The notes under the pieces were generated by a model, which saw only the letters and a list, made by a program, of their open reading frames with translations, made no database searches and was not told where the DNA came from. Shown one piece after another: positions 1 through 53,105 of a stretch of DNA of 53,105 bases. How positions within the stretch are numbered: position 1 is the first letter of the stretch; each line of letters starts with the position of its first letter. A program made the translations under genes and the position numbers. The stretch is from a virus: IMG/VR virus record IMGVR_UViG_3300028837_001657, positions 1-53,105 of that record. One strand, written 5' to 3'.

Positions 1-1
1 C

Positions 2-226
2 ACCACTGGAGGCGCTGAGGCCGCGACGTTGGCCGATGGTGCGTTCGAAGGCCAGCTCAAGGTCGTTACCCTTGTTTCTGACGGGGGCGACTTGACCCTC
101 ACTCCGGCCAACCTCACTGACGGGACCACGATCACGTTTGCGGCTGACTATGATTCCGTCACGCTGGCATGGATCACCGGCGGCTGGAAGGTCGTTGGCT
201 CGCACGGGACGCCTGTTGTCGCCTAG
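2..226 (+). CDS. C-terminal part of a probable virion (decoration-like) protein, 5' truncated
   Basis: The frame is open to the left edge, so this is the end of a longer gene. The only internal start candidate, a TTG at 29, has no ribosome binding site. The visible part is a small beta-rich domain alternating Gly/Thr/Asp turns with short hydrophobic strands and ending in GGWKVVGSHG. Similar tails occur at the C-terminus of phage head-associated and decoration proteins; this is family memory, not a search result. It lies before connector genes, which fits a head protein. Confidence 0.55.
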   Translation, partial: TTGGAEAATLADGAFEGQLKVVTLVSDGGDLTLTPANLTDGTTITFAADYDSVTLAWITGGWKVVGSHGTPVVA

Positions 227-292
227 AAGAATCCGCCGGTGGGAGGCAGTGCACGGCCTTCCGCCGGCGCGAGTTTAACTTGGAGGTCCGCC

Positions 293-814
293 ATGAAAGG
301 ATCAGTTACGGTAGTCAGGGATGGGCCAGGGCCGGGTGTGATCGCCGGCAAGCGCCTGCTCCCCGGTCATTCTATCACGACATCCCGGGCACAGTTCGAC
401 CGCGCGCAAGCGAACAGTCCGGGATTCCGCATTGTAGGAGATCCCCAGGAAGAAGCACAAGCACGAGTTGAGGCCCCGCCCGAAGCAGAAGCACCCGTTG
501 AGGCCCCGCCCGAAGTAGAAGCACCAGTCGAGGTCCCGCCCGAAGTAGAAGCACCAGTCGAGGCCCCGCCCGAAGTAGAAGCACCAGTCGAGGCCCCGCC
601 CGAAGTGCCGGCCCAACCGGAACCGAAACCGAAGCCGAAGCCGAAGCCGAAAAGGGAAAGGCGCAGGACGACAAGGCGCAAGAAGAAAGAAGAACCCGTC
701 GCAGAGGCAGTCGAGTCCGAACCCCCAGAAGGCAGCGAGAACGCCGACAGTGACGGAGAGTGGGGTCCGGCCCTCGAAGACGTGTTCGCAGGCGAGGACA
801 GCGAGGACACGTAA
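293..814 (+). CDS. Hypothetical protein with EAPVEAPPEV tandem repeats and a basic tail
   Basis: I chose ATG 293 because GGAGG stands 8 bases before it; an upstream in-frame start at 239 lacks a site. The 173-residue product has an N-terminal segment of about 55 residues, then five imperfect 10-residue repeats of the form EAPVEAPPEV (about residues 60-105). A Pro-Lys stretch, a strongly basic patch (about 120-140) and an acidic C-terminus follow. The charge blocks suggest an extended, disordered protein. No enzymatic motif is visible. It sits among head genes, so a scaffold-like or nucleic-acid-contacting role is possible but unproven. Confidence 0.6.
   Translation: MKGSVTVVRDGPGPGVIAGKRLLPGHSITTSRAQFDRAQANSPGFRIVGDPQEEAQARVEAPPEAEAPVEAPPEVEAPVEVPPEVEAPVEAPPEVEAPVEAPPEVPAQPEPKPKPKPKPKRERRRTTRRKKKEEPVAEAVESEPPEGSENADSDGEWGPALEDVFAGEDSEDT
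469..606 (+). repeat. 30-bp tandem repeat inside the 293-814 gene
   Basis: Five consecutive 30-bp units beginning GAGGCCCCGCCCGAAG encode the EAPPEVEAPV decapeptide. Units differ at one to four positions, the first being the most diverged. Such arrays expand and contract by slippage, so copy number may vary between relatives. Confidence 0.85.
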
Positions 815-831
815 CCGATCGCGGAGGAGCC

Positions 832-1272
832 ATGCCAACAGGAGACGCCGATAAAAGCGGCGAGCAAGGCCCGATTGTAGTTACCTATCAGACCCTTACC
901 GACTTAACTGTCAGTGCGTGGACGACTATTCCCGCTGAGATTTCTCGGGCGGCTGACCACTATCTATTGATCAAAGGTATTAGCAATGGTAAGCCTGTGC
1001 GCCTGATGCTTGCCGTTGCAGGAGAGGTTGCTTCCCCTTGTCCGTTGCCAAACACGATGCTTGCGGACATGCTTGATCCGAGTGGCATCAAGTTTTTTAC
1101 TCTGGAAGAGTTGAACCTTCGACAAACTGAGGGCAAGGCACTAGTAGACCCAACTGGCACACTCGTAGAGCCTTACACTTACCAGGACCGTGTGAAGAGA
1201 ACGGTCTGGGCCGAAGACGAAGAGGAGGAAGAACCCGATGGAAGTGGAAACGGAGGATCCGCTGCTAGGTGA
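832..1272 (+). CDS. Hypothetical phage protein, 146 residues
   Basis: ATG 832 follows GGAGGAG at the correct spacing. The protein is mixed alpha/beta with no motif I recognise: a central segment around PVRLMLAVAGEV, then a Pro/Leu-rich stretch and an acidic run of Asp/Glu followed by a Gly/Ser tail. Its end overlaps the start of the next small membrane gene by 35 bases, so the two are probably translationally coupled. Its position between virion-like genes suggests a late protein. No function is proposed. Confidence 0.55.
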   Translation: MPTGDADKSGEQGPIVVTYQTLTDLTVSAWTTIPAEISRAADHYLLIKGISNGKPVRLMLAVAGEVASPCPLPNTMLADMLDPSGIKFFTLEELNLRQTEGKALVDPTGTLVEPYTYQDRVKRTVWAEDEEEEEPDGSGNGGSAAR

Positions 1273-1423
1273 CGCCGAACCATTGTCGCGGCGATCTATC
1301 TATGTTATGGCAATCCACGGCGCGTTGTGGACGCATCGCCAAGTTCCCCGCCGGTACACCTACATCGTGTTTGGCGGTTGGGGAGTGATCATCTTGTTGC
1401 TGTTCTTGATCAACTTGGCGTAA
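1238..1423 (+). CDS. Small single-pass membrane protein
   Basis: This 61-residue protein starts at ATG 1238 inside the end of the preceding gene, with a purine-rich GAGGAGGAAG upstream. The N-terminal 40 residues are polar and basic. The last 20 are a clear membrane segment (GGWGVIILLLFLINLA), so it is C-tail anchored. Small proteins of this kind in phages can be holin accessories or superinfection-exclusion factors; nothing here decides between these. Confidence 0.55.
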   Translation: MEVETEDPLLGDAEPLSRRSIYVMAIHGALWTHRQVPRRYTYIVFGGWGVIILLLFLINLA

Positions 1424-1478
1424 TTGACAGGCACGAGACAACCGCATAGCAAGACAAGAGCAAGGAGCCTTCAACGAC

Positions 1479-1703
1479 ATGGTGTTACCGAAGTTGGGCA
1501 CAGAAAAGCAGTATGCAGGATGGCTGCTCATCTGGAGGCGCGTTTTCCGTTTTGGCCGCCCTACTATCTGGTGTCACGTGTCCCGACGATGGTCTCCTGC
1601 TCTCCCTATACCGTTTCTCTTGAAGGAACCCCCTTACGATCACCAGCGCGATGCTCGACCTGCTTCTATCCCGAGGTGGTGGGCCTCGCGGGCTAAAGGA
1701 TGA
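1479..1703 (+). CDS. Small Trp/Arg-rich protein, paralogue of the 7969 gene
   Basis: ATG 1479 has AAGGAG about 11 bases upstream. The 74-residue product is basic and rich in Trp. Its first 40 residues resemble those of the small protein at 7969-8139: both have Gly at position 7, AGWL at 13-16, and then a hydrophobic/Arg stretch ending in GR and Cys-x-Val. The shared pattern supports both being real genes. An overlapping frame at 1424-1696 lacks a ribosome binding site and was discarded. Function unknown. Confidence 0.5.
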   Translation: MVLPKLGTEKQYAGWLLIWRRVFRFGRPTIWCHVSRRWSPALPIPFLLKEPPYDHQRDARPASIPRWWASRAKG

Positions 1704-1706
1704 ACT

Positions 1707-1982
1707 ATGCATAAGCTTTCAGAACAATCTCTTCGCATAATTCGCCTGGTGTTTCCCGATGGCACAACCTTTCGCAGCGCAGGCGTAGTGATTGGCGGAA
1801 GCTCTGAAGACAGCCGTGTCCATCGGGTAGGTGATAATGATATGGTAGTCCATTTAGAGCCAGGAGAAAAGGCACGATTCTGGATTGACGTTGAAGTGCC
1901 TGCCGCCGCAGATGACTTCGAGGTGGGTGCACCTACGCCTCGACAAGATGCTTTCCGTCGCATCACGGAGCACCAACAGTGA
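1707..1982 (+). CDS. Hypothetical small protein, 91 residues
   Basis: ATG 1707 follows AAAGGA at good spacing and begins three bases after the previous stop. The product looks like a small beta-sandwich (alternating hydrophobic residues in IIRLVFPDGTTF and MVVHLEPGEKARFWIDVEV). The last pattern is typical of a domain edge in which a hydrophobic strand follows a Pro-Gly turn. No family is recognised. Confidence 0.5.
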   Translation: MHKLSEQSLRIIRLVFPDGTTFRSAGVVIGGSSEDSRVHRVGDNDMVVHLEPGEKARFWIDVEVPAAADDFEVGAPTPRQDAFRRITEHQQ

Positions 1983-1992
1983 AGGCCGCCTG

Positions 1993-2106
1993 ATGCCCAA
2001 GAAGAGGTCATCACGCGGCCGGCGCCATCTCCGCAGGAAGCGGAAACGGAAGCAGGAGCAGAAGCAAAAGAAAAGTGAAGAGCCAAAGAATGACACGACC
2101 ACTTAG
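1993..2106 (+). CDS. Very small basic protein
   Basis: A 37-residue frame starting at ATG 1993 (MPKKRSSRGRRHL...) is more than half Lys/Arg/Gln/Glu. It lies in the only gap between two better supported genes and overlaps the next start. The start lacks a strong ribosome binding site. Its composition suggests a nucleic-acid binding peptide, but the frame could be incidental. Confidence 0.35.
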   Translation: MPKKRSSRGRRHLRRKRKRKQEQKQKKSEEPKNDTTT

Positions 2107-2623
2107 AGCGCACTTGAGTTACCTTAAATATGTGCTCAGACACAAATGGTATGTGTTTATCGAATGTGCCACGCTAGAGTTGTACTGGCGTGGCCTGATC
2201 CATGATTGGCACAAGTTACTACCCAGCGAATGGATCCCTTATGTCGCTTTCTTTTATGACGAGGCCGGGCAGCCTGTCCGACGCCGAGACGACACTGGGT
2301 ACTATAAGCCCGTAGACACTGGGAACCTCGACTTTGATCTGGCCTGGCTGAAACATGTACACCGGTGCGAGCACCACTGGCAATGTTGGGTTGTGCCGGG
2401 AGAAGGTACGGCCGTGCGGTGTTTCCCGATCCCCGAGGCTGCCATGCACGAGATGATTGCCGATTGGTTCGGTGCTGCGCTTGCACAGGGAAAGACACGT
2501 GAAAGCGTCCTGATGTGGTATAAGGCAAACTCGTGGAAAATGCACATCCATGCAGCAACGAAAGGCCTCTTGAATGGTCTGATCGTAAAACAAGTGAGCA
2601 GGTCCACAAAGACAGCCAGGTGA
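2090..2623 (+). CDS. DUF5662-family phage protein
   Basis: The 177-residue protein matches the pattern I know from DUF5662: an N-terminal YLKYVLRHKWYVFIE segment, a conserved HDWHK motif near residue 40, Tyr/Phe-rich YVAFFYD, then HxxHRCEHHWQ near residue 92 and a C-terminal MIADWFGAA helix. The many His/Asp residues suggest metal binding, but no activity is known to me. ATG 2090 was preferred to GTG 2075, which is in frame; both overlap the preceding gene. The family is common in phages as an accessory gene, consistent with the surrounding accessory block. Confidence 0.7.
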   Translation: MTRPLRAHLSYLKYVLRHKWYVFIECATLELYWRGLIHDWHKLLPSEWIPYVAFFYDEAGQPVRRRDDTGYYKPVDTGNLDFDLAWLKHVHRCEHHWQCWVVPGEGTAVRCFPIPEAAMHEMIADWFGAALAQGKTRESVLMWYKANSWKMHIHAATKGLLNGLIVKQVSRSTKTAR

Positions 2624-2650
2624 TTAGTCTGGCAAGATTAAAGGAGGCAA

Positions 2651-3448
2651 GTGTCCACAGAACAGGCCATAGGCACTGCGGTGTGGGAGGCAAGGATTGT
2701 CGTGGCTGGCACCATCGCACTGCTGTACCTTTGGCTCAACGCGAGCGGGACGAGAAACGGGTACTGGCACTGGCTCACGAACTACTTCGTGGTACTCGCT
2801 TTCAGCGAAGTTTACTTGTACTGGCTGAGTACCTATCAGCGAGTGTTTCCGGACATCGACTTCGCCTACGTGAGTATCTTCCAGGCGGTGGCGACGTTTT
2901 GGTACATTGTCAACACAACAGTAATCATGATACTTGTGATCGCAGCGCACAAGTTGACCGACCGTCGGATACATCCGATATGGAGCTTGCTGTACGCGGT
3001 GCCTATCATATCTATCCTATATCAAGGCGGCTCCGAGTCGGCGGTCTGGCTACCACTCAATCAGTGGGCCTACAACTACTTCAGGATTCTTGGTCCTCTA
3101 GCCGCATTCTCACTCATAGCATTCCGATCGCCGCGTTGGTGGATGCAGCGCGTCATGCGCATCATAACCATTGTCTTGGGAATACTCTGGTACGCGCAGA
3201 ACTTTTTGTGGGCCTGGGCAGGGCGGCTGTGGGCAATACCAGACAAAGCTCACCTGACCGGGATATTCCTGGATTTGCTGATGGGCGGCTGGCTATTGCT
3301 CTTGCACCTACGCAGGGTAGAAGTGCAGCGCGATGATGCGTTGGCTAAGTTGGCAGAAGAGCGCACCTTGTTAGATCAGGCCGTGCAAGTGACAGCTAAC
3401 GGGATGGAACACGAGGTAGCTATTCTCAAAGGACAGGAGACATCATGA
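2651..3448 (+). CDS. Multi-pass membrane protein with a cytoplasmic coiled-coil tail
   Basis: GTG 2651 follows a perfect AAAGGAGG. The 265-residue product has about seven hydrophobic segments (roughly 14-30, 42-60, 76-97, 108-122, 136-158, 168-190, 200-220) and then a charged helical tail of about 45 residues. The many Trp/Tyr residues and 7-segment layout resemble small sensor or transport membrane domains, but no signature is visible. It is not an obvious holin. The next gene starts within its last four bases (ATGA overlap), tying it to the 3445-4617 genes. Confidence 0.65.
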   Translation: MSTEQAIGTAVWEARIVVAGTIALLYLWLNASGTRNGYWHWLTNYFVVLAFSEVYLYWLSTYQRVFPDIDFAYVSIFQAVATFWYIVNTTVIMILVIAAHKLTDRRIHPIWSLLYAVPIISILYQGGSESAVWLPLNQWAYNYFRILGPLAAFSLIAFRSPRWWMQRVMRIITIVLGILWYAQNFLWAWAGRLWAIPDKAHLTGIFLDLLMGGWLLLLHLRRVEVQRDDALAKLAEERTLLDQAVQVTANGMEHEVAILKGQETS

Positions 3449-3870
3449 CACTGACAGTAAGGATGCTTGTTGTTGCACGACCGGCACTGGAGCGCCTGGC
3501 GCGCACGGAGTTGCCAGCACGGGCCGCATTCCAAACGGCGGGGATCATTCGACTAGTAGAAGGTCCCCTCGAGGACTATCTGCGCACGGAGTTAGCCTTA
3601 TACACCAAGTACGGGGAGGCGGATCCGGAAGGGAACATCACTGTCTTAGACAAGCACAGAGAACGATTCGAAGCAGAGCGCGAGCAATTACTCGAAACAG
3701 TGATAGAACTAGGCCTTGACGGACTCGCCTTAAAGCCAGATGACCTAATCAGCAATAGTGTCGATGTCGCTTTCAGGCCGGGGGACATCGTTCTACTGCA
3801 AGCAGTAGGAGTCATTGAAGCATGTCCACAGTTGCCCCACACTCCGGAGAAGAAGACACAGGCGGGCTAG
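3445..3870 (+). CDS. Hypothetical protein, 141 residues
   Basis: Starts in an ATGA overlap with the membrane protein and has AGGAGA upstream. The protein is predominantly helical and acidic in its second half, with an N-terminal hydrophobic strand (LTVRMLVVARP). Its end overlaps the next gene by 49 bases. The compact organisation suggests co-translation with the membrane protein and the coiled-coil protein that follows. No domain is recognised. Confidence 0.6.
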   Translation: MTLTVRMLVVARPALERLARTELPARAAFQTAGIIRLVEGPLEDYLRTELALYTKYGEADPEGNITVLDKHRERFEAEREQLLETVIELGLDGLALKPDDLISNSVDVAFRPGDIVLLQAVGVIEACPQLPHTPEKKTQAG

Positions 3871-4289
3871 GAGACCTAAGCCTGACGACACTTGAGAGAC
3901 TGATCGCTGCAACGGAAGAGAAGGCACAGGCAGAATTGCGTCGAGTGCAAGTAGAAGAGCAGCGAGTAGAGGCAGCGGCACAAGAAGCGCGTCTGCTTGC
4001 GCAGCGCAACCAGATCATGGAGCAGTTAGTAAGCGATGTGCGCTTGCTGATCAAACTAATCCAAGCGACGTTCACGCCGACGCTGGCGAAACACACGAAC
4101 ATGCTCGCCCTTCTTTTAGAAGTACAGCGCATCATCATCCCCCAGTTAGCGAGGGAAGGGCGGGGTGAAGAAGAGATAAACCGATTGACTGCCTTGCTCG
4201 CACAGATAGGGCAACGGGGCTCGTCGGAACTGAGTGTTACTACCGGTGCCATGAGCGCCGGTCAAGACCTGACCATAGAGGCAGGCTAA
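3822..4289 (+). CDS. Coiled-coil protein, 155 residues
   Basis: ATG 3822 lies inside the preceding gene with AGGAG about 10 bases upstream. Residues about 22-70 form a long Glu/Arg/Gln/Ala-rich amphipathic helix, likely a coiled coil. A more hydrophobic helix and a polar C-terminus ending GQDLTIEAG follow. A structural or oligomerising role in the accessory cassette is likely. It could alternatively be a small virion protein. Confidence 0.6.
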   Translation: MSTVAPHSGEEDTGGLGDLSLTTLERLIAATEEKAQAELRRVQVEEQRVEAAAQEARLLAQRNQIMEQLVSDVRLLIKLIQATFTPTLAKHTNMLALLLEVQRIIIPQLAREGRGEEEINRLTALLAQIGQRGSSELSVTTGAMSAGQDLTIEAG

Positions 4290-4299
4290 GGAGACTGAC

Positions 4300-4617
4300 A
4301 TGGCCATCACGGTAGATGTAAAAGGGGACATTGACGTAGGGGGCGACTTCAACATTCGAGAGCAAGTCGTTCACGCAGCCGCAGCCGCAGCCACTGTCCA
4401 GTGGCCGCCGGAGGTGCTAGAGGACTTAGATGCCTTGACCGCGATGTTTGACGATGCTGATCTACTTGACGTCGAAGCAGCGCAAACGGTCCTTGACCAA
4501 TTGGCTGAAGCTGCGCCGGAGTTGATCGACATGCTGATGAACATCCTTACAGGGCCGGTAGCTGCCTTGGGGCTGACACTGATCAAGCAGGCGGGGAAAC
4601 TGCTGCTAGGAAGGTAA
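4300..4617 (+). CDS. Hypothetical protein with an N-terminal VKGDIDVGGDFNI strand-turn repeat
   Basis: ATG 4300 follows AAGGAGAC. The 105-residue product begins with a short repetitive beta segment (VKGDIDVGGDFNI). This pattern of Gly-Asp turns also occurs at the ends of effector-associated and beta-solenoid proteins. An Ala-rich helix and an acidic helical domain follow, and the C-terminus is hydrophobic (GPVAALGLTLIKQAGKLLLG) and could touch the membrane. This is the last gene of the 2.65-4.62 kb cassette. Function unknown. Confidence 0.55.
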   Translation: MAITVDVKGDIDVGGDFNIREQVVHAAAAAATVQWPPEVLEDLDALTAMFDDADLLDVEAAQTVLDQLAEAAPELIDMLMNILTGPVAALGLTLIKQAGKLLLGR

Positions 4618-4618
4618 A

Positions 4619-5305
4619 ATGTCTGTAAACTTGGCAGAGTTGAAAGGACGCCTCGAGGCGGACGTCCCACAATACGACGAAGTACCTTCCGACTCACAGT
4701 ACAGCCAGGCTGTGCGAGATGCCGTAGCGAACTTCTCGCTCAAGGTCCCGCACGAGAAGTTCGCTCAGATTGTGCTAGTCAGCGGTACCGCCACTTATGA
4801 TCTACCCGGAGACTTCGCCAGCCTGATACAACTAGAGAGTCTTTCCGGTCTAGGTGAGATCATCCATACGGGAGATGGATTGGTACCCATCTCGGCCGAG
4901 TGGGAACAGCACAACTTTATTGAAGGCCTGACTATCACGTTCGTGCCTACCCCGACGTTCGGCATGACGTTAGACCTGCGGTACAACGCCTTGCACGTCT
5001 TGAGTGCCAGCGATGTGTACGAGGACATGACAGCCGAAGAAGCAGGTACCGTCATGCTGCAGGCGCGTGTCATTGTGCTGCAACTACAGGCAATCAAGGC
5101 AAGCCAGCAGGCGCTCTCCTATGCCATCGGTGACGAACGGATAAGTAAAGAAAAGTTAGCTGGCGCGTTGCGAGATACAGCAGCAATGTTAGATCAGCGG
5201 TACAAGGAGAGGTGTCAGGAAATGACAAGGGGCGGCATGTACGGGACACGGGCGAGTTATGCCCCGATTGAGTATCCGCCGTCTATCATGGACTTGCTGA
5301 CCTGA
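4619..5305 (+). CDS. Probable head-tail adaptor (connector) protein
   Basis: The 228-residue protein starts one base after the previous stop. Its layout fits phage head-tail adaptor proteins: an N-terminal helix with YSQAVRDAVANFS, a beta segment (VLVSGTATYDLPGDFASLIQL), a beta insertion with TFVPTP and LDLRYNALH, and a helical C-terminus. Ring-shaped adaptors bind beneath the portal. The assignment rests on domain shape and on the neighbouring head-closure and gp10-like genes, not on a catalytic motif. Confidence 0.55.
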   Translation: MSVNLAELKGRLEADVPQYDEVPSDSQYSQAVRDAVANFSLKVPHEKFAQIVLVSGTATYDLPGDFASLIQLESLSGLGEIIHTGDGLVPISAEWEQHNFIEGLTITFVPTPTFGMTLDLRYNALHVLSASDVYEDMTAEEAGTVMLQARVIVLQLQAIKASQQALSYAIGDERISKEKLAGALRDTAAMLDQRYKERCQEMTRGGMYGTRASYAPIEYPPSIMDLLT

Positions 5306-5316
5306 AGGAGGAACAG

Positions 5317-5730
5317 ATGCCGCAAGACTATCCACTACCGACCAAGACCGTGCAGCACGTAATCGTGATGTCCGACGCGGTTGATTTTACCATCGGGATC
5401 GGGGCAGACGGAAGCGCAGTCACGCCCGTAGACCTGGGGGGCAACTTCGAAGGCATCCTGGTCGCCTGTGCTGACATGGCCGGAGTGCAAGCCGTGACCA
5501 CGATGGGGGCCAAGGTCGGCTTTGACTTGGCAGGGACAATGTACACCTTGTACGCCCAGAATGATCCATCGTCTGCCTGGGTGTCCTCCGGCAACCTGCC
5601 AACCAGTGGGACGATGATGGCAGAGTTTACCTTGGCTAAAGGGGTCCGCCGGCTGCAACTCATCCTGAGCCAGGTCACTGCTGGAGCCGCCGTGACTTTC
5701 AGCATCCGAGGTTGGAACAGGGGCTTTTAG
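5317..5730 (+). CDS. Probable virion protein, beta-rich, 137 residues
   Basis: ATG 5317 follows AAGGAGGAACAG. The sequence is almost all beta: Gly/Thr-rich strands and hydrophobic segments (VTFSIRGWNRGF at the end), without charged helices. This composition is typical of small decoration or neck proteins. The stop codon overlaps the GTG start of the head-closure gene by one base. Exact function unknown. Confidence 0.55.
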   Translation: MPQDYPLPTKTVQHVIVMSDAVDFTIGIGADGSAVTPVDLGGNFEGILVACADMAGVQAVTTMGAKVGFDLAGTMYTLYAQNDPSSAWVSSGNLPTSGTMMAEFTLAKGVRRLQLILSQVTAGAAVTFSIRGWNRGF

Positions 5731-6059
5731 TGGGGATCCTGGGCCTTGACGATCGGGCGACGATCGCCGCCATGTTGTTAGCGATCCGAGACGACAATCC
5801 GGAAACTATCACCATCAGGCGAGGTGAAGGCACGCTGGATCCGCAGGTAGTGCGCCTGGCCGGGCGGGGCAGCGGGCGGCCACGAGAAAGCCTGGGGGCT
5901 GAAGAAACAAGGGGTACAATCACGATCCTTGGCGATACCGACCTGGACATCCAGGTCGGAGATCGGTTCAACGATGGCAATGCTCAGTTGTATAAGGTGA
6001 CATTCGTCGAGGCCAACACCGACGAGGCAGTGAGGGCCAGGGCAGAAGTCATCGAGTAA
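5730..6059 (+). CDS. Head-closure-like (stopper) protein
   Basis: I place the start at GTG 5730, which shares its first base with the preceding TAG and has AGGGG upstream; a TTG six codons earlier is less likely. The 109-residue product has the pattern of small SPP1 gp16-type head-closure proteins: a helical N-terminus, ITIRRGEGTL, then ITILGDTDLDIQVGDRF and a C-terminal strand giving the oligomeric beta barrel. Such proteins close the channel below the adaptor. Its neighbours are an adaptor-like protein upstream and a gp10-like protein downstream, the usual connector order. Confidence 0.6.
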   Translation: MGILGLDDRATIAAMLLAIRDDNPETITIRRGEGTLDPQVVRLAGRGSGRPRESLGAEETRGTITILGDTDLDIQVGDRFNDGNAQLYKVTFVEANTDEAVRARAEVIE

Positions 6060-6066
6060 TGGATGA

Positions 6067-6084
6067 CCTCATGCATGCATGAGG
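6067..6084. promoter_or_regulatory. 18-bp perfect palindrome CCTCATGCATGCATGAGG (site 1)
   Basis: A perfect palindrome in the spacer between the head-closure gene and the next virion gene. Near copies lie in three other intergenic spacers (16512, 19399, 37688). A short hairpin GTGTTGC-AG-GCAACAC follows at about 6085-6100. The likely role is a protein-binding operator or boundary element; this is inference from recurrence and location. Confidence 0.6.
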
Positions 6085-6127
6085 CGTGTTGCAGGCAACA
6101 CGGAGACAAGTACAGGAGGAAAAGCAG

Positions 6128-6472
6128 ATGGCAACAGTACACGCGATACAACAGATCACGAGGGATGGATTGGAGTCGGTCCCCGTAGCGGCGGATGCGG
6201 GGGCGCTTCCAGACGGGAACACGTGCGTCAATGATGGTAAGATGACCTTCTTGCACATCATCAACGCGGATGCAGGCGACCATACCGTCACGCTCAGTAC
6301 CACAGAGACAGTGGACGGAGAAGCAATTGCGGACAAGACCGTCGTGATCACGGCAGGGGAAGAGCGGTTCATCGGCCCGTTTCCCACCGCGATCTACAGT
6401 TCCACTTTGCGGTTTTCGTTCGAAGCCGTCACGAGCGTGACCGTCGCGGCGCTGCGCCTGGCGAGCGGGTAG
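6128..6472 (+). CDS. Capsid decoration-like protein
   Basis: ATG 6128 follows AGGAGGAAAAGC; a longer frame from 6086 lacks a site. The 114-residue product is a small beta domain with the sequence pattern of phage decoration proteins: an N-terminal VPVAADAGALPDGNTCVNDGK, then FLHIINAD, a central TVTLSTTETVDG, and the GPFPTAIYSS loop near the end. In phages, such proteins bind the capsid or sit near the neck. The family call comes from the characteristic GPFP loop and length. Confidence 0.55.
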   Translation: MATVHAIQQITRDGLESVPVAADAGALPDGNTCVNDGKMTFLHIINADAGDHTVTLSTTETVDGEAIADKTVVITAGEERFIGPFPTAIYSSTLRFSFEAVTSVTVAALRLASG

Positions 6473-6475
6473 TCA

Positions 6476-6910
6476 ATGCCAGGTGGCGGTGTCACATTCA
6501 AGTGGGTGAAGCCTGTCTCGAACATACAGACAGGGTTCACCCGGCACGGACGCAAGGCGCTAGTAGCCGTCCGCCAGGCCGCAGATCATTCCGCGATCCG
6601 AATGCAGAACGCGGCACGTGCAGAAGCGCCCTGGACAGACCGCACGGGCAATGCACGGTCGGGACTGTTTGGGGGTGCCTCGGGGGGCGGTCTGCCCGAC
6701 CTAGGTGCACCTAGCGCGGTGGCAGACATCGCTCCCGACGAGAGTGTCGAAGGCGACGAAACCTTGATCGTAGTCGTGATCGCGCACTCCATGAGTTACG
6801 GGGTGAGTTTAGAACTTGATCATGCCGAACTGTACGCGGTCTTGGTACCAGTAATGGACAGGGAGATACCACAACTAGGGGCCGCACTCAAGCGGCTAAC
6901 AGGAGGATAA
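6476..6910 (+). CDS. HK97 gp10-like tail-completion protein
   Basis: The 144-residue protein has the hallmarks of the HK97 gp10 family: a helix ending in NAARAEAPWTDRTGNARSGL (about 42-61), a beta hairpin with LIVVVIAHSMSYGVSLE (about 99-115), and a C-terminal helix after YAVLVPV. Members form part of the neck between head and tail. The start at ATG 6476 has only a weak ribosome binding site but follows the preceding stop closely. Confidence 0.75.
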   Translation: MPGGGVTFKWVKPVSNIQTGFTRHGRKALVAVRQAADHSAIRMQNAARAEAPWTDRTGNARSGLFGGASGGGLPDLGAPSAVADIAPDESVEGDETLIVVVIAHSMSYGVSLELDHAELYAVLVPVMDREIPQLGAALKRLTGG

Positions 6911-6915
6911 GACGA

Positions 6916-7545
6916 ATGGCAACACTCAGCAGGGCCGTAAAGCCCACAGGGACGCTCTCAGCGCGTCACCGCAAGGCTCCCCGGCAGGACGTAGGGCTGG
7001 CGTGGAAATGGCGCAACTTGCCCAACTTGTGGCGCGGCACCTGGCGCAACAAGTTGGCGGAAGCGGTCAGCCAGTTGACCGGTATCCCCGTACTCACAGC
7101 GGAGTTGAAGGCCACACTGATCAAGGCCAGTGGCCTGTACATCGAGTACGGCGTGGTCAGCCGCATGGTAGTCACAGACACCGGCGTGGCGTTCTTGGTG
7201 GATGATTGGGACGACGACACGACAGACATCACCGACATGAACTTCCATGCCTGCGGCACCGGCGTCGCGGCCGAGGATCAAACCGATACTGCCCTGGGTA
7301 CGGAATCGACAACGATCACCGACCGGGGGACGGGGGCCAAGACGCAGCCGACTGCGAATCAGATCAGGTCTACGGCCACCCAAGACTTCACAGGGGCCGG
7401 GGCGATCACGGAGCATGGCCTGTTCTCGATCGTCACGGAAGAGGCTGGCGTCATGTGGGATCGGTCGGTGTTTGCCGCTATCAATGTGGGCAACGGCGAC
7501 TCGATCCAATGGCAGTACACGCTCACGATCACCGCGGGTGGATAG
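6916..7545 (+). CDS. Conserved phage virion protein (tail-tube or appendage type), 209 residues
   Basis: ATG 6916 has AGGAGGATAAG upstream. The second half matches a pattern seen in many uncultured phage proteins: a NFHACGTG segment near residue 110, TALGTEST, QIRSTATQDFTG, ITEHGLFS, and a C-terminal WDRSVFAAINVGNGDSIQ. That module is a beta domain usually found in tail or appendage proteins. The N-terminal third, rich in Trp/Arg, is different. It is probably the last gene of the first structural block, since a hairpin-rich gap follows. Confidence 0.6.
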   Translation: MATLSRAVKPTGTLSARHRKAPRQDVGLAWKWRNLPNLWRGTWRNKLAEAVSQLTGIPVLTAELKATLIKASGLYIEYGVVSRMVVTDTGVAFLVDDWDDDTTDITDMNFHACGTGVAAEDQTDTALGTESTTITDRGTGAKTQPTANQIRSTATQDFTGAGAITEHGLFSIVTEEAGVMWDRSVFAAINVGNGDSIQWQYTLTITAGG

Positions 7546-7570
7546 CCAGGTGAATTGAAAAGAACGGGCA

Positions 7571-7662
7571 TGCCGGGCCACCACCGGCAAGCTCTTTCTT
7601 CCCTGTTCTCCTTCGCGACGGTCAGGGCATGGCGGTGCTCACCGAGCCACCATGCCCTGACC
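7571..7662. other. Two stem-loops in a 128-bp non-coding gap
   Basis: The first stem-loop is TGCCGG-7 bases-CCGGCA (7571-7589), followed by a pyrimidine-rich tract. The second is much stronger: GGTCAGGGCATGG at 7620-7632 pairs with CCATGCCCTGACC at 7650-7662, with an inner CGGTG/CACCG stem. It lies just upstream of the Shine-Dalgarno of the next gene. No T-run follows the strong stem, so it may control read-through, RNA processing or translation rather than terminate. Confidence 0.55.
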
Positions 7663-7673
7663 AGGGGAGGCGT

Positions 7674-7958
7674 GTGAGAGAAGACCGCCCGTGGCTGCTG
7701 ATCGTGCTACTCACGCTTGCTGCGCTTGGGTTTTTGTGGCTGGCGCAGGTGATGGCGACTAGCGAATTTGATCCGTCTAATGCAGTGAGATCACGCGTAC
7801 AGCCGACGCCGACGCTGGGATGGACTGTCTGCCCGCCTGTGGTCATCGGGATACAGGTAGTGGCTCGCGAAACACCTGCACCTCGGAGACCTTTGCAAAT
7901 CAAAGGCAATAGAACGCACTTTGCTCAAGACATGGACAAGACTGGACGTAGGCCGTAA
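7674..7958 (+). CDS. Small membrane-anchored protein
   Basis: I choose GTG 7674 just after GGGGAGG; the upstream in-frame ATG at 7629 lies inside the strong stem-loop. The 94-residue product has a single N-terminal membrane segment (WLLIVLLTLAALGFLWLAQV, about 6-25). A polar, Pro-rich outside region with one Cys follows. It begins a three-gene set of small membrane or exported proteins. Possible roles include a spanin-like or exclusion protein; nothing specific is visible. Confidence 0.5.
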   Translation: MREDRPWLLIVLLTLAALGFLWLAQVMATSEFDPSNAVRSRVQPTPTLGWTVCPPVVIGIQVVARETPAPRRPLQIKGNRTHFAQDMDKTGRRP

Positions 7959-7968
7959 GGAGCGATAG

Positions 7969-8139
7969 ATGATCATACTTTCGTTCGGGCGATGGAACCA
8001 CAGTGCGGGATGGCTGTTCATCTTAGAACGCATCTACCTTTCAAGGGGAAGATGGACGCCGTTTTGCCGCGTCCGTTGGCGGCACGCAGCGCGATCGAGG
8101 GCGTGCGCGTATCCGCGAAGAACTGGGCAAAGCCCCTAG
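7969..8139 (+). CDS. Small Trp/Arg-rich protein, paralogue of the 1479 gene
   Basis: A 56-residue gene that is too short for ordinary length cut-offs. It starts at ATG 7969 with a strong AAGGAG eight bases upstream and begins 11 bases after the previous stop. The N-terminal 40 residues share with the 1479 protein a Gly at position 7, AGWL at 13-16, the Arg-aromatic segment and the GR...Cys-x-Val pattern. The C-terminus is basic. Function unknown. Confidence 0.55.
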   Translation: MIILSFGRWNHSAGWLFILERIYLSRGRWTPFCRVRWRHAARSRACAYPRRTGQSP

Positions 8140-8145
8140 GAAAAG

Positions 8146-8454
8146 ATGATGTTGCCGAAGCATTGGCGCTGGCGAACAAAGTGGGCAGCGTTTTTGCCTG
8201 CACTTGTTGTAGTGCTCTTCTTAGCATCAGGCGCGATCCCCCAGGTCTTGGGTCATAACAACGGGCAAGGCCAGCCGTCAGAATGGTCGATGAACGAAGG
8301 CGAGCGAAGCCGAGTAAGTTGTCTCGGAACTCGCCTGAGAATACATTGGATTGATCAAACGCACGCGGCGTTGTTTTGCGCACCACTGATGGCTTCCCCT
8401 TTGCCTACAACGACGCCTGGCGGGCTACCGCCGAGGCCAACAGTGGTCCCATAA
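8146..8454 (+). CDS. Small exported protein with signal peptide or anchor
   Basis: ATG 8146 (or the ATG directly after it) follows AGGAAAAG. The 102-residue product has a basic Trp-rich N-terminus and a hydrophobic stretch (AAFLPALVVVLFLASGAI, about 14-31) that looks like a signal peptide or anchor. A polar region with two Cys and a Pro/Thr-rich end follow. As the third member of the small-protein group it may act at the host envelope. Confidence 0.5.
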   Translation: MMLPKHWRWRTKWAAFLPALVVVLFLASGAIPQVLGHNNGQGQPSEWSMNEGERSRVSCLGTRLRIHWIDQTHAALFCAPLMASPLPTTTPGGLPPRPTVVP

Positions 8455-8481
8455 AACGAGAGTGCGTATGCTGGGTGATAC

Positions 8482-8850
8482 ATGACCTATCTCATCCCAA
8501 TCCGCAGTTGGGACGACGTGCAGCACGAGAGTCTCCGTCGTGAGGTTGACCCCGATTTCAACGTCGCGCATGATGAGCTTTCTGCCTGCTATTACGGCCA
8601 CCAGCCCTTCCGCACCTATGGCACGCTGGACAGAGAACTGTTCGACAAGCTGCATTCATTGATCTGGCATCTGCACCTCGTCGCGTTCCATGATGCCAAC
8701 ATGGCGCGGCCCAAGTCAAAGCAGATCCCACAGAGCGCGTACAACTACATCTACGCCGATGACGCCATTACCGTCGTCGGCACATGGTACGAGCGTGAGC
8801 AACAGAAAATCGCTCTACTCAAACAACAAGGGGTCACCTTACAGATATGA
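8482..8850 (+). CDS. Hypothetical phage protein, 122 residues
   Basis: The protein has a conserved-looking core (FRTYGTLDRELFDKLH, then IPQSAYNYIYADDAITVVG). It ends in a helix with EREQQKIALLKQQG. The stop overlaps the next ATG (ATGA), so it is coupled to the adhesin-like gene that follows. The ribosome binding site is weak (GGGTG). No function is assigned. Confidence 0.55.
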   Translation: MTYLIPIRSWDDVQHESLRREVDPDFNVAHDELSACYYGHQPFRTYGTLDRELFDKLHSLIWHLHLVAFHDANMARPKSKQIPQSAYNYIYADDAITVVGTWYEREQQKIALLKQQGVTLQI

Positions 8851-9809
8851 TCCCCATCGCCCGTACTGAAGTCTCTCATAGCACCGACGACGCATGGACC
8901 GACGTAGATGTCACCGCCTACGTCGATGCCGGCAATACTGCCGGCGTGGTGCTTGAGATCGTGAATCCCACGGGGACTGAATACGTTTGGGGCGTGCGGA
9001 AAAACGGCTCTACCGATGATATCACGGGTGTCATCGAAGACAACGGCCATACCTGGGCCGTGGTCGGGGTTGATTCCAACGACATCTTTGAACTGTACTT
9101 GAACGACGCTTCCCAAGTTGACGTTTACCTCGTCGCCTGTGTCCACAACGATGAAGGCTCCTTTTTAACCGATGCATCTGACGTCACCCCAGTGACCGCA
9201 GAAGCGTGGACCGATGTCGACATTTCCACCATCACCGGTGCGGAGACCGCTACCTTCGCGTTCCTCGTGATTTACAACTATCCCTCGAACAACTTCGTGG
9301 GAGTCCGCAAGAATGGGAGCACAGATGATCGCCACGCGAGCAACCAACTTGAAGGTGACCTGCGGGGCTACATGATCGGCGTTGATAACGCCGAAAAGTT
9401 TGAGGCATGGGTTGAGGACAAGGACCAGGTCACGGTGTACTTGTTCGGGTGGCTCACAGCAGGGGTGAGCACCTGGGCCAATGGCAAAGACTACTCTACG
9501 GGCACGACAGGCTCGTGGGTTGACGTAGATGTCTCTTCTGACGTTCCAGCAGGTAACACCGGGGCTTTCTTTCACCTTTGGGGCGGAAACTCTGAGTATG
9601 CGGGGGGCATCAGGCAGAACGGGACCAGCATCACCAACAACTTTGACATAACTAACCAGCAGTTCTGTTGGGTTGAATTAGATGCTGCCCGCATTGCCGA
9701 GCAGTGGGTTGAATCTACTAGCCTCGATTTGTATCTGCTGGGATACACGAGTTCGCCGGTTGGCGTCATGCCAGCAGCGATGAATCATTATCGCAGACGA
9801 AGGACGTGA
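8847..9809 (+). CDS. Three-repeat beta-domain virion protein, adhesin-like
   Basis: The 320-residue protein contains three divergent copies of a beta module of about 100 residues (about 15-105, 118-205 and 210-305). Each carries WTDVDV or WVDVDV, a Gly/Val-rich strand, a (V/I)RKNGSTDD-like loop, a (V/L)D-x-F-E/W segment and a closing VYL-G strand. Repeated modules of this kind are typical of tail-tip or adhesin proteins. No catalytic motif is visible. It begins the adhesin-like run that precedes the portal gene. Confidence 0.65.
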   Translation: MIPIARTEVSHSTDDAWTDVDVTAYVDAGNTAGVVLEIVNPTGTEYVWGVRKNGSTDDITGVIEDNGHTWAVVGVDSNDIFELYLNDASQVDVYLVACVHNDEGSFLTDASDVTPVTAEAWTDVDISTITGAETATFAFLVIYNYPSNNFVGVRKNGSTDDRHASNQLEGDLRGYMIGVDNAEKFEAWVEDKDQVTVYLFGWLTAGVSTWANGKDYSTGTTGSWVDVDVSSDVPAGNTGAFFHLWGGNSEYAGGIRQNGTSITNNFDITNQQFCWVELDAARIAEQWVESTSLDLYLLGYTSSPVGVMPAAMNHYRRRRT

Positions 9810-9811
9810 CG

Positions 9812-10138
9812 ATGTGTCAGTGGGGAGATACCGTGCCCGTGTGCGTAGTCATTCCTGCCGATTTGTCATGTACCGGCAAGGCCCGCTGGAGAGAAAAGCA
9901 GATAGATTCTTGCATTGCCGACCTGGTGCGCGCACTGCAACGAGCAGAGATAAACATGCGCGGTTCTTGCTGCGGTCACGGAAAGACCTGGGGAAGTGTC
10001 GGCCTTTGGGACGGCAGGGTGTTAGTTGTCACCGACGAATCATGCTCCCGCAACCCAGTGCTTTGGGCACTTCGCACGTTGTGGCAAGCAGTACGATGGA
10101 AAGTCATCGGCCATCGTGAGGAAATCAACAGGGTATAG
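9812..10138 (+). CDS. Cys-rich conserved phage protein
   Basis: The 109-residue product contains a DSCIADLVRALQ helix, then GSCCGHGK at about residue 52, with further Cys at the N-terminus and near residue 80. The SCCGHGK motif recurs in small hypothetical phage proteins and could be a metal site. ATG 9812 is taken over the GTG two codons earlier because GAAGGA is well placed for it. It may be an accessory gene carried within the late operon. Confidence 0.55.
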   Translation: MCQWGDTVPVCVVIPADLSCTGKARWREKQIDSCIADLVRALQRAEINMRGSCCGHGKTWGSVGLWDGRVLVVTDESCSRNPVLWALRTLWQAVRWKVIGHREEINRV

Positions 10139-10181
10139 GTGCGCTCGTGGTGGAGTGGCGCATTGAAAGAGGACGCATGAC

Positions 10182-11024
10182 ATGGCGCAATTCTTAAAAC
10201 AGTCCACGGCAGCGACTATCTTGGTCGGTCCCGCCCTCGACAAAGATGACGGCGTTACTCCCGAAACCGGCCTGACCGCAGGCGCGGTAGACGAGATAGT
10301 TGTGTACAAGCACGACGCTACCAGTGCGACCGACATTTCAGGAACGACCACGCTCACCCATCGGGCTGGCGGGAATTACACTGCCACATTGAGTGCGTCG
10401 GATACTGGAACGTTAGGCCGGCTGACTACCTTCGTTCGCGACGACGATGTGTGCTTGCCAATCTGGAAAGAATTCATGGTCGTCCCGGCCAACGTCTATG
10501 ATTCCTTGTTCGGCGCCGATGCGCTTCAGGTCCATGCCAACGAGATCACGGCGGGCCTGATCACTGCGGCCGCCATCGCGACCGGGGCGATTGACGCGGA
10601 CGCCATCGCCGGGGATGCGATCACAGCCGCGAAGATCGCGGCCGGCGCCATCGGCGCGGCGGAGCTCGCGGACGCTGCCATTGACGCGGCGACGCTGGCC
10701 GCGGACATGGATACCTACCAAGCCAAGCTATGGCTGTTCGATGATGATTCAGGAGCGAATGATCGCTACGTGGCCGTATGGTTCCAAAACGGGGAACCAG
10801 TGACCAGCGGGATCACGAGCCCGCAGATCCAGGTGATCAAGGTCGCGGATGGAACGGATCTTGTCGGAGCAACTGCCATGACGCAGATTGGTGCTCTCGG
10901 CATGTATCGCTACGATGAAGGCACCAATCGCATCGTGAGCGGCGCCGCCTACATCGCCAAGGTCACGGCGACGATAGGCGGAAGCGGCCGCACCTGGTAT
11001 CAGCCCGTAGGGAGGGATAGTTGA
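10182..11024 (+). CDS. Tail-fibre or baseplate-type protein with AITAAKI repeats
   Basis: The 280-residue protein has an N-terminal domain of about 105 residues (beta, with GGNYTATLSA). It is followed by a striking Ala/Ile/Asp heptad-like repeat region (about 125-175) of the form AITAAKIAAGAIG. That motif is a standard trimeric stalk of phage tail fibres. A C-terminal beta domain closes it. The end overlaps the start of the giant repeat protein (TTGA), so the two may be co-assembled. Confidence 0.65.
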   Translation: MAQFLKQSTAATILVGPALDKDDGVTPETGLTAGAVDEIVVYKHDATSATDISGTTTLTHRAGGNYTATLSASDTGTLGRLTTFVRDDDVCLPIWKEFMVVPANVYDSLFGADALQVHANEITAGLITAAAIATGAIDADAIAGDAITAAKIAAGAIGAAELADAAIDAATLAADMDTYQAKLWLFDDDSGANDRYVAVWFQNGEPVTSGITSPQIQVIKVADGTDLVGATAMTQIGALGMYRYDEGTNRIVSGAAYIAKVTATIGGSGRTWYQPVGRDS

Positions 11025-13591
11025 GCCTGCGCTTTCACCGAGGCGGCCTATACGAGCCATTCGACGATGATGCCCGCGCTGAATTCCTGAGCGAGCATCA
11101 TGACGTCAGCCTGGCGGGAGCATTGTCGCTGGCGGGCACCGTTACACGTCAAGTCACAACGGTCCTCGTTGGTGCGTTGACTTCTGCTAGTGCACTGATC
11201 AGCCAGGCGAGCAAAGCCCTCACTGGCGCGATCGCGCCCGCAGGCGCGGCAGCACGCACGATCGGCACGGTCCTGACCGGAGGGATCACGCCTGCCGGCG
11301 CAGTAGTTCGCACCGTGACCTATCCCCTTTCAGGCGCAGTCACTTCCGCTGGGGCACTCAGCAGGCAAGCACAGCGAGCACTCGCTGGCACCGTCACTTC
11401 CGCTGGTACACTCATCGGTCAAGCGCAGAAGGTTTTTGCAGGGGCGATCACTCCGGCCGGAGTGTTGACTCGCACCTTATCACTGGTGCGCCAACAGGCA
11501 GGCGCGATTACTCTGGCAGGTGCCCTTGCTCGCACGACTACTACGGCTCTCACTGGGGCGATCACTCCTGCAGGTGTGTTAGCCCGGGCGATCAGTGTGA
11601 CTTTTACAGGAGTGATCACGCCTGCTGGGGTGCTGATCAGGACGATCAGCACAACCGTTGCTGGCACAGTTACCTCTACCGGTGTATTGGTCAGCCAGGC
11701 GCAAAAGGTCCTTGCTGGCACAATCACACCTGCTGGTGAGTTAGCTCGCGTACTGTCACTGATACGTCAATATGCAGGTGCGATCACCCCGACTGGCGCT
11801 CTCATTCGCACGACCAGCAGAACCCTTGCAGGAACGATCACACCTGCAGGCGTGTTAGGCCGTGTGATCAGTATGGTGCTCACGGCCGCAGTCACCCCAG
11901 CAGGTGCCTTGAGCCGAACGACTACTACGGTCCTCACGGGCACGATCACACTTGCTGGCACGCTCGTCAATCAGGCACAGAAGGCCTTCGCTGGCACACT
12001 CACACCGGCCGGTGCACTGGCGCGCACTTTGTCACTGGTGCGCCAATATGCAGGCGCGGTCACCTTTGTGGGCACGCTCTTGCGCACAGTGACCCATCCT
12101 CTCGCGAGTACGGTCACTTTCGCAGGCGTGCTCATCAGGCAAGTACAGCAGACACTCGTCGGAGTGATCACGCCCACCGGTGCACTCGTCGGCCAGGCGC
12201 AGAAAGTTCTTGTCGGAGCGATCACGCCTGCAGGTGCACTCATCGGCCAGGCACAAAAGGCCCTCGCCGGAACGGTCACACTAGCAGGTGCTTTAGAGTC
12301 GGGATTCATTCGTGTGTTGACCGGGGCAGTCACCTTCGCAGGCACATTAACTCGCACGACTGCTACAGCCGTCACAGGAACGATCGCGCCGGCAGGGGTG
12401 CTGGCCCGCACGATTAGCACGGCACTCACAGGGGCGACTACTCCAGTGGGAGTATTGATCCGCACGGTCGGCACGACACTCATAGGGGAGATCACTCCTG
12501 CTGGCGTCTTGCAATCGACGCTTGTTCTGGTACGGGCACTGACTGGGACACTCACGTTTGCAGGCGTGCTTGTCCACACAACTAGCACGACACTCGCCGG
12601 CGTGATTAGTCCGTCTGGTGTTTTGGTACGATCGGTGACGACAGCACTGACCGGCACGGTCACACCTGCCGGAGCCATGATCATGACGTTAGCCCGCGTA
12701 CTGGCGGGCACGATCACGCCAGCAGGTGTGATTGCATCAAGCGTTTTGCTATTCAAGGCGCTGGCCGGGGCGATCACGCCGGCGGGCGTGTTAGTCATAG
12801 AGGTGGGCAAGGTGTTCGCTGGCACTGTCACTTTTGCCAGCATATTGACACGCACGACCAGCACGATCTTCGCGGGGACGATCACACCGGCAGGAGACCT
12901 CTTGCGATCGGTAGCAACTTCGCTGGCAGGCACAACTACCCCCGCCGGCGCATTGATCGGGCAAGCGCAAAAGGTGTTCACGGCAACGATCACACCAGCA
13001 GGGGTGTTAGGTCGCGTGATTGGCAAGACCTTGTCAGGAATGATCACCTCCACTGGCGTGCTCATTCGCACAACTAACACCATTCTTGCAGGAACAGTTA
13101 CTCCGGCTGGCGTCTTGCAATCGGCAATGGTCATAGTCCGAGAACTGACCGGGGCAGTCACTTTCGCGAGTGCACTGATTCGCACGACTACCCATGCCGT
13201 AGCCGGGACGATCACACCGACAGGAACACTCATCCAAGAGATTCAGCGTGCGTTGGTAGGGGTCTTGACCTCTACAGGTGTCCTCACCAGCACACAAACG
13301 ATGTTCAAGGCACTGGTCGGGGCGATCACTTTGACCGGGGCAGTGACCAGGCAGACCACTCACGTCTTGGCTGGGGTTTTGGCGCCCATCGGTGCGCTCG
13401 GTCGGGCTATCCGCAAAGCGTTGGCAGGCGCGCTCACGTTCATCGGTGACCTGGTGCAGAGCGAGCCCGTTCCCATCGAAGCGGATCTACGGGTGCGGAT
13501 GACGCCTGCCTTAGATTTGGCTACCCGCATCACACCGGCGACTTCATTGGCGCTGCGTTTCGCCGTCACTGCTGACTTGGAGGTGACATGA
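11021..13591 (+). CDS. Giant 18-residue-repeat fibre protein
   Basis: TTG 11021 is taken as start: GGAGGG precedes it and it overlaps the previous TGA. After an N-terminal segment of about 27 residues, about 44 copies of an 18-residue repeat run to about residue 815. The consensus is LAGTITPAGVLIRTISTT, with variants carrying QAQKA at the end. The conserved Gly-x-(I/V/L)-T-x-A-G core suggests a beta-solenoid or long fibre. The last 40 residues are unrelated. Neighbouring fibre genes point to an appendage, and variation among the repeats could tune receptor contact. The overlapping antisense frame of 420 codons is an artefact of the repeat. Confidence 0.65.
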   Translation: MSLRFHRGGLYEPFDDDARAEFLSEHHDVSLAGALSLAGTVTRQVTTVLVGALTSASALISQASKALTGAIAPAGAAARTIGTVLTGGITPAGAVVRTVTYPLSGAVTSAGALSRQAQRALAGTVTSAGTLIGQAQKVFAGAITPAGVLTRTLSLVRQQAGAITLAGALARTTTTALTGAITPAGVLARAISVTFTGVITPAGVLIRTISTTVAGTVTSTGVLVSQAQKVLAGTITPAGELARVLSLIRQYAGAITPTGALIRTTSRTLAGTITPAGVLGRVISMVLTAAVTPAGALSRTTTTVLTGTITLAGTLVNQAQKAFAGTLTPAGALARTLSLVRQYAGAVTFVGTLLRTVTHPLASTVTFAGVLIRQVQQTLVGVITPTGALVGQAQKVLVGAITPAGALIGQAQKALAGTVTLAGALESGFIRVLTGAVTFAGTLTRTTATAVTGTIAPAGVLARTISTALTGATTPVGVLIRTVGTTLIGEITPAGVLQSTLVLVRALTGTLTFAGVLVHTTSTTLAGVISPSGVLVRSVTTALTGTVTPAGAMIMTLARVLAGTITPAGVIASSVLLFKALAGAITPAGVLVIEVGKVFAGTVTFASILTRTTSTIFAGTITPAGDLLRSVATSLAGTTTPAGALIGQAQKVFTATITPAGVLGRVIGKTLSGMITSTGVLIRTTNTILAGTVTPAGVLQSAMVIVRELTGAVTFASALIRTTTHAVAGTITPTGTLIQEIQRALVGVLTSTGVLTSTQTMFKALVGAITLTGAVTRQTTHVLAGVLAPIGALGRAIRKALAGALTFIGDLVQSEPVPIEADLRVRMTPALDLATRITPATSLALRFAVTADLEVT
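11150..13460 (+). repeat. 54-bp tandem repeat array, degenerate
   Basis: The coding array of about 44 units has a 54-bp period with strong constraint on the Ala-Gly core codons and strong third-position drift. Units are mostly separable into two subclasses: one ends in Arg-Thr-x-Ser/Thr, the other in Gln-Ala-Gln-Lys. The subclasses occur in short alternating blocks, suggesting duplication of multi-unit segments. Confidence 0.75.
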
Positions 13592-13902
13592 GCTTGGATC
13601 ACATGATCGCGGGGCAATTTGGGAGGCCCTGGGAGTTCACCCTCAAGCAAGACGAAGTTGCACGAGACCTCTCTTCTTTCACCACGGTGACGTATGTGCT
13701 CGACCAACCCGATGACACGGTAGTGGAAAAGGTGGCGGGGTTCAAGACAGACGGGACGGACGGGATCGTGTCGTGGACACCAGAGGAAGGTGACTTGGAC
13801 TTGCCCGGTACCTGGACGCTCCAAGTGAGGCTGACCGGCGTCACTGCAGAACTGAGCACGGTGCCCGTCGTGTTCGTATTGGGAACGAGGTTAGCGGCAT
13901 GA
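13588..13902 (+). CDS. BppU N-terminal-like baseplate or fibre adaptor
   Basis: ATG 13588 overlaps the preceding TGA and has GGAGGTG upstream. The 104-residue protein has the pattern of the N-terminal Ig-like domain of phage baseplate upper proteins: GRPWEFTLKQ near residue 12, a TYVLDQPDDTVVEK strand pair and a GIVSWTPEEGDLDLPGTWTLQV hairpin. Stand-alone copies may link fibres to the baseplate. The gene comes directly after the giant fibre, consistent with a connector. Confidence 0.6.
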   Translation: MSLDHMIAGQFGRPWEFTLKQDEVARDLSSFTTVTYVLDQPDDTVVEKVAGFKTDGTDGIVSWTPEEGDLDLPGTWTLQVRLTGVTAELSTVPVVFVLGTRLAA

Positions 13903-15239
13903 GCAGCAATGCATCTCGCCCTGGACCAATCCAACGCCTGATAGACAGGATTACTCGCCTGTTCGGTGATGCGCCAGATGCGAGCGGTACTGTCACGACG
14001 CAGTCACCGGTTGGCCCGCGCACTCAAACTCAGTTGGATGTAGCCCAGCGGTTTATGCCCGACCGCGACCGACAAGAACGCCTTGCTACCGCACGTCAGA
14101 TGTACGAGGACGACACACGAGCAAAAGAAGTATTGAAGTCAATGGCGCGTGACGTGATGATGGGCGGGTATGAACTCATAATAGAAGATGCAGGGGCGGC
14201 CGACAGTGCAGCCATGCTAGAAAAGCAACTAGACCTGCAACGCTCGTTAGAGAACTGGGTGCGCCTTTGCTTCCGTGATGGCGATCTATTCCTAGAGATC
14301 GGGGTTGACGATAGTTTCAACATTGTCGAAGTGACTCGTAAACCCATCATCGGGATGCATCGGTATAGCAACACTTTTGATCAGTTCGATGATCCGACTC
14401 ACGCATACTGGTACAGTGACCGATGGTACGGCGGTGAGCCTCCTCCCGAGGCTGTGTGGTTCTCGAACTGGCAGGTGGTTCAAGCCCGTTGGGATCATGA
14501 CGAAGGAGAGCGGTACGGCAGGCCGTTCTTCGCCAGTGGCTCAGGAGCGTGGAAGCGGCTGAAAGAAGGAGAGCTAGACATCTCTGTGCGCCGCAAGACG
14601 CGGGCCGGAATAAAATATCAACACAAGTTCCCGCCAGGCACCAAGAAGGGGACGATCGACGAGTACAAAGTAATAAACAAGGATGCTTTGACAGATCCTC
14701 TGGCAGCCGTCGCCGATTTCTTCGGCACGCCAGACATCAACGTGTTGCAAGGCGATGCACGCTTGGGAGAGATCGCTGACGTGTTGTATCACTTGAGGAC
14801 ATGGTTTATCGTCGCTCCTATGCCGATGTCTCTGATGGGTTATGGAGAAGACCTTAACCGAGACGTGCTGACGGCGCAGGAGCAGCAGTACCGACGCGCT
14901 CTAGAGGGCATGGCTAAATGGGTTGAAAAGCAGTTACTTGTACCACTGTTAGAGCGCCAATGGCTGCTGCATGGCTTTTGGCCTCCTCACCTAGACTACA
15001 GCATTCAGTGGGCATCAAAGCAACCGCTCACGGCTCAAGTTCTACAGAGGGTTGCCGATGCAGCCTTACGCTTCCGCGCTCTCGGTTGGCCTGATGAATT
15101 GCTAGTGCAGTTGCTCGCCCCGTTCTTGCCTGGCGTCAACCTGGAGACACTGCTACAAGTAAAACAGACGGGGCCAGCCACGCCGGAGAGGATCGCGAGA
15201 GCGGCAGAACTCATTCGACAGGTGACACATGGCGGTTGA
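13899..15239 (+). CDS. Portal protein
   Basis: The 446-residue protein has the layout of a phage portal: a Pro-rich start, a helical region with ARQMYEDDTRAKEVLKSMARDV (about 65-90), a wing/beta region with LENWVRLCFRDGDLFLEIG (about 114-133), then VTRKPIIGMHR and the dense Trp/Tyr stem region. A long helical clip/crown follows. Length suits the family. It ends 11 bases inside the MuF-like gene, the usual portal-MuF partnership. Its position after the neck and fibre genes is unusual. Confidence 0.75.
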   Translation: MSSNASRPGPIQRLIDRITRLFGDAPDASGTVTTQSPVGPRTQTQLDVAQRFMPDRDRQERLATARQMYEDDTRAKEVLKSMARDVMMGGYELIIEDAGAADSAAMLEKQLDLQRSLENWVRLCFRDGDLFLEIGVDDSFNIVEVTRKPIIGMHRYSNTFDQFDDPTHAYWYSDRWYGGEPPPEAVWFSNWQVVQARWDHDEGERYGRPFFASGSGAWKRLKEGELDISVRRKTRAGIKYQHKFPPGTKKGTIDEYKVINKDALTDPLAAVADFFGTPDINVLQGDARLGEIADVLYHLRTWFIVAPMPMSLMGYGEDLNRDVLTAQEQQYRRALEGMAKWVEKQLLVPLLERQWLLHGFWPPHLDYSIQWASKQPLTAQVLQRVADAALRFRALGWPDELLVQLLAPFLPGVNLETLLQVKQTGPATPERIARAAELIRQVTHGG

Positions 15240-16500
15240 CGCGACAGCTCTCACCGGCATAACAGTCGATCAGGCGCTCGTCGCGCAGCAAAGTGCGCTG
15301 ATGCGAGTGCAGTTATTCACGATCGGAGAAACCCATCAAATCCTGAACGACTTCACTACCCGCCTGCAGGGAGAGATCACGGCAGCGGCGGGAGGCGAAG
15401 CAGAGGCAGAGAAGAAGCCGCTTGGCGGCATGGAACTGCTACAGGTCGTTGATTGGCTTGACGCGCACTGGCCGCCTACATTCGCACGATGGCACCGCCT
15501 TATGCAAGCCATGAGGATGGAAGCAGCTCGAATCTCCCATGGCAGTTTAGTGATCATGCATGAGCATTTCATCGGAGAACCGGCAAGGCAAGGCCTCAAG
15601 CGCCCGGAGCAACCTGCCCCGGGGCAGGTTCGTGCATCTAGGCGAGCACAGTTACAAAGGATGCACGAGCAGCAAAGTCAAACGGTAGGGGTCGGCGTAG
15701 CCGCCTTGTATGCCCAACGGATGCAACTCATCATGGATGCGGCCTCCGCGCGTCTTTGGGGGACGGGATTCAACCTCTCACAGCGGATATGGCAAATGGA
15801 CGCTGTATCACTAGAAAACCTCAAACGGGTGGTGTACTCAGGAGTAGCAAATGGGACATCAGCATGGGACCTGGCTCAACAAGTGCCGACGTTCTTGGGT
15901 GCCGGAGCAGACTGCCCTCGCTGGACACAGGATCGGCTTTACAGCCTGACCAAAGGAGACATTGCCAAAGGTAACAAGGCCGGGCTTATCTCTTCTCCCA
16001 ACTGCGCAGGCCAGGGAGTAAGTTACAATGCCTTGCGTTTGGCTCGAACAGAGATCCAATGGGCCCATGCCCTCGCCACGACGATGATGCTTGATCAAGT
16101 GCCTTGGGTAGAGCTGGTAACGGTCAATCGTGCACCGACCGAGGTAGATTGTGAGATATGCGATCCTGTCGTAGAAGAGAGCCCGTACCCGAAAGCAGAG
16201 GTACCAGCACTGCCCTTACACCCGAACTGCCTTTGCTACGTGACAGCAGAGCTACCGTCCTTCGATGCTTTCGTAGATGACCTCTCTGCATGGGTGGCAG
16301 GCGACATGGCCTGGCCTGCGATGGATGCCTATGCCAGATGGACAGGGTTAGACACGTCAAGCCCTGCGGGACTATCAATGCCAGACACAACGATCAGTAC
16401 GCTAGGCGGGGCAATGGCAGCTTGGTTATGGACCGAACCTGCCGACCTGGTTGACGACTACCTAGACGACTACGAGTTGTGGGCACCATTAGTGGCCTAG
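15229..16500 (+). CDS. Minor head protein, MuF/SPP1 gp7-like
   Basis: Overlaps the portal gene; ATG 15229 has CAGGTGA upstream. The 423-residue protein is mostly helical and ends with the signature of the phage head-morphogenesis (Mu F) domain: LARTEIQWAHA near residue 270, CEICD near 307, then LPLHPNCLCYV near 329. The Cys/His residues probably bind metal. These proteins are packaged with or on the head next to the portal. No toxin domain is evident at its C-terminus. Confidence 0.75.
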   Translation: MAVDATALTGITVDQALVAQQSALMRVQLFTIGETHQILNDFTTRLQGEITAAAGGEAEAEKKPLGGMELLQVVDWLDAHWPPTFARWHRLMQAMRMEAARISHGSLVIMHEHFIGEPARQGLKRPEQPAPGQVRASRRAQLQRMHEQQSQTVGVGVAALYAQRMQLIMDAASARLWGTGFNLSQRIWQMDAVSLENLKRVVYSGVANGTSAWDLAQQVPTFLGAGADCPRWTQDRLYSLTKGDIAKGNKAGLISSPNCAGQGVSYNALRLARTEIQWAHALATTMMLDQVPWVELVTVNRAPTEVDCEICDPVVEESPYPKAEVPALPLHPNCLCYVTAELPSFDAFVDDLSAWVAGDMAWPAMDAYARWTGLDTSSPAGLSMPDTTISTLGGAMAAWLWTEPADLVDDYLDDYELWAPLVA

Positions 16501-16511
16501 AATCAAACCAA

Positions 16512-16864
16512 CTACATGCATGCATGAGGTGGCTTTCTCCCGTTGTTGACTCGGTTTGCAACTTTGGTTTTCGACGGGTTTTTGACGGTTTTGACGGAAA
16601 CGAACCCCCAGATGTAGGGGGGACGGGGGTAGTCAACCCCCAGATGTAGGGGTGGACGAGCGTCAAAAACCGTCAATAGACGAAAGTCTTACGAACGGGC
16701 ACGAACCCCCAGATGTAGGGGGGACGAGGGTGGTCGACCCCCAGATGTAGGGGTAGACCAGGAAAACGGCGTTTGGGCGGTATAATGTATCAAGTCCCGG
16801 GTTTTGGCGCTACAAAGCGGCACTCAGTGAGTGTTATTATGTAGAGCAGTTGTTGAGTCAACGC
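16512..16864 (+). promoter_or_regulatory. Control region copy 1: palindrome, four iterons, TATAAT and conserved leader
   Basis: No gene lies between 16501 and 16865. The segment carries a catgcatgcatgagg palindrome half, then CCCCCAGATGTAGGGG iterons at 16605, 16637, 16706 and 16738 (spacing 32, 69, 32). TTGACGG/CCGTCAA inverted repeats flank the first iteron pair. A TATAAT box lies at 16781-16786 without a recognisable -35 box. The segment ends at the ATG of the tail-terminator gene. A near copy, inverted, occurs at 37365-37705. The missing -35 and the iterons just upstream suggest an activator-dependent promoter. Confidence 0.85.
16605..16753. repeat. Four 16-bp iterons (copy 1)
   Basis: CCCCCAGATGTAGGGG at 16605-16620, 16637-16652, 16706-16721 and 16738-16753. 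The four units form two pairs. The outer CCCC/GGGG arms form a dyad around AGATGTA. In each pair the two units are 32 bp apart, three helical turns, so bound proteins would sit on one face of the DNA. Confidence 0.9.
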
Positions 16865-16865
16865 C

Positions 16866-17285
16866 ATGCAAGACGCGATCAAGACAACTTTTGAGGCAGA
16901 CGGAACTATAATGGCACTGCTCACTGGGGGCGTACACGTCACTGGAGAGATCAGCCGCCAGATTACGCCTACGGCTTTCGACGGCAGTGCAGAGATACTG
17001 CCCTGCTGTCTGATCAAAGAGATGGACCAGGTGCCAACGGGTGACCTGGAGACAACTACGTCTGTCTCTACTCGCCTGCGCATCTCTGTTCTCTTTTATC
17101 AGCGAAGCGGATACGATGTGATCAGCCAAGCGCGCGCTCGAGCTTTTGCGTTACTACACCGACAAAGGTTAGACCAGGCTGGGGTGTGGACGTTGGAATG
17201 GACAGATGACGTGATCGAGCAAAGAGACGGGGCGCTTGGCTGCTCCCTGGAGATTGCCCGGTACGTGTCTGTGCAATGGAAATGA
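16866..17285 (+). CDS. Tail-terminator-like protein
   Basis: First gene of the tail operon. No Shine-Dalgarno is visible before ATG 16866; the leader ends in GTTGAGTCAAC. The 139-residue alpha/beta protein has strands and a helix pattern (MQDAIKTTFEADGTIMALLTGG, central LRISVLFYQRS, C-terminal ALGCSLEIARYVSV) found in siphovirus tail-terminator proteins that cap the tail tube at the head end. The context (tube, chaperone and tape measure downstream) supports this. Confidence 0.6.
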   Translation: MQDAIKTTFEADGTIMALLTGGVHVTGEISRQITPTAFDGSAEILPCCLIKEMDQVPTGDLETTTSVSTRLRISVLFYQRSGYDVISQARARAFALLHRQRLDQAGVWTLEWTDDVIEQRDGALGCSLEIARYVSVQWK

Positions 17286-17307
17286 GACCACTAGAAAGGA
17301 GGTCAGC

Positions 17308-17694
17308 ATGCTCATAGTGTGGCTGGGACCGAAGAATCGGATTCGTGTACATAAAGGCACAGACTATCAGTGGCGACGAGAGAACGATTTCCTGCAAGAG
17401 GTAATAGAGGCAGACGTACTTGCAGACCTGCTCACGCAAGCCGGCGGCAGTGAGTTTATGGTCCACCAGGACGACCCCCTTCGTGACCTCGTACCCCATA
17501 GTCACATCGTAGAGATGACTTTCGCCGGGATCGTGTCGCTGGCTGACCTGGCTGCCGTGGAAGATATCGCGGCCGTCTTAGAGGTCTGCACTGCCGGTGA
17601 AGAGCAAGTCAGTGAATGGATAGCCCGGGCCCGTGACTTGCCCGATGGACAAGAAGTGGGCTTGGGTACAACAGAACCAGTAGAGGAGGACTAG
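17308..17694 (+). CDS. Hypothetical tail-region protein, 128 residues
   Basis: ATG 17308 follows AAAGGAGG. The protein has an N-terminal strand pair (MLIVWLGPKNRIRVHKG), a helical segment rich in Asp/Leu and an acidic C-terminus. It lies between the tail terminator and the tube protein. Many phages have an extra small protein at this point, but no family is recognised. Confidence 0.6.
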   Translation: MLIVWLGPKNRIRVHKGTDYQWRRENDFLQEVIEADVLADLLTQAGGSEFMVHQDDPLRDLVPHSHIVEMTFAGIVSLADLAAVEDIAAVLEVCTAGEEQVSEWIARARDLPDGQEVGLGTTEPVEED

Positions 17695-17698
17695 AAGA

Positions 17699-18208
17699 AT
17701 GTCATACACGTATGGACTGAGGGATGTCAAGGTAGCCGATTTTCCAGATGGCGCCAACGCAGTCGATCTGCCGGCCGCCCGCACGTTGGGCTTCGAAGAG
17801 CGGATCGCCACGTCTGAGTTGGAAGGCGATGACGTAGTTGTGTCCGTGCATAGCTCCGTCGCCGCGCTCAACTGGACGCTGGAGAACGGCGGCATTGACC
17901 TGGATGCTTACGGCAAGCTCACCGGGCGAACGCCGGTCGCGGGGACGGGTGAGGTCACCTTGTCGGCCGCAGGAGGCGATAGCTTCCCTTGGCTGAGGAT
18001 CTGGGGTCAGAGCATCGGGGACGAAGGTGACGACATCCACGTCAAACTGTTCAAGTGCAAGGTGACCGCGGTCAGCGGGACCTGGGGACTCAACGAGTTC
18101 TTCGTCACGGCTTGCAGCGGTATCGCCATTCCTGACGGTTCCGACCGCATCTGGGACGTCGTCACGCATGAGGCCGACGAAGCTCTGGACATCACCGACC
18201 CGGTGTAA
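17699..18208 (+). CDS. Major tail tube protein
   Basis: The 169-residue protein resembles siphovirus tube subunits: beta-rich with ATSELEGDDVVVSVHSSV near residue 38, a helix-loop with GGIDLDAYGKLTG near 63, FPWLRIWGQSIG near 98 and a C-terminal strand. The gene sits just before the tail chaperone pair, as in most siphoviruses. Monomers would polymerise around the tape measure. Confidence 0.7.
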   Translation: MSYTYGLRDVKVADFPDGANAVDLPAARTLGFEERIATSELEGDDVVVSVHSSVAALNWTLENGGIDLDAYGKLTGRTPVAGTGEVTLSAAGGDSFPWLRIWGQSIGDEGDDIHVKLFKCKVTAVSGTWGLNEFFVTACSGIAIPDGSDRIWDVVTHEADEALDITDPV

Positions 18209-18239
18209 TGCCACGACAATAGAATAGGAGGACAGGAGC

Positions 18240-18791
18240 ATGAGCAAGAAGCCCGAACGAACAGTGCCCGCGCCGACGCAGGCTGCTATGCCTGCCGTGC
18301 CGACTTTAGCGGACGCGATGACAGCGGCAGCAAAAGCACGCGAAGCGCAACAACAAGCCATGCCACTCCCCGAACCAATGAAATTTGGGGAATGGCAAGA
18401 ACAGCAGCGCAAGGGCGTGCCATGGGTGCTTCCTTCCGGCTTGATCGCTTACCTGAAGCCGGTCGGTATCCTCGACTTAGCAGCGCGGGGAGGCATCCCC
18501 GCGCCGCTAATGGGGATGGCAGAGAAGATCACCTCTACAGATACGATCCAGGTACTCTTGAAAGAACTCGGCACCTTCACTGAGACCGTGAGGCTGGTCG
18601 TTCTCGCCGCCGTCGTGTTTCCCAAACTGGTAGCAGAAGAACCAGAGGATGATCAGGAACTGGCAGATGATGAGCTCTGGATTGGAGATTTACTGCTCAG
18701 TGATCAACTAGCAGTATTCAACTGGGCTAACAACACCAGCCAGGTCCTGCGGCCCTTTCGTCCAGAATCCGACGGAGCTGTGGAAACTTGA
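18240..18791 (+). CDS. Tail assembly chaperone (G-type product)
   Basis: ATG 18240 follows AGGAGGACAGGAGC. The 183-residue protein has an Ala-rich N-terminus and a helical core with PWVLPSGLIAYLKPVGILDLAARGGIP and TETVRLVVLAAVVFPKLV, typical of tail assembly chaperones that coat the tape measure. Near its end the reading frame can slip at TTT C (18756-18759), giving an extended protein joined to the following frame. The stop codon of the short form is at 18789. Confidence 0.7.
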   Translation: MSKKPERTVPAPTQAAMPAVPTLADAMTAAAKAREAQQQAMPLPEPMKFGEWQEQQRKGVPWVLPSGLIAYLKPVGILDLAARGGIPAPLMGMAEKITSTDTIQVLLKELGTFTETVRLVVLAAVVFPKLVAEEPEDDQELADDELWIGDLLLSDQLAVFNWANNTSQVLRPFRPESDGAVET

Positions 18792-19062
18792 CCTAGTTGC
18801 ACGACGGTACGGCGAGCGGCCAAGCGCCATCTTGGGCATAACTGATTCTTGGCTGGCGTATCAACTCGACCTCACCTGCGCGGGCGCAGGCCTGCGGGTA
18901 GAAACCGCGCAGGTGAAGGCGCGAGCAAGTGGCAAGGCCATGCCTTCCGCGGCAGATGTGCTCTCTGGCAAAGGCCAGGCGACGCAGTTCACTTCCTTCA
19001 GATCGAGGGGGATCACGCCGCGCAAAGTCCAGATACGAGAGGACGGGGGTTGGGATGACTAG
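18756..19062 (+). CDS. Frameshift extension of the tail chaperone (GT-type), about 101 residues
   Basis: No start codon fits, but the frame is coding-like from about 18751: GPFVQNPTELWKLDLVAR, then RYGERPSAILGITDSWLAYQ, the classic second chaperone domain. It is in the +1 frame relative to the upstream gene. The junction contains CCC TTT CGT: the Phe tRNA on TTT can slip one base to TTC, then read GTC. The fused product is therefore about 274 residues. Programmed frameshifting at this gene pair is a general siphovirus property. Confidence 0.7.
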
Positions 19063-19390
19063 GATGGACCAATCACCAGTCAGGCCTGATGGCAGGCCTG
19101 CTGGTGGAGTGCGCACGCCATTCTTCATTGGTCAGCCATCTGACCAGGTACGCCAGGTTGCCAAGCGCACGGGGCGGCAGGCGTTACGTCGGCCTGAAAA
19201 GATTGGTACGGATACCAACGGCCTGATCGTCCAATGGTTCTTGCCTGACGTGACCCTTACTTTCCGCCTGTGGAAGATCGGCCGTGTGACCTGCTACCGA
19301 GTGACCGAGATCATACCCACTGAGCAAGAGCGACGCGCGCAGGCGTCGGGCCGGCCGCGCAAGCGAAAACGCCAACGCAAGAAGAAGTGA
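19055..19390 (+). CDS. Hypothetical basic protein between chaperone and tape measure
   Basis: ATG 19055 overlaps the end of the chaperone extension; a second ATG lies at 19064. The 111-residue product contains FFIGQPSDQVRQ, a beta-rich middle (LIVQWFLPDVTLTFRLWKIG) and a Lys/Arg-rich tail of about 20 residues. Some phages carry a third small protein here. Function unknown. Confidence 0.55.
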   Translation: MTRMDQSPVRPDGRPAGGVRTPFFIGQPSDQVRQVAKRTGRQALRRPEKIGTDTNGLIVQWFLPDVTLTFRLWKIGRVTCYRVTEIIPTEQERRAQASGRPRKRKRQRKKK

Positions 19391-19398
19391 TTTTCTTA

Positions 19399-19416
19399 TC
19401 TCATGCATGCATGGGA
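19399..19416. promoter_or_regulatory. ATGCATGCAT palindrome (site 3)
   Basis: TCTCATGCATGCATGGGA in the 60-bp spacer before the tape measure gene matches 15 of 18 bases of the perfect palindrome at 6067. It has the same intergenic placement as the other copies. Confidence 0.5.
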
Positions 19417-19450
19417 CTGATTGGACAGGAGCAAGGTGTAGTGACCTGAC

Positions 19451-22400
19451 GTGGCAGTTCAAGTAGGTTCCGCCTACGGCAAGATCGGCATAGACGTCTC
19501 TGGTATCCAACAGGGCGTCAATCAAGCCAATACCATGATCGGCGGCTTTGGGAACGCAATTGGAAGGGTGTTCCAATACGCTGCCGGGACTCTCGTGGCC
19601 CAGGCCGTCAGCCGTATCTCTGGCGCGTTCATATCGACAGGCAAAGAAGCCATCCTCGGCGCTGCCCGTGTAGGAGAAATGGGCGTCGTGCTCGAGGTGA
19701 TGGGTGCGCGGTTGGGACACACTGCCACTCAGATGGAATCTTATGTACAGGGCGTCATTGAGGCAGGAATCCGAACCGATGTCGCTCAAAACCTCATCGC
19801 GCAGTTCACCCGCAACAACCTTGACCTAGCAGATGCGACCGGCCTGGCCCGCGTTGCACAAGACGCGGCAGTCCTATCCATGCAGGACTCCAGTGCCGCG
19901 CTGCAGAAAATGGTATGGGGCATCACTACGGGCAACACCCGTATCTTGCGCCAGGCCGGGATCATGATCAACGCCAACGAGGTCTACAAGCAATACTCGG
20001 CAAGCATAGGGGTGGCGGCTAACGAACTGACAGAGGCCCAAAAACAACAAGCGCGCCTCAGTGCCGTCATGGAACAAGGGCAACGTATTGCGGGCACTTA
20101 CGAAGCGGCGATGGGATCGGCGGGCAAGCAACTGCGCTCGATCCCACGGTACATCTACGAGACGTTGCTGGCGATCGGGCAACCATTCCAAGATGCTTTT
20201 GGCTCAGTGGTATTCAGCATCAGTGACGCAGTTAAGCAAGTGCAGTCCTTTGTGTCTGAAGGAGGGGCACTGTTCCCGCTGTTCCAGAACTTGGGTGCGG
20301 TCGCTGCCGTCATAGGCGAGAGCTTCGGCAACGTTGTGCGCGGGTTGGTCGGAATACGCCAAGAGGCGGTCCGGGCAGCCGAAGACATGGACGCAGCAAT
20401 GCGGGGGGGCGTGGCAAGCATGCAACGCGCCAGCCAAGAAGGATTCAACACCTGGCTGACCAGCCTCGCCAATACTCTCCAGCAAGGTGCATCGAGCGCG
20501 CTGACCTGGGGGATCGAGATCAGCACTCAGCTTGCCACTGGCCTGGTGCAAGGTGCTGCTGCCGCGATCACGGCCGCGATGAATGCTATCAGCGGCTTGC
20601 TGACCTTTTGGTTGGGACCGGGATCGCCGCCCCGCGTGGCCCCTGAGTTGGCTGAGTGGGGTGCGGCATGGATGACCGAGATACTGGAAGGCTTCTCTCA
20701 GGCCGACTACGACGTCTTGGGGGGAGTGCAGCGACAATTGAGCACCGCCCTGGACACTTTAGTCAACCTGGGAGAATTGACCGAAGATGCAGTAGGGGAC
20801 ACCTACGCCAGTGTCTCTTATCAGTTAATGGCCGCGCTGGATCAGTTCAATCAAACAGGAGTAATGTCGACGCAAATCTTCGACGACTTGGTCGAGGTGG
20901 GCGGGGACTTCGGGCAAGAGCTGGCAGACTTGCTGGGGATGGAGTTGGACCTGGCCGTCGCCACCGCGAAGGCGGCAGAGGCGCAGCAAGACTTGAACGA
21001 TGCGCAGGCTGCCGAGATGGCATACGACCAGTTGTTGGCCGACCTGGGGGTACTGCGGGCCGAGTACGCCGTCGTGCAATCAGAAGGCATTGAGGCTGCC
21101 AGCGCGCAAGAGACTGCCGCGCGCACGCAGGTCGACGCAGTGCAGGCACTCGTCAGAGAGTATCAGGCTCTCGCCGCCGCCGGCGCTGATACTTCTTTGC
21201 TTGCTGCAAAAGAGGCAGAGATCGAGGCCACGATGACTGCGGCCGACGCCTCGGTAGGTGCGCACCAGCAGACCGTCGCCGCGACCGACGCGGCCCTCGA
21301 CGCGCTCGAAGGTCAGATCGACGCCAAAGAGGATGAGGTAGACGCAGCGGAGGCAGCGGCCCAGGCAGCACAGGCACAGATCGACGCAGCACAGGCCACC
21401 TATGACCTGGCCATGATGGAAGTAAACGCTGCGCAAGAGAAAGTGGACCTCCAAAACCAATTGCTCGACCAAGTGTTCGGCATTACTGATGCACAGGCAG
21501 ACTCGCTCGCCATCACGGACGACATTGCAGGCGCGTTAGGTGCAGCCGCAGGGGGAGCGGGCGGACTGAGTGACGCCTTGGCGGGGGCGATGGACATGGC
21601 GGGCGGCCTCGCGGGGGCCGGAGAATCAGTCGTCAGTGCCTTCGATGTCTTGAAGGAGCAAGTGCGCGACAAGCTGGCAGAGGCATTCGAGCCCGTCCGT
21701 GTCCTCTGGGAAGAAACGTTGCCCAAGGCACTTGCCCCGCTCCAAGAAGCATGGGACGGACTGATGGGCGACATGCGGCGCGTCTACGATGAGAAAATCC
21801 AACCCATCGTGGACGGGATCAAGGATGTTCTGCCGGACGACTTTTTGGTCAAACTCGGCCAGGTAGCCGGGGTGGTACTTGCGGCAGATCTCGCCTTTAG
21901 GTTGCTGGGGCTCTCTTTGGCTATCGTGGCTACCCTCGTCTCGGCCATTACCAGTCCAATCGCGCTGATCGTGGGCGCAGTCGCCCTGTTGTACGTCGCA
22001 TGGACAGAGAATTGGTTTGGCATCCAAGACGTCACTACACGAGTGTGGGAGAAGCACATCAAGCCAGCAGTCGAGGGCATCAAGAAGTGGTTCGAGAAGA
22101 ATTGGCCCATCATACAGGCTGTGTTTCTGACCGCATGGACGGTCATCCAAGACGTCGCCACGGTCGTCGCCAACATCTTCACCAACAGCATCATGCCCAG
22201 CATCCAAGGGGCTCTTGAAAACATATCCGCAGCGATGGAAAGCCTGGGGATTGATTGGGAGGCTATTTGGGGCTGGCTAGGCGACATCGTCATGACTATA
22301 GGCGCACTGATCGGTGGCAACCTCCTCTTGGTCGTGGGCATCATCGTTTCAGCCTTTGAAACCGTGGCAGAGGTCATCGCTTATGTTACCGGCGTTTGGG

Positions 22401-23263
22401 CGCAAATGGCCGAAAGCGTGCGCCTGATCATCGAAGGACTCTCCAACATCATCGGCGGTGCCATGGCGCTGATCAAGGGAATCATCACCGGCGACACTGA
22501 TTTGATCCGCGAATCATTCAAGGCCAACTTCGAGGGCGTCAAGCAAATTGTCGAAGGGGTATTCGGTTTCATCTCCTCTTGGATCTCGCTCACCTTGGGC
22601 ACAGTTATCAAGACTGTGGGCGGCTTCGTGGAGAATCTCATCTTTTTCTTCGTGGACCTGTACGAGCAGCTAGTCGGCGGCTCGATCATCCCCGAACTGA
22701 TGGAGGGCATGCTTGGCCTGTTCGTGGACACGCTTGAGGATTTATGGCTTTACTGGAAAGAGAAGTGGACCGACATCCTCGACACGCTGCGCAACATCGT
22801 TTCCGACATCCTCGCCACGATTCGGACGTGGCTCAGCGATGTGTGGCAAACCGTGACGACTACGTTCAACGACATCGTGATCTTCTTGCAAGGTCTCTAT
22901 GGCAGTGCGGTAGATGCGGGGAAAGCCTTCATCCAGGGCTTGATAGACGGCATCGGTCAGATGACGGACGCACTATGGAATGCTGTCATGGCTGTCGCGC
23001 AATCGGTGATCGACTGGTTGTTCTCAAAGTGGGGCATCCCCACGGGGGGCGGTGGCGAAGAGAAGGCCGCGCTGGCAGAGATCCTCGGTAGTTATGGGAA
23101 CCTGCCCGCCACCGCCATGCCTGGCCTCGCCTTGGCAACGTCGCCAGCAACAGAGGGAGCGGCGCTGCTGCCATCCACCCTCATCGTTTATGGCGACGTG
23201 ACGGTGGAAGGCGTGCAGGACACGTCTAGCCTGATGGCTGAGTTACAGGAGCTCGCGCTATGA
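19451..23263 (+). CDS. Tape measure protein
   Basis: The 1,270-residue protein is the longest in the window and has the composition of a siphovirus tape measure. Its N-terminus has GKIGIDVSGIQQGVNQANTM, long Ala/Gln/Glu coiled-coil stretches follow (about 510-690), and hydrophobic segments occur around 800-860 and 950-1000. At the usual 0.15 nm per residue it implies a tail of roughly 190 nm (rule of thumb). No peptidase or lysozyme domain is visible. Start GTG 19451 has only a weak ribosome binding site. Confidence 0.85.
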   Translation: MAVQVGSAYGKIGIDVSGIQQGVNQANTMIGGFGNAIGRVFQYAAGTLVAQAVSRISGAFISTGKEAILGAARVGEMGVVLEVMGARLGHTATQMESYVQGVIEAGIRTDVAQNLIAQFTRNNLDLADATGLARVAQDAAVLSMQDSSAALQKMVWGITTGNTRILRQAGIMINANEVYKQYSASIGVAANELTEAQKQQARLSAVMEQGQRIAGTYEAAMGSAGKQLRSIPRYIYETLLAIGQPFQDAFGSVVFSISDAVKQVQSFVSEGGALFPLFQNLGAVAAVIGESFGNVVRGLVGIRQEAVRAAEDMDAAMRGGVASMQRASQEGFNTWLTSLANTLQQGASSALTWGIEISTQLATGLVQGAAAAITAAMNAISGLLTFWLGPGSPPRVAPELAEWGAAWMTEILEGFSQADYDVLGGVQRQLSTALDTLVNLGELTEDAVGDTYASVSYQLMAALDQFNQTGVMSTQIFDDLVEVGGDFGQELADLLGMELDLAVATAKAAEAQQDLNDAQAAEMAYDQLLADLGVLRAEYAVVQSEGIEAASAQETAARTQVDAVQALVREYQALAAAGADTSLLAAKEAEIEATMTAADASVGAHQQTVAATDAALDALEGQIDAKEDEVDAAEAAAQAAQAQIDAAQATYDLAMMEVNAAQEKVDLQNQLLDQVFGITDAQADSLAITDDIAGALGAAAGGAGGLSDALAGAMDMAGGLAGAGESVVSAFDVLKEQVRDKLAEAFEPVRVLWEETLPKALAPLQEAWDGLMGDMRRVYDEKIQPIVDGIKDVLPDDFLVKLGQVAGVVLAADLAFRLLGLSLAIVATLVSAITSPIALIVGAVALLYVAWTENWFGIQDVTTRVWEKHIKPAVEGIKKWFEKNWPIIQAVFLTAWTVIQDVATVVANIFTNSIMPSIQGALENISAAMESLGIDWEAIWGWLGDIVMTIGALIGGNLLLVVGIIVSAFETVAEVIAYVTGVWAQMAESVRLIIEGLSNIIGGAMALIKGIITGDTDLIRESFKANFEGVKQIVEGVFGFISSWISLTLGTVIKTVGGFVENLIFFFVDLYEQLVGGSIIPELMEGMLGLFVDTLEDLWLYWKEKWTDILDTLRNIVSDILATIRTWLSDVWQTVTTTFNDIVIFLQGLYGSAVDAGKAFIQGLIDGIGQMTDALWNAVMAVAQSVIDWLFSKWGIPTGGGGEEKAALAEILGSYGNLPATAMPGLALATSPATEGAALLPSTLIVYGDVTVEGVQDTSSLMAELQELAL

Positions 23264-25218
23264 AAGTCGTCTCATTCGACGGGAATGCATTCGCGCCCAC
23301 CTACACGGCCACGATCACTGGCAGTGAACGCATGCGCCTGCCGGGAACCAAGGCAATCAGTGTTGAGCGTCCGGGCACATTCCCCGTTCTCAGCGGGGTA
23401 GAGTACAAATCACTGAAGGTGCCGCTTGGCATTGCCATCGAAGATGACACCAGCATAGAGGCGGCCAGGTTAGAACTCCTTCAATGGTTCAAGCCAGGCG
23501 ACGGAACCTCTAGGCGATTAGTGGTGTCCGACGACAATGGGCAAAACCTCAGGTACCGGGATTGTGTCTGCGAGTCGCTGGACGCCATGCCCAAGAGCGC
23601 CGGTCACATATTCGTGGTGCGGTTGCGGGTAGACAAGGATTATCGCTGGCGAGCAGTCACGGATGATGAAGAGACATGGAACATCACCGCCACTGGGCAA
23701 ACGACTGCCGTCACTAACGCGGGCGAGGACGAGGCATACCCAGTCCTCGACATCAAGCCGACCAGTACCCACGTGGCGGGCTACGATAACAAGCGGTGGG
23801 TGTGCATCTTTTGGTATTGCGACGAGAGCGTGTTCAACTACCCCATCCAAATCGACATGCCTGACCTCACGGGCAAGTGCCAAGGCGACGGCGATGACGT
23901 CCGCGTGTTCGTGGACGGCACGGAGACTTACCGATGGATCGACGGCACGATCCCCACCGACTTTTACATCTGGATCAATACCTGGTTCATGGCGGGTAGG
24001 CAAGCAACCTTGGCGCACGCCATAGCCAGCGGAGACCCTGCCGAGACGATAGACGTCAACGAGGATATCACCTGGTGGGGGGCGTCTGGGATCATATACA
24101 TCCAGAACGCAGCGACGGAGTACGAGGTCTTTACCTATGAAAGCAAGAACGATGGTTTGAGGCGATTCTTGGGTGTTACCAGGGCGCAAAAAGGCACCAC
24201 GGCGCGCAACTTTGCTGTAGACGACGCAGCATACTGGGTGCAGCACGACGTGTGGGTCATGTATGGCAACACGGCGGCTGAAGCGCCTTGGATGTACGAC
24301 GACATCGAGCCTGCCTTCGACTTGCTGAGCTCGGACAATGACCACTGGGTATGGTCGCTCGTTCCTCCCCACGACGATGGGTGCTTCGGGGAAGACGACG
24401 GTTACAGGACGATGCAGTGGATATGGGAGTTATTCAGCGGCTACTCGGGTTGGCCCTACGGGGGAGAGTATGGCACGGTAGAAGATCCGTGGGAGGTGGC
24501 TGGGATACGAGCACTCATCAGTTCTATCCCACCCCGGCCCGGCCTGCCCGTGGTCAACATCTCTACCGGGCATTACATTCTCTTCAATCCATGCGGCATT
24601 ACCTGGTGCTATGTCATGGGACACAGCCTGAAGGACTACACCGGTGCGGACTGGTACGCCAATCTGCGAGCGAGCGAAATCGGGGGCTCAAACTACCTGG
24701 ATTGGGAGTATTTCGCCACTATTCCCGAGCCAACAGTATCTTCTCCGAGCTGGGATGACTGGGACATCACGTATGACCTCGCCGCGAATTACCCGGGCAA
24801 GCATTTCCGCTGGATGGACTTTCTTCTCTGGTTAGACGGGGCAGCGGGTGACCTGGCTCGATGCGAAATGTACCACTGCTACCTGGCATTCAACACAGCG
24901 TATACCCCCGAGGTCATGGTGTTTGGCGAGAGCGGCAACTATGACCTGGAGTGCACGATCACTAACGAGACGACAGGAGATGCCATCAAGGTCACGTACA
25001 AGATGGAAATAGACGACACCTTGCGGGTAGACACCGCGAACAAAGTGGTCACGGACCTAGTCGATGGCTCAGTACAGATGCAGGCACGGGAAGTGTTAGG
25101 AGACGTGCGCTCGCAGTGGCTTCCCTTGGCACTTGGGCCTAACACGCTGCGCTACGACGCCGCCGGCACCGGTAACGTCACCGTCACGGTGACGTGGATC
25201 AAGAGGTATCTACTATAA
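23260..25218 (+). CDS. Distal tail protein (Dit-like), expanded
   Basis: ATG 23260 overlaps the tape measure stop and has AGGAG upstream. The 652-residue protein begins like a Dit protein: MKVVSFDGNAF, an ERPGTFPVL loop and LQWFKPGDGTSRRLVVSD near residue 84, then a long second half with aromatic repeats. Typical Dit proteins are about 250 residues, so residues beyond about 210 look like an added carbohydrate- or receptor-binding extension. The position after the tape measure supports the call. Confidence 0.65.
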   Translation: MKVVSFDGNAFAPTYTATITGSERMRLPGTKAISVERPGTFPVLSGVEYKSLKVPLGIAIEDDTSIEAARLELLQWFKPGDGTSRRLVVSDDNGQNLRYRDCVCESLDAMPKSAGHIFVVRLRVDKDYRWRAVTDDEETWNITATGQTTAVTNAGEDEAYPVLDIKPTSTHVAGYDNKRWVCIFWYCDESVFNYPIQIDMPDLTGKCQGDGDDVRVFVDGTETYRWIDGTIPTDFYIWINTWFMAGRQATLAHAIASGDPAETIDVNEDITWWGASGIIYIQNAATEYEVFTYESKNDGLRRFLGVTRAQKGTTARNFAVDDAAYWVQHDVWVMYGNTAAEAPWMYDDIEPAFDLLSSDNDHWVWSLVPPHDDGCFGEDDGYRTMQWIWELFSGYSGWPYGGEYGTVEDPWEVAGIRALISSIPPRPGLPVVNISTGHYILFNPCGITWCYVMGHSLKDYTGADWYANLRASEIGGSNYLDWEYFATIPEPTVSSPSWDDWDITYDLAANYPGKHFRWMDFLLWLDGAAGDLARCEMYHCYLAFNTAYTPEVMVFGESGNYDLECTITNETTGDAIKVTYKMEIDDTLRVDTANKVVTDLVDGSVQMQAREVLGDVRSQWLPLALGPNTLRYDAAGTGNVTVTVTWIKRYLL

Positions 25219-26249
25219 TGCCGACAGCTGTGCAGACACGGATCTTTAACCGCTACGGGCGCGAGTCGGCCGAGATTGACGCTGGTCTCCAATCAATTTC
25301 CTGGCGGCTCAACGACTATGGACAGTCACGCTTCAGCATGCCTTGGGCAGACGCGAAGTGCACGAAGGCTATGTTGCGGCCCGGCAACCGCGTGCTGCAC
25401 GAGTTCTCGACCGGCCTGCCCGCCTGGGCCGGGACCATCGACGTTCCCCGTGGCCGCACGTTCGGCACTACGGACGTCACGGCGTACACAGGGGAGAAAT
25501 TGCTGGATTCTCGGTACACCATCATCAACGCCGTGTACGATGCAATTCGGCCAGGGGCCATCTTCCAGGATTTGATCATGCAGGTCAACGCGATCCACGC
25601 GACCTCTATCACCTTGGGCGAGATATACGCGGGCGGGAGTGCCCGCGACGAGGAGTATCATTACCACAACCTGTATGATGCGATCGTTGACTTGGCCCGC
25701 CTGAGCGGGCACGATTTTGCTGTGTTGCCAAACATAACAACGGCGAGTATCGAGTTCATAGCCGGGTGGTACGAGCGCCGAGGCCGCGATCTTCGGACTA
25801 AGATCCACCTGATCCATGGCGTGAACGTGAGCGCGGGCGCGTTGGATGAGCAAGGCACCATCGCCAATCACATCATCGTGGTTGGCGAAGGACAGGACTG
25901 GGACGCGGACAGGCCGACCGCGATCGCAGATGACTTAGAAAGCCAAGATCGCTATGGGTACCGGGAGCATGTCGTGATTCTGACGGATATCGGGGACATA
26001 CCCACGTTGCAGGCAACGGCGGACGCACTCCTGGTAGAGATGGCCTATCCGCGAAACCGCATCACGCTCTCTGCGACCAACCAAGTTCCGGCCCTGTATT
26101 CCGAGTATGACGTCGGGGACATCGTGTGGGCGGAGTTGTTCTTGGACAGTGTAGGGTGGCACTTCGACGCAGCCGTGCGTGTACTGGCCCGCGAGTGGGA
26201 CGCGAACACCGACTCTTGCACGCTTGAGGTTGAGGAGTACGCTTTTTAA
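25218..26249 (+). CDS. Tail tip (Tal/gp37-like) protein
   Basis: ATG 25218 overlaps the preceding TAA. The 343-residue protein has the pattern of tail-associated hub proteins of ReqiPepy6 gp37 type: IFNRYGRESAEIDAGLQS, LRPGNRVLHEFSTG, then WAGTIDVPRG (hub domain) and a C-terminal LEVEEYAF. It would form the baseplate hub with the Dit. No hydrolase motif is seen. Confidence 0.6.
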   Translation: MPTAVQTRIFNRYGRESAEIDAGLQSISWRLNDYGQSRFSMPWADAKCTKAMLRPGNRVLHEFSTGLPAWAGTIDVPRGRTFGTTDVTAYTGEKLLDSRYTIINAVYDAIRPGAIFQDLIMQVNAIHATSITLGEIYAGGSARDEEYHYHNLYDAIVDLARLSGHDFAVLPNITTASIEFIAGWYERRGRDLRTKIHLIHGVNVSAGALDEQGTIANHIIVVGEGQDWDADRPTAIADDLESQDRYGYREHVVILTDIGDIPTLQATADALLVEMAYPRNRITLSATNQVPALYSEYDVGDIVWAELFLDSVGWHFDAAVRVLAREWDANTDSCTLEVEEYAF

Positions 26250-26968
26250 TGACAATCCGGAAGGATCACTACTCCGAGAATATATTCGAGCAACTAAAAG
26301 CGATGAAGCGGCGCGTAGACAGGCTAGAGCGTCGCACCGGGAGCGTGGGAGGCCGCGGGCAGATGGGCGCCGCCAGACACTCTCGCCTGGCGGGACTGGC
26401 GGAAGACGATCATCTGCATTACGTGCACTTAGATGGCGCTCGCACGATCACGGCGCAGCATACCTTCGCACCGGCAGCGGTGCAGCCTCCCTTCCTCCTC
26501 AGTGCGAACGCACAAGACCAGGTAGTCGTGGGCTTGCGGGCCGACCAGGTCAACCGGACCCTCACGGCGGGAACCGGATTGACCGGGGGCGGCCTGCTGA
26601 CGGCAGACCGCCAGCTAGACGTAGACGAGACATACGCGTTCAGTTGGAGCGCGCTGCACGTGTTTGGAATTGGACTCAGGATCACAGCAGGGCAGACGCT
26701 GCAATTCGGCACGGACGCCGCACTGGAGCGTGTCGCAGCCGGAGCCGTCGGGCCTGCAACCGGCGACGTGCTCCAGTCGCAAGGTTACAGCGTGGGGCGA
26801 ACGGGTTGGAAGTTAGAAGCTAGCGATCATGCCGAGATGAACAGCGCAGAGGTGCGCGCAGAGATGCACGCCAGCGTGTTGACCGTTGGGGAGAACCACG
26901 CGGTAGGTGGCACCGTGACGCTGAGTGCAGCCTCTGTGTTGTGGGAAGAGGTCACCACGCTAGACTAG
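26249..26968 (+). CDS. Short tail fibre or spike adaptor protein
   Basis: ATG 26249 overlaps the previous stop. The 239-residue protein has an N-terminal coiled coil (ENIFEQLKAMKRRVDRLERR), then HLHYVHLDG. A Gly-rich LTAGTGLTGGGLLTADRQL follows near residue 110, a signature of phage tail fibre proteins, and then beta-rich segments. It lies just before the spike, so it may anchor it. Confidence 0.6.
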   Translation: MTIRKDHYSENIFEQLKAMKRRVDRLERRTGSVGGRGQMGAARHSRLAGLAEDDHLHYVHLDGARTITAQHTFAPAAVQPPFLLSANAQDQVVVGLRADQVNRTLTAGTGLTGGGLLTADRQLDVDETYAFSWSALHVFGIGLRITAGQTLQFGTDAALERVAAGAVGPATGDVLQSQGYSVGRTGWKLEASDHAEMNSAEVRAEMHASVLTVGENHAVGGTVTLSAASVLWEEVTTLD

Positions 26969-26978
26969 GAAGAGAAGA

Positions 26979-29399
26979 ATGACTACGTATTACGTGGCAA
27001 CAACAGGTGACGATGGGGACCCTGGGACTGAAAGTGAGCCCTGGGCGACACCGCAACATGCTGCGGACACGGCGAGAGATGGCGACATCGTGATCTTCAA
27101 GGACGGGACATGGAACCTCACGGCGCAGATAGACTATGACCAAAATTCAGGGTCTTCAGGGAACGAAATCACGTTCCGGGCGCAAAACTCCAGGCTTGCG
27201 ATTTGGAAGCGGGCCTGGAACGGCTCGGCCGTGGTGTACGTGAACCAGGAAGACTACATCACGTTCAATGGCATCGTGATAGACGGCGATTATGCGGTTG
27301 GCGGACGAACGGGGAGTTGGGCATTCAGGCTGGGCAATGCTGATCACATCACGATTATTGATTGCGGGATCAAGAACATTCAAGGCTGGGGCGTGCATGC
27401 AGTGAACGGCTGCGCTGACCTGACCATCGAGGACACTGACATCAACTTAGGGTTTTATGGAGCGGGCAATACCTATGACGCGATCTACCTAGATGACTCA
27501 GACAATCCTAACCTGATCATCAGGAATGTGACTGCACAATATACAGATCATGCAGGCTTCAACATTGCTCGTGCCGCTAATTTCTTGATCGAGGATTGCA
27601 CTGTACACGACACGCACAGCCACGGGATTCAGTTCGGGGATCCCACCGAAAGCGCTCCCGCCGGATCTATCTCCGGCACGGCACAGCGAAATAAAGTATC
27701 CAACGTCGAGAGATTCCATCCGGAGCCCCAGTCCCACAATGCTTTTTTTACCTGGGCGGATTCCGTGGGCGATGTTACAATTCAGCTAAACGAAATCTAT
27801 AACGTCGACTGCTCTGGCGTCCACATCAGGGCCGACGTGACAGGACCTGTCAAAATATACAACAACTCGATATACAATCACAACGAGAATGAAGGAGAAG
27901 GCGACACCTCGTCTGGAATCCACATCTGGGCTCCGGGCAGCGAATCCCCAACCATTGAGGTCAAGAACAACATCATCTACAACGTATTCGATGGGGGGCG
28001 CACCGTGACGGTCACGGGCACCAACATCGAGGACAACCTGGACATGGATTATAACCTCTACTATGCTCCTTACAGCAACGGGGAGGAGATCAAACGGGGA
28101 GGGGCCACATATTCCAGTTACACAGCGTATCAAACCGCCGGCTATGAGCCAAACACGGAGGTTGGCAGTGATCCCTTGTTCAACGATGCACCTGCCGGGG
28201 ACTTTACGCTTGAAGGAGGCAGCCCCGCGATAGATGCGGGCACGGACGTCGGCCTGCCATACTTTGGGAGCGCTCCCGACATAGGTGCGCATGAGTTCGG
28301 CACTGCGGTCGTAGACGGGAGCGTCACACTCGCTGGCAGCTTGGCACTTGCCTTGAGCACAACGAAGGCAGGTACGTTAAGCTTTGCCGGTGTAGTGACG
28401 GCAGATTTGCTCGGACCTCTGTTCGAGGTGAAGGTCAAAGACCCACCGACCGGTCACGCTGCCTTGTTCGCCACCGGCGACATCCTCCGGGTGCGTGCGC
28501 TGAGTGGAGCCACGGTGCGGGACAACTGGCTCAAGGTATTCGGCGTCAGCGATCCGGGAAGCGATTACTTCACCTACTCTGCGCGCCTGGAGAGTGGTGC
28601 CGCCGGTGTGTTGCCTCGGGGTTCGGCCATCTTCAACTACGGCCAAAGCGGGGACGGCATCTTGCAACTGGTCGGGAAAGAGACCAACGGACCCCACTTG
28701 CTGGTCGCTACCCACGCGGGCGAGCCGTGGACCACAATCACCCGCCACGCGCAAATCGGGAACCTCAATGGGATTTTAGGGCTCAGTGCGGACGAATGGG
28801 GCATCGCTGCCGGGGAGGATCTAAGCTCTACCAGCGTGCCCTACATCCTCGTCACGAACGCTACCGCAAAGGCTTTTCTCAATGATGTCCGGGCGGCGAC
28901 AGGAATGACCATCGGCAGCCTGACATTGGGGGCGAGCGTGGGAGAGCTGCTGTTCGCCGGTACAGGAGACCTGCAGTTGCGCTTCTTCCAGGATGCAGCC
29001 AACCGCTGGACGATGGGTGTAGACGACTCCGACTCTAACGCCTTCAAGATTTGCCAAGGCAACGTGTTAGGTGGATCATTTCAACGGCTGATGTTCACGA
29101 CAGACGGTCAGGCGGGGATGAGCATTGCGGACGGAGATCAGCCGCAAGCCTGGCTGCACATCATACAACACGAGGCCGCGGCGGCGGTAGCCGTGCTGCG
29201 TCTTGAGCAAGATGACTTAGACAATCCGATGATTGACTTCATCGGCGACGTGCAAGATGGAGGATTTGGATACAGCCTGGTAGACGAGAACGATGTCACT
29301 ACGCCTACTCGCGTCGTGTGGGTCCGATGTTACATGGAAGACCGCCAAGACGTGGTCACGGACGGCGTGCTATGGATGCCGCTGTACTCACTCGCGTAG
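26979..29399 (+). CDS. Tail spike with parallel beta-helix
   Basis: The 806-residue protein begins with YYVATTGDDGDPGTESEPW followed by a long run of short repeats (DLTIEDTDI, LIIRNVTAQY, FLIEDCTVHDTH, IYNN...NHNE), the hallmark of right-handed beta-helix polysaccharide-degrading or binding spikes, to about residue 440. An SLTLAGSLAL-type repeat follows (about 450-480), resembling units of the 856-residue fibre. The C-terminal part is beta-rich. The catalytic acids cannot be placed from sequence alone. It probably recognises host surface glycan. Confidence 0.65.
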   Translation: MTTYYVATTGDDGDPGTESEPWATPQHAADTARDGDIVIFKDGTWNLTAQIDYDQNSGSSGNEITFRAQNSRLAIWKRAWNGSAVVYVNQEDYITFNGIVIDGDYAVGGRTGSWAFRLGNADHITIIDCGIKNIQGWGVHAVNGCADLTIEDTDINLGFYGAGNTYDAIYLDDSDNPNLIIRNVTAQYTDHAGFNIARAANFLIEDCTVHDTHSHGIQFGDPTESAPAGSISGTAQRNKVSNVERFHPEPQSHNAFFTWADSVGDVTIQLNEIYNVDCSGVHIRADVTGPVKIYNNSIYNHNENEGEGDTSSGIHIWAPGSESPTIEVKNNIIYNVFDGGRTVTVTGTNIEDNLDMDYNLYYAPYSNGEEIKRGGATYSSYTAYQTAGYEPNTEVGSDPLFNDAPAGDFTLEGGSPAIDAGTDVGLPYFGSAPDIGAHEFGTAVVDGSVTLAGSLALALSTTKAGTLSFAGVVTADLLGPLFEVKVKDPPTGHAALFATGDILRVRALSGATVRDNWLKVFGVSDPGSDYFTYSARLESGAAGVLPRGSAIFNYGQSGDGILQLVGKETNGPHLLVATHAGEPWTTITRHAQIGNLNGILGLSADEWGIAAGEDLSSTSVPYILVTNATAKAFLNDVRAATGMTIGSLTLGASVGELLFAGTGDLQLRFFQDAANRWTMGVDDSDSNAFKICQGNVLGGSFQRLMFTTDGQAGMSIADGDQPQAWLHIIQHEAAAAVAVLRLEQDDLDNPMIDFIGDVQDGGFGYSLVDENDVTTPTRVVWVRCYMEDRQDVVTDGVLWMPLYSLA

Positions 29400-29599
29400 T
29401 GACAGCCGTGCTGCATAGAGCAGCCTATGGGATAGGTGTCCTCGGGGGCACACTGATCGGAACGGGGTTAGCGTTTATTCCGTTTCTTTCTACCCACTTA
29501 GTGATCGGATTGCTACTCACAGTTGCGAGCTACTGCACTTCGGTCATCACTTGTGCAATTGACGTGCCTGAGCGTGAAACAGACAGGAGGATAGCATGA
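29372..29599 (+). CDS. Probable holin, two-segment membrane protein
   Basis: I choose ATG 29372 within the end of the spike gene; a GTG at 29399 is an alternative. The 75-residue product has two hydrophobic segments (GIGVLGGTLIGTGLAFIPFL and LVIGLLLTVASYCTSVI) and a short charged end. Its position just before the lysin and its size suit a holin, but the fold is not specific. It overlaps the lysin start by four bases (ATGA). Confidence 0.6.
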   Translation: MDAAVLTRVVTAVLHRAAYGIGVLGGTLIGTGLAFIPFLSTHLVIGLLLTVASYCTSVITCAIDVPERETDRRIA

Positions 29600-32500
29600 G
29601 CACTATAACCGTCGTAGTTAAGCCAAGTGCACCGCAAGTCGGAGGGGCGTTGAGTGTCGTCGCCAAAAGCGCCGATGCCTTGACCAACGTCAAACTCAAT
29701 GTGCACGATCCGACCGGTGCCCTTGTCGGGCGCACGGCCGTCACTGTCGGGCGAGACGGCAGTGATTACATGTGGAGTTGGACAACTGACCCACTTGCCT
29801 TGCAAGGAGACCACGTCGTGGCCGTGACCACCTCGGCAACTAACGCCACAGTGACGGTGATGGTTGGAGATCCACAGGCAACTATCCACAGCAAGCTCGG
29901 CCCGCACATCATCAAAGACGAGCACGCGGGGTACTTGCTGGCTGGCCCGGCAGTAGCAAAGTATGTTGGAGAGTGGGGGAGTGCAGTGCACTACGCACTC
30001 GCTAATACCTTAGTCATTGGGCGTCTCCACAGTGAGGCCTATGATGCACAGTGGCATGTTGCACAAGGCATGTCACCTCAGCAAGCGGCAGAAATGTTCG
30101 TGCCTGATCAACTCGGCACCTACATGTCCAATGAGCACATTCTCTACTGGGAGGGGCACAATGAGCCAATCTGGAACACAGCAGAAGAGATGGCCTGGTA
30201 CGCGGAGTTTGAGATAGCACGCATGCAACTGATGGCAAACATCGGCTTGCGCTGCGTGATCGGTAACTTTGCCACCGGAACACCGGCCTTGTCACTGTGG
30301 CCTGCATTCTTACCGGCGATTGAAGCGGGATTAGAACACAAGGCTATTCTTGGCCTGCATGAGTACAGTTGCCCATGGATGTGGTGGATGACGGGCAGTT
30401 ATCAACTAGATCCGGCAGACGATCAAGGAGACGAGGGGTGGACGACGTTGCGCTACCGAAAGGCTTACAGGCAACATCTGATTCCCGCTGGCCTCGGTCA
30501 TATTCCCTTGGCGATCACAGAGGCCGGGATCGACTCGTTAGTCAGGCCACTTCCGCCTGGAGCACCTGGGGCGGCCTGGAGCGATCTGGGGGATTACTGG
30601 CGAGACCACGACAGAGAACCAGATGCGGCAGATTACTATTTCCAACAGTTGGTGTGGTATGATCAAGAACTGCAAAACGATGAGTATGTAGTAGGTGCGA
30701 CAGTTTTTTGCTTCGGCAACTACGGGGCGCCTTGGTCTGCCTTCGACGTGGCGGGCACAGCAGTTGCCGACAAGCTGACCGCCTATGCACAGGCGTACCC
30801 GGGCAAACCGTTTGTGTATCCTACCGACAAAGTGTCAGGGCGTGGCGATCCTCGCACGCCTTACAAGCGTACTTATGTCCTCTTACCTCCCGGTGCCGAC
30901 AAAGACTGGGCAGTGGCAGCCATCGAGGGCAGTTGGAGACAAGGGCAGACGGTCGGCGGAAGCGCCGACGATGCGGGGATCGGGGACTTGCCCGACAAGA
31001 CCGCCCGCGTCATCAATCCGGCTGAATGGACCAACGGAGACATCGCAAATTTCTACGGGACGCACTACCCGAACACGGGCATCGAGCCTTTAGTGGCGAA
31101 CACGCCTGCAGAACTCAAGGCGGCACTACAAGGCCAAGCGACTGCGGAGTATCCTTGGCACAGGGATGTCACGGCCGCACTGCCACAACGGACTGACTAT
31201 GAGGCATGGTCGGGAACGTCACTAGAAAATGGATGGGGAACGCGCACCCTTGCAGAGATCGACGACATCTGCATCCATCATACGGCAGGACTGGCAGAGG
31301 CCATCGGAGCTGATGTCGGGGCCAGTGATTTCTATAACCTGGTGCACTGGTACGTGTGGAGCAAAACGTGGACATCAGACCTTCACACCTACACCGGCCA
31401 TCCCTCCGGACCTTACAGCATCGTGATCGACACCGTAGGAACCGTGCTTCTGGCAAACGACCTGACGGTAGCGTGCTGGCACAACCAACGTGGGGCAAGC
31501 CTGTCCTTGTCCATTGGTCTTTTGTGTGATGCAGTGAATGGTCTGCCCACGGAGGCCCAACTTGACGCCTTGGCCGGCGTGTGCGTCTGGGCGATCCAAT
31601 CGGATGTACTGCCAACCATTACCTCTATCGACCAGATCACAGGACACCTCGACTGGTTTGCGACAGAGTGCCCCGGCTGGACGGACAGTGCGGGCCACGA
31701 CCGGTGGAAAAGGGCGTTGCTCGAAAAGATCAGTGTGCAACTCGGAGAACCTTTGCCAGGGAATGGACCAACGCCAACTACAGCATCTCCGGTCTTAGGT
31801 ATTCACGACTGGCCGGGCAATGCGGAAGGCGGTTCGGCTATTCGCTGGCTGGCTGATCAAGGTTTGGCGGGTACGGTCTACGTGCCGCTCTACGTGGGCA
31901 CAGGTGTGAGCGGGTTGAACTTGCAAGGCTATGCTGATCAGGGCTTCAAGATTTACTACAACTTGAGATTCTCGTACTCAACTGACAAGGGAGGTGCGGG
32001 GACGTTGCCGCCGGAGAACGAGCTTGACGACTTCGTGGAGGCGTGCCTGGGGACGATGCGCGCCAGCACGGGCATCGCGGGCTACGCCATTGGGAATGAG
32101 TGGAACAACCCGAGGGAATCGCCGAAGAACTTTGACCTCAGCCCGACTTACGTGGCTGCTGTCTACAACGAAATCTGGCGACGGAAGCCGGAGGGCGCCC
32201 GCGTGAGCCTGGGGGCCGTTGATCCGTTCTTCGGGCCGGGGAGTGACTGTGGCTGGTGGTTTGACGAGGTGATGAAACAGGTCGAAGGGATGGACTTCAT
32301 CGACCTGCACGGGTACGTCAGGGGGCCGAACGCCGGCCTGGTGTGGTCAATGGAGATGTTTGGGGATGATCCCTTGCGCTGGCAGTACCTCAACTACTTT
32401 GGCTGCGTCGAGACGATGCTTCGGAGATTACCTGCACGCTTCCACGATCTGCCCGTGATCGTGAGCGAGTTCAACCACTTGTGGAAAACCAGCGAAGAGG

Positions 32501-32700
32501 TTGGGGACCTGGGGTGGGTAGACGACGAAAGGGCGACGGCAGTGCTGCACAATGCTATCGCCCGTGCCTTGGAGTGGAACGAGGCCGGCGGGCATAACCC
32601 GATCGAGGCAGTGATCGCTTACCGCTGGTCAGGCGACGAATGGGCTATAGATGGACGGGGAACCATCAAAGCATACCTGGCCGACCTGCTCCGCGAGTGA
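29596..32700 (+). CDS. Multidomain endolysin: two clan-A glycosidase modules around an amidase
   Basis: The 1,034-residue protein starts after AGGAGG. Residues 1-95 look like an Ig-type domain. About 95-420 resemble a TIM-barrel (clan A) glycosidase: WEGHNEP near 188 as possible acid/base, LAITEAG near 304 as nucleophile strand. After a linker, an N-acetylmuramoyl-L-alanine amidase (Amidase_2) spans about 545-720, with IDDICIHHTAG near 558 and HLDWFATECPGW near 684 giving zinc ligands. A second barrel (about 730-1034) has IGNEWNNPRE near 832 and VIVSEFN near 953. Linkage to a holin-like gene supports lysis, but a virion role is possible. Confidence 0.7.
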   Translation: MSTITVVVKPSAPQVGGALSVVAKSADALTNVKLNVHDPTGALVGRTAVTVGRDGSDYMWSWTTDPLALQGDHVVAVTTSATNATVTVMVGDPQATIHSKLGPHIIKDEHAGYLLAGPAVAKYVGEWGSAVHYALANTLVIGRLHSEAYDAQWHVAQGMSPQQAAEMFVPDQLGTYMSNEHILYWEGHNEPIWNTAEEMAWYAEFEIARMQLMANIGLRCVIGNFATGTPALSLWPAFLPAIEAGLEHKAILGLHEYSCPWMWWMTGSYQLDPADDQGDEGWTTLRYRKAYRQHLIPAGLGHIPLAITEAGIDSLVRPLPPGAPGAAWSDLGDYWRDHDREPDAADYYFQQLVWYDQELQNDEYVVGATVFCFGNYGAPWSAFDVAGTAVADKLTAYAQAYPGKPFVYPTDKVSGRGDPRTPYKRTYVLLPPGADKDWAVAAIEGSWRQGQTVGGSADDAGIGDLPDKTARVINPAEWTNGDIANFYGTHYPNTGIEPLVANTPAELKAALQGQATAEYPWHRDVTAALPQRTDYEAWSGTSLENGWGTRTLAEIDDICIHHTAGLAEAIGADVGASDFYNLVHWYVWSKTWTSDLHTYTGHPSGPYSIVIDTVGTVLLANDLTVACWHNQRGASLSLSIGLLCDAVNGLPTEAQLDALAGVCVWAIQSDVLPTITSIDQITGHLDWFATECPGWTDSAGHDRWKRALLEKISVQLGEPLPGNGPTPTTASPVLGIHDWPGNAEGGSAIRWLADQGLAGTVYVPLYVGTGVSGLNLQGYADQGFKIYYNLRFSYSTDKGGAGTLPPENELDDFVEACLGTMRASTGIAGYAIGNEWNNPRESPKNFDLSPTYVAAVYNEIWRRKPEGARVSLGAVDPFFGPGSDCGWWFDEVMKQVEGMDFIDLHGYVRGPNAGLVWSMEMFGDDPLRWQYLNYFGCVETMLRRLPARFHDLPVIVSEFNHLWKTSEEVGDLGWVDDERATAVLHNAIARALEWNEAGGHNPIEAVIAYRWSGDEWAIDGRGTIKAYLADLLRE

Positions 32701-32705
32701 CAAAC

Positions 32706-32738
32706 AAAAAAAAGCCCCCGCCTCGAGGCGAGGGGCTT
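32706..32738 (-). terminator. Strong rho-independent terminator for the left operon
   Basis: On the minus strand, GAGGC pairs into a GC-rich stem (AAGCCCC.. / ..GGGGCTT, one bulged base, 13 paired) followed by eight Ts. On the plus strand it is followed by no T-run, so it mainly ends leftward transcription. It separates the convergent tail/lysis and left operons, which end only 80 bp apart. Confidence 0.85.
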
Positions 32739-32779
32739 AGTACCGGCAAGTCGGAGTGTTCAGCGAGGAATTGTCGAGG

Positions 32780-33391
32780 TTACCCGTTCTCGTCCCTGGC
32801 AACTTGGAACATGCCCTTGTTGCCACTCTTCTCAGGTCTCCAGTCACCGATGCCCACATGGAACCCAGCGATTTCCAGTAGTCGGGCAATGTCGTCAGCG
32901 GAGATGACTGTGGGGTTGAATAGTACGTCGAACGTGATTGACCATGGGGGCGAGAATTCCGCACGATAACGCAGGTCGGCCACACCACGCCCGATCACGA
33001 CCACGTCTTCGCGCATGTGAGGCTCGCTGTCTTCGATGGGCAACACGCCGCCCAAGACGTAGAACGCTCCGCGTGCGCTGGTCATGGTCATGTCAGGAAC
33101 AAAGCGGCAGGCCCCCACACAGGCGGCCTTGATTCCGTCCGCGATGAATCCCGGCCGACCGTCTTCGGTCATATACATTGAAGCCTTGTACTCTATTTCC
33201 GGAGTGCGTACCGGTCGTCCTACAGTCGTGTCCTTCTTCTGCTGCTTATCCCGTATCCTCTTGATCTTGTCAGGATCAAACCTGTTGCAGAGCAACGGAC
33301 TTAACCCTGTGATCGTGATCGTCATCCGTTCTTTCTGGATCTGCGGGATCATCACTGTCTTTGCTACTGGTGTTCCTTTTGCTTTTGTCAT
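32780..33391 (-). CDS. Conserved phage protein with VGIGDWRPEKSG motif, downstream of a pentanucleotide array
   Basis: ATG 33391 follows ACAGGAGAC. The 203-residue protein has a recognisable pattern from phage genomes of uncertain function: ITGLSPLLCNRFD near 27, a helix with GRPGFIADGIKAACVGACRF (about 77-96), MTSARGAFYVLG, MREDVVVIGRGVADLRYRAEF (about 124-144), and C-terminal LLEIAGFHVGIGDWRPEKSG (about 168-187). The glycine-rich end is weakly reminiscent of Cas7/RAMP-fold loops, an inference only. As the promoter-distal gene of the left operon it is preceded by a 480-bp pentamer array. Confidence 0.65.
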   Translation of the reverse strand: MTKAKGTPVAKTVMIPQIQKERMTITITGLSPLLCNRFDPDKIKRIRDKQQKKDTTVGRPVRTPEIEYKASMYMTEDGRPGFIADGIKAACVGACRFVPDMTMTSARGAFYVLGGVLPIEDSEPHMREDVVVIGRGVADLRYRAEFSPPWSITFDVLFNPTVISADDIARLLEIAGFHVGIGDWRPEKSGNKGMFQVARDENG

Positions 33392-33426
33392 GTCTCCTGT
33401 CCGCCTTTCTATAGCTGTGTGTTCTT

Positions 33427-33905
33427 CGCCTTACCTTGCCTAACCCTGCCACACCGCACTGTGCCGGACCCAGCCTTGCCTTGTCACGCCTGGCCCTACC
33501 GAGCCGCGTCTGATAATGACGGTCCGCGCCTTGCCGTGCCTAGACCCGCCCAGCCCTGCCTAACCACGCCGTGCCTCGGCACTGTGTCAGATGAAGGCGG
33601 TCCTCGCCTTGCCAGGTCACGCCTTGCCGTGCCCTGCCCGGCCTAGCGATACCTAGCCGTGTCAGATAATGGCGATCCGCGCCTTGCCTTACCTTACCAG
33701 GCCGCACCATACCATACCCCGCTCTGCCAAGCCACGACAATTCGCCTCGCCTTGCCTCGCCAGGCCTTACCTCACCACGCCCTGCCCGACCCTGCCAAAC
33801 CCTACCCTTCCGTGCAGTGCCATGCCGCGTCAGATGATAGCAGGCCTCACCTTGCCTTGCCTCACCTCGCTGGGCCTAACCGCACCATGCCATGCAATGC
33901 CATGC
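33427..33905. repeat. Degenerate pentanucleotide repeat array with embedded 25-bp element
   Basis: About 480 bp of degenerate 5-mers (GCCTT, GCCGT, GCCTA, ACCTT on the plus strand, i.e. AAGGC type on the transcribed strand) fill the only large gap in the left operon. At 33506, 33583, 33658 and 33825 the pattern is broken by a related element of about 25 bp, core GTCAGATAATGGCGATCCGC. The array is open in several frames, so ORF predictions here (such as a plus-strand frame at 33419) are artefacts. It lies between the stop of one gene and the start of the next. Confidence 0.85.
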
Positions 33906-33909
33906 CGCG

Positions 33910-34389
33910 TCAATCTGCAATCATGTCAATCGCTGCGATCACCGCAGCAAATTCTTCGTAGGTGGCATACTTCTTGCGCCAAGCAAGCAATTGCCGATGG
34001 GCATCTTCAAGAACCTGCGCGCGCAAGGCATCTTCATTCATAGCTTTGGCGACGAGGACATAAGCCTTCACAGGCTCATCGTCTGCACGTTTCAAGGTGA
34101 CGTGCTGGAAAGCCCGCACGGTCACGACTTCACTGCAGTCCGCGGCCGTCACCACGACGTGGATTGATCGGAGAATGTAACTGGCTTGCTCAAGCCGCCA
34201 TTTCTCCGCTGCCGTTTCGTCGTCCCACTCAAACCCGTCATGCAATGGAGATCGCTTTGATCGCGCATCTTTGACGACTTGAGCAGGAGTAATGCTGCCG
34301 TCACTGCGCACGATCAGACGCGTGATGCGGTCTCCATACTTTTGTGCTTGTTTTCGCGTTAGTGTCGATCCGTCGGCAGGTATGTACAA
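33910..34389 (-). CDS. Conserved phage hypothetical protein, 159 residues
   Basis: ATG 34389 is preceded by AAAGGAGATGC. The protein has RKQAQKYGDRITRLI near residue 12, then ITPAQVVKDARSKRSPLHDGFEWDDETAA near 33 and a C-terminal helical region with RQLLAWRKKYATYEEFAAVIAAI. This combination is a familiar phage orphan family adjacent to recombination genes; role unknown. The gene ends where the pentamer array starts. Confidence 0.6.
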   Translation of the reverse strand: MYIPADGSTLTRKQAQKYGDRITRLIVRSDGSITPAQVVKDARSKRSPLHDGFEWDDETAAEKWRLEQASYILRSIHVVVTAADCSEVVTVRAFQHVTLKRADDEPVKAYVLVAKAMNEDALRAQVLEDAHRQLLAWRKKYATYEEFAAVIAAIDMIAD

Positions 34390-34401
34390 GCATCTCCTTT
34401 G

Positions 34402-34593
34402 TTACTCGACGAAGGCGAGTAACGCTGCTGCGCGCCTTATCAGAAGATCCACAGTTGCCTCCGCCCATTTCTCGAACGTGGGGGGGGGGCTTTCAGTAAG
34501 CTGCTCGCGAAGCTGCTCCGCTTCGTTCGTGGGAACGGTGAGCAACACGCGCCATCTCTTCTTGTTCCATCTGCACTCTTGTAGTGCTTTCAC
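34402..34593 (-). CDS. Small hypothetical protein, 63 residues
   Basis: ATG 34593 overlaps the stop of the proteasome-like gene by four bases, suggesting coupling. The product is helical with a Trp/Lys-rich start (RWNKKRWRVLLTVPTNEAEQ). Its middle contains a run of C on the minus strand (34485-34492) coding PPP. No function is assigned. Confidence 0.45.
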   Translation of the reverse strand: MKALQECRWNKKRWRVLLTVPTNEAEQLREQLTESPPPTFEKWAEATVDLLIRRAAALLAFVE

Positions 34594-35138
34594 ATCGACA
34601 TGACATAGTACGGTCCATGTACGCCGCTGCTGAATTGTCCCGCGATGTGCAACGCCTCTAGGATACGCTCCTTAGGCGGTAAGTCACACTCGTCGTCCAG
34701 GGCAGCCATCGCCCCGAGAGCATACTCGCGCCCGCATCCAATAGCTGCTAGGCCCCCTCGATCATTGTAGGCTGTGACCTGGAAGTCATCGTGGATGTGG
34801 TACGCCTGGCTGCGATAGCCTGCCAAGAAAAACCCGCCTTCTTCGCGATTGTCCTCAACCTTTGTGAACCCGCCTTCCTTCAAGCACGTGCGGACAGCAG
34901 GGATAAAAGTGGCGACGAGATAGGCATGATCCTTCACGCCGTCTACGTGCTCAGGGATGGTCAAGTCAAACCGGAGCAGTTGCGCCATCCGGATGCTTCC
35001 TGTACAGCCGAGTAAGAAAGGGCCGTTGCGGAATACTTTTGTCGCCGCCATCTGCCGGATGCTCCAACCTGAGAGGACAGCGGAATCGCTACCCATCCAT
35101 ACCTTGCCACTGTCGGGCAGGGCAATGATGCAAGTCAT
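34590..35138 (-). CDS. Proteasome beta/HslV-like Ntn hydrolase
   Basis: The 182-residue protein looks like a self-compartmentalising Ntn hydrolase: MTCIIALPDSGKVWMGSDSA at the N-terminus puts a Thr at position 2 as candidate nucleophile after Met removal, with an Asp-Ser pattern near 17. The remaining fold segments (GGFFLAGYRSQAYHIHDDFQV near 102 and GCGREYALGAMAALD near 135) are also family-like. Phage versions of this family are known. The substrate is unknown; it may process or degrade host proteins. It lies between the ATPase gene upstream and small genes downstream. Confidence 0.65.
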   Translation of the reverse strand: MTCIIALPDSGKVWMGSDSAVLSGWSIRQMAATKVFRNGPFLLGCTGSIRMAQLLRFDLTIPEHVDGVKDHAYLVATFIPAVRTCLKEGGFTKVEDNREEGGFFLAGYRSQAYHIHDDFQVTAYNDRGGLAAIGCGREYALGAMAALDDECDLPPKERILEALHIAGQFSSGVHGPYYVMSM

Positions 35139-36232
35139 CGTGAATTCCTCTGAACAAGTTCAGTCGTTCTAAGCGCCGCATTTAACACAGTCAAGAGCGG
35201 AGCGTCGAATCTTGTCCTCTTCCCTTCTGCGTACACAAAGAACTCTCCGGAGGCCAGCCGCTCTGCGGCTGTACTGAACGTAACCTCACTGAGGTCGCAG
35301 GCATTCTGCGCATCCGGTGTTTTACCAAGGATGCGCACAAGGAACCCCCAAGCCGAAAAGAGCCCGACGCATGGAGGTTTTCTTTCTACCGTGGCGACGA
35401 CGTGCACTCCTACAGCAGGGCCGTGCGTCGTGATATACGAAAAGATAGGCGCCAGGTTGCCAGACTGCTCGAAAACGTCTTCGAGGCCGTCCACGATAAA
35501 CAGCAAGGTAACAAAGGCATCGGGCTGGGGTTTCATTTCACGCTCTATGACAAGACGGGCTACCGCGCGCACCGATCTTTCTACCTTGCAAGCATGCACA
35601 TCAACAGGTGCGGTCATAAGGTGCGGGACGGAATCTGACCAGCCCCACTCTTCTCGCGGCGCGATGATCAACATGCGCAACGCAGCCGGCGATTCGCTCA
35701 ATGCAAGAGACATCACCAGGCAGCGCAGTAGATTTGTCTTTCCGGCTCCGGCCTCTCCACTGATCAGAACGTTCTTGACATCCTCAGAGGGCAGCCGCAC
35801 TAAAAGCGGCGTCCCGTCTTCAGCCAACCCGATCATCCCTGTAAGACGCGGGGGCCTTCTTGCCTGCCTTGGGGGATTTAGCAGAGCAGCAGCAAGATGA
35901 GGGAGCCCTGGCAGTGTGATCACATCATCGTACTGGTACAACTGCTCGTACAACTGCCCGAACTGTAAAGGTGCCACGTTGACGCGGAGAGCCACGACTG
36001 CCACTCTTGCGCCCCGCCGCTCTACGCGACATTCCATCCTTAGCGCGCTCGTTAGCGTGTCAATCAACGCAGGAGTAATAAGGATGGTGTCTCCGCTGAG
36101 ACGAGGGAATACGTCGAAGCGCACCCACCTGTGTGTTCTCTGCCCTCCTGAAATTCTTACACGGATGCCCTGACTTGCGAAAGCGGTCTCTACCCTGTCT
36201 GCTTGAAACTCCAACTCTGTTCTGATAGTCAT
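35135..36232 (-). CDS. FtsK/HerA-type P-loop ATPase
   Basis: The 365-residue protein has a Walker A motif GEAGAGKT at residues 159-166, an inferred Walker B hhhhD in LLFIVDGLED near 243-252, and the order of elements of FtsK/SpoIIIE/HerA motor proteins (VKNVLISGEAGAGKTNLLRCLV, THGPAVGVHVVATVER). The 150-residue N-terminal region looks like a DNA-associated adaptor. Start ATG 36232 shares the ATGA junction with the preceding small gene, and its stop overlaps the Ntn hydrolase start. It may move DNA at packaging or segregation, or form a nuclease-coupled motor. Confidence 0.6.
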   Translation of the reverse strand: MTIRTELEFQADRVETAFASQGIRVRISGGQRTHRWVRFDVFPRLSGDTILITPALIDTLTSALRMECRVERRGARVAVVALRVNVAPLQFGQLYEQLYQYDDVITLPGLPHLAAALLNPPRQARRPPRLTGMIGLAEDGTPLLVRLPSEDVKNVLISGEAGAGKTNLLRCLVMSLALSESPAALRMLIIAPREEWGWSDSVPHLMTAPVDVHACKVERSVRAVARLVIEREMKPQPDAFVTLLFIVDGLEDVFEQSGNLAPIFSYITTHGPAVGVHVVATVERKPPCVGLFSAWGFLVRILGKTPDAQNACDLSEVTFSTAAERLASGEFFVYAEGKRTRFDAPLLTVLNAALRTTELVQRNSR

Positions 36233-36363
36233 CTTGTCGTTTCCTCCTTGTGTTCTGCAGGAAGGCCAAGGAGTTCGGCCAGACCGGTTGCCCTTTCTAT
36301 GGCCGCCTTAGCACATGCTATTGCTTCTTCTAGCCCGGCAGCTCTGCCGCCACTTCGCGGCAA
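36229..36363 (-). CDS. Small acidic helical protein or second frame of a split coiled-coil gene
   Basis: A TTG at 36363 could start a 44-residue frame GGRAAGLEEAIACAKAAIERATGLAELL that ends in an ATGA overlap with the ATPase gene. The start lacks a strong ribosome binding site. The amino-acid pattern continues the helix of the preceding 50-residue frame (36330-36482) if one base is slipped back. The two frames may be one gene with a frameshift or two tiny genes. Confidence 0.4.
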   Translation of the reverse strand: MPRSGGRAAGLEEAIACAKAAIERATGLAELLGLPAEHKEETTR

Positions 36364-36482
36364 AGAGCACTTGAATCCAGCAGCGCCGCCTCTGCCACCT
36401 CCGCTCGCTGATCGGCGGCTTTAGCGCGAGCCTGGGCTGCCTCGAGTGCCAGGGCTGCTTCGAGTATTGCTTGTTGATCCAC
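36330..36482 (-). CDS. Small Ala-rich coiled-coil protein
   Basis: GTG 36482 follows AAAGGGGGAAAC on the minus strand. The 50-residue frame is rich in Ala, Glu, Arg and Gln (EAALALEAAQARAKAADQRA), similar in character to the 84-residue coiled-coil gene at 37344. It ends where the second frame continues at 36363-36229 (-1 direction). This gene is too short for usual length cut-offs. Confidence 0.45.
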   Translation of the reverse strand: MDQQAILEAALALEAAQARAKAADQRAEVAEAALLDSSALCREVAAELPG

Positions 36483-36496
36483 GTTTCCCCCTTTGA

Positions 36497-37093
36497 TCAT
36501 AACAGTATCAATTGCTCATTCCTCTGAGCGCCCACGTTTCTGACATCTACGCTCAAGACGACTCCGAGCGAAGCTGCTAACTCCGAGAGTTGTAGTTGGG
36601 CCTCATCTAATTGACGTTGCTCCATCTCAATCCGGAATTTCTGATAGGTCGGGCTGCTGCCGGTGCGGACTCCGCGTGCGACTTCATCCGCATGTTGCTG
36701 TGCTTGTAATAGATCCCGCCTACAGCTCGCCACCTGCTCGCTTGCCCAGGCTACCTGTACAAGTGCAGATAGATGATCCACACGGACCCAATGCTCAATG
36801 CAGAACTGATCTTTGCGCCATAACCCCAGGGAGAACATGGCGTTGATCCAAATATCGGGATCAGGACCGAGCACACCATACCGGTTTTCTTTGATTGCCT
36901 CCACCGTCTCACTGGTGTGCGTCCAAACGTTGCGCCAAGTAGTGCCCGGCAGCTCATCCATCGTCCACGGCAACACCGTCATAGGGAACGGTAGTCGTGG
37001 ATAGGGCTGTTCAGGGATGCCGCGCATCATTTCTTGTTCCCGAGCCACCTGCTCTATCGTTTCACCCGTGAAGCGGGCGAACAGTTTCGTCAT
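36497..37093 (-). CDS. Hypothetical protein, 198 residues
   Basis: ATG 37093 overlaps the end of the preceding coiled-coil gene by four bases. The protein has a Pro-rich start with FPMTVLPWTMDELPGTTWRNVWTHTSE (about 37-65), then an aromatic middle and a long helical C-terminal half (residues 115-175) with Glu/Gln/Arg. It appears to be phage-specific; no motif is recognised. Confidence 0.6.
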   Translation of the reverse strand: MTKLFARFTGETIEQVAREQEMMRGIPEQPYPRLPFPMTVLPWTMDELPGTTWRNVWTHTSETVEAIKENRYGVLGPDPDIWINAMFSLGLWRKDQFCIEHWVRVDHLSALVQVAWASEQVASCRRDLLQAQQHADEVARGVRTGSSPTYQKFRIEMEQRQLDEAQLQLSELAASLGVVLSVDVRNVGAQRNEQLILL

Positions 37094-37344
37094 GTAGGCT
37101 CTCCAGTAAGGCGGCGACGCAAATCTTCGCCTTTGTGAAAGACGGCCGTGAGTCGTTGGTTCACTTCGCGCACGGTCGCCTGCATCTTTGCCAGAGCGTT
37201 CTCCGCCTCCTCCGCACGGACTTCCGCTTCTGCGGCGCGCTGCTCGGCGGCCTTGGCGCGCTGCCCCAACGTTTCCAGTGCCTGGTCCTTCTCCGCTAAG
37301 GCCGCTGCCGCAGCCTCAGCTCCATCGAAAAGATGCTGGTTCAT
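37090..37344 (-). CDS. Coiled-coil protein, first gene of the left operon
   Basis: ATG 37344 follows AGGGAGTGAGAT. Residues about 10-65 form an uninterrupted Ala/Glu/Gln/Arg heptad helix (EKDQALETLGQRAKAAEQRA), followed by a short basic end. It is the first gene after control region copy 2, equivalent in position to the tail-terminator gene after copy 1. Oligomerising role; specific function unknown. Confidence 0.6.
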   Translation of the reverse strand: MNQHLFDGAEAAAAALAEKDQALETLGQRAKAAEQRAAEAEVRAEEAENALAKMQATVREVNQRLTAVFHKGEDLRRRLTGEPT

Positions 37345-37475
37345 ATCTCACTCCCTGTGAAAAATGCGTTGACTCAAAAACTGCTCTACATAATGAACTC
37401 ACTGAGTGCCGCTTTGTAGTGCCAAAACCCGGGACTTGATACATTATACCGCCCAAACGCCGTTTTCCTGGTCTA

Positions 37476-37624
37476 CCCCTATATCTGGGGGTTGACCACC
37501 CCCGTCCCCCCTACATCTGGGGGGTCATGCTCGTTCGTAAGACTTTCGTCTATTGACGGTTTTTGACACTCGTCTACCCCTACATCTGGGGGTTGACTAC
37601 CTTCGTCCCCCCTACATCTGGGGG
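37476..37624. repeat. Four 16-bp iterons (copy 2)
   Basis: On the plus strand CCCCTACATCTGGGGG (or CCCCTATATCTGGGGG at 37476). Units start at 37476, 37508, 37577 and 37609. The spacing of 32, 69 and 32 is the same as in copy 1. Confidence 0.9.
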
Positions 37625-37687
37625 TTCGTTTCTGCCAAAACCGTCAAAACCCATCGAAAACCAAAGTTGCAAACCGGGTGACAAGTT

Positions 37688-37705
37688 TCTCATGCATGCA
37701 TGAGT
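37688..37705. promoter_or_regulatory. ATGCATGCAT palindrome (site 4)
   Basis: TCTCATGCATGCATGAGT; the inner 16 bases are a perfect palindrome. It stands at the upstream end of control region copy 2, where copy 1 has the same motif less two bases. Confidence 0.6.
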
Positions 37706-37740
37706 ATAGCCCTTTTCGCTTAGGACTATCTGATCAGCAA

Positions 37741-38025
37741 CTACCGTCTCAAGGTGCGCACTTGGCCTTTCACGATCGCGCTGGCTGTGTCCGCCAGTGC
37801 GTGCATCGTGTCTGAGATTGTCAACCCCAAGGCCACCCCAGCCAAGGCGATCATCATGGGGCGGGGCAACGCCAGGACGCCACAGGCCCGCGCCAAGAGA
37901 AATGCCGGCACGCCGATGTACAACACTCGAGTAAACGTGCCTATGACCGGGAAGTGTGAAAGCATGTTCCGATGGCGGAACACCCGGCCATAAGGTAGCC
38001 AGAACAGCTTCCACAAGAAGATCAT
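37741..38025 (-). CDS. Membrane protein resembling the C-terminal half of DUF2227
   Basis: ATG 38025 has GGAGG nine bases upstream. The 94-residue product contains LFWLPYGRVFRHRNMLSHFPVIGTFTRVLYIG (from about residue 8), the pattern of the second half of DUF2227 (YdjM-like putative metal-binding membrane proteins). Two hydrophobic segments flank it. The N-terminal half of the family appears in a different gene at 38370-38645. The family's function is unclear; His and Asp residues may bind metal. Confidence 0.55.
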   Translation of the reverse strand: MIFLWKLFWLPYGRVFRHRNMLSHFPVIGTFTRVLYIGVPAFLLARACGVLALPRPMMIALAGVALGLTISDTMHALADTASAIVKGQVRTLRR

Positions 38026-38046
38026 CGGGGCCTCCAGTGATCACGG

Positions 38047-38349
38047 TTATGCGCGCGCACTCTGCTGCTCTTGTTGCCATCGTGCATGCGTTGCGATCTC
38101 TGCCCTTTTCAGCACCCGGTTCGCGTCAGCAAACGCGACCAGGTCAGAGTAATCTTTAGTGTACTGTCGGCTGGCTACTTGTAGAGCAGCCTCTTCGACT
38201 TGCACGGCTTTGCATATGTACGCTAAGAATTGATCATCACTTCGAGCCTCCCGGGCCAATTCAGTCCACTCCCTTTGTTCCTGTTTTGTCAACTGAGGTT
38301 CCTGGCAAAACGCCTCCCAATTGTGTCGTGACGGTATCACTGTCTTCAT
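38047..38349 (-). CDS. Hypothetical protein, 100 residues
   Basis: ATG 38349 follows AGGAGAGAACTACC; a longer frame to 38400 lacks a site. The product is helical and charged (LTKQEQREWTELAREARSDDQ, central and C-terminal helices). It lies between the two DUF2227-like halves. No function is visible. Confidence 0.55.
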   Translation of the reverse strand: MKTVIPSRHNWEAFCQEPQLTKQEQREWTELAREARSDDQFLAYICKAVQVEEAALQVASRQYTKDYSDLVAFADANRVLKRAEIATHARWQQEQQSARA

Positions 38350-38369
38350 GGTAGTTCTCTCCTCTTCTT

Positions 38370-38645
38370 CTAGTGATGTCCTTCTACCCAGGCAAGCCAA
38401 CCCAACACTAGCACCCAGCTAACGTAGCTGGCGATTTCGCCGACGCAACCGACCTGCGCCTCGATCAGGTCCAGGTCGGGGGTGATCACTTGCCCCATGA
38501 GGCCGCATCCGATCATCGCGCTAAGTGAGAGCAGCACGACCTCCAAGAAATCCCAACCTTGCTGCCAGGCCCACCAGAAGGCCAAGGCGCCGGCGGGTGT
38601 AGCCAAGATGCGGCTATGTGCTCGATGGGCCGCTTTTCGTGGCAT
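38370..38645 (-). CDS. Membrane protein resembling the N-terminal half of DUF2227
   Basis: I chose ATG 38645 over the longer Cys-rich frame start at 38735. The 91-residue product has HRAHSRILATPAGALAFWWAW near residue 5, then a membrane segment and GLMGQVITPDLDLIEAQVG (about 47-65), as in the first half of DUF2227 proteins (a His-Ser at the start and PDLD ahead of the second half). A further hydrophobic segment ends it. The rest of the family pattern is found in the gene at 37741. Confidence 0.5.
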   Translation of the reverse strand: MPRKAAHRAHSRILATPAGALAFWWAWQQGWDFLEVVLLSLSAMIGCGLMGQVITPDLDLIEAQVGCVGEIASYVSWVLVLGWLAWVEGHH

Positions 38646-38985
38646 CTTGTTTTCTTTCTCGCAGGCGCAGCAATGCGGGCAGCAGCACGTCAGTGAACCA
38701 CGGCAGATACTTAGTCCAAAAGAACACGCCGGCACCTTTTGTGTCCTTCGGTATCTTGGGGGCGGCTTCTAACGTTGCTTGCACGAGCGCGCGTTCTTCT
38801 TGCATTGCCTCCCAAATCGCATCGGCGACGATGTCCCAAAACTCCCGACCGAGGAGTCCACTCAGGCCGGTACGCGTATCGTCATCGGGGACGATTTCCA
38901 CATACTGCTCTCGTTGCATCGGAAAGACCGACTGGGGGTATGGATTCTCCGGCCACCATGTTGGTTTTTGCGTGTTCTTGTTCAT
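38614..38985 (-). CDS. Hypothetical protein, 123 residues
   Basis: ATG 38985 is preceded by AGAGGTAGTGACA. The protein carries PTWWPENPYPQSVFP near the start and a helical middle (DIVADAIWEAMQEERALVQATLE). Its 5' leader shares about 40 bp with that of the radical-SAM gene at 40194. The end overlaps the following gene by 32 bases. Confidence 0.55.
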   Translation of the reverse strand: MNKNTQKPTWWPENPYPQSVFPMQREQYVEIVPDDDTRTGLSGLLGREFWDIVADAIWEAMQEERALVQATLEAAPKIPKDTKGAGVFFWTKYLPWFTDVLLPALLRLRERKQDATKSGPSST

Positions 38986-39003
38986 TGTCACTACCTCTCT
39001 AAT

Positions 39004-39046
39004 GGAATACCGATAACGGCCGTACTTAGAAGTGATGCTAACTTGC
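39004..39046 (-). promoter_or_regulatory. Conserved leader element (copy A)
   Basis: On the minus strand GCAAGTTAGCAT is followed by AGTACGGCCGTTATCGG and ATTCC just before the ribosome binding site. The same arrangement occurs at 40218-40262. Identity is about 75-80 percent by eye over 45 bp. Confidence 0.5.
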
Positions 39047-39055
39047 ATTCCTTAC

Positions 39056-39421
39056 TTACCACCCACGTTGAGCCTGTAGTTTCTGGTACGCAGCATCATC
39101 CAACTGTTCAGCAATCTTGGTGCCGCATTCTGTAAGTCTGAAACCTTGTCTCATCATTCCACTGCCCACTCCAGTCGCAACTGAAACCAGGTGGCGGCTA
39201 ATGAGGCTTTGCAACGTGCGACTATCTACCCGCTCCTCCGGTGCCTCTAGCCAGTAGAGGCCGTCAACAGTGGTGCTAGGTTCGTCACCTTGAAAAAGTC
39301 GCAATAGCATCGCCTCTTGGTTTGCGGATAATGGCTTCATTTCACTTCTGACAACCTCTCCTAGTGCAGTAGTGTCACCTACTTCTTGTGTGCTGCGCGG
39401 ATCAAAGCAGGTCGTGACCAT
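39056..39421 (-). CDS. Putative winged-helix-like protein
   Basis: The start is ambiguous: ATG 39421 overlaps the radical-SAM gene, while ATG 39340 leaves a gap. The C-terminal 90 residues have the pattern of a small winged helix (ANQEAMLLRLFQGDE, DSRTLQSLISRHLVS, FRLTECGTKIAE), ending in a basic tail. It may be a regulator, but this is based on secondary-structure pattern only. Confidence 0.45.
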   Translation of the reverse strand: MVTTCFDPRSTQEVGDTTALGEVVRSEMKPLSANQEAMLLRLFQGDEPSTTVDGLYWLEAPEERVDSRTLQSLISRHLVSVATGVGSGMMRQGFRLTECGTKIAEQLDDAAYQKLQAQRGW

Positions 39422-40194
39422 GCTCGATTCAACTCTCGCCACTCACGAGAATACTTGAGGTAACGATCTGGCGGCTGATACAACTGCGAGAACGGCAGGC
39501 AACCAATTTCCCACACGGCCTCGAGTCGCCTTGTTGCCTGTGCTATAGTGCCGTTGCAATAACCAATCATCACATAGCAGCGTAGCTTGTTACTGCGTAG
39601 ACCAAGAAACGATAAGCGACTGACCGCATCTTGTAATGGTCTCAGTGCGGCATCAGTATCAGCAGCCAGAAAGACCTTCTTTATTCTGATCAACTGAAAC
39701 TCTGCTGCTATCTCATCTGTGATTCTGGTAGATTCTAAACCACCAGAGAAAACAGCGGCTCGAGGCTGCTGTCGTAGCATCTCATAGACTGCAAGCCGAT
39801 GGGCCTTTGGTGTTGCAGGGAAGTTGTTGTCTTGGATGATGTGTCCTGGCACAATGTCTAGCAGTCTCAGTGCTCCTTCAGATTCGGGCACTAAGCACCA
39901 TGGACACTTGTTCGGGCAACCGCGACTGGTGAATGTTACTCCAGGTCTGATGTATCGTCCTGCTACGAATGGCCCATTGGCCTCGCTAATTGCTGGGCCG
40001 CCAAGTTTGACAGTAGAATAGTGATTCGCCCAGGCCTGGGCTAACCGACGCCCTTCTGCAGCATCCCAAGTGAATGTCACTGAGACGTGCACTTCATTGG
40101 CCTCTAGACGGAACAGCGGCGGGTCTCCAACGAATGCTAACTCATCAGTTGGCGTCATGCTCGTCTTTCTGGGGAAGACTCTGATGATGGACAT
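39379..40194 (-). CDS. Radical SAM protein, phage type
   Basis: The 271-residue protein contains the [4Fe-4S] motif CxxxCxxC as CPNKCPWC at residues 93-100, inside the pattern GVTFTSRGCPNKCPWCLVPESEG. It is preceded by VKLGGPAISEANGPFVAGRYI and followed by IIQDNNFPATPKAHRL and FSGGLESTRITDEIA. The same arrangement is found in other phage radical SAM proteins, whose substrate is unknown. The enzyme would make a 5'-deoxyadenosyl radical. The start could also be ATG 40158. Confidence 0.7.
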   Translation of the reverse strand: MSIIRVFPRKTSMTPTDELAFVGDPPLFRLEANEVHVSVTFTWDAAEGRRLAQAWANHYSTVKLGGPAISEANGPFVAGRYIRPGVTFTSRGCPNKCPWCLVPESEGALRLLDIVPGHIIQDNNFPATPKAHRLAVYEMLRQQPRAAVFSGGLESTRITDEIAAEFQLIRIKKVFLAADTDAALRPLQDAVSRLSFLGLRSNKLRCYVMIGYCNGTIAQATRRLEAVWEIGCLPFSQLYQPPDRYLKYSREWRELNRAWSRPALIRAAHKK

Positions 40195-40217
40195 TAGTAC
40201 TGATAACCTTTCTTCAC

Positions 40218-40262
40218 GGATGCCGATAACCGCCGTACTCTACACTACCATGCTACTTTGCT
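40218..40262 (-). promoter_or_regulatory. Conserved leader element (copy B)
   Basis: On the minus strand GCAAAGTAGCAT is followed by AGTACGGCGGTTATCGGCAT and AGAAAGG before the start of the radical-SAM gene. It matches copy A at 39004-39046 in order and spacing of blocks. Confidence 0.5.
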
Positions 40263-40669
40263 GATGTCGCTTCAATCGCCCAATGTTCCAAGATAGCTTG
40301 TCCGTCAGCCCTGGTCGCCGTAATTGGCGGCGGACCAGTCCGGTCGGCGGCCTTGGTTATCCTCATGAATTCATTGAGTAGATTGGTTACACGCAGCCCG
40401 TAGAGGGCAAGTGCATCTTTGTATGTCTGATGCACTTTTTCCTCGTGCGATTTGAACTCGCGGAGCGCCTCAACCACCGGCAGCCTCTTTGCCAGTTTGC
40501 GCGCGCAGGCTGCGCAATCATCTGAAGATGGCTCGCCGGCGGGTTGCAAGCTACCGCCAATCCATCCCCAACGACCACATAAACTGCGGCCGTCGACAAA
40601 GTAGTGCGCCTTGCGAGCTGCGCCAGGCCACCCCCATCCTTCTGGCATCTTTTGTTCAGTGGCTACCAT
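40253..40669 (-). CDS. Zinc-binding phage protein
   Basis: ATG 40669 follows AGAGGAAACGCGA. The 138-residue product has a putative zinc site of two half-motifs: HYFVDGRSLCGRWG (about 22-35) and DCAACARKLAK (about 51-61). This form occurs in many phage proteins of unknown function. A helical region and a Pro/Thr-rich end follow. Confidence 0.6.
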   Translation of the reverse strand: MVATEQKMPEGWGWPGAARKAHYFVDGRSLCGRWGWIGGSLQPAGEPSSDDCAACARKLAKRLPVVEALREFKSHEEKVHQTYKDALALYGLRVTNLLNEFMRITKAADRTGPPPITATRADGQAILEHWAIEATSAK

Positions 40670-40880
40670 TCGCGTTTCCTCTTTTTGAGTTACGACGCAT
40701 CCGGATCAGCATGATCACGTCCAAGGCGATCACGATCAAAGAAACCCTGATGAGCCGCCACGTCAATGGATACCATTCACATCGCCAGGCGATCAAGGTA
40801 GCGATAGCAAAGACAGGAGGAAGGCCACGAGTGACCATTCCTTCGACAAACCTTTCAAGTTCACCCTGCGTATCACTCAC
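40656..40880 (-). CDS. Small membrane protein, 74 residues
   Basis: GTG 40880 follows AGGAGG. One hydrophobic segment (LIRVSLIVIALDVIMLI) follows an amphipathic region (RGLPPVFAIATLIAWRCEWYPL), so there are one or two passes. Its start overlaps the end of the upstream membrane gene. Function unknown. Confidence 0.5.
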   Translation of the reverse strand: MSDTQGELERFVEGMVTRGLPPVFAIATLIAWRCEWYPLTWRLIRVSLIVIALDVIMLIRMRRNSKRGNANGSH

Positions 40881-41293
40881 AAAAGCACCTCCTTGCCTTC
40901 TCCTGGAGTTTCGATCACGACAATAGTGGGCAACGTCGGCGCAGGCAAAGGCTCGCGTACTTGAGCTTGTGCTGCGCTGACACCTCGTGCTGTGTTGATC
41001 TTGACCTCACTGGTAGCAGAAGCTACCTTGACTACCTCTCCTGCGGTTTTCATGGCGGTGCCCAGGCCCATCGCCAGGCCTGCCAGGACTCCTCGCGCGT
41101 GCAGATGGCCGATCTTATAACAGAGCAGGCCGATCACAGGCGCGAGCAACGTAGCCACCAATGCCCACACCGCTAAAACCTTCGGGGATAGTTGTACGAC
41201 TACTCGATACAGGCCATACAAGAGACCTGCGAATAGCAGCGCGATGAACACAAGAATTCCTAACACTGCACCCAAGCTGATGTTCTTTCTCAT
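40877..41293 (-). CDS. Membrane protein, two segments and long cytoplasmic tail
   Basis: ATG 41293 follows AGAGGAGACA. The 138-residue product has two transmembrane segments (LGAVLGILVFIALLFAGLLYGL and VLAVWALVATLLAPVIGLLCY), then an Ala/Gly-rich helix and a polar, Pro-rich tail. No catalytic motif. It lies upstream of small membrane proteins and downstream of the FtsK-type ATPase, and may be part of a membrane complex with it. Confidence 0.55.
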   Translation of the reverse strand: MRKNISLGAVLGILVFIALLFAGLLYGLYRVVVQLSPKVLAVWALVATLLAPVIGLLCYKIGHLHARGVLAGLAMGLGTAMKTAGEVVKVASATSEVKINTARGVSAAQAQVREPLPAPTLPTIVVIETPGEGKEVLL

Positions 41294-41310
41294 TGTCTCC
41301 TCTTTGCTTG

Positions 41311-41406
41311 CTGACCGACCGACCGGTCATGCACTCACTGTGCTGTCTGACTGGCGTTAAAGGCGTTTAGCCTCCCCTGAGTGTGCATACCAGGCCGGTC
41401 GGTCAG
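41311..41406. promoter_or_regulatory. Long inverted repeat in the gap below the FtsK-like gene
   Basis: CTGACCGACCGACCGGTCATGCACTCA at 41311-41337 is the mirror of TGAGTGTGCATACCAGGCCGGTCGGTCAG at 41378-41406, with about 40 bases between the arms. The arms contain overlapping GACC/GGTC repeats. The structure could be a protein-binding site, an attenuator or a DNA cruciform. No T-run follows it on either strand. Confidence 0.6.
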
Positions 41407-41411
41407 TTGAT

Positions 41412-42794
41412 TTACCAAACATCTTCCGTCAACCGCGTCGGCTTCGGCGGTACCGGGACGTGTACGTTAGTCGGATCAGGATCACTGTCCGCCACTCTGC
41501 AAACGCACCAGCCGTTCGTGTTGAGCCAGGTGATTGCGTCTCGTCCCATGTCTCGCAACCGGCCGACACGATCAGTACCGATGGGGCCAAGTTCGGCCTC
41601 TCTCAGTCGTGTTAACAAAGCGTCGCGCCCTTCTCGCGGGTTCAAGCTGGCTGCCAGCATACTGGCTCCTAGCTGGTCCCCTGTAAAAGGTTTGCGGCCA
41701 CCGTTGGCCGGGAGATCTTGCCCTATGTCTTCTGCCTCAAACTCCGGCCAACGCTGAAAGCGCCAGCTATAGCCGTTGCTCGCTTTGTCGAAATCTGTTC
41801 GGTCGACCCAGGCAACCTGGACGCGATGGAAGCAGCCCGGCCCGATTGCATAGCCGTCGCCTGAACCGCCCAAAAAGTCTGCCCTCGGCCAACTGGCACT
41901 CCCGGTCACCACGCGTGACGCAGCGTGATCAACGACCTGCAGGGCGATCCTCCCCGTCAAGTTGCGCGGAACAGAAGGGTCACCGAATGCCTTTGTGGTG
42001 GGGTGTTGTGTCGTGATAAACACGTGCACCCCACGACTTCGCCCTTGTGCGGCTAATAGGCGCAGCATGTCAGCGATGGCGCTATCTTGGATGATTTCTT
42101 GGATTTCATCTACGGCCACGATCAGCCGGCCGCTCCAGCTATTACTCTCTCCCCGCTGCCGCATCACTTGGACAGCGTAGGCCAGTGCTCCCCGGATGTC
42201 GGGACCTTCCGTCGCCACTGGGCCAAGCACGCCTGGCAAATGCTGCAGCAGACGCAAGGATTCACCTTGCTTTCCGTCGACCAAGATCAACTCATTGTCG
42301 GGGTCCTGGCAGAGTTGGAACAAGATGAGTTGAAGCGCCTTGCTCTTCCCGCTGCCGGAGGTGCCTGCCAGTAAGAAGTGAGGGGTCCTGTCGGATAGCC
42401 CCCCTATCACCACTGGACCCGTTTCGGCCTCACCGATAATGAACTGGCCTTTGCCGGGCTTACGCTCGTCCAGGTCAGTCAGGCGGATCATCGTCCGTGC
42501 CCATTCGCGCGGCCAAGCGCACTCGCATCGAATGAAGCGATCTGTCATGTAGATCAACGGTCTGTCTACCGTCCAAGGCACGAATGGGCGCAGAGCTGCA
42601 CAGTTGTACCGTTTCAGCGCACTGATCAATATGCCTGCTCCCAGGCCTGCGGGATGCAGCAATAAGACACCCGCCCTCGGGCCATCTATCAGGTATACCT
42701 TCTTGATAGGGCAGCTAACTTTGGTGAACTGGCCTTCACCTGCGGCGCGGGCCAGATTTACTGCCCACTCTTCTAACAGCTTAAGCTTGTCCAT
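41412..42794 (-). CDS. FtsK/SpoIIIE-type DNA translocase-like ATPase
   Basis: The 460-residue protein carries Walker A GTSGSGKS at 144-151 and Walker B RLIVAVDEIQE with VDE at 228-230. The adjacent segment (AQGRSRGVHVFITTQHPTTKAFG) is the family signature. After residue about 380 a region with LLTRLREAELGPIGTDRVGRLRDMGRDAITWL suggests a winged helix, like the FtsK gamma domain. ATG 42794 follows ACAGGAGACC. Such motors are known from conjugative and phage elements and would pump DNA. It neighbours a membrane/HTH-like protein. Confidence 0.75.
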   Translation of the reverse strand: MDKLKLLEEWAVNLARAAGEGQFTKVSCPIKKVYLIDGPRAGVLLLHPAGLGAGILISALKRYNCAALRPFVPWTVDRPLIYMTDRFIRCECAWPREWARTMIRLTDLDERKPGKGQFIIGEAETGPVVIGGLSDRTPHFLLAGTSGSGKSKALQLILFQLCQDPDNELILVDGKQGESLRLLQHLPGVLGPVATEGPDIRGALAYAVQVMRQRGESNSWSGRLIVAVDEIQEIIQDSAIADMLRLLAAQGRSRGVHVFITTQHPTTKAFGDPSVPRNLTGRIALQVVDHAASRVVTGSASWPRADFLGGSGDGYAIGPGCFHRVQVAWVDRTDFDKASNGYSWRFQRWPEFEAEDIGQDLPANGGRKPFTGDQLGASMLAASLNPREGRDALLTRLREAELGPIGTDRVGRLRDMGRDAITWLNTNGWCVCRVADSDPDPTNVHVPVPPKPTRLTEDVW

Positions 42795-42851
42795 CGGTCT
42801 CCTGTCCGTTTCACTACTCCCTTGATCGGGATGGTTTATGTCACTCCAGTG

Positions 42852-43130
42852 TTATCCTCCAAGCCCGCCCTTCCCCGTACCGTGCATCAAAAGCCGCCAC
42901 GCGAGCAACAGTGCCCCTCTGACCGTCGTAGGTGCGGGCGGTGCTGGAGGAAGAGATACACTGAGCTCACACGTGAACACCTGCCTCTGCTTGCTGATCG
43001 TAAAGAAGCACGCTGACACTGTACGCCCAAACCTCCGTGCCAAGCTTGCTCGTGCCTCATCACTTATTCCGAATACGTAGGCCCAAGGGCCTGCAACTCT
43101 CAGCGTTAGCACACATGTGTCTTTGCGCAT
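42852..43130 (-). CDS. Hypothetical protein, 92 residues
   Basis: ATG 43130 follows GGGAGTGTGATC; the longer frame from 43163 overlaps the upstream gene. The product has alternating hydrophobic segments (MRKDTCVLTLRVAGPWAYVFGI) and a Pro-rich loop, possibly a small beta protein. No recognisable function. Confidence 0.45.
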   Translation of the reverse strand: MRKDTCVLTLRVAGPWAYVFGISDEARASLARRFGRTVSACFFTISKQRQVFTCELSVSLPPAPPAPTTVRGALLLAWRLLMHGTGKGGLGG

Positions 43131-43132
43131 GA

Positions 43133-43972
43133 TCACACTCCCCATCCAGTCTCTTGCGCCCACCGCCGTGCTGTAGTTCCAGGCGGTGCGCTGTAGCCTT
43201 GGCTGGTCACTACTTCCGCCACCTGGTTAGGACTGAGCACCGATTCGGTGCCATTCTCGTCTTCGGTAGCCATGTCGGTGCGCCACTGGCGGAATTGGTG
43301 CACAGTAGCACGCCGATGGACATCCGCTTGCTTGCCAGTGGTATCGCCACCGGTATCACTAGCGGCCGTTAGTTGCGCCATTGCGAGTTCGTGTTTCCGT
43401 TGGCGTGCCAGTCGGCGGCTTTCCAGCCGCTGCTGGCGGGCACTGGCCTTTTCTGTCTTTTCTGTGGCCTTACGTTTGGCTTCGATTATCAGCCAGGCCG
43501 CCTGCGCAGTCTCAGCCGCCACAAAGTACCCGTTGAGTACTCCGGCCATTATCGAGCAGGCCGGAGCGCCTACACTGAAGAGCACGGTCAGACCAGGCGC
43601 GGTCCCGATCGTTTCGTGAAGGATCCACACAACTGCGGCCGATGCAATTCCGGCTGTAACTGACATGATCATCGGCAGCACGGTAGCCCGCTCAGGTTGC
43701 CCTTCGACAGTGTTTGCATTGTGTTGAACGCTGCTCACCCATAGCAGCGTTGCTGCTGCCTGAGTCGCAGCGATCACGAACCCAAAAACCCACCCTGACC
43801 AAGTGCGAGCGTCGGAGTATGCCATTGAAGTACCCGTGCCGATAGCACTGAGCTCATACGCTGCTGCACCGATGATCATGCAGATCAAGAGCAGCGGTAG
43901 AACCCAATCTACTTCAAGGTCGGGCAGCCACTCCCTTGGCGATCGCCACCGTCGTCTACGTCGTTTACCCAT
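43133..43972 (-). CDS. Membrane protein with C-terminal HTH-like region
   Basis: ATG 43972 has GGAGG nine bases upstream; a longer frame from 44053 lacks a site. The 279-residue protein has a basic N-terminus, about four membrane segments (about 22-40, 57-78, 98-120, 126-150), a long basic helix (165-205) and a C-terminal segment (LSPNQVAEVVTSQGYSAPPG, about 246-265) resembling a winged/HTH recognition region. The layout resembles DUF2637-type membrane proteins of conjugative elements, but this is inference. Together with the FtsK-like gene it may form a DNA-handling membrane machine. Confidence 0.55.
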   Translation of the reverse strand: MGKRRRRRWRSPREWLPDLEVDWVLPLLLICMIIGAAAYELSAIGTGTSMAYSDARTWSGWVFGFVIAATQAAATLLWVSSVQHNANTVEGQPERATVLPMIMSVTAGIASAAVVWILHETIGTAPGLTVLFSVGAPACSIMAGVLNGYFVAAETAQAAWLIIEAKRKATEKTEKASARQQRLESRRLARQRKHELAMAQLTAASDTGGDTTGKQADVHRRATVHQFRQWRTDMATEDENGTESVLSPNQVAEVVTSQGYSAPPGTTARRWAQETGWGV

Positions 43973-44213
43973 GTGTTTTGGCCTCCGGGGGCTTGAGTTG
44001 GATTTCTCGTCCTTTGCACACCAGGTCACGCCGAATCCGAGTGCACCCGACACACCGAACGGTTTCCGATGCCTCGAATCTCATGCGGTCGGTTTCCATT
44101 TCGGCTTGAGAGCCAGCGAGATCGAAGTGAATCTCGACAGGCCCGTATGCTCGAGCAGTAACGTAGAAACCGTCTGCAGATCCGCATCGCGGACAAGGAT
44201 CAAACATCGACAT
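43965..44213 (-). CDS. Zinc-ribbon protein, 82 residues
   Basis: ATG 44213 is preferred to upstream TTG 44222. The product has CPRCGS near residue 7 and a CVGC motif near residue 61, the two halves of a zinc ribbon, with a beta domain between them (FYVTARAYGPVEIHFDLAG). It overlaps the upstream zinc-ribbon gene by 14 bases. A regulator or adaptor role is possible. Confidence 0.55.
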   Translation of the reverse strand: MSMFDPCPRCGSADGFYVTARAYGPVEIHFDLAGSQAEMETDRMRFEASETVRCVGCTRIRRDLVCKGREIQLKPPEAKTHG

Positions 44214-44499
44214 CTTCTTCAATCAGGGGAAGATGCTCATGCACCACGATAACGGTCTTGCCAAGAGCGCGGTGCTCTTCTGCATACTCCCCGGCAGCCT
44301 CGTCACGGGCAACGGGCCTATCCGCGAAGTGGGTGACGAGTGAGTGTCCGCAGCCTGGGCATCTGTGTATATCTGCCCATATCGCTTGATAGGGCTGCTC
44401 TTCGGCTACGGTCGGCCCCGCCATGAAGAGAACTACGACGCCGGTCTCGTCCATTTCGTACTCGATTTTACAACCTCTGCAAACTGGCTTACGTGGCAT
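44200..44499 (-). CDS. Zinc-ribbon phage protein, 99 residues
   Basis: The product begins MPRKPVCRGC and has a second CxxC, RCPGCGHSL, near residue 47, forming a zinc ribbon around a YQAIWADIHRC core. The C-terminus is acidic. This is a known small phage family of unknown role. Preceded by AAAGGAG. Confidence 0.55.
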   Translation of the reverse strand: MPRKPVCRGCKIEYEMDETGVVVLFMAGPTVAEEQPYQAIWADIHRCPGCGHSLVTHFADRPVARDEAAGEYAEEHRALGKTVIVVHEHLPLIEEDVDV

Positions 44500-44752
44500 C
44501 TTGCTGTACTCCTTTCTGAATCAGCTCTACACCCATCCAAAAGTGGTGCCTCAAGACAGTGGGGAGCGCCCCTACACGAACCCTCCCGAACATCAGGCGC
44601 TTACTCTGATCTTTCGGCATAGCGGCCGGATTGACAAGGCACAGATTCGGAGTTACCTTGCGTGTCCTCTTGTAATGTCTTGCCGCGCGTAGCACTTTGT
44701 CCTCTAATGAAGTGCCAGGATTATCGTCATACCACAGCATCCCTTCTTTCAT
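44489..44752 (-). CDS. Conserved phage protein, 87 residues
   Basis: The product begins MKEGMLWYDDNPGTSLEDKVLRAARHYKR and contains TPNLCLVNPAAMP near residue 34. The pattern is common in phages with uncharacterised small DNA-linked proteins. It overlaps the zinc-ribbon gene by 11 bases and the RuvC-like gene by four. Confidence 0.55.
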   Translation of the reverse strand: MKEGMLWYDDNPGTSLEDKVLRAARHYKRTRKVTPNLCLVNPAAMPKDQSKRLMFGRVRVGALPTVLRHHFWMGVELIQKGVQQDAT

Positions 44753-45264
44753 TGCGCCTGCGCCTGCGCCTCCGCCACCATCCGGTCAATTCGCATTTCA
44801 TTCCATACATGCATGGCAACGCCCACGGCGTCTGCTTCGTGCTCCGTGATCGTCTCCTTGCCCAAGAATTGCGCGACAACCTTTGCGACACCTTTGTGCC
44901 ATCCGCTGGCTTTGACTTTCATGGCGTTGACGCGACGTAGATCGGTCACGCCGGCCAGGTGAGCCAGGACTAACGGCGTCCACATAGCGGCGCCCAGTAT
45001 CCTATCGGTCAAAGCGTTGCCGTGTGAACCGGTGGGCTCTTCAGCCGCTACGACGGTAAAATCGGCCAGAGTAGCCGGATGTCCGTCTATCTCAAACGGC
45101 AGTGGTCTTCGCATCCAGTTGGCAATGAGCAGCATGCGAACCCACCCGCTGTCGCCTTTCGGTGAGTAGGCTCCGCTGGCGATCACCGTGCCTTCAACGA
45201 TGGCACAGTAACCCACATCCGAAGAGGACGCATCGAACCCCAAGATGCGCAAGGGCTTTGGCAT
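44749..45264 (-). CDS. RuvC-like Holliday-junction resolvase
   Basis: The 171-residue protein has the RNase H-fold signature: LGFDASSSDVGYC (Asp11), VVAAEEPTGSHG (Glu75/76), and the C-terminal HEADAVGVAMHVW with Asp145. These are the acidic residues that bind metal in RuvC-like resolvases. It would cleave branched DNA during replication or packaging. It sits between the DUF5131 gene and small zinc-ribbon proteins. Confidence 0.75.
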   Translation of the reverse strand: MPKPLRILGFDASSSDVGYCAIVEGTVIASGAYSPKGDSGWVRMLLIANWMRRPLPFEIDGHPATLADFTVVAAEEPTGSHGNALTDRILGAAMWTPLVLAHLAGVTDLRRVNAMKVKASGWHKGVAKVVAQFLGKETITEHEADAVGVAMHVWNEMRIDRMVAEAQAQAQ

Positions 45265-46178
45265 CAGAACATCCTCACTTGCCTGGGTACCAGGTCAATC
45301 TCAGGGCGGTCGTCGTGCACTACCCCGTCCAGGATGCGGCCAGATTGTGACCGCCCTACACGGTACGATCGAGTGCCGTCTTGCCACGTATGGCACGCGA
45401 ACTGCCTGAGTGCTTCCGTGCTCGCCTGGTAGCCCATCATGCCCGAAAGCTGCGACTGATGCAGCCAATCCCCATGCGCTTTGTAGTGAAACGAGAGTCC
45501 ATGATCATGGCACCAATCTCGCGCTGCTCGCACCCAGTCAATGTGCCACGGCCGTGCACCAGGTCCAGTTTCGCCTCCGGCCAGGATTCCGCCCAATTGC
45601 GTCCCGCTCGACCGTTGCAGACTTGACCATTGAACGGAACCGAGTACAGGCTCATAAGAGATGACCTTAGTTACTGCCGGGATTGTCCGAAACATCGGCC
45701 CTGCCTTGGAGGCATCGGTTTGATCTGAAATGCTGACGCCAAGCCAAGTGTTGGTCGGCCAGCCACCGCGCCAGCCGAACGGGACCAAAGCAGTCCAGTT
45801 GTGCGGCCGCTTGGTCAAAAGGAGCCAGGCCATGCAAGCCGTCTCTTCAATCAGTGTCCACAAGCGAGCACGGGCTTCTTGCATAGCCTGATGCACTGCC
45901 GCGTCTGGGTGGATTTCGAAGATGTCGCACATACTCCCGCAGAGAACCAAGGCGTTTTTGCCCGTCTTGACCGCCGCCTTCTCCCACTGTCTAGGTGCTT
46001 GCCAGTGGCCTTCTGTGAAGTCAAGACGCCGCCCGCGGTCTGCGCCCCATACGTCGTATCCGACTTCAGTGGCCCATCGCCTTGCGTAGCACCTCGCACA
46101 GCCAGACGCGATCTCCGTGCATCCCCACCAAATGTTAAAGGTATGGTCGGGGTAAGAGATCCGAGTATCCTTACCCAT
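45264..46178 (-). CDS. DUF5131 (phage Gp37/Gp68) protein
   Basis: The 304-residue protein matches the phage Gp37/Gp68 family: TFNIWWGCTEIASGCARCYARR at the start with Cys20, Cys27 and Cys30, WLLLTKRPHNW near residue 118, then TWLGVSISDQ and GGETGPGARPW. The Cys cluster may bind a metal or Fe-S cluster; the biochemical role is not established. Its start overlaps the RHH gene by eight bases and its end touches the RuvC gene. Confidence 0.75.
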   Translation of the reverse strand: MGKDTRISYPDHTFNIWWGCTEIASGCARCYARRWATEVGYDVWGADRGRRLDFTEGHWQAPRQWEKAAVKTGKNALVLCGSMCDIFEIHPDAAVHQAMQEARARLWTLIEETACMAWLLLTKRPHNWTALVPFGWRGGWPTNTWLGVSISDQTDASKAGPMFRTIPAVTKVISYEPVLGSVQWSSLQRSSGTQLGGILAGGETGPGARPWHIDWVRAARDWCHDHGLSFHYKAHGDWLHQSQLSGMMGYQASTEALRQFACHTWQDGTRSYRVGRSQSGRILDGVVHDDRPEIDLVPRQVRMF

Positions 46179-46539
46179 TTCCGCCGTCTCTTTCTCCTCT
46201 GGCCTTGAGCAAGCCTTCTACATAAACGAGCAAAAGCTTGGGATCAACATCGAGCCCGATCAGGTCACTCAGAATAGCCTCTACTGCCATCGAGCCAGGG
46301 ATAGGATCATGCACACCCATCGGACCAGCAGCTTGACACTGCGGGAAAGGACCTATAGACGTGCCAAGCAGGACACGCTCTGCCTCTTCGAACGTGGGTA
46401 GGTTTGTGCGGGCCAACTTCTCTCGGAGCGCTGCGAGGATAAACTTAGAGCGGTTCTGGTCTGCTGCAGCCGCAGCCATACGGACTTGCCGATCGAATGC
46501 CGGTGAACATCGAAAAGATACACCTATACTGTAGTCCAT
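46171..46539 (-). CDS. Ribbon-helix-helix-like regulator
   Basis: The 122-residue protein begins SIGVSFRCSPAFDRQVRMAAAAADQNRSKFI, a strand followed by two helices in the RHH pattern of Arc/MetJ regulators. A longer acidic/Leu-rich C-terminal domain follows. A promoter with an inverted repeat overlapping its -10 box lies 40 bases upstream, consistent with autoregulation. It heads the operon that runs to about 37.7 kb. Confidence 0.65.
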   Translation of the reverse strand: MDYSIGVSFRCSPAFDRQVRMAAAAADQNRSKFILAALREKLARTNLPTFEEAERVLLGTSIGPFPQCQAAGPMGVHDPIPGSMAVEAILSDLIGLDVDPKLLLVYVEGLLKARGERDGGNG

Positions 46540-46568
46540 CTCTTTGCTCCTCTTGTTGAGTATCTGTC

Positions 46569-46606
46569 AGACTGTCATATTATAACACAGTCTTACCAGA
46601 AGTCAA
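46569..46606 (-). promoter_or_regulatory. Sigma70-type promoter with operator-like inverted repeat
   Basis: On the minus strand TTGACT (46601-46606) and TATAAT (46579-46584) are separated by 16 bases. A perfect 7-bp inverted repeat AGACTGT/ACAGTCT (46587-46593 and 46569-46575) flanks the -10 box with an 11-base centre. The location just upstream of the RHH gene suggests the gene product binds here. It is the only promoter in the window with near-consensus -35 and -10. Confidence 0.75.
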
Positions 46607-46636
46607 CAACCGCCAAACTTATGCATAGGCAAAGGA

Positions 46637-47305
46637 TCACTCTAACCAAGACGGTGCAGCACTGCTGATACGCTGGATGAGTCCCATCGTGCCTAACCCA
46701 CTTGAGATCATCAATCCTGAACCGGCCAAGGCACGGGTCACTATGACTAAGAACTCCGGACGCTCTAACGCCGGGCGTGCCGTCACAGCATTCCCGATCA
46801 TGGCGATGACTAAGGCATGATTCTGCCGCTCTTGCGCCAAGTTGATCAAAGCACCGCGAAAGCCCCTGCCGGCAGTGATCGCCTTGATTTCTTCATCTGA
46901 GCACACGTATAACCACTCTAAGAGGCCAGGAGGTTGTGCTGGTAGTCGCCAGGATGGGAGGGTAGTAGCAAGACCCCAGGCAAGGGAGCGACATCGTACT
47001 ACGATCGGTACAGGCAGATTACGGGCCTGATCCAACATTACTTCTACCGGCAGGTCTTCTCCACTTGCCGCCAGCGAACCCGCCAATCCTATTTCACGAT
47101 CGTCACCGATCTGGATGTCCTCGATGACCGCATAGATCACGTGGTGAGTTGCTGGGGCATCTACTCGGACGAGTGCCCCATGTTCTGGCACTTCTTCGCG
47201 CATGGCCTGGCATCCTACTGTGAAACCTTGTATTGAACTGGCGCTCACCCGCCCAGCCCGTAGGCGATGTCCACTGCTGATAGGCAATTGACTTTGTGTC
47301 ATCAT
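46637..47305 (-). CDS. HAS-barrel-like protein
   Basis: The 222-residue protein contains GRVSASSIQGFTVGCQAMRE near residue 18 and PEHGALVRVDAPATHHVIYAVIEDIQIG (about 40-67), the pattern of HAS-barrel domains that accompany HerA-type ATPases. The rest is helical. Start ATG 47305 follows AGGAGGCTGC. In cyanobacteria and Chloroflexi such proteins occur with DNA-end-processing genes; here a Cas4/RecB-like nuclease lies two genes upstream. Confidence 0.55.
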   Translation of the reverse strand: MMTQSQLPISSGHRLRAGRVSASSIQGFTVGCQAMREEVPEHGALVRVDAPATHHVIYAVIEDIQIGDDREIGLAGSLAASGEDLPVEVMLDQARNLPVPIVVRCRSLAWGLATTLPSWRLPAQPPGLLEWLYVCSDEEIKAITAGRGFRGALINLAQERQNHALVIAMIGNAVTARPALERPEFLVIVTRALAGSGLMISSGLGTMGLIQRISSAAPSWLE

Positions 47306-48171
47306 GCAGCCTCCTGAATCACAGCATCGTCATAACTTGTGCGGTAGTTTGGACAATTGAACTGCCCCCCATCTACTGCTGCGGCGGCATACCACCGATC
47401 TGGCGTGCTGCCATCTTCACAATGATTGACGCGACTGTCAGGGCCGTACTCATTCCACCAGTCACAGCCACCGCAAGGGTTAAGGTACCTTGGCCCGTTG
47501 TCTGTGATCTCGTGCAACTTGCCCCACACACAGGCCAGCCACTCGGGGTAGGCGAACGTTAGTTGCCAAAGGGTGCTAACGCGGCCTAAGAAATGTTCTG
47601 GATGGTAGCGCCAGATCACATCGTTCCAAAACATTTCGAAGACCCGCACGGGATCTTGATCCCATTTCGTCGTGTACAACAGACGCGGGAAGCTCCTGTT
47701 TTCTCGCTGATAGATTGTGGCGAAGTCCTCAATGCCACGGAATCCTTCCCGGTGCACCAGGTCGACCGTGATCTCTTCCGGCCGGATGCGCTTGATTCCG
47801 CATAAGGTCCGCCGGGCTTCCCAGTATCCGGCCAACATTAGTGCGTGGTGTGCCTGAGTACGATTCCAAGCGCCCCCGAAAGCGGCTTCAGCATTCGTTT
47901 CCCACCACACCCGGGGATCGAGGAGCACTTCTCCAGTGCGGCGGTTCACCCATACGGACGGCATCGAGTACCCCGGCTGTACCGCGTAGCTCTTGCCCAC
48001 TTCCCACTTGCTCCGCTCGAGGTATCCTTTTGCTGTCTTCCATCGCCGGACGACGGCTCGGGCAGGACGATCACTGTCTGCCTCGACTAACCATTCATCA
48101 TCTTGCGCCAAGCGGAGGGCAGTCGTTTTCTTGCCGGTGACCATCTCTTGCCAAGTATGCTTAAAGATCAT
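47302..48171 (-). CDS. ASCH/PUA-domain protein, large
   Basis: I chose ATG 48171, preceded by ACAGGAG. The 289-residue protein begins MIFKHTWQEMVTGKKTTALR, a typical ASCH domain start, and carries KSYAVQPGYSMPSVW (about 65-79). Its middle and C-terminal parts have Cys-x-x-Cys (NPCGGCDWW) and aromatic segments not found in small ASCH proteins. It is related in the N-terminal region to the 178-residue protein at 51903-52439. ASCH domains bind RNA or modified nucleotides, so it may act on RNA. Confidence 0.6.
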   Translation of the reverse strand: MIFKHTWQEMVTGKKTTALRLAQDDEWLVEADSDRPARAVVRRWKTAKGYLERSKWEVGKSYAVQPGYSMPSVWVNRRTGEVLLDPRVWWETNAEAAFGGAWNRTQAHHALMLAGYWEARRTLCGIKRIRPEEITVDLVHREGFRGIEDFATIYQRENRSFPRLLYTTKWDQDPVRVFEMFWNDVIWRYHPEHFLGRVSTLWQLTFAYPEWLACVWGKLHEITDNGPRYLNPCGGCDWWNEYGPDSRVNHCEDGSTPDRWYAAAAVDGGQFNCPNYRTSYDDAVIQEAA

Positions 48172-48947
48172 CTCCTGTCCTTTCTGTCTGGTGTAACGCA
48201 CTGCCCGCACGTGCACGACGGGAGTGCCTGCTCGCCATCTACAGCCGCCAGGATTTCTCGCGCTATGGCATTCAGCTCTTCAATTCTCTGTTCGGGTGCA
48301 CTCACATTGCACACCAGAGCAGGGAAGTCAATGGGCAAAAAGACGCTGAAGTCACCCAATAGCCTCAAGTAATCTTCCCACAACCGCACAGGGATGTGGC
48401 CGATGCCGTACCTTTCTTCCAGGGCATTTCTGCGCTTTCGCGCCTCGATGTACCGAAGGTATATGTCATAGTCTACGTCACGGGGTATGTAGATTATCAC
48501 TGCGTCCGTGAACCTGCCGTGATGAGCATAGAGACCTACTTGTCCCACGTCTCGCCAACGCGGAACATGGGGGACGTGCTCTCCTAACCGGCAGAACGCT
48601 GCCCACGTGACCGTCTTGATCTCAACCAATGTGCCGTCCTTGAGCACGTAGTCAACGTGGCCCTTGAAGCGGTCGTCGAAGTCGGCCACTACCTCGCGCC
48701 GAAACAGAGGCGCCTGCTCTTCGAACAACCGTTCCTTTACGGCCGCTTCGAAAGCATAACCTACTACCCCGTAGTACTCCATCAAGGCATGTTCTGATTG
48801 CCTGGTCCCCATCATCGCCAAGGCCAACGCACGCGGGCAAGCGCCCCGGCCTACTTGGGACATGCCGAGATAATCCCTTTCTTCTCTCAGAGAGAACGGA
48901 CCTGTAGTGTTCGCTATAAGCAACGTTCTCACTTGATCAGCATTCAT
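48168..48947 (-). CDS. Cas4/RecB-type PD-(D/E)XK nuclease
   Basis: The 259-residue protein has MSQVGRGACPRAL with Cys37, then HVDY with His97 and Asp99, LVEIKT with Glu109 and Lys111, DVGQVGLY with Gln136, and a C-terminal CTCGQC with Cys245, 247 and 250. This matches Cas4/AddB-type nucleases, in which four Cys hold an Fe-S cluster and the Asp/Glu/Lys set forms the metal site. It would be a 5'-to-3' or DNA-end-processing exonuclease for recombination. Confidence 0.75.
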   Translation of the reverse strand: MNADQVRTLLIANTTGPFSLREERDYLGMSQVGRGACPRALALAMMGTRQSEHALMEYYGVVGYAFEAAVKERLFEEQAPLFRREVVADFDDRFKGHVDYVLKDGTLVEIKTVTWAAFCRLGEHVPHVPRWRDVGQVGLYAHHGRFTDAVIIYIPRDVDYDIYLRYIEARKRRNALEERYGIGHIPVRLWEDYLRLLGDFSVFLPIDFPALVCNVSAPEQRIEELNAIAREILAAVDGEQALPSCTCGQCVTPDRKDRR

Positions 48948-49323
48948 TTCTCGCAGTCTCCTTTTTTGCTGCTTGGGGCAACACGGCTATTATAGCTGTG
49001 TTGCCGTACTGTGCGGCCAAACCTTTGAGTCCTAATTCGATCAGCCCATCGGCGTCACGCACTTCGTCAGGCCGCCCCATCACCAAGGCCACGGCCGGGC
49101 CGTCAAAAACGTGGACGGCCTGGACCTCTTCCGCGTCCAACGTGAGTGCCTTAGAGGATTTGCCCCGCCAGCCTAACAAGACGTCGCCGGTCGTAGGCTT
49201 TCGCTCTACGTTGTGGAGGTCGTGAATTTCGGCAGTGAACTCGATTCTCTGTCCCGCCGTCTGCAACCGGCAGCGCTGCCCATCTATTGCTCGAAGCGCG
49301 GCGATCAACTCAGGCCTGTTCAT
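48937..49323 (-). CDS. Hypothetical protein, 128 residues
   Basis: The product has a mixed fold with beta strands (RIEFTAEIHDLHNVER, EVQAVHVFDGPAVALVMGRPD) and a helical end. It overlaps the nuclease gene by 11 bases, so it may be coupled to it. No domain is recognised and the ribosome binding site is weak. Confidence 0.5.
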   Translation of the reverse strand: MNRPELIAALRAIDGQRCRLQTAGQRIEFTAEIHDLHNVERKPTTGDVLLGWRGKSSKALTLDAEEVQAVHVFDGPAVALVMGRPDEVRDADGLIELGLKGLAAQYGNTAIIAVLPQAAKKETARNEC

Positions 49324-49588
49324 CTTTGGCGTTCCGCATCTTCATCCGGGCATCAAGGTGTAGTTTGCGGTCCTCCGGATCGGCGTTACGGAGGACGATG
49401 TCGAGGCAGGCGATCTGACGGCCTGCGACAACGTTCAGTTCTTGCATGCCCTGGTGGTGTAATTCGTGTAGTCTATCAAGAGCCATTCGGAGGTAATAGG
49501 CTACCTGGCGTGCTCGATCTGGCTCTTGCCCTTTGTGATCAGCAAGCCATCTTACCGCCTGCTGCATAGTATCAAAGGTGCTGCTCAT
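49310..49588 (-). CDS. Helical protein, 92 residues
   Basis: ATG 49588 follows AAAGGA. The product is helical with many His, Arg and Gln (FDTMQQAVRWLADHKGQEPD, YYLRMALDRLHELHHQGMQ). It overlaps the next gene by 14 bases. No recognised function. Confidence 0.5.
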   Translation of the reverse strand: MSSTFDTMQQAVRWLADHKGQEPDRARQVAYYLRMALDRLHELHHQGMQELNVVAGRQIACLDIVLRNADPEDRKLHLDARMKMRNAKDEQA

Positions 49589-49589
49589 T

Positions 49590-50080
49590 TCAATCCTTTC
49601 TTCCTATGATGATGTACTCGTGCTTGAACACGGAGAACCCGCCAGCCAAGGCGCGGTAGCGCCATAGGCGGGCTTGCTGGCCGAGCCCTTGTTCGTTGCC
49701 TCGGATGTCCTTGACAATCATAGACTTGATAGCAAGGCCCAGGTCCTGCATCGCTACTGCCGCCCAGGCGCTCAAAGGTTGCAACATGCCATCGTGATAG
49801 GTATCTCCGATTACCACCGCGATAAACCCGCCTGGCCGGACCAGTTCTCGGGCATAATGGATCACATGCCTCAGTCGTACATTGAACAGATACGGCGTCT
49901 GCATCTGAGACAGGTCCTGCTCGTCGTCTGTGAACTTGATCGCCTTGTGGTAAGGTGGATGCAAGATGACTAAGTCGGCCGTTGGGCGCCCGCACAACTG
50001 CTGCGCGGCTGTGTTGACCGTGCTCAAGATGTCGGCCATCGCGGAGTTGCCTTGCCGTAGGAGGATGTCGTCGGCGTCCC
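49590..50080 (-). CDS. DNA methyltransferase, C-terminal frame (motif IV half)
   Basis: Translated from about 50080 the frame reads DADDILLRQGNSAMADILS and continues to 49590, with DLVILHPPYH (motif IV, catalytic PPY) and LVRPGGFIAVVIGDTYHDG. This is the missing half of the methyltransferase begun at 50380. An internal ATG at 50039 could start it, but the pattern is continuous with the upstream frame if ribosomes slip at GGGG (50078-50081). The methyltransferase would be of the N6-adenine or N4-cytosine type. Confidence 0.65.
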
Positions 50081-50380
50081 CAGGTGATCAGCAAGCCAGG
50101 CCAGGACGGTCGGGTCAATGTCTATCCCGATGCACTTACGTCTGTAACGTGCACAGACGAAAGCGGTAGTGCCTGAGCCAACGAACATGTCAAGCACCAG
50201 GTCACCTCGTCGGGTATAGCGCCACACCAGTTGCTCTGCAACTTGGGGAATGAAGGCCCCTCGAAAGTTGGGCATCTTCGGGTATGAGTCATCTCTGCGC
50301 TCGATCGACCAGAGCGAATCGGTCCAGATGTGGTCGTACTCACGCCACCTACTTAGGTCAAGATCGTTGTAGGCAGGCAT
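50024..50380 (-). CDS. DNA methyltransferase, N-terminal frame (motif I half)
   Basis: I chose ATG 50380 (GAGAGAG upstream). The first 118 residues carry FRGAFIPQVAEQLVWRYTRRGDLVLDMFVGSGTTAFVCAR with motif I DMFVGSGTT at 64-72 (SAM binding), followed by KCIGIDIDP. After residue 97 the frame diverges from family pattern and terminates. The natural continuation lies one base back in the -1 frame, at CTG GGG ACG near 50078-50081. The intact enzyme would be about 265 residues. Confidence 0.65.
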   Translation of the reverse strand: MPAYNDLDLSRWREYDHIWTDSLWSIERRDDSYPKMPNFRGAFIPQVAEQLVWRYTRRGDLVLDMFVGSGTTAFVCARYRRKCIGIDIDPTVLAWLADHLGTPTTSSYGKATPRWPTS

Positions 50381-50792
50381 CTTCTCTCTCAACTTTCTGC
50401 GTCAACTTGATCGCTCGCGCCATGACCGTGTTAGGAGGCCATTGGGCAAAGTAAGCTGGGCCTACCTCCCCTTTAGCAACGGTTTCCACGTAGCAAATTG
50501 GAGGAAGCGGCTTGATCAGCCCTTTGACCTCACATTCCCAAATTTCCCTGCGCCAACCCGACACCTTCGGGAAGAATCCCCCCGACGCGGAGAATGCTTG
50601 GGCATGCTCAACGGCCCCAAAAGCAGTTAAGTGGTACCCCTGGCGAGCTAACCACGGAGACGCATTGCTCCACAAGCCAGGGACATACTCGACTTCTGCA
50701 TCGCCGTGAGCCTTGGCAGAGAAGTACCACCGCTGTTCAGTGGGTACCGATACGTGAAAACGGACAACCTTGTATGCAATTTGCTTAGTCAT
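50358..50792 (-). CDS. Hypothetical protein, 144 residues
   Basis: ATG 50792 follows GGAGGAAGC; the longer frame from 50948 overlaps the upstream gene. The product has aromatic beta segments (VPTEQRWYFSAKAHGDAEVEYVPGLWSN) and a short charged C-terminus, and overlaps the methyltransferase start. No known family. Confidence 0.5.
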   Translation of the reverse strand: MTKQIAYKVVRFHVSVPTEQRWYFSAKAHGDAEVEYVPGLWSNASPWLARQGYHLTAFGAVEHAQAFSASGGFFPKVSGWRREIWECEVKGLIKPLPPICYVETVAKGEVGPAYFAQWPPNTVMARAIKLTQKVEREDACLQRS

Positions 50793-51327
50793 GCTTCCTC
50801 CGTTCTTCATCCTGTCTCTGGCGAAGAATGCGCGTGCGCACAGTCCACAACGCCCTGCGTAGTACTTCACGACTGTGCTCGCGACCAAGTTCCGGCCACT
50901 TGTCGGCAAGGTCGTCCATCCACGCTTTCCAGGTAAGCTGAGACTCACCTATGAAACCTGCGATAGTCCGAGAGCACAAGGACCCGGGCGGGATCTCTCC
51001 AACCAGGAGCAATGCGCGCTCATAAGCCTCGCGCTTGTCAAGACGGCGGAACCTGTTCGACGGGTCAAATAGGTAAGGCTTCTCGGCCAAAGAGATCGAG
51101 GGGAGTTCGGGCACCTGCTCTTGCGCTGCCTCAAATGCAGCCAAGATGATCGGCTCCAGGCCGTACCACAGGTAGGCCAGGATGCGCTCCCACTCAGTTT
51201 GATCCATGTCACGGATAGCCAGCCAAGCCTGCGTCGCCTCAGGGCTATCTCCGGCTTTGCGCAAGGATGTATGGACGCCTTCTCCCAATGTGTCACGCAC
51301 GGGAGATAGATCAACTGGAGGTGACAT
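50785..51327 (-). CDS. Protein with C-terminal domain shared with the upstream gene
   Basis: I chose ATG 51327. The C-terminal 80 residues resemble those of the upstream gene: FRRLDKREAYERALLLVGEIP, LTWKAWMDDLADKWPELGREHSREVLRRAL. The N-terminal part is different. The shared pattern LDKR-x-AYE, W, P-x-L-x-x-x-H-x-REV is regular, so the pair likely arose by duplication plus a changed N-terminus. Function unknown. Confidence 0.55.
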   Translation of the reverse strand: MSPPVDLSPVRDTLGEGVHTSLRKAGDSPEATQAWLAIRDMDQTEWERILAYLWYGLEPIILAAFEAAQEQVPELPSISLAEKPYLFDPSNRFRRLDKREAYERALLLVGEIPPGSLCSRTIAGFIGESQLTWKAWMDDLADKWPELGREHSREVLRRALWTVRTRILRQRQDEERRKHD

Positions 51328-51898
51328 TTTCCGCCTCTTTCTGTGCTTTTGCTCGTCTGCTTCGGTCGACACGGAAGGCCTGATTCACCACTTCGCGGAC
51401 GTGCGTTTTCTCCAAGTCCGGATACCTTTCTGTGATGACCTCTTCCACCGTTGACCATTGAAGCGAAAACTTGGCCTTGAACCGAGACATAGGCAGGACT
51501 GCTTTCATGACTACGCGGTCGGGCTGTTGCCTTACGATGCATAAAGCCACTTCGTATGCCGATCGCTTGTCCGGTAGCCGGAAAGTATTAGTTGAATCCC
51601 AACCAGTAGGAAGCACCTGACGGGCATAGTATACAGGTTCAGTTGCTCCTCGCACGGTGAATTCTTGCGGAGGTTGATCTGCCATTGCCAAGCAGACCAC
51701 CAGGACGGTGACTTCGCCTCCCCGATAGGCCAGGCAGTCCGTAGTACAGCCGTCGTCCCAAGCGGCCACGGATTTCTCTGCTGCCGCTTGTGCAGTTGTT
51801 GCGTAAACCTGTGATACACAGGCAAGATCATCTACGGGCGCTACCTCCCAAAGGAAGGCGTACCTCCCACAGACACTACACTCATCAAATATGCTCAT
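51311..51898 (-). CDS. Protein with Cys-rich N-terminus and C-terminal domain shared with the downstream gene
   Basis: ATG 51898 follows TCAGGAGAATAGAACC. The 195-residue product starts SIFDECSVCGRYAFLWEV, possibly a metal-binding start, and ends in FRLPDKRSAYEVALCIVRQQ and YPDLEKTHVREVVNQAF. That last part matches the downstream gene product's C-terminus. The middle is a mixed domain. No biochemical role is known. Confidence 0.55.
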   Translation of the reverse strand: MSIFDECSVCGRYAFLWEVAPVDDLACVSQVYATTAQAAAEKSVAAWDDGCTTDCLAYRGGEVTVLVVCLAMADQPPQEFTVRGATEPVYYARQVLPTGWDSTNTFRLPDKRSAYEVALCIVRQQPDRVVMKAVLPMSRFKAKFSLQWSTVEEVITERYPDLEKTHVREVVNQAFRVDRSRRAKAQKEAENVTSS

Positions 51899-51902
51899 GG
51901 TT

Positions 51903-52439
51903 CTATTCTCCTGAGTCAACACGAATGGTCAAAGCCCACACTTGCGGGTTGTTGACAAAGCGAGTTCCTGGCTTCGTGTGAATGCTGTCCCATAAACGTG
52001 CAAAAGCATAGCGTTCCATCATCTTCGCAGTTTCACGGATAGTCGCAGCATCCACGTGTTTTATCAAAGGGGCAGGCTCAATGCCTTCAGCGCGACAATC
52101 GGCGAAACTGATGTCCTTTACCCACTCGCGACATATCGCCAGGATGCGGAAGCGCCCGACGGCCTTCACGCCCCTGCCTGGTTGCAAGGCATAGGTTTTG
52201 TCCTTGTACGCACCTAAGGCAACGTGCCATTTTAGAGTGTATAGTCGTCGAAGTATGATCAAAGGTGCGCGCACGGTCTGGTGTTGCGCAAGCCTCCGGT
52301 CTTGGATACCTTTCACGTCGCGCCAAACGGCGAAGACATTGCCCGCAGCATCTACAGACGCGAACTCGTTAGGCTGCACTAGCCGGCGCGTTTGAGTTTT
52401 CTCCCTGCGGAGTACCTGTTCCCATTGTCTGAAGATCAT
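51903..52439 (-). CDS. ASCH/PUA-domain protein
   Basis: ATG 52439 follows GAGGAGGAAC. The 178-residue protein begins MIFRQWEQVLRREKTQTRRL, a classic ASCH start, and carries KDKTYALQPGRGVKAVGRFRIL in its second third, much like the ASCH-type gene at 47302-48171. The C-terminal half is helical. The ASCH fold is widely found in phages and may bind RNA or modified nucleotides. Confidence 0.65.
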   Translation of the reverse strand: MIFRQWEQVLRREKTQTRRLVQPNEFASVDAAGNVFAVWRDVKGIQDRRLAQHQTVRAPLIILRRLYTLKWHVALGAYKDKTYALQPGRGVKAVGRFRILAICREWVKDISFADCRAEGIEPAPLIKHVDAATIRETAKMMERYAFARLWDSIHTKPGTRFVNNPQVWALTIRVDSGE

Positions 52440-52662
52440 GTTCCTCCTCCTGAGGTATGAGCAGATGTCGGAAGTCAAGTTGTAACAACTCTGCAGGCAC
52501 GTGCGCCGCTACAGTGGCATACTCTTGCCACAGATCGCCCAGTTGCTCCGGCCAGGCAGACGGGTGAATAGCGTCCGCCCAGCGATCAATCTCCCGGGCA
52601 AGCCTGTTGACCTCTGCAACCCAAGCATCAACGGTCACGAGTTTGCTAACGTTAACAGTCAA
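52369..52662 (-). CDS. Hypothetical acidic protein, about 97 residues
   Basis: The start is uncertain: TTG 52662 after AGGTG is favoured over TTG 52698. The product is helical with LTVNVSKLVTVDAWVAEVNR and a Gln/Leu-rich middle (WPEQLGDLWQEYATVAAHV). It overlaps the ASCH gene by about 70 bases. Function unknown. Confidence 0.4.
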   Translation of the reverse strand: MTVNVSKLVTVDAWVAEVNRLAREIDRWADAIHPSAWPEQLGDLWQEYATVAAHVPAELLQLDFRHLLIPQEEEHDLQTMGTGTPQGENSNAPASAA

Positions 52663-53105
52663 CGTGATACACCTGGAGACATGTTTGCGGTGATGCAACC
52701 GACGTAGTAATCGAGGGCCTCCGTGTAGGTCATCTCTTGGAGTATTTCATCTAACTGCGTAAGCCTCGTATCGGTCAGGCCCCGAGTGAAGAAAGACGAG
52801 TTCAGTTGAGTGATCAGGCCGAACAAGGTGCTTTGGTAAGCATCCATCGACGTCATGCGAGCCACGAAAAGACCGGGAGCCATGTTTTCGCCTTCACGCA
52901 TTGGGACAGGTTCTCCTTGCTCGCAAGGACGAGACAATGGATTGACAGCCTCGATGGTTCGGGCATACGTCCACCGCAACCATGCATCATGGTCGATGCA
53001 CAACAAATCATCCGCGTCGGCTTGATCAACGACCCACTCCCACACCATCCCGCCGCAGTTCTCCCATATAATCCTAATCCCATGCCGGACCGTGAAGTCA
53101 TGCAG
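52659..53105 (-). CDS. 5'-truncated hypothetical protein at the right edge
   Basis: The frame is open to the right edge; an internal ATG at 53048 may not be the true start. The visible part has VWEWVVDQADADDLLCIDHDAWLRWTYAR and a helical C-terminus with LTQLDEILQEMTYTEALDYYVGC. No known domain. The gene continues outside the window, so the left-going operon begins farther upstream. Confidence 0.45.
   Translation of the reverse strand: MHDFTVRHGIRIIWENCGGMVWEWVVDQADADDLLCIDHDAWLRWTYARTIEAVNPLSRPCEQGEPVPMREGENMAPGLFVARMTSMDAYQSTLFGLITQLNSSFFTRGLTDTRLTQLDEILQEMTYTEALDYYVGCITANMSPGVSR

Follow-up and report, generated by a model that had tools for sequence, protein, structure and literature searches.

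Two intergenic segments of this phage genome, 94% identical and in opposite orientation, each stand at the head of one of two convergent gene runs and carry an array of four 16-nucleotide boxes, a TATAAT hexamer and a conserved leader. They are paralogous copies of one cis-acting cassette. As anatomy, one control cassette duplicated for two operons has good support, and as function moderate support; our preferred reading, that a composite cassette acting as an activator-dependent promoter was duplicated whole and inverted before the two convergent runs, is tentative, its probability lying a little under one half when judged from sequence. The window referred to below is the whole stretch of DNA analysed, an IMG/VR virus record of 53,105 bases classed as linear, with a G+C content of 57%. 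The features concerned are the following:

16515–16526, no strand: palindrome CATGCATGCATG bordering the left control region on its outer side, one of four copies in the window
16549–16864, plus strand: left copy of the control cassette, 94% identical to 37366–37679 on the opposite strand
16582–16596, plus strand: 5' arm of a 15-bp stem around box pair 1, TTGACGGTTTTGACG (RNA fold z −4.2, DNA z −4.7)
16605–16620, plus strand: box 1, CCCCCAGATGTAGGGG, exact
16637–16652, plus strand: box 2, CCCCCAGATGTAGGGG, exact
16661–16676, plus strand: 3' arm of the stem, CGTCAAAAACCGTCAA, with one bulged base (RNA fold and comparison of copies)
16686–16695, plus strand: GTCTTACGAA, found in the two cassettes only, with a weak resemblance by inspection to the boxA core
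16706–16721, plus strand: box 3, CCCCCAGATGTAGGGG, exact
16738–16753, plus strand: box 4, CCCCCAGATGTAGGGG, exact, spanning −55 to −40 relative to the assumed transcription start
16781–16786, plus strand: TATAAT of the left copy, with no −35 hexamer at 16–18 nt
16793–16864, plus strand: conserved leader, from similarity between copies, beginning at the putative transcription start
16866–32700, plus strand: tail/lysis gene run (PHROGs and Pfam; synteny with Rctr41k and IMG/VR loci)
32715–32734, minus strand: intrinsic-terminator-like hairpin followed by T8, closing the leftward run
32780–37344, minus strand: leftward gene run (protein family scans)
37366–37679, minus strand: right copy of the control cassette, 94% identical to the left copy
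37443–37448, minus strand: TATAAT of the right copy (hexamer search)
37476–37491, minus strand: right box 4, CCCCCAGATATAGGGG, one mismatch to the 16-mer
37508–37523, minus strand: right box 3, exact 16-mer
37577–37592, minus strand: right box 2, exact 16-mer
37609–37624, minus strand: right box 1, exact 16-mer
37691–37702, no strand: palindrome CATGCATGCATG bordering the right control region on its outer side, one of four copies in the window

Self-BLAST aligned positions 16552–16864 with 37676–37366 on the opposite strand (94.2% over 313 bp, E = 5e-135), and a separate repeat search recovered the pair as 256-nt arms of 95% identity. The initial annotation had put the identity of the inverted segments at about 90% by eye; the near-identity holds and its value is raised to 94%. 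Over 316 aligned columns the copies showed 19 differences, corresponding to 17 substitutions and two single-base gaps. Homology between them begins at 16549 and 37679, and outside it each region bears the palindrome described earlier (CATGCATGCATG, at 16515 and 37691), separated from the aligned block by an unalignable spacer whose length differs between copies; the four copies of this palindrome in the window (0.005 per shuffle) are all intergenic. Both cassettes point inward and sit flush with the first gene of their run, and the leader, also noted before in both copies, lies inside the aligned block and stops short of the ATG by 2 nt in the left copy and by 21 nt in the right. No Shine-Dalgarno-like sequence was found before the ATG in the left copy, and in the right one a Shine-Dalgarno-like GGGAG is present outside the duplicated block. 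The longest run identical in both copies covers 61 nt around TATAAT, which is not unusual (P = 0.29). Self-comparison and box search revealed no third copy or fragment of the cassette in the window.

The four iterons previously reported with equal spacing were found in each copy, at start-to-start distances of 32/69/32, seven of the eight being exact. Elsewhere in the window, one additional site was detected at up to three mismatches (0.5 in shuffles). Neither this spacing nor the interval between box 1 and TATAAT differs by an indel between the copies. Each array is made up of two box pairs of 68 nt, and left pair 1 matches right pair 1 as left pair 2 matches right pair 2, which indicates that the four-box array predates the cassette duplication. 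Over the four box pairs, 1 of 32 box columns was variable versus 14 of the 36 other columns (Fisher P = 0.0003), and the asymmetric core of the 16-mer was kept in seven of eight copies. The simplest reading of this constraint, asymmetric core included, would be sequence-specific recognition of the 16-mer, and a single DNA-binding activator reading the boxes is plausible.

A rightward gene run occupies the window from its left end as far as 32.7 kb, and between about 32.8 kb and the right end the genes run leftward. In the tail/lysis part, PHROGs and Pfam assigned a connector-like protein, major tail protein, assembly chaperone, tape measure, Dit-like protein, beta-helix protein and amidase, and the whole rightward run also includes portal and head morphogenesis genes. 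The run behind the right cassette encodes an 84-aa coiled-coil-like protein and a 198-aa protein, neither with an assigned family, an FtsK/SpoIIIE-type ATPase (35135–36232), an HslV-family peptidase-like protein (34590–35138) and two additional proteins without known function; farther upstream on the leftward side there are a second FtsK-like ATPase and radical SAM-like, RuvC-like and DUF5131 proteins. The HslV-like and 198-aa proteins had zero matches in 22 related records, in a search without a positive control, and HslV relatives had neither ATPase, other tested leftward genes nor cassette in common. The two operons had been proposed to meet at a terminator; a stem followed by T8 is indeed present at 32734–32715, in an orientation that halts the leftward operon only.

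Relatives of this phage were found with a two-sequence head-morphogenesis alignment (the window and Rctr41k proteins), which yielded 45 related IMG/VR loci with 32–45% identity and zero matches in the genome contigs collection; single-protein scans with the portal and DUF5131 proteins found no close relatives. At 39 readable loci, some of them redundant, the genes that flank the left site are separated by 50 nt or less in 28 cases, by 74–295 nt in seven and by several kb of inserted genes in four, and the box array is absent from all 39. The corresponding gap in this phage measures 366 bp (16500–16866). As the flanking genes lie within 50 nt in 28 of 39 loci, the 366-bp gap is a module added in this phage's lineage where its relatives have a tight junction. 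The gene order spanning the left copy matches that conserved in related phages, which makes the assembled arrangement the ancestral one. With two inverted copies, this order also implies that the left ends are correctly joined and that the right junction follows, which argues against misassembly.

The TATAAT hexamers described in both copies were located at 16781–16786 on the plus strand and 37448–37443 on the minus strand. No −35 hexamer was found at a normal distance from them, with CCAGGA occupying the 17-nt position in the left copy, and a promoter scan gave no match there. As the hexamer is common to both copies by descent, its chance expectation was counted once, at 0.024 per such stretch on one strand from the window's own frequency, and TATAAT arises in 4% of shuffled cassettes. 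With transcription assumed to start about 7 nt past TATAAT, the boxes would lie at −188 to −173 (box 1), −156 to −141 (box 2) and −87 to −72 (box 3), with box 4 nearest. A TATAAT without a −35 element and with the nearest 16-mer at −55 to −40 resembles, by analogy, activator-dependent promoters. In contrast, a promoter at 46606–46579 (TTGACT-16-TATAAT) has both hexamers and precedes a gene (46171–46539) with a weak ribbon-helix-helix match, whose product as the cassette regulator is only a guess. Other candidate regulator genes lie at 39056–39340 and 44200–44499. The AlphaFold models of two candidate DNA-binding regulators were of very low confidence, too poor for structure search.

Under the activator-promoter reading, a phage regulator would read the four 16-mers ahead of a TATAAT lacking its −35 partner, and late in infection it would raise expression of the tail/lysis and the ATPase/HslV-like genes at the same time, the output of each cassette adding to any read-through from upstream. 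The previous proposal is supported in part. Its one duplicated switch for two convergent operons agrees with all the results, among them the whole duplication, the flush position, the constrained boxes and the −10 without −35; the upstream half also evolves like structured RNA in the downstream sense.

P2-type late promoters, activated by Ogr (P4 delta, 186 B), lack a −35 element and have an activator site near −55. The cassette is like them in having a −10 hexamer without a −35 hexamer, and the likeness would extend to the proposed logic, one activator for several late operons, rather than to sequence. In P2, the small activator Ogr acts on several late operons by way of a conserved dyad that precedes their promoters (PMC3931495); in logic it is the closest precedent. 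The differences are these: TGT-N12-ACA is missing from both cassettes, four 16-mers stand in place of one site, and a whole 315-bp block is duplicated. A six-frame search of this incomplete contig for an Ogr-like CX2CX22CX4C motif, in which the spacing was allowed to vary, returned nothing convincing: all the frames overlap other genes, such as those for tape measure and tail proteins.

Several points stand against the activator-promoter reading. TATAAT could have arisen by chance and been copied with the rest of the cassette; a strand-specific RNA-like fold is not expected if the boxes are purely DNA operators; and the collections searched gave no cassette homologue to show conservation over time. 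In a possible, although rather doubtful, alternative, the upstream half of read-through transcripts would form the 15-bp stem and C5/G5 hairpins with an AGAUGUA loop. A protein binding there, in the manner of nut/put sites, would alter how the transcript is elongated or processed, or how stable it is, at the operon boundary; TATAAT would then be a local promoter or incidental. The stretch around box pair 1 folded better than its shuffles, with RNA z values of −4.2 and −5.2 in the two copies, yet DNA parameters favour the stem too (z about −4.7 on both strands). Two stem pairs differ between copies: 16596/16661, from G-C to A-T, and 16594/16663, from A-T to G-T, the latter pairing as G-U in the downstream sense only. 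When the 13 non-box substitutions were moved to random like bases and a two-sequence consensus fold was computed, the downstream-sense fold was worse in all but about 1 of 600 simulations (observed −85.1 versus simulated −77.7, sd 3.2; P = 0.0017); the other strand gave P = 0.085 and the promoter/leader half P = 0.79. A structured leader was rejected as a candidate, its fold being no better than shuffles and not preserved between copies. The asymmetric core of the 16-mer would also be kept as in a recognised hairpin loop.

Against this RNA reading, the evidence comes from two copies and 13 substitutions, with several tests run, and the region lies upstream of the cassette's only promoter-like site. 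The long-range parts of the predicted folds are unlike between copies. Moreover, the full 318-nt antisense strand folds better relative to shuffles than the sense strand, so the strand argument depends on the substitutions. Among the Rfam 15 covariance models none reached its gathering score, and two sub-threshold matches were at chance level. We regard the apparently preserved RNA-like fold, in the downstream sense and upstream of TATAAT, as a lead drawn from two sequences and several tests, to which dinucleotide effects may contribute. The fold of the upstream half had not figured in the initial annotation.

In phages lambda and HK022, the nut and put sites are paired, related RNA-forming sites, one per opposed operon, with GC-stem hairpins, and lie downstream of their promoters. 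The two cassettes would likewise be a pair, one per operon. TCTTAC at 16687 is followed by a C5/G5 hairpin at 16706; the full boxA consensus is absent, the array lies upstream of TATAAT, and there are four hairpins with a different loop. No N-type antitermination family was recognised among the scanned proteins, N-like proteins being short and divergent. Rctr41k and the IMG/VR relatives, all distant, do contain C5/G5-based hairpins, several of them intergenic and up to 12 in one 26.6-kb record, which makes gene-boundary hairpins a habit of the group; these are single, with longer stems (CCCCCAAAT..ATTTGGGGG), form no array and have no sequence in common with the boxes. A further possibility, which seems unlikely, is a new operon-boundary RNA element in which a long stem encloses an array of identical C5/G5 hairpins joined to the promoter that follows; it would work on read-through transcripts, and its duplication would let a single RNA-binding regulator control both convergent operons.

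Less probable still is that the cassette is an intergenic repeat, mobile or drifting and of MITE type or similar, that was recently duplicated and has no regulatory role. The structured ends, the hairpins, the intergenic position and the addition of a single block where the relatives' junction is tight would agree with it, but both copies have the same orientation to the downstream gene, each within 21 nt of its ATG, the boxes are constrained, and matching target-site repeats were not seen. The absence of a third copy from the window is also contrary to it, as is the result of wider searches: cassette DNA had no similarity in phage and plasmid records, and patterns for the box pair, the single box and the TATAAT-leader retrieved nothing real from viral contigs, nor did the box-pair pattern from bacterial and archaeal genomes. 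Two matches to the TATAAT-leader pattern were rejected, as they sit in other sequences with no further similarity. Cluster K mycobacteriophages carry intergenic ESAS/SAS repeats, elements with imperfect 17-bp inverted repeats just before start codons and of unknown function (PMC3203893). The cassettes are likewise repeated intergenic elements immediately upstream of start codons; however, the ESAS/SAS elements are many short copies linked to the ribosome-binding region, whereas here there are two long copies with a box array and TATAAT, the left one without a Shine-Dalgarno sequence before its ATG. The ESAS pattern, many copies of 17-bp inverted repeats beside a start-associated sequence, was not observed, and sequence comparison with all phage records was empty.

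A pair of replication origins, with the 16-mers as initiator iterons, is very improbable: repeated boxes and dyads do lie close to an A+T-richer stretch, but cumulative GC and AT skew turn at 32.95–33.1 kb, where the runs meet, and at neither copy (a weak point, because skew here follows gene direction), and no replication initiator was recognised among the scanned proteins. Finally, although inversion of the 20 kb between the copies is possible, as an inverted pair of more than 300 bp with 94% identity is enough in principle for homologous recombination, and the opposite isomer may occur in the population, a dedicated switch that alters phenotype in this way is hardly credible: both runs would still lie behind equivalent cassettes after the flip, which would thus leave their control unchanged. 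The scanned proteins also included no recognisable invertase or integrase, and the conserved gene order spans the left copy.

The logic of a shared switch is known in other phages, whereas the sequence and layout found here are new. If the activator-promoter reading is true, the cassette would be a ready-made, self-contained regulatory unit from an uncultivated phage group without a known regulator, and shared control would tie an HslV-like peptidase and an FtsK-type ATPase to the genes for tail and lysis. The boxes may be read as DNA or may act as RNA hairpins; because one set of boxes allows both readings, it sets DNA operators against RNA hairpins in a sharp, testable contrast.

The palindrome CATGCATGCATG occurs four times in the window (at 6070, 16515, 19402, and 37691) vs. 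an expectation of 0.005 from shuffles, and every copy is intergenic, lying 10–38 nt downstream of the stop codon that precedes it. Two of the copies flank the cassettes, the two inverted control segments of ~315 bp, another precedes the tape measure gene, and the one at 6070 has the full form CCTCATGCATGCATGAGG. Hairpins of the form CCCCCAAAT..ATTTGGGGG were present in distantly related phage loci (L067, L068, L063, and L003), several of them intergenic and many with GCTCTT close to the apex; one 26.6-kb relative record contained 12.

Within the run of leftward genes, ~500 bp without an obvious gene (33400–33915) consist of degenerate repeats with a 5-bp period (CGCCT TGCCN ...), grouped into larger units that have TCAGATRATGGC in common. 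Other features were located as follows:

11021–13591, 856-aa protein composed of ~18-residue repeats (GxITPAGxLxRxxxxxLxG)
41412–42794 and 43133–44053, FtsK/TraD-like ATPase and adjoining membrane protein
46606–46579 (−), sigma-70-like promoter, TTGACT-16-TATAAT with TG

The repeat protein gene lies directly upstream of the small gene that precedes the portal, and a search for a family of its product found none. The promoter is the strongest sigma-70-like one on the leftward side; the product of the gene behind it shows a weak ribbon-helix-helix match. The ATPase and membrane protein pair is reminiscent of plasmid transfer modules.

What the first reader, a model, noticed from the sequence alone, without database searches (positions are those of the whole stretch)
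33427..33905. 480-bp pentanucleotide array with four embedded 25-bp elements before a conserved phage gene
The region reads as degenerate AAGGC-type pentamers on the transcribed strand and is interrupted four times by a related GTCAGATAATGGCGATCCGC element. It is non-coding, precedes the 33391 gene and follows the 33910 gene. It could be a replication origin, a binding array for the downstream protein, or a structured RNA leader. The two-level structure (pentamers plus elements) is unusual.
Basis: partly seen in the sequence, partly recalled or inferred. Interest (0 to 1): 0.72.

Follow-up and report, generated by a model that had tools for sequence, protein, structure and literature searches.

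The report
Phage VIPR guide-RNA array
A virus of microbes carries a newly recognised kind of RNA-guided system, a relative of CRISPR, whose guide RNAs are written as five-letter repeats; such systems are thought to let one phage switch off the genes of its rivals.

Summary
Window 33427-33905, read on the minus strand, is a tract of YNNGG pentamers (lag-5 identity 0.53; dinucleotide shuffles 0.29 +- 0.02). A 15-nt in-register element recurs four times (plus one degenerate copy), well above shuffles. The gene downstream, 32780-33391, is a homologue of the experimentally studied Vipr protein of phage SUSP1 (profile E 5e-11 to PDB 36pp) and is predicted to have the Cas7/Csm3 RAMP fold (Z 12.3). 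The gene upstream, 33910-34389, is its regular partner. So this is a VIPR system: vap, a six-unit vrRNA array and vipr on one strand. VIPR was described in a 2026 preprint (PMC13142463, main text read): the NN dinucleotides of GGY/NN repeats guide the protein to DNA by a 1-nt-skip code. Of 136 loci with such arrays here, 117 have at least two 4-nt CAGG unit boundaries; the window has none and uses the 15-nt element instead. I found no convincing target (five of six guides searched in IMG/VR). Membership is well supported; RNA guiding and rival-phage targets are inferred for this virus.

The parts
32780..33391 (-). vipr: RAMP (Cas7/Csm3-fold) protein, 203 aa, phrog_4652
33427..33905 (-). vrRNA array of YNNGG (GGY/NN) repeats, six units: A, B1, B2, C, D, E
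33845..33904 (-). unit A, 12 pentamers; NN = AT AT AT AT GC TA CC GA GA AA AA GA
   Evidence: sequence; coordinates
33830..33844 (-). element 1 (CCTGCTATCATCTGA)
33745..33824 (-). unit B1, 16 pentamers; NN = AT AC AC AG AG TT AG CG AG GT GA AA CT GA AA GA
33732..33744 (-). degenerate element between B1 and B2 (CGAATTGTCGTGG)
33677..33731 (-). unit B2, 11 pentamers; NN = TT AG GG AT AT GC CT AA AA AA GC
33662..33676 (-). element 2 (ATCGCCATTATCTGA)
33602..33656 (-). unit C, 11 pentamers; NN = TA AT TA CG AG AC AA GT CT AA GA
33587..33601 (-). element 3 (ACCGCCTTCATCTGA)
33524..33573 (-). unit D, 10 pentamers; NN = AC GT TA AG TG GG TA AC AA GC
33509..33523 (-). element 4 (ACCGTCATTATCAGA)
33429..33503 (-). 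unit E, 15 pentamers, runs into the vipr leader without an element; NN = TC AG CA GT AA AA TG CC AC GC GT AG TA AA AA
33910..34389 (-). candidate vap: 159 aa, phrog_15946; weak winged-helix-like resemblance in the model
32715..32734 (-). terminator-like hairpin plus T run just past vipr (possible end of the transcription unit)
   Evidence: consensus match only; 4 found against a shuffle mean of 3.1

Best explanation
It is a VIPR system (Viral Interference Programmable Repeat). The minus-strand unit vap - array - vipr would be transcribed together and the array processed into six guide RNAs (vrRNAs), each a tract of 10-16 YNNGG repeats; five of the six are followed by a tail-like element (four clear, one degenerate). 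The GGY parts would be held by a filament of Vipr, one RAMP subunit per repeat, while the exposed NN dinucleotides together pair with double-stranded DNA reading NN-x-NN-x (one base skipped). The complex would block transcription of genes of competing phages or prophages. Shown here: the repeat code, the unit structure, the homology of the protein to SUSP1 Vipr, its predicted RAMP fold, and the regular company of vipr, array and vap. Inferred from the published SUSP1 work: RNA processing, binding, skip rule, repression; one subunit per repeat is my inference. Unknown: the targets.
For: Period 5 and GGY/NN grammar. Profile of 46 relatives finds one distinct PDB sequence, SUSP1 Vipr (36pp), E 5.2e-11 over 172 profile positions; the window protein alone finds it at 4.6e-5. 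AlphaFold2 model pLDDT 82.7; all 50 listed Foldseek rows are CRISPR effector structures, 83 matches in all at E <= 1e-3; VIA Z 12.3, 153 residues, 3.5 A, to a subunit of the E. italicus Csm complex. Arrays on the vipr strand in 55 of 80 viral and 53 of 60 genomic loci, on the other strand in 2 of 80 and 0 of 60; vap-like gene in 75 of 80 and 52 of 60 (some loci are near-duplicates). In 50,697 phage records vipr-like proteins occur in 34 and vap-like in 33, and all 33 are among the 34. Blastn of the array alone hit 3 phage records (2 phages), all next to a vipr gene. Published grammar: GGY/NN, 9-16 repeats, 3' tail, vap gene (PMC13142463, main text).
Against: No target found: none of the six guides in the virus itself; guide C exact in viral contigs 0; cores of E, D, B1 and A gave 8, 18, 4 and 6 stretches, with flanking dinucleotides at or little above chance; the best of them, for guide A, lie in low-GC phages. 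B2 was not searched there. A small test of the skip rule with guides of relatives showed no convincing excess at skip 1, and a Streptomyces guide hit 0 of 295 genomes. The element has no consistent fold, and the closest protein relatives mostly use another unit boundary. No RNA data exist for this virus.
Confidence: 0.9

Rival explanations
1. A DNA-level binding array (iteron-like origin, partition or operator site) for the downstream or upstream protein.
For: Repeats lie next to a protein gene; the upstream protein is weakly winged-helix-like (Z 6.8); GC skew changes sign near 33 kb.
Against: Iterons repeat whole words (recalled); here two of five positions are free while GGY is kept. Array and vipr lie on the same strand in 108 of 140 loci against 2 of 140 on the other, and the array may lie before vipr, after it or after vap, as RNA would allow. 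The skew switch coincides with the switch of gene orientation. The downstream protein is RAMP-like.
Confidence: 0.04
2. A cis-acting structured leader that regulates the downstream gene, for example a TRAP-like repeated binding site (GAG repeats at about 5-nt spacing, recalled).
For: Spacing of 5 nt; lies directly upstream of vipr; whole array folds better than shuffles (z -2.2).
Against: In most relatives the array is downstream of vipr or of vap; no Rfam match; elements have no common fold; 75 pentamers in six units are more than a ring protein would need. Autoregulation besides guiding is not excluded.
Confidence: 0.04
3. A decayed VIPR array: the protein is intact but GG positions are eroding (for example CACTG, TATCG, CGTGA), so some units no longer work. 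(A sub-case of the best explanation, so its confidence overlaps with it.)
For: Several pentamers lack GG; one element is degenerate; no target found.
Against: All six units keep at least 10 pentamers, and relatives tolerate similar irregular pentamers.
Confidence: 0.15

Closest known systems
VIPR of Escherichia phage SUSP1 (type II; PMC13142463, PDB 36pp)
   Same: Homologous Vipr protein; YNNGG repeats with free NN, 9-16 per unit; conserved sequence after each repeat tract; several units in an array; viral genome; small partner gene.
   Different: Only distantly similar protein; the tail-like element here is 15 nt, in register and without a predicted common fold, whereas a pseudoknot is reported for SUSP1; whether the partner gene is one of the published vap1-6 could not be checked (supplement not open).
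VIPR-like loci of Gordonia, Mycobacterium and cyanobacterial phages (UmaThurman, ODay, Ecliptus, Donkeykong, Cy-LDV1), annotated there as hypothetical proteins
   Same: Same vipr and vap families (phrog_4652, phrog_15946), array beside vipr.
   Different: Units are separated by a 4-nt CAGG, not by a 15-nt element; gene order is vipr-array-vap or array-vipr-vap, here vap-array-vipr.
Class 1 CRISPR effectors (Csm3/Cas7)
   Same: RAMP fold.
   Different: No CRISPR repeat/spacer array or cas operon seen; guide is a gapped pentamer code.

Membership tests
VIPR | Vipr protein, a RAMP homologue | tested here: met
   Homology to SUSP1 Vipr; Csm3/Cas7-like model
VIPR | G-loop and thumb of the RAMP | not tested
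   Glycine-rich conserved stretch near residues 176-193 is suggestive only
VIPR | vrRNAs of 9-16 YNNGG repeats, GGY kept and NN variable | tested here: met
   units of 10-16 pentamers, NN entropy 3.5 of 4 bits
VIPR | Invariable 3' tail after the repeat tract, with conserved secondary structure | tested here: inconclusive
   A conserved element follows four of the six units, a degenerate one a fifth; no shared fold predicted
VIPR | Minimal locus with a vap gene, mostly viral | tested here: met
   phrog_15946 gene adjacent; window is a virus record. Identity with a published vap not testable
VIPR | Small RNAs expressed and bound by the protein | not testable with these tools
   No RNA data
VIPR | NN match DNA targets with 1-nt skip | tested here: inconclusive
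   No target found
VIPR subtype with hammerhead-interspersed array | Hammerhead ribozymes between units | tested here: not met
   No hammerhead match in Rfam at gathering or relaxed threshold
Class 1 CRISPR-Cas | CRISPR array and cas operon | tested here: not met
   No CRISPR family in the Rfam scan of the window; the four genes scanned gave no cas hit in PADLOC; repeats are pentamers. Other genes of the window were not scanned against PADLOC
Iteron replication origin | Identical tandem repeats next to an initiator gene (recalled definition) | tested here: not met
   Repeats are degenerate at NN; neighbour is a RAMP-like protein

The most novel reading that the evidence does not exclude
A VIPR variant whose guides are punctuated by a 15-nt element kept in register with the pentamers. 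The element would serve at once as 3' tail of one guide and 5' lead of the next, being a processing or capping site, in a clade whose other members separate guides by dropping one base (CAGG). It could be an intermediate between boundary-by-frameshift arrays and tailed guides.
Probability: 0.4. Interest if true: 0.62.

Novelty: new member of a known kind. Interest (0 to 1): 0.55.

Why it matters
VIPR is a very recently reported RNA-guided system thought to precede CRISPR. This locus adds a member with an unusual array in which unit boundaries can be read by eye, and the comparison shows that the phrog_4652/phrog_15946 pair, both listed as of unknown function, marks VIPR-like loci in mycobacteriophages and Gordonia phages that grow on laboratory hosts. 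That makes guide turnover, unit processing and targets testable in easy systems. The window also shows how a purely mechanical pentamer signal reveals such arrays.

Tried and rejected
Targets. Own virus, six guides, skips 0-3: none above shuffled guides in a convincing way. Viral contigs: guide C exact, 0; cores of E, D, B1, A: 8, 18, 4, 6 stretches, flanks at or little above chance; the best for guide A (two identical stretches in low-GC phages, ten consecutive dinucleotides matched, that is 20 of 24 positions of the 12-dinucleotide guide plus one half-match) was judged chance given the low-complexity guide and a GC content unlike the window's. Guide B2 was not searched there. Relatives: 131 nine-dinucleotide guides of 31 loci against 0.70 Mb of held loci, no excess at skip 1; 61 eight-dinucleotide guides of actinophages against 185 kb, best 15 of 16 at skip 1 (two overlapping windows, an Ecliptus guide in the ODay tape-measure gene), but a shuffled control reached 15 too at skip 0, so not claimed. 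One Streptomyces guide: 0 of 6 genomes reached by handle at up to 3 mismatches and 0 of 295 genomes of the genus at up to 2.

Element elsewhere. A strict element pattern in viral contigs gave one hit in an unrelated gene without an array, chance. Similar repeated inserts were sought in the held loci: only L147 had a long one, a different hairpin; five other loci had a single 11-nt pair. My first version of that scan was too strict to find even the window's own.

Other. Hairpin tail: no common fold. Sigma-70 promoter: none found. Partner protein: no PDB sequence relative worth trusting; Foldseek none at E <= 1e-3; winged-helix resemblance weak (Z 6.8). Pfam gave nothing for either window protein. 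Host of the virus not identified: the nearest portal relative is from an enrichment culture. Literature: full-text searches 'pentanucleotide repeat/bacteriophage/intergenic', 'VIPR/vrRNA', 'Cas7-like/phage/pentanucleotide', 'phage-encoded/RAMP/guide RNA/tandem repeat' found one paper on this, PMC13142463; its main text was read whole, its supplement was not open, so types, vap families and the supplementary figures were not seen.

Full report
Observation. On the minus strand, 33905 down to 33427 reads as YNNGG pentamers. Identity at lag 5 is 0.532 against 0.291 +- 0.019 for 1000 dinucleotide-preserving shuffles (maximum 0.352), with further peaks at every multiple of 5; the window has no second such place for period 5. 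The tract falls into units A, B1, B2, C, D and E of 12, 16, 11, 11, 10 and 15 pentamers, each ending in CAAGG plus one more pentamer (YRMGG). Four units are followed by a 15-nt element without GG (consensus near ACCGCCATTATCTGA), in register with the pentamers; B1 is followed by a degenerate version, and E runs into the leader of the next gene. The four elements are more alike than shuffles give (58 of 75 against 44.0 +- 1.6, maximum 49 in 150 shuffles). A half element overlaps the stop codon of the upstream gene. In 53 five-spaced repeats of the window, 15 of 16 possible NN dinucleotides occur (entropy 3.5 bits).

Neighbours. The window is a virus record of 53,105 bases. The gene downstream on the same strand, 32780-33391, belongs to phrog_4652, the gene upstream, 33910-34389, to phrog_15946, both of unknown function. 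A terminator-like hairpin follows the downstream gene (a consensus match only).

The link to VIPR. Blastn of the array alone against 50,697 phage records hit three records, of Gordonia phage ODay and Mycobacterium phage Donkeykong, each right beside a phrog_4652 gene. A literature search for pentanucleotide repeats then led to PMC13142463 (bioRxiv 2026, version 2; main text read whole), which reports VIPR: a RAMP protein plus vrRNAs of 9-16 YNNGG repeats and a 3' tail; NN dinucleotides recognise DNA with one base skipped; targets are competing phages and prophages. Independent of the paper's text, a profile of 46 relatives of the window protein finds exactly one distinct sequence in the PDB copy, 'SUSP1 Vipr protein' (36pp), E 5.2e-11, and the window protein alone finds it at 4.6e-5. 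The predicted structure (pLDDT 82.7) matches CRISPR RAMPs: 83 Foldseek matches at E <= 1e-3, and all 50 listed rows are CRISPR effector structures; VIA Z 12.3 over 153 residues to a subunit of a Csm complex, with Csm3 crystal structures at Z 12.1 and 11.5.

Comparison. From viral contigs 80 loci were taken (the best of 196 relatives) and from genome contigs 60. Strict YNNGG runs (6 of 8) lie on the vipr strand in 55 of 80 and 53 of 60, on the opposite strand in 2 of 80 and 0 of 60; a phrog_15946-like gene is present in 75 of 80 and 52 of 60. Some loci are near-duplicates, so these are not independent counts. At least one locus that fails the strict test has a more degenerate array (L040). In the phage records vipr-like proteins are in 34, vap-like in 33, all 33 among the 34; the one without is Pseudomonas phage LESphi2. 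The partner is 34-35% identical to the genes beside the Gordonia phages' vipr. [quoted passage not shown]

What is different here. In relatives the units are separated by a dropped base: GGCAGGY. With a looser array test, 117 of 136 loci with arrays have at least two such boundaries; the window has none (the 136 include the window and come from 149 sources). The window's 15-nt elements take that place. A search for repeated inserts in the same held loci found only one other case of a long insert, in L147 (Candidatus Sulfotelmatobacter), a hairpin of other sequence. The elements do not match hammerhead or any other Rfam family and have no shared fold. They resemble in position, not in sequence or predicted fold, the 3' tails described for SUSP1. 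Because the supplement of the paper could not be opened, I cannot say that this arrangement is unpublished, and I file it as a new member.

Mechanism. By homology and grammar, Vipr subunits would coat the RNA one per pentamer, holding GGY, and present NN for pairing with DNA at NN-x spacing. Repression of rival phage genes is inferred from the published SUSP1 and P. fulva systems. For this virus no step after the sequence has been shown. Target searches failed: see Tried and rejected. This is expected if the rivals of an uncultivated virus are not in the collections, but it is also what a decayed array would give.

Verdict. Observation confirmed; interpretation 'binding array for the downstream protein' is right in spirit but at RNA level and as guides. 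Confidence that this is a VIPR system 0.9; that it acts against other phages about 0.65; that the 15-nt element is a functional tail or processing site about 0.6.

Noticed in passing
L002 3140-3463; L003 1986-2372: UmaThurman gp40 and Donkeykong gp48, annotated as hypothetical proteins, are translations of the pentamer array and probably not genes.
   Followed up: partly
L188 10004-11221: In Mycobacterium phage Gorge one annotated ORF (gp54) spans both the vipr-like and vap-like stretches: a fusion or a sequencing frameshift.
   Followed up: no
L132 3965-5683: Two vipr-like genes in tandem with arrays after each in a Lachnospiraceae MAG.
   Followed up: no
L147 5000-5760: A VIPR-like array with a repeated hairpin insert (GATCTCCG...CGGAGATC).
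   Followed up: partly
window 11021-13591: 856-aa protein made of 18-residue repeats (GTITPAGVLxRT type, 54-bp period).
   Followed up: no
window 34590-35138: HslV-type peptidase-like gene (phrog_1040) upstream of the candidate vap.
   Followed up: no
window 35135-36232 and 41412-42794: Two FtsK/SpoIIIE-like ATPases in one phage.
   Followed up: no
window 34480-34489: Run of ten G inside a small ORF (34402-34593), a possible slippage site.
   Followed up: no
window 29596-32700: 1034-aa protein with an N-acetylmuramoyl-L-alanine amidase domain, likely an endolysin of unusual length.
   Followed up: no
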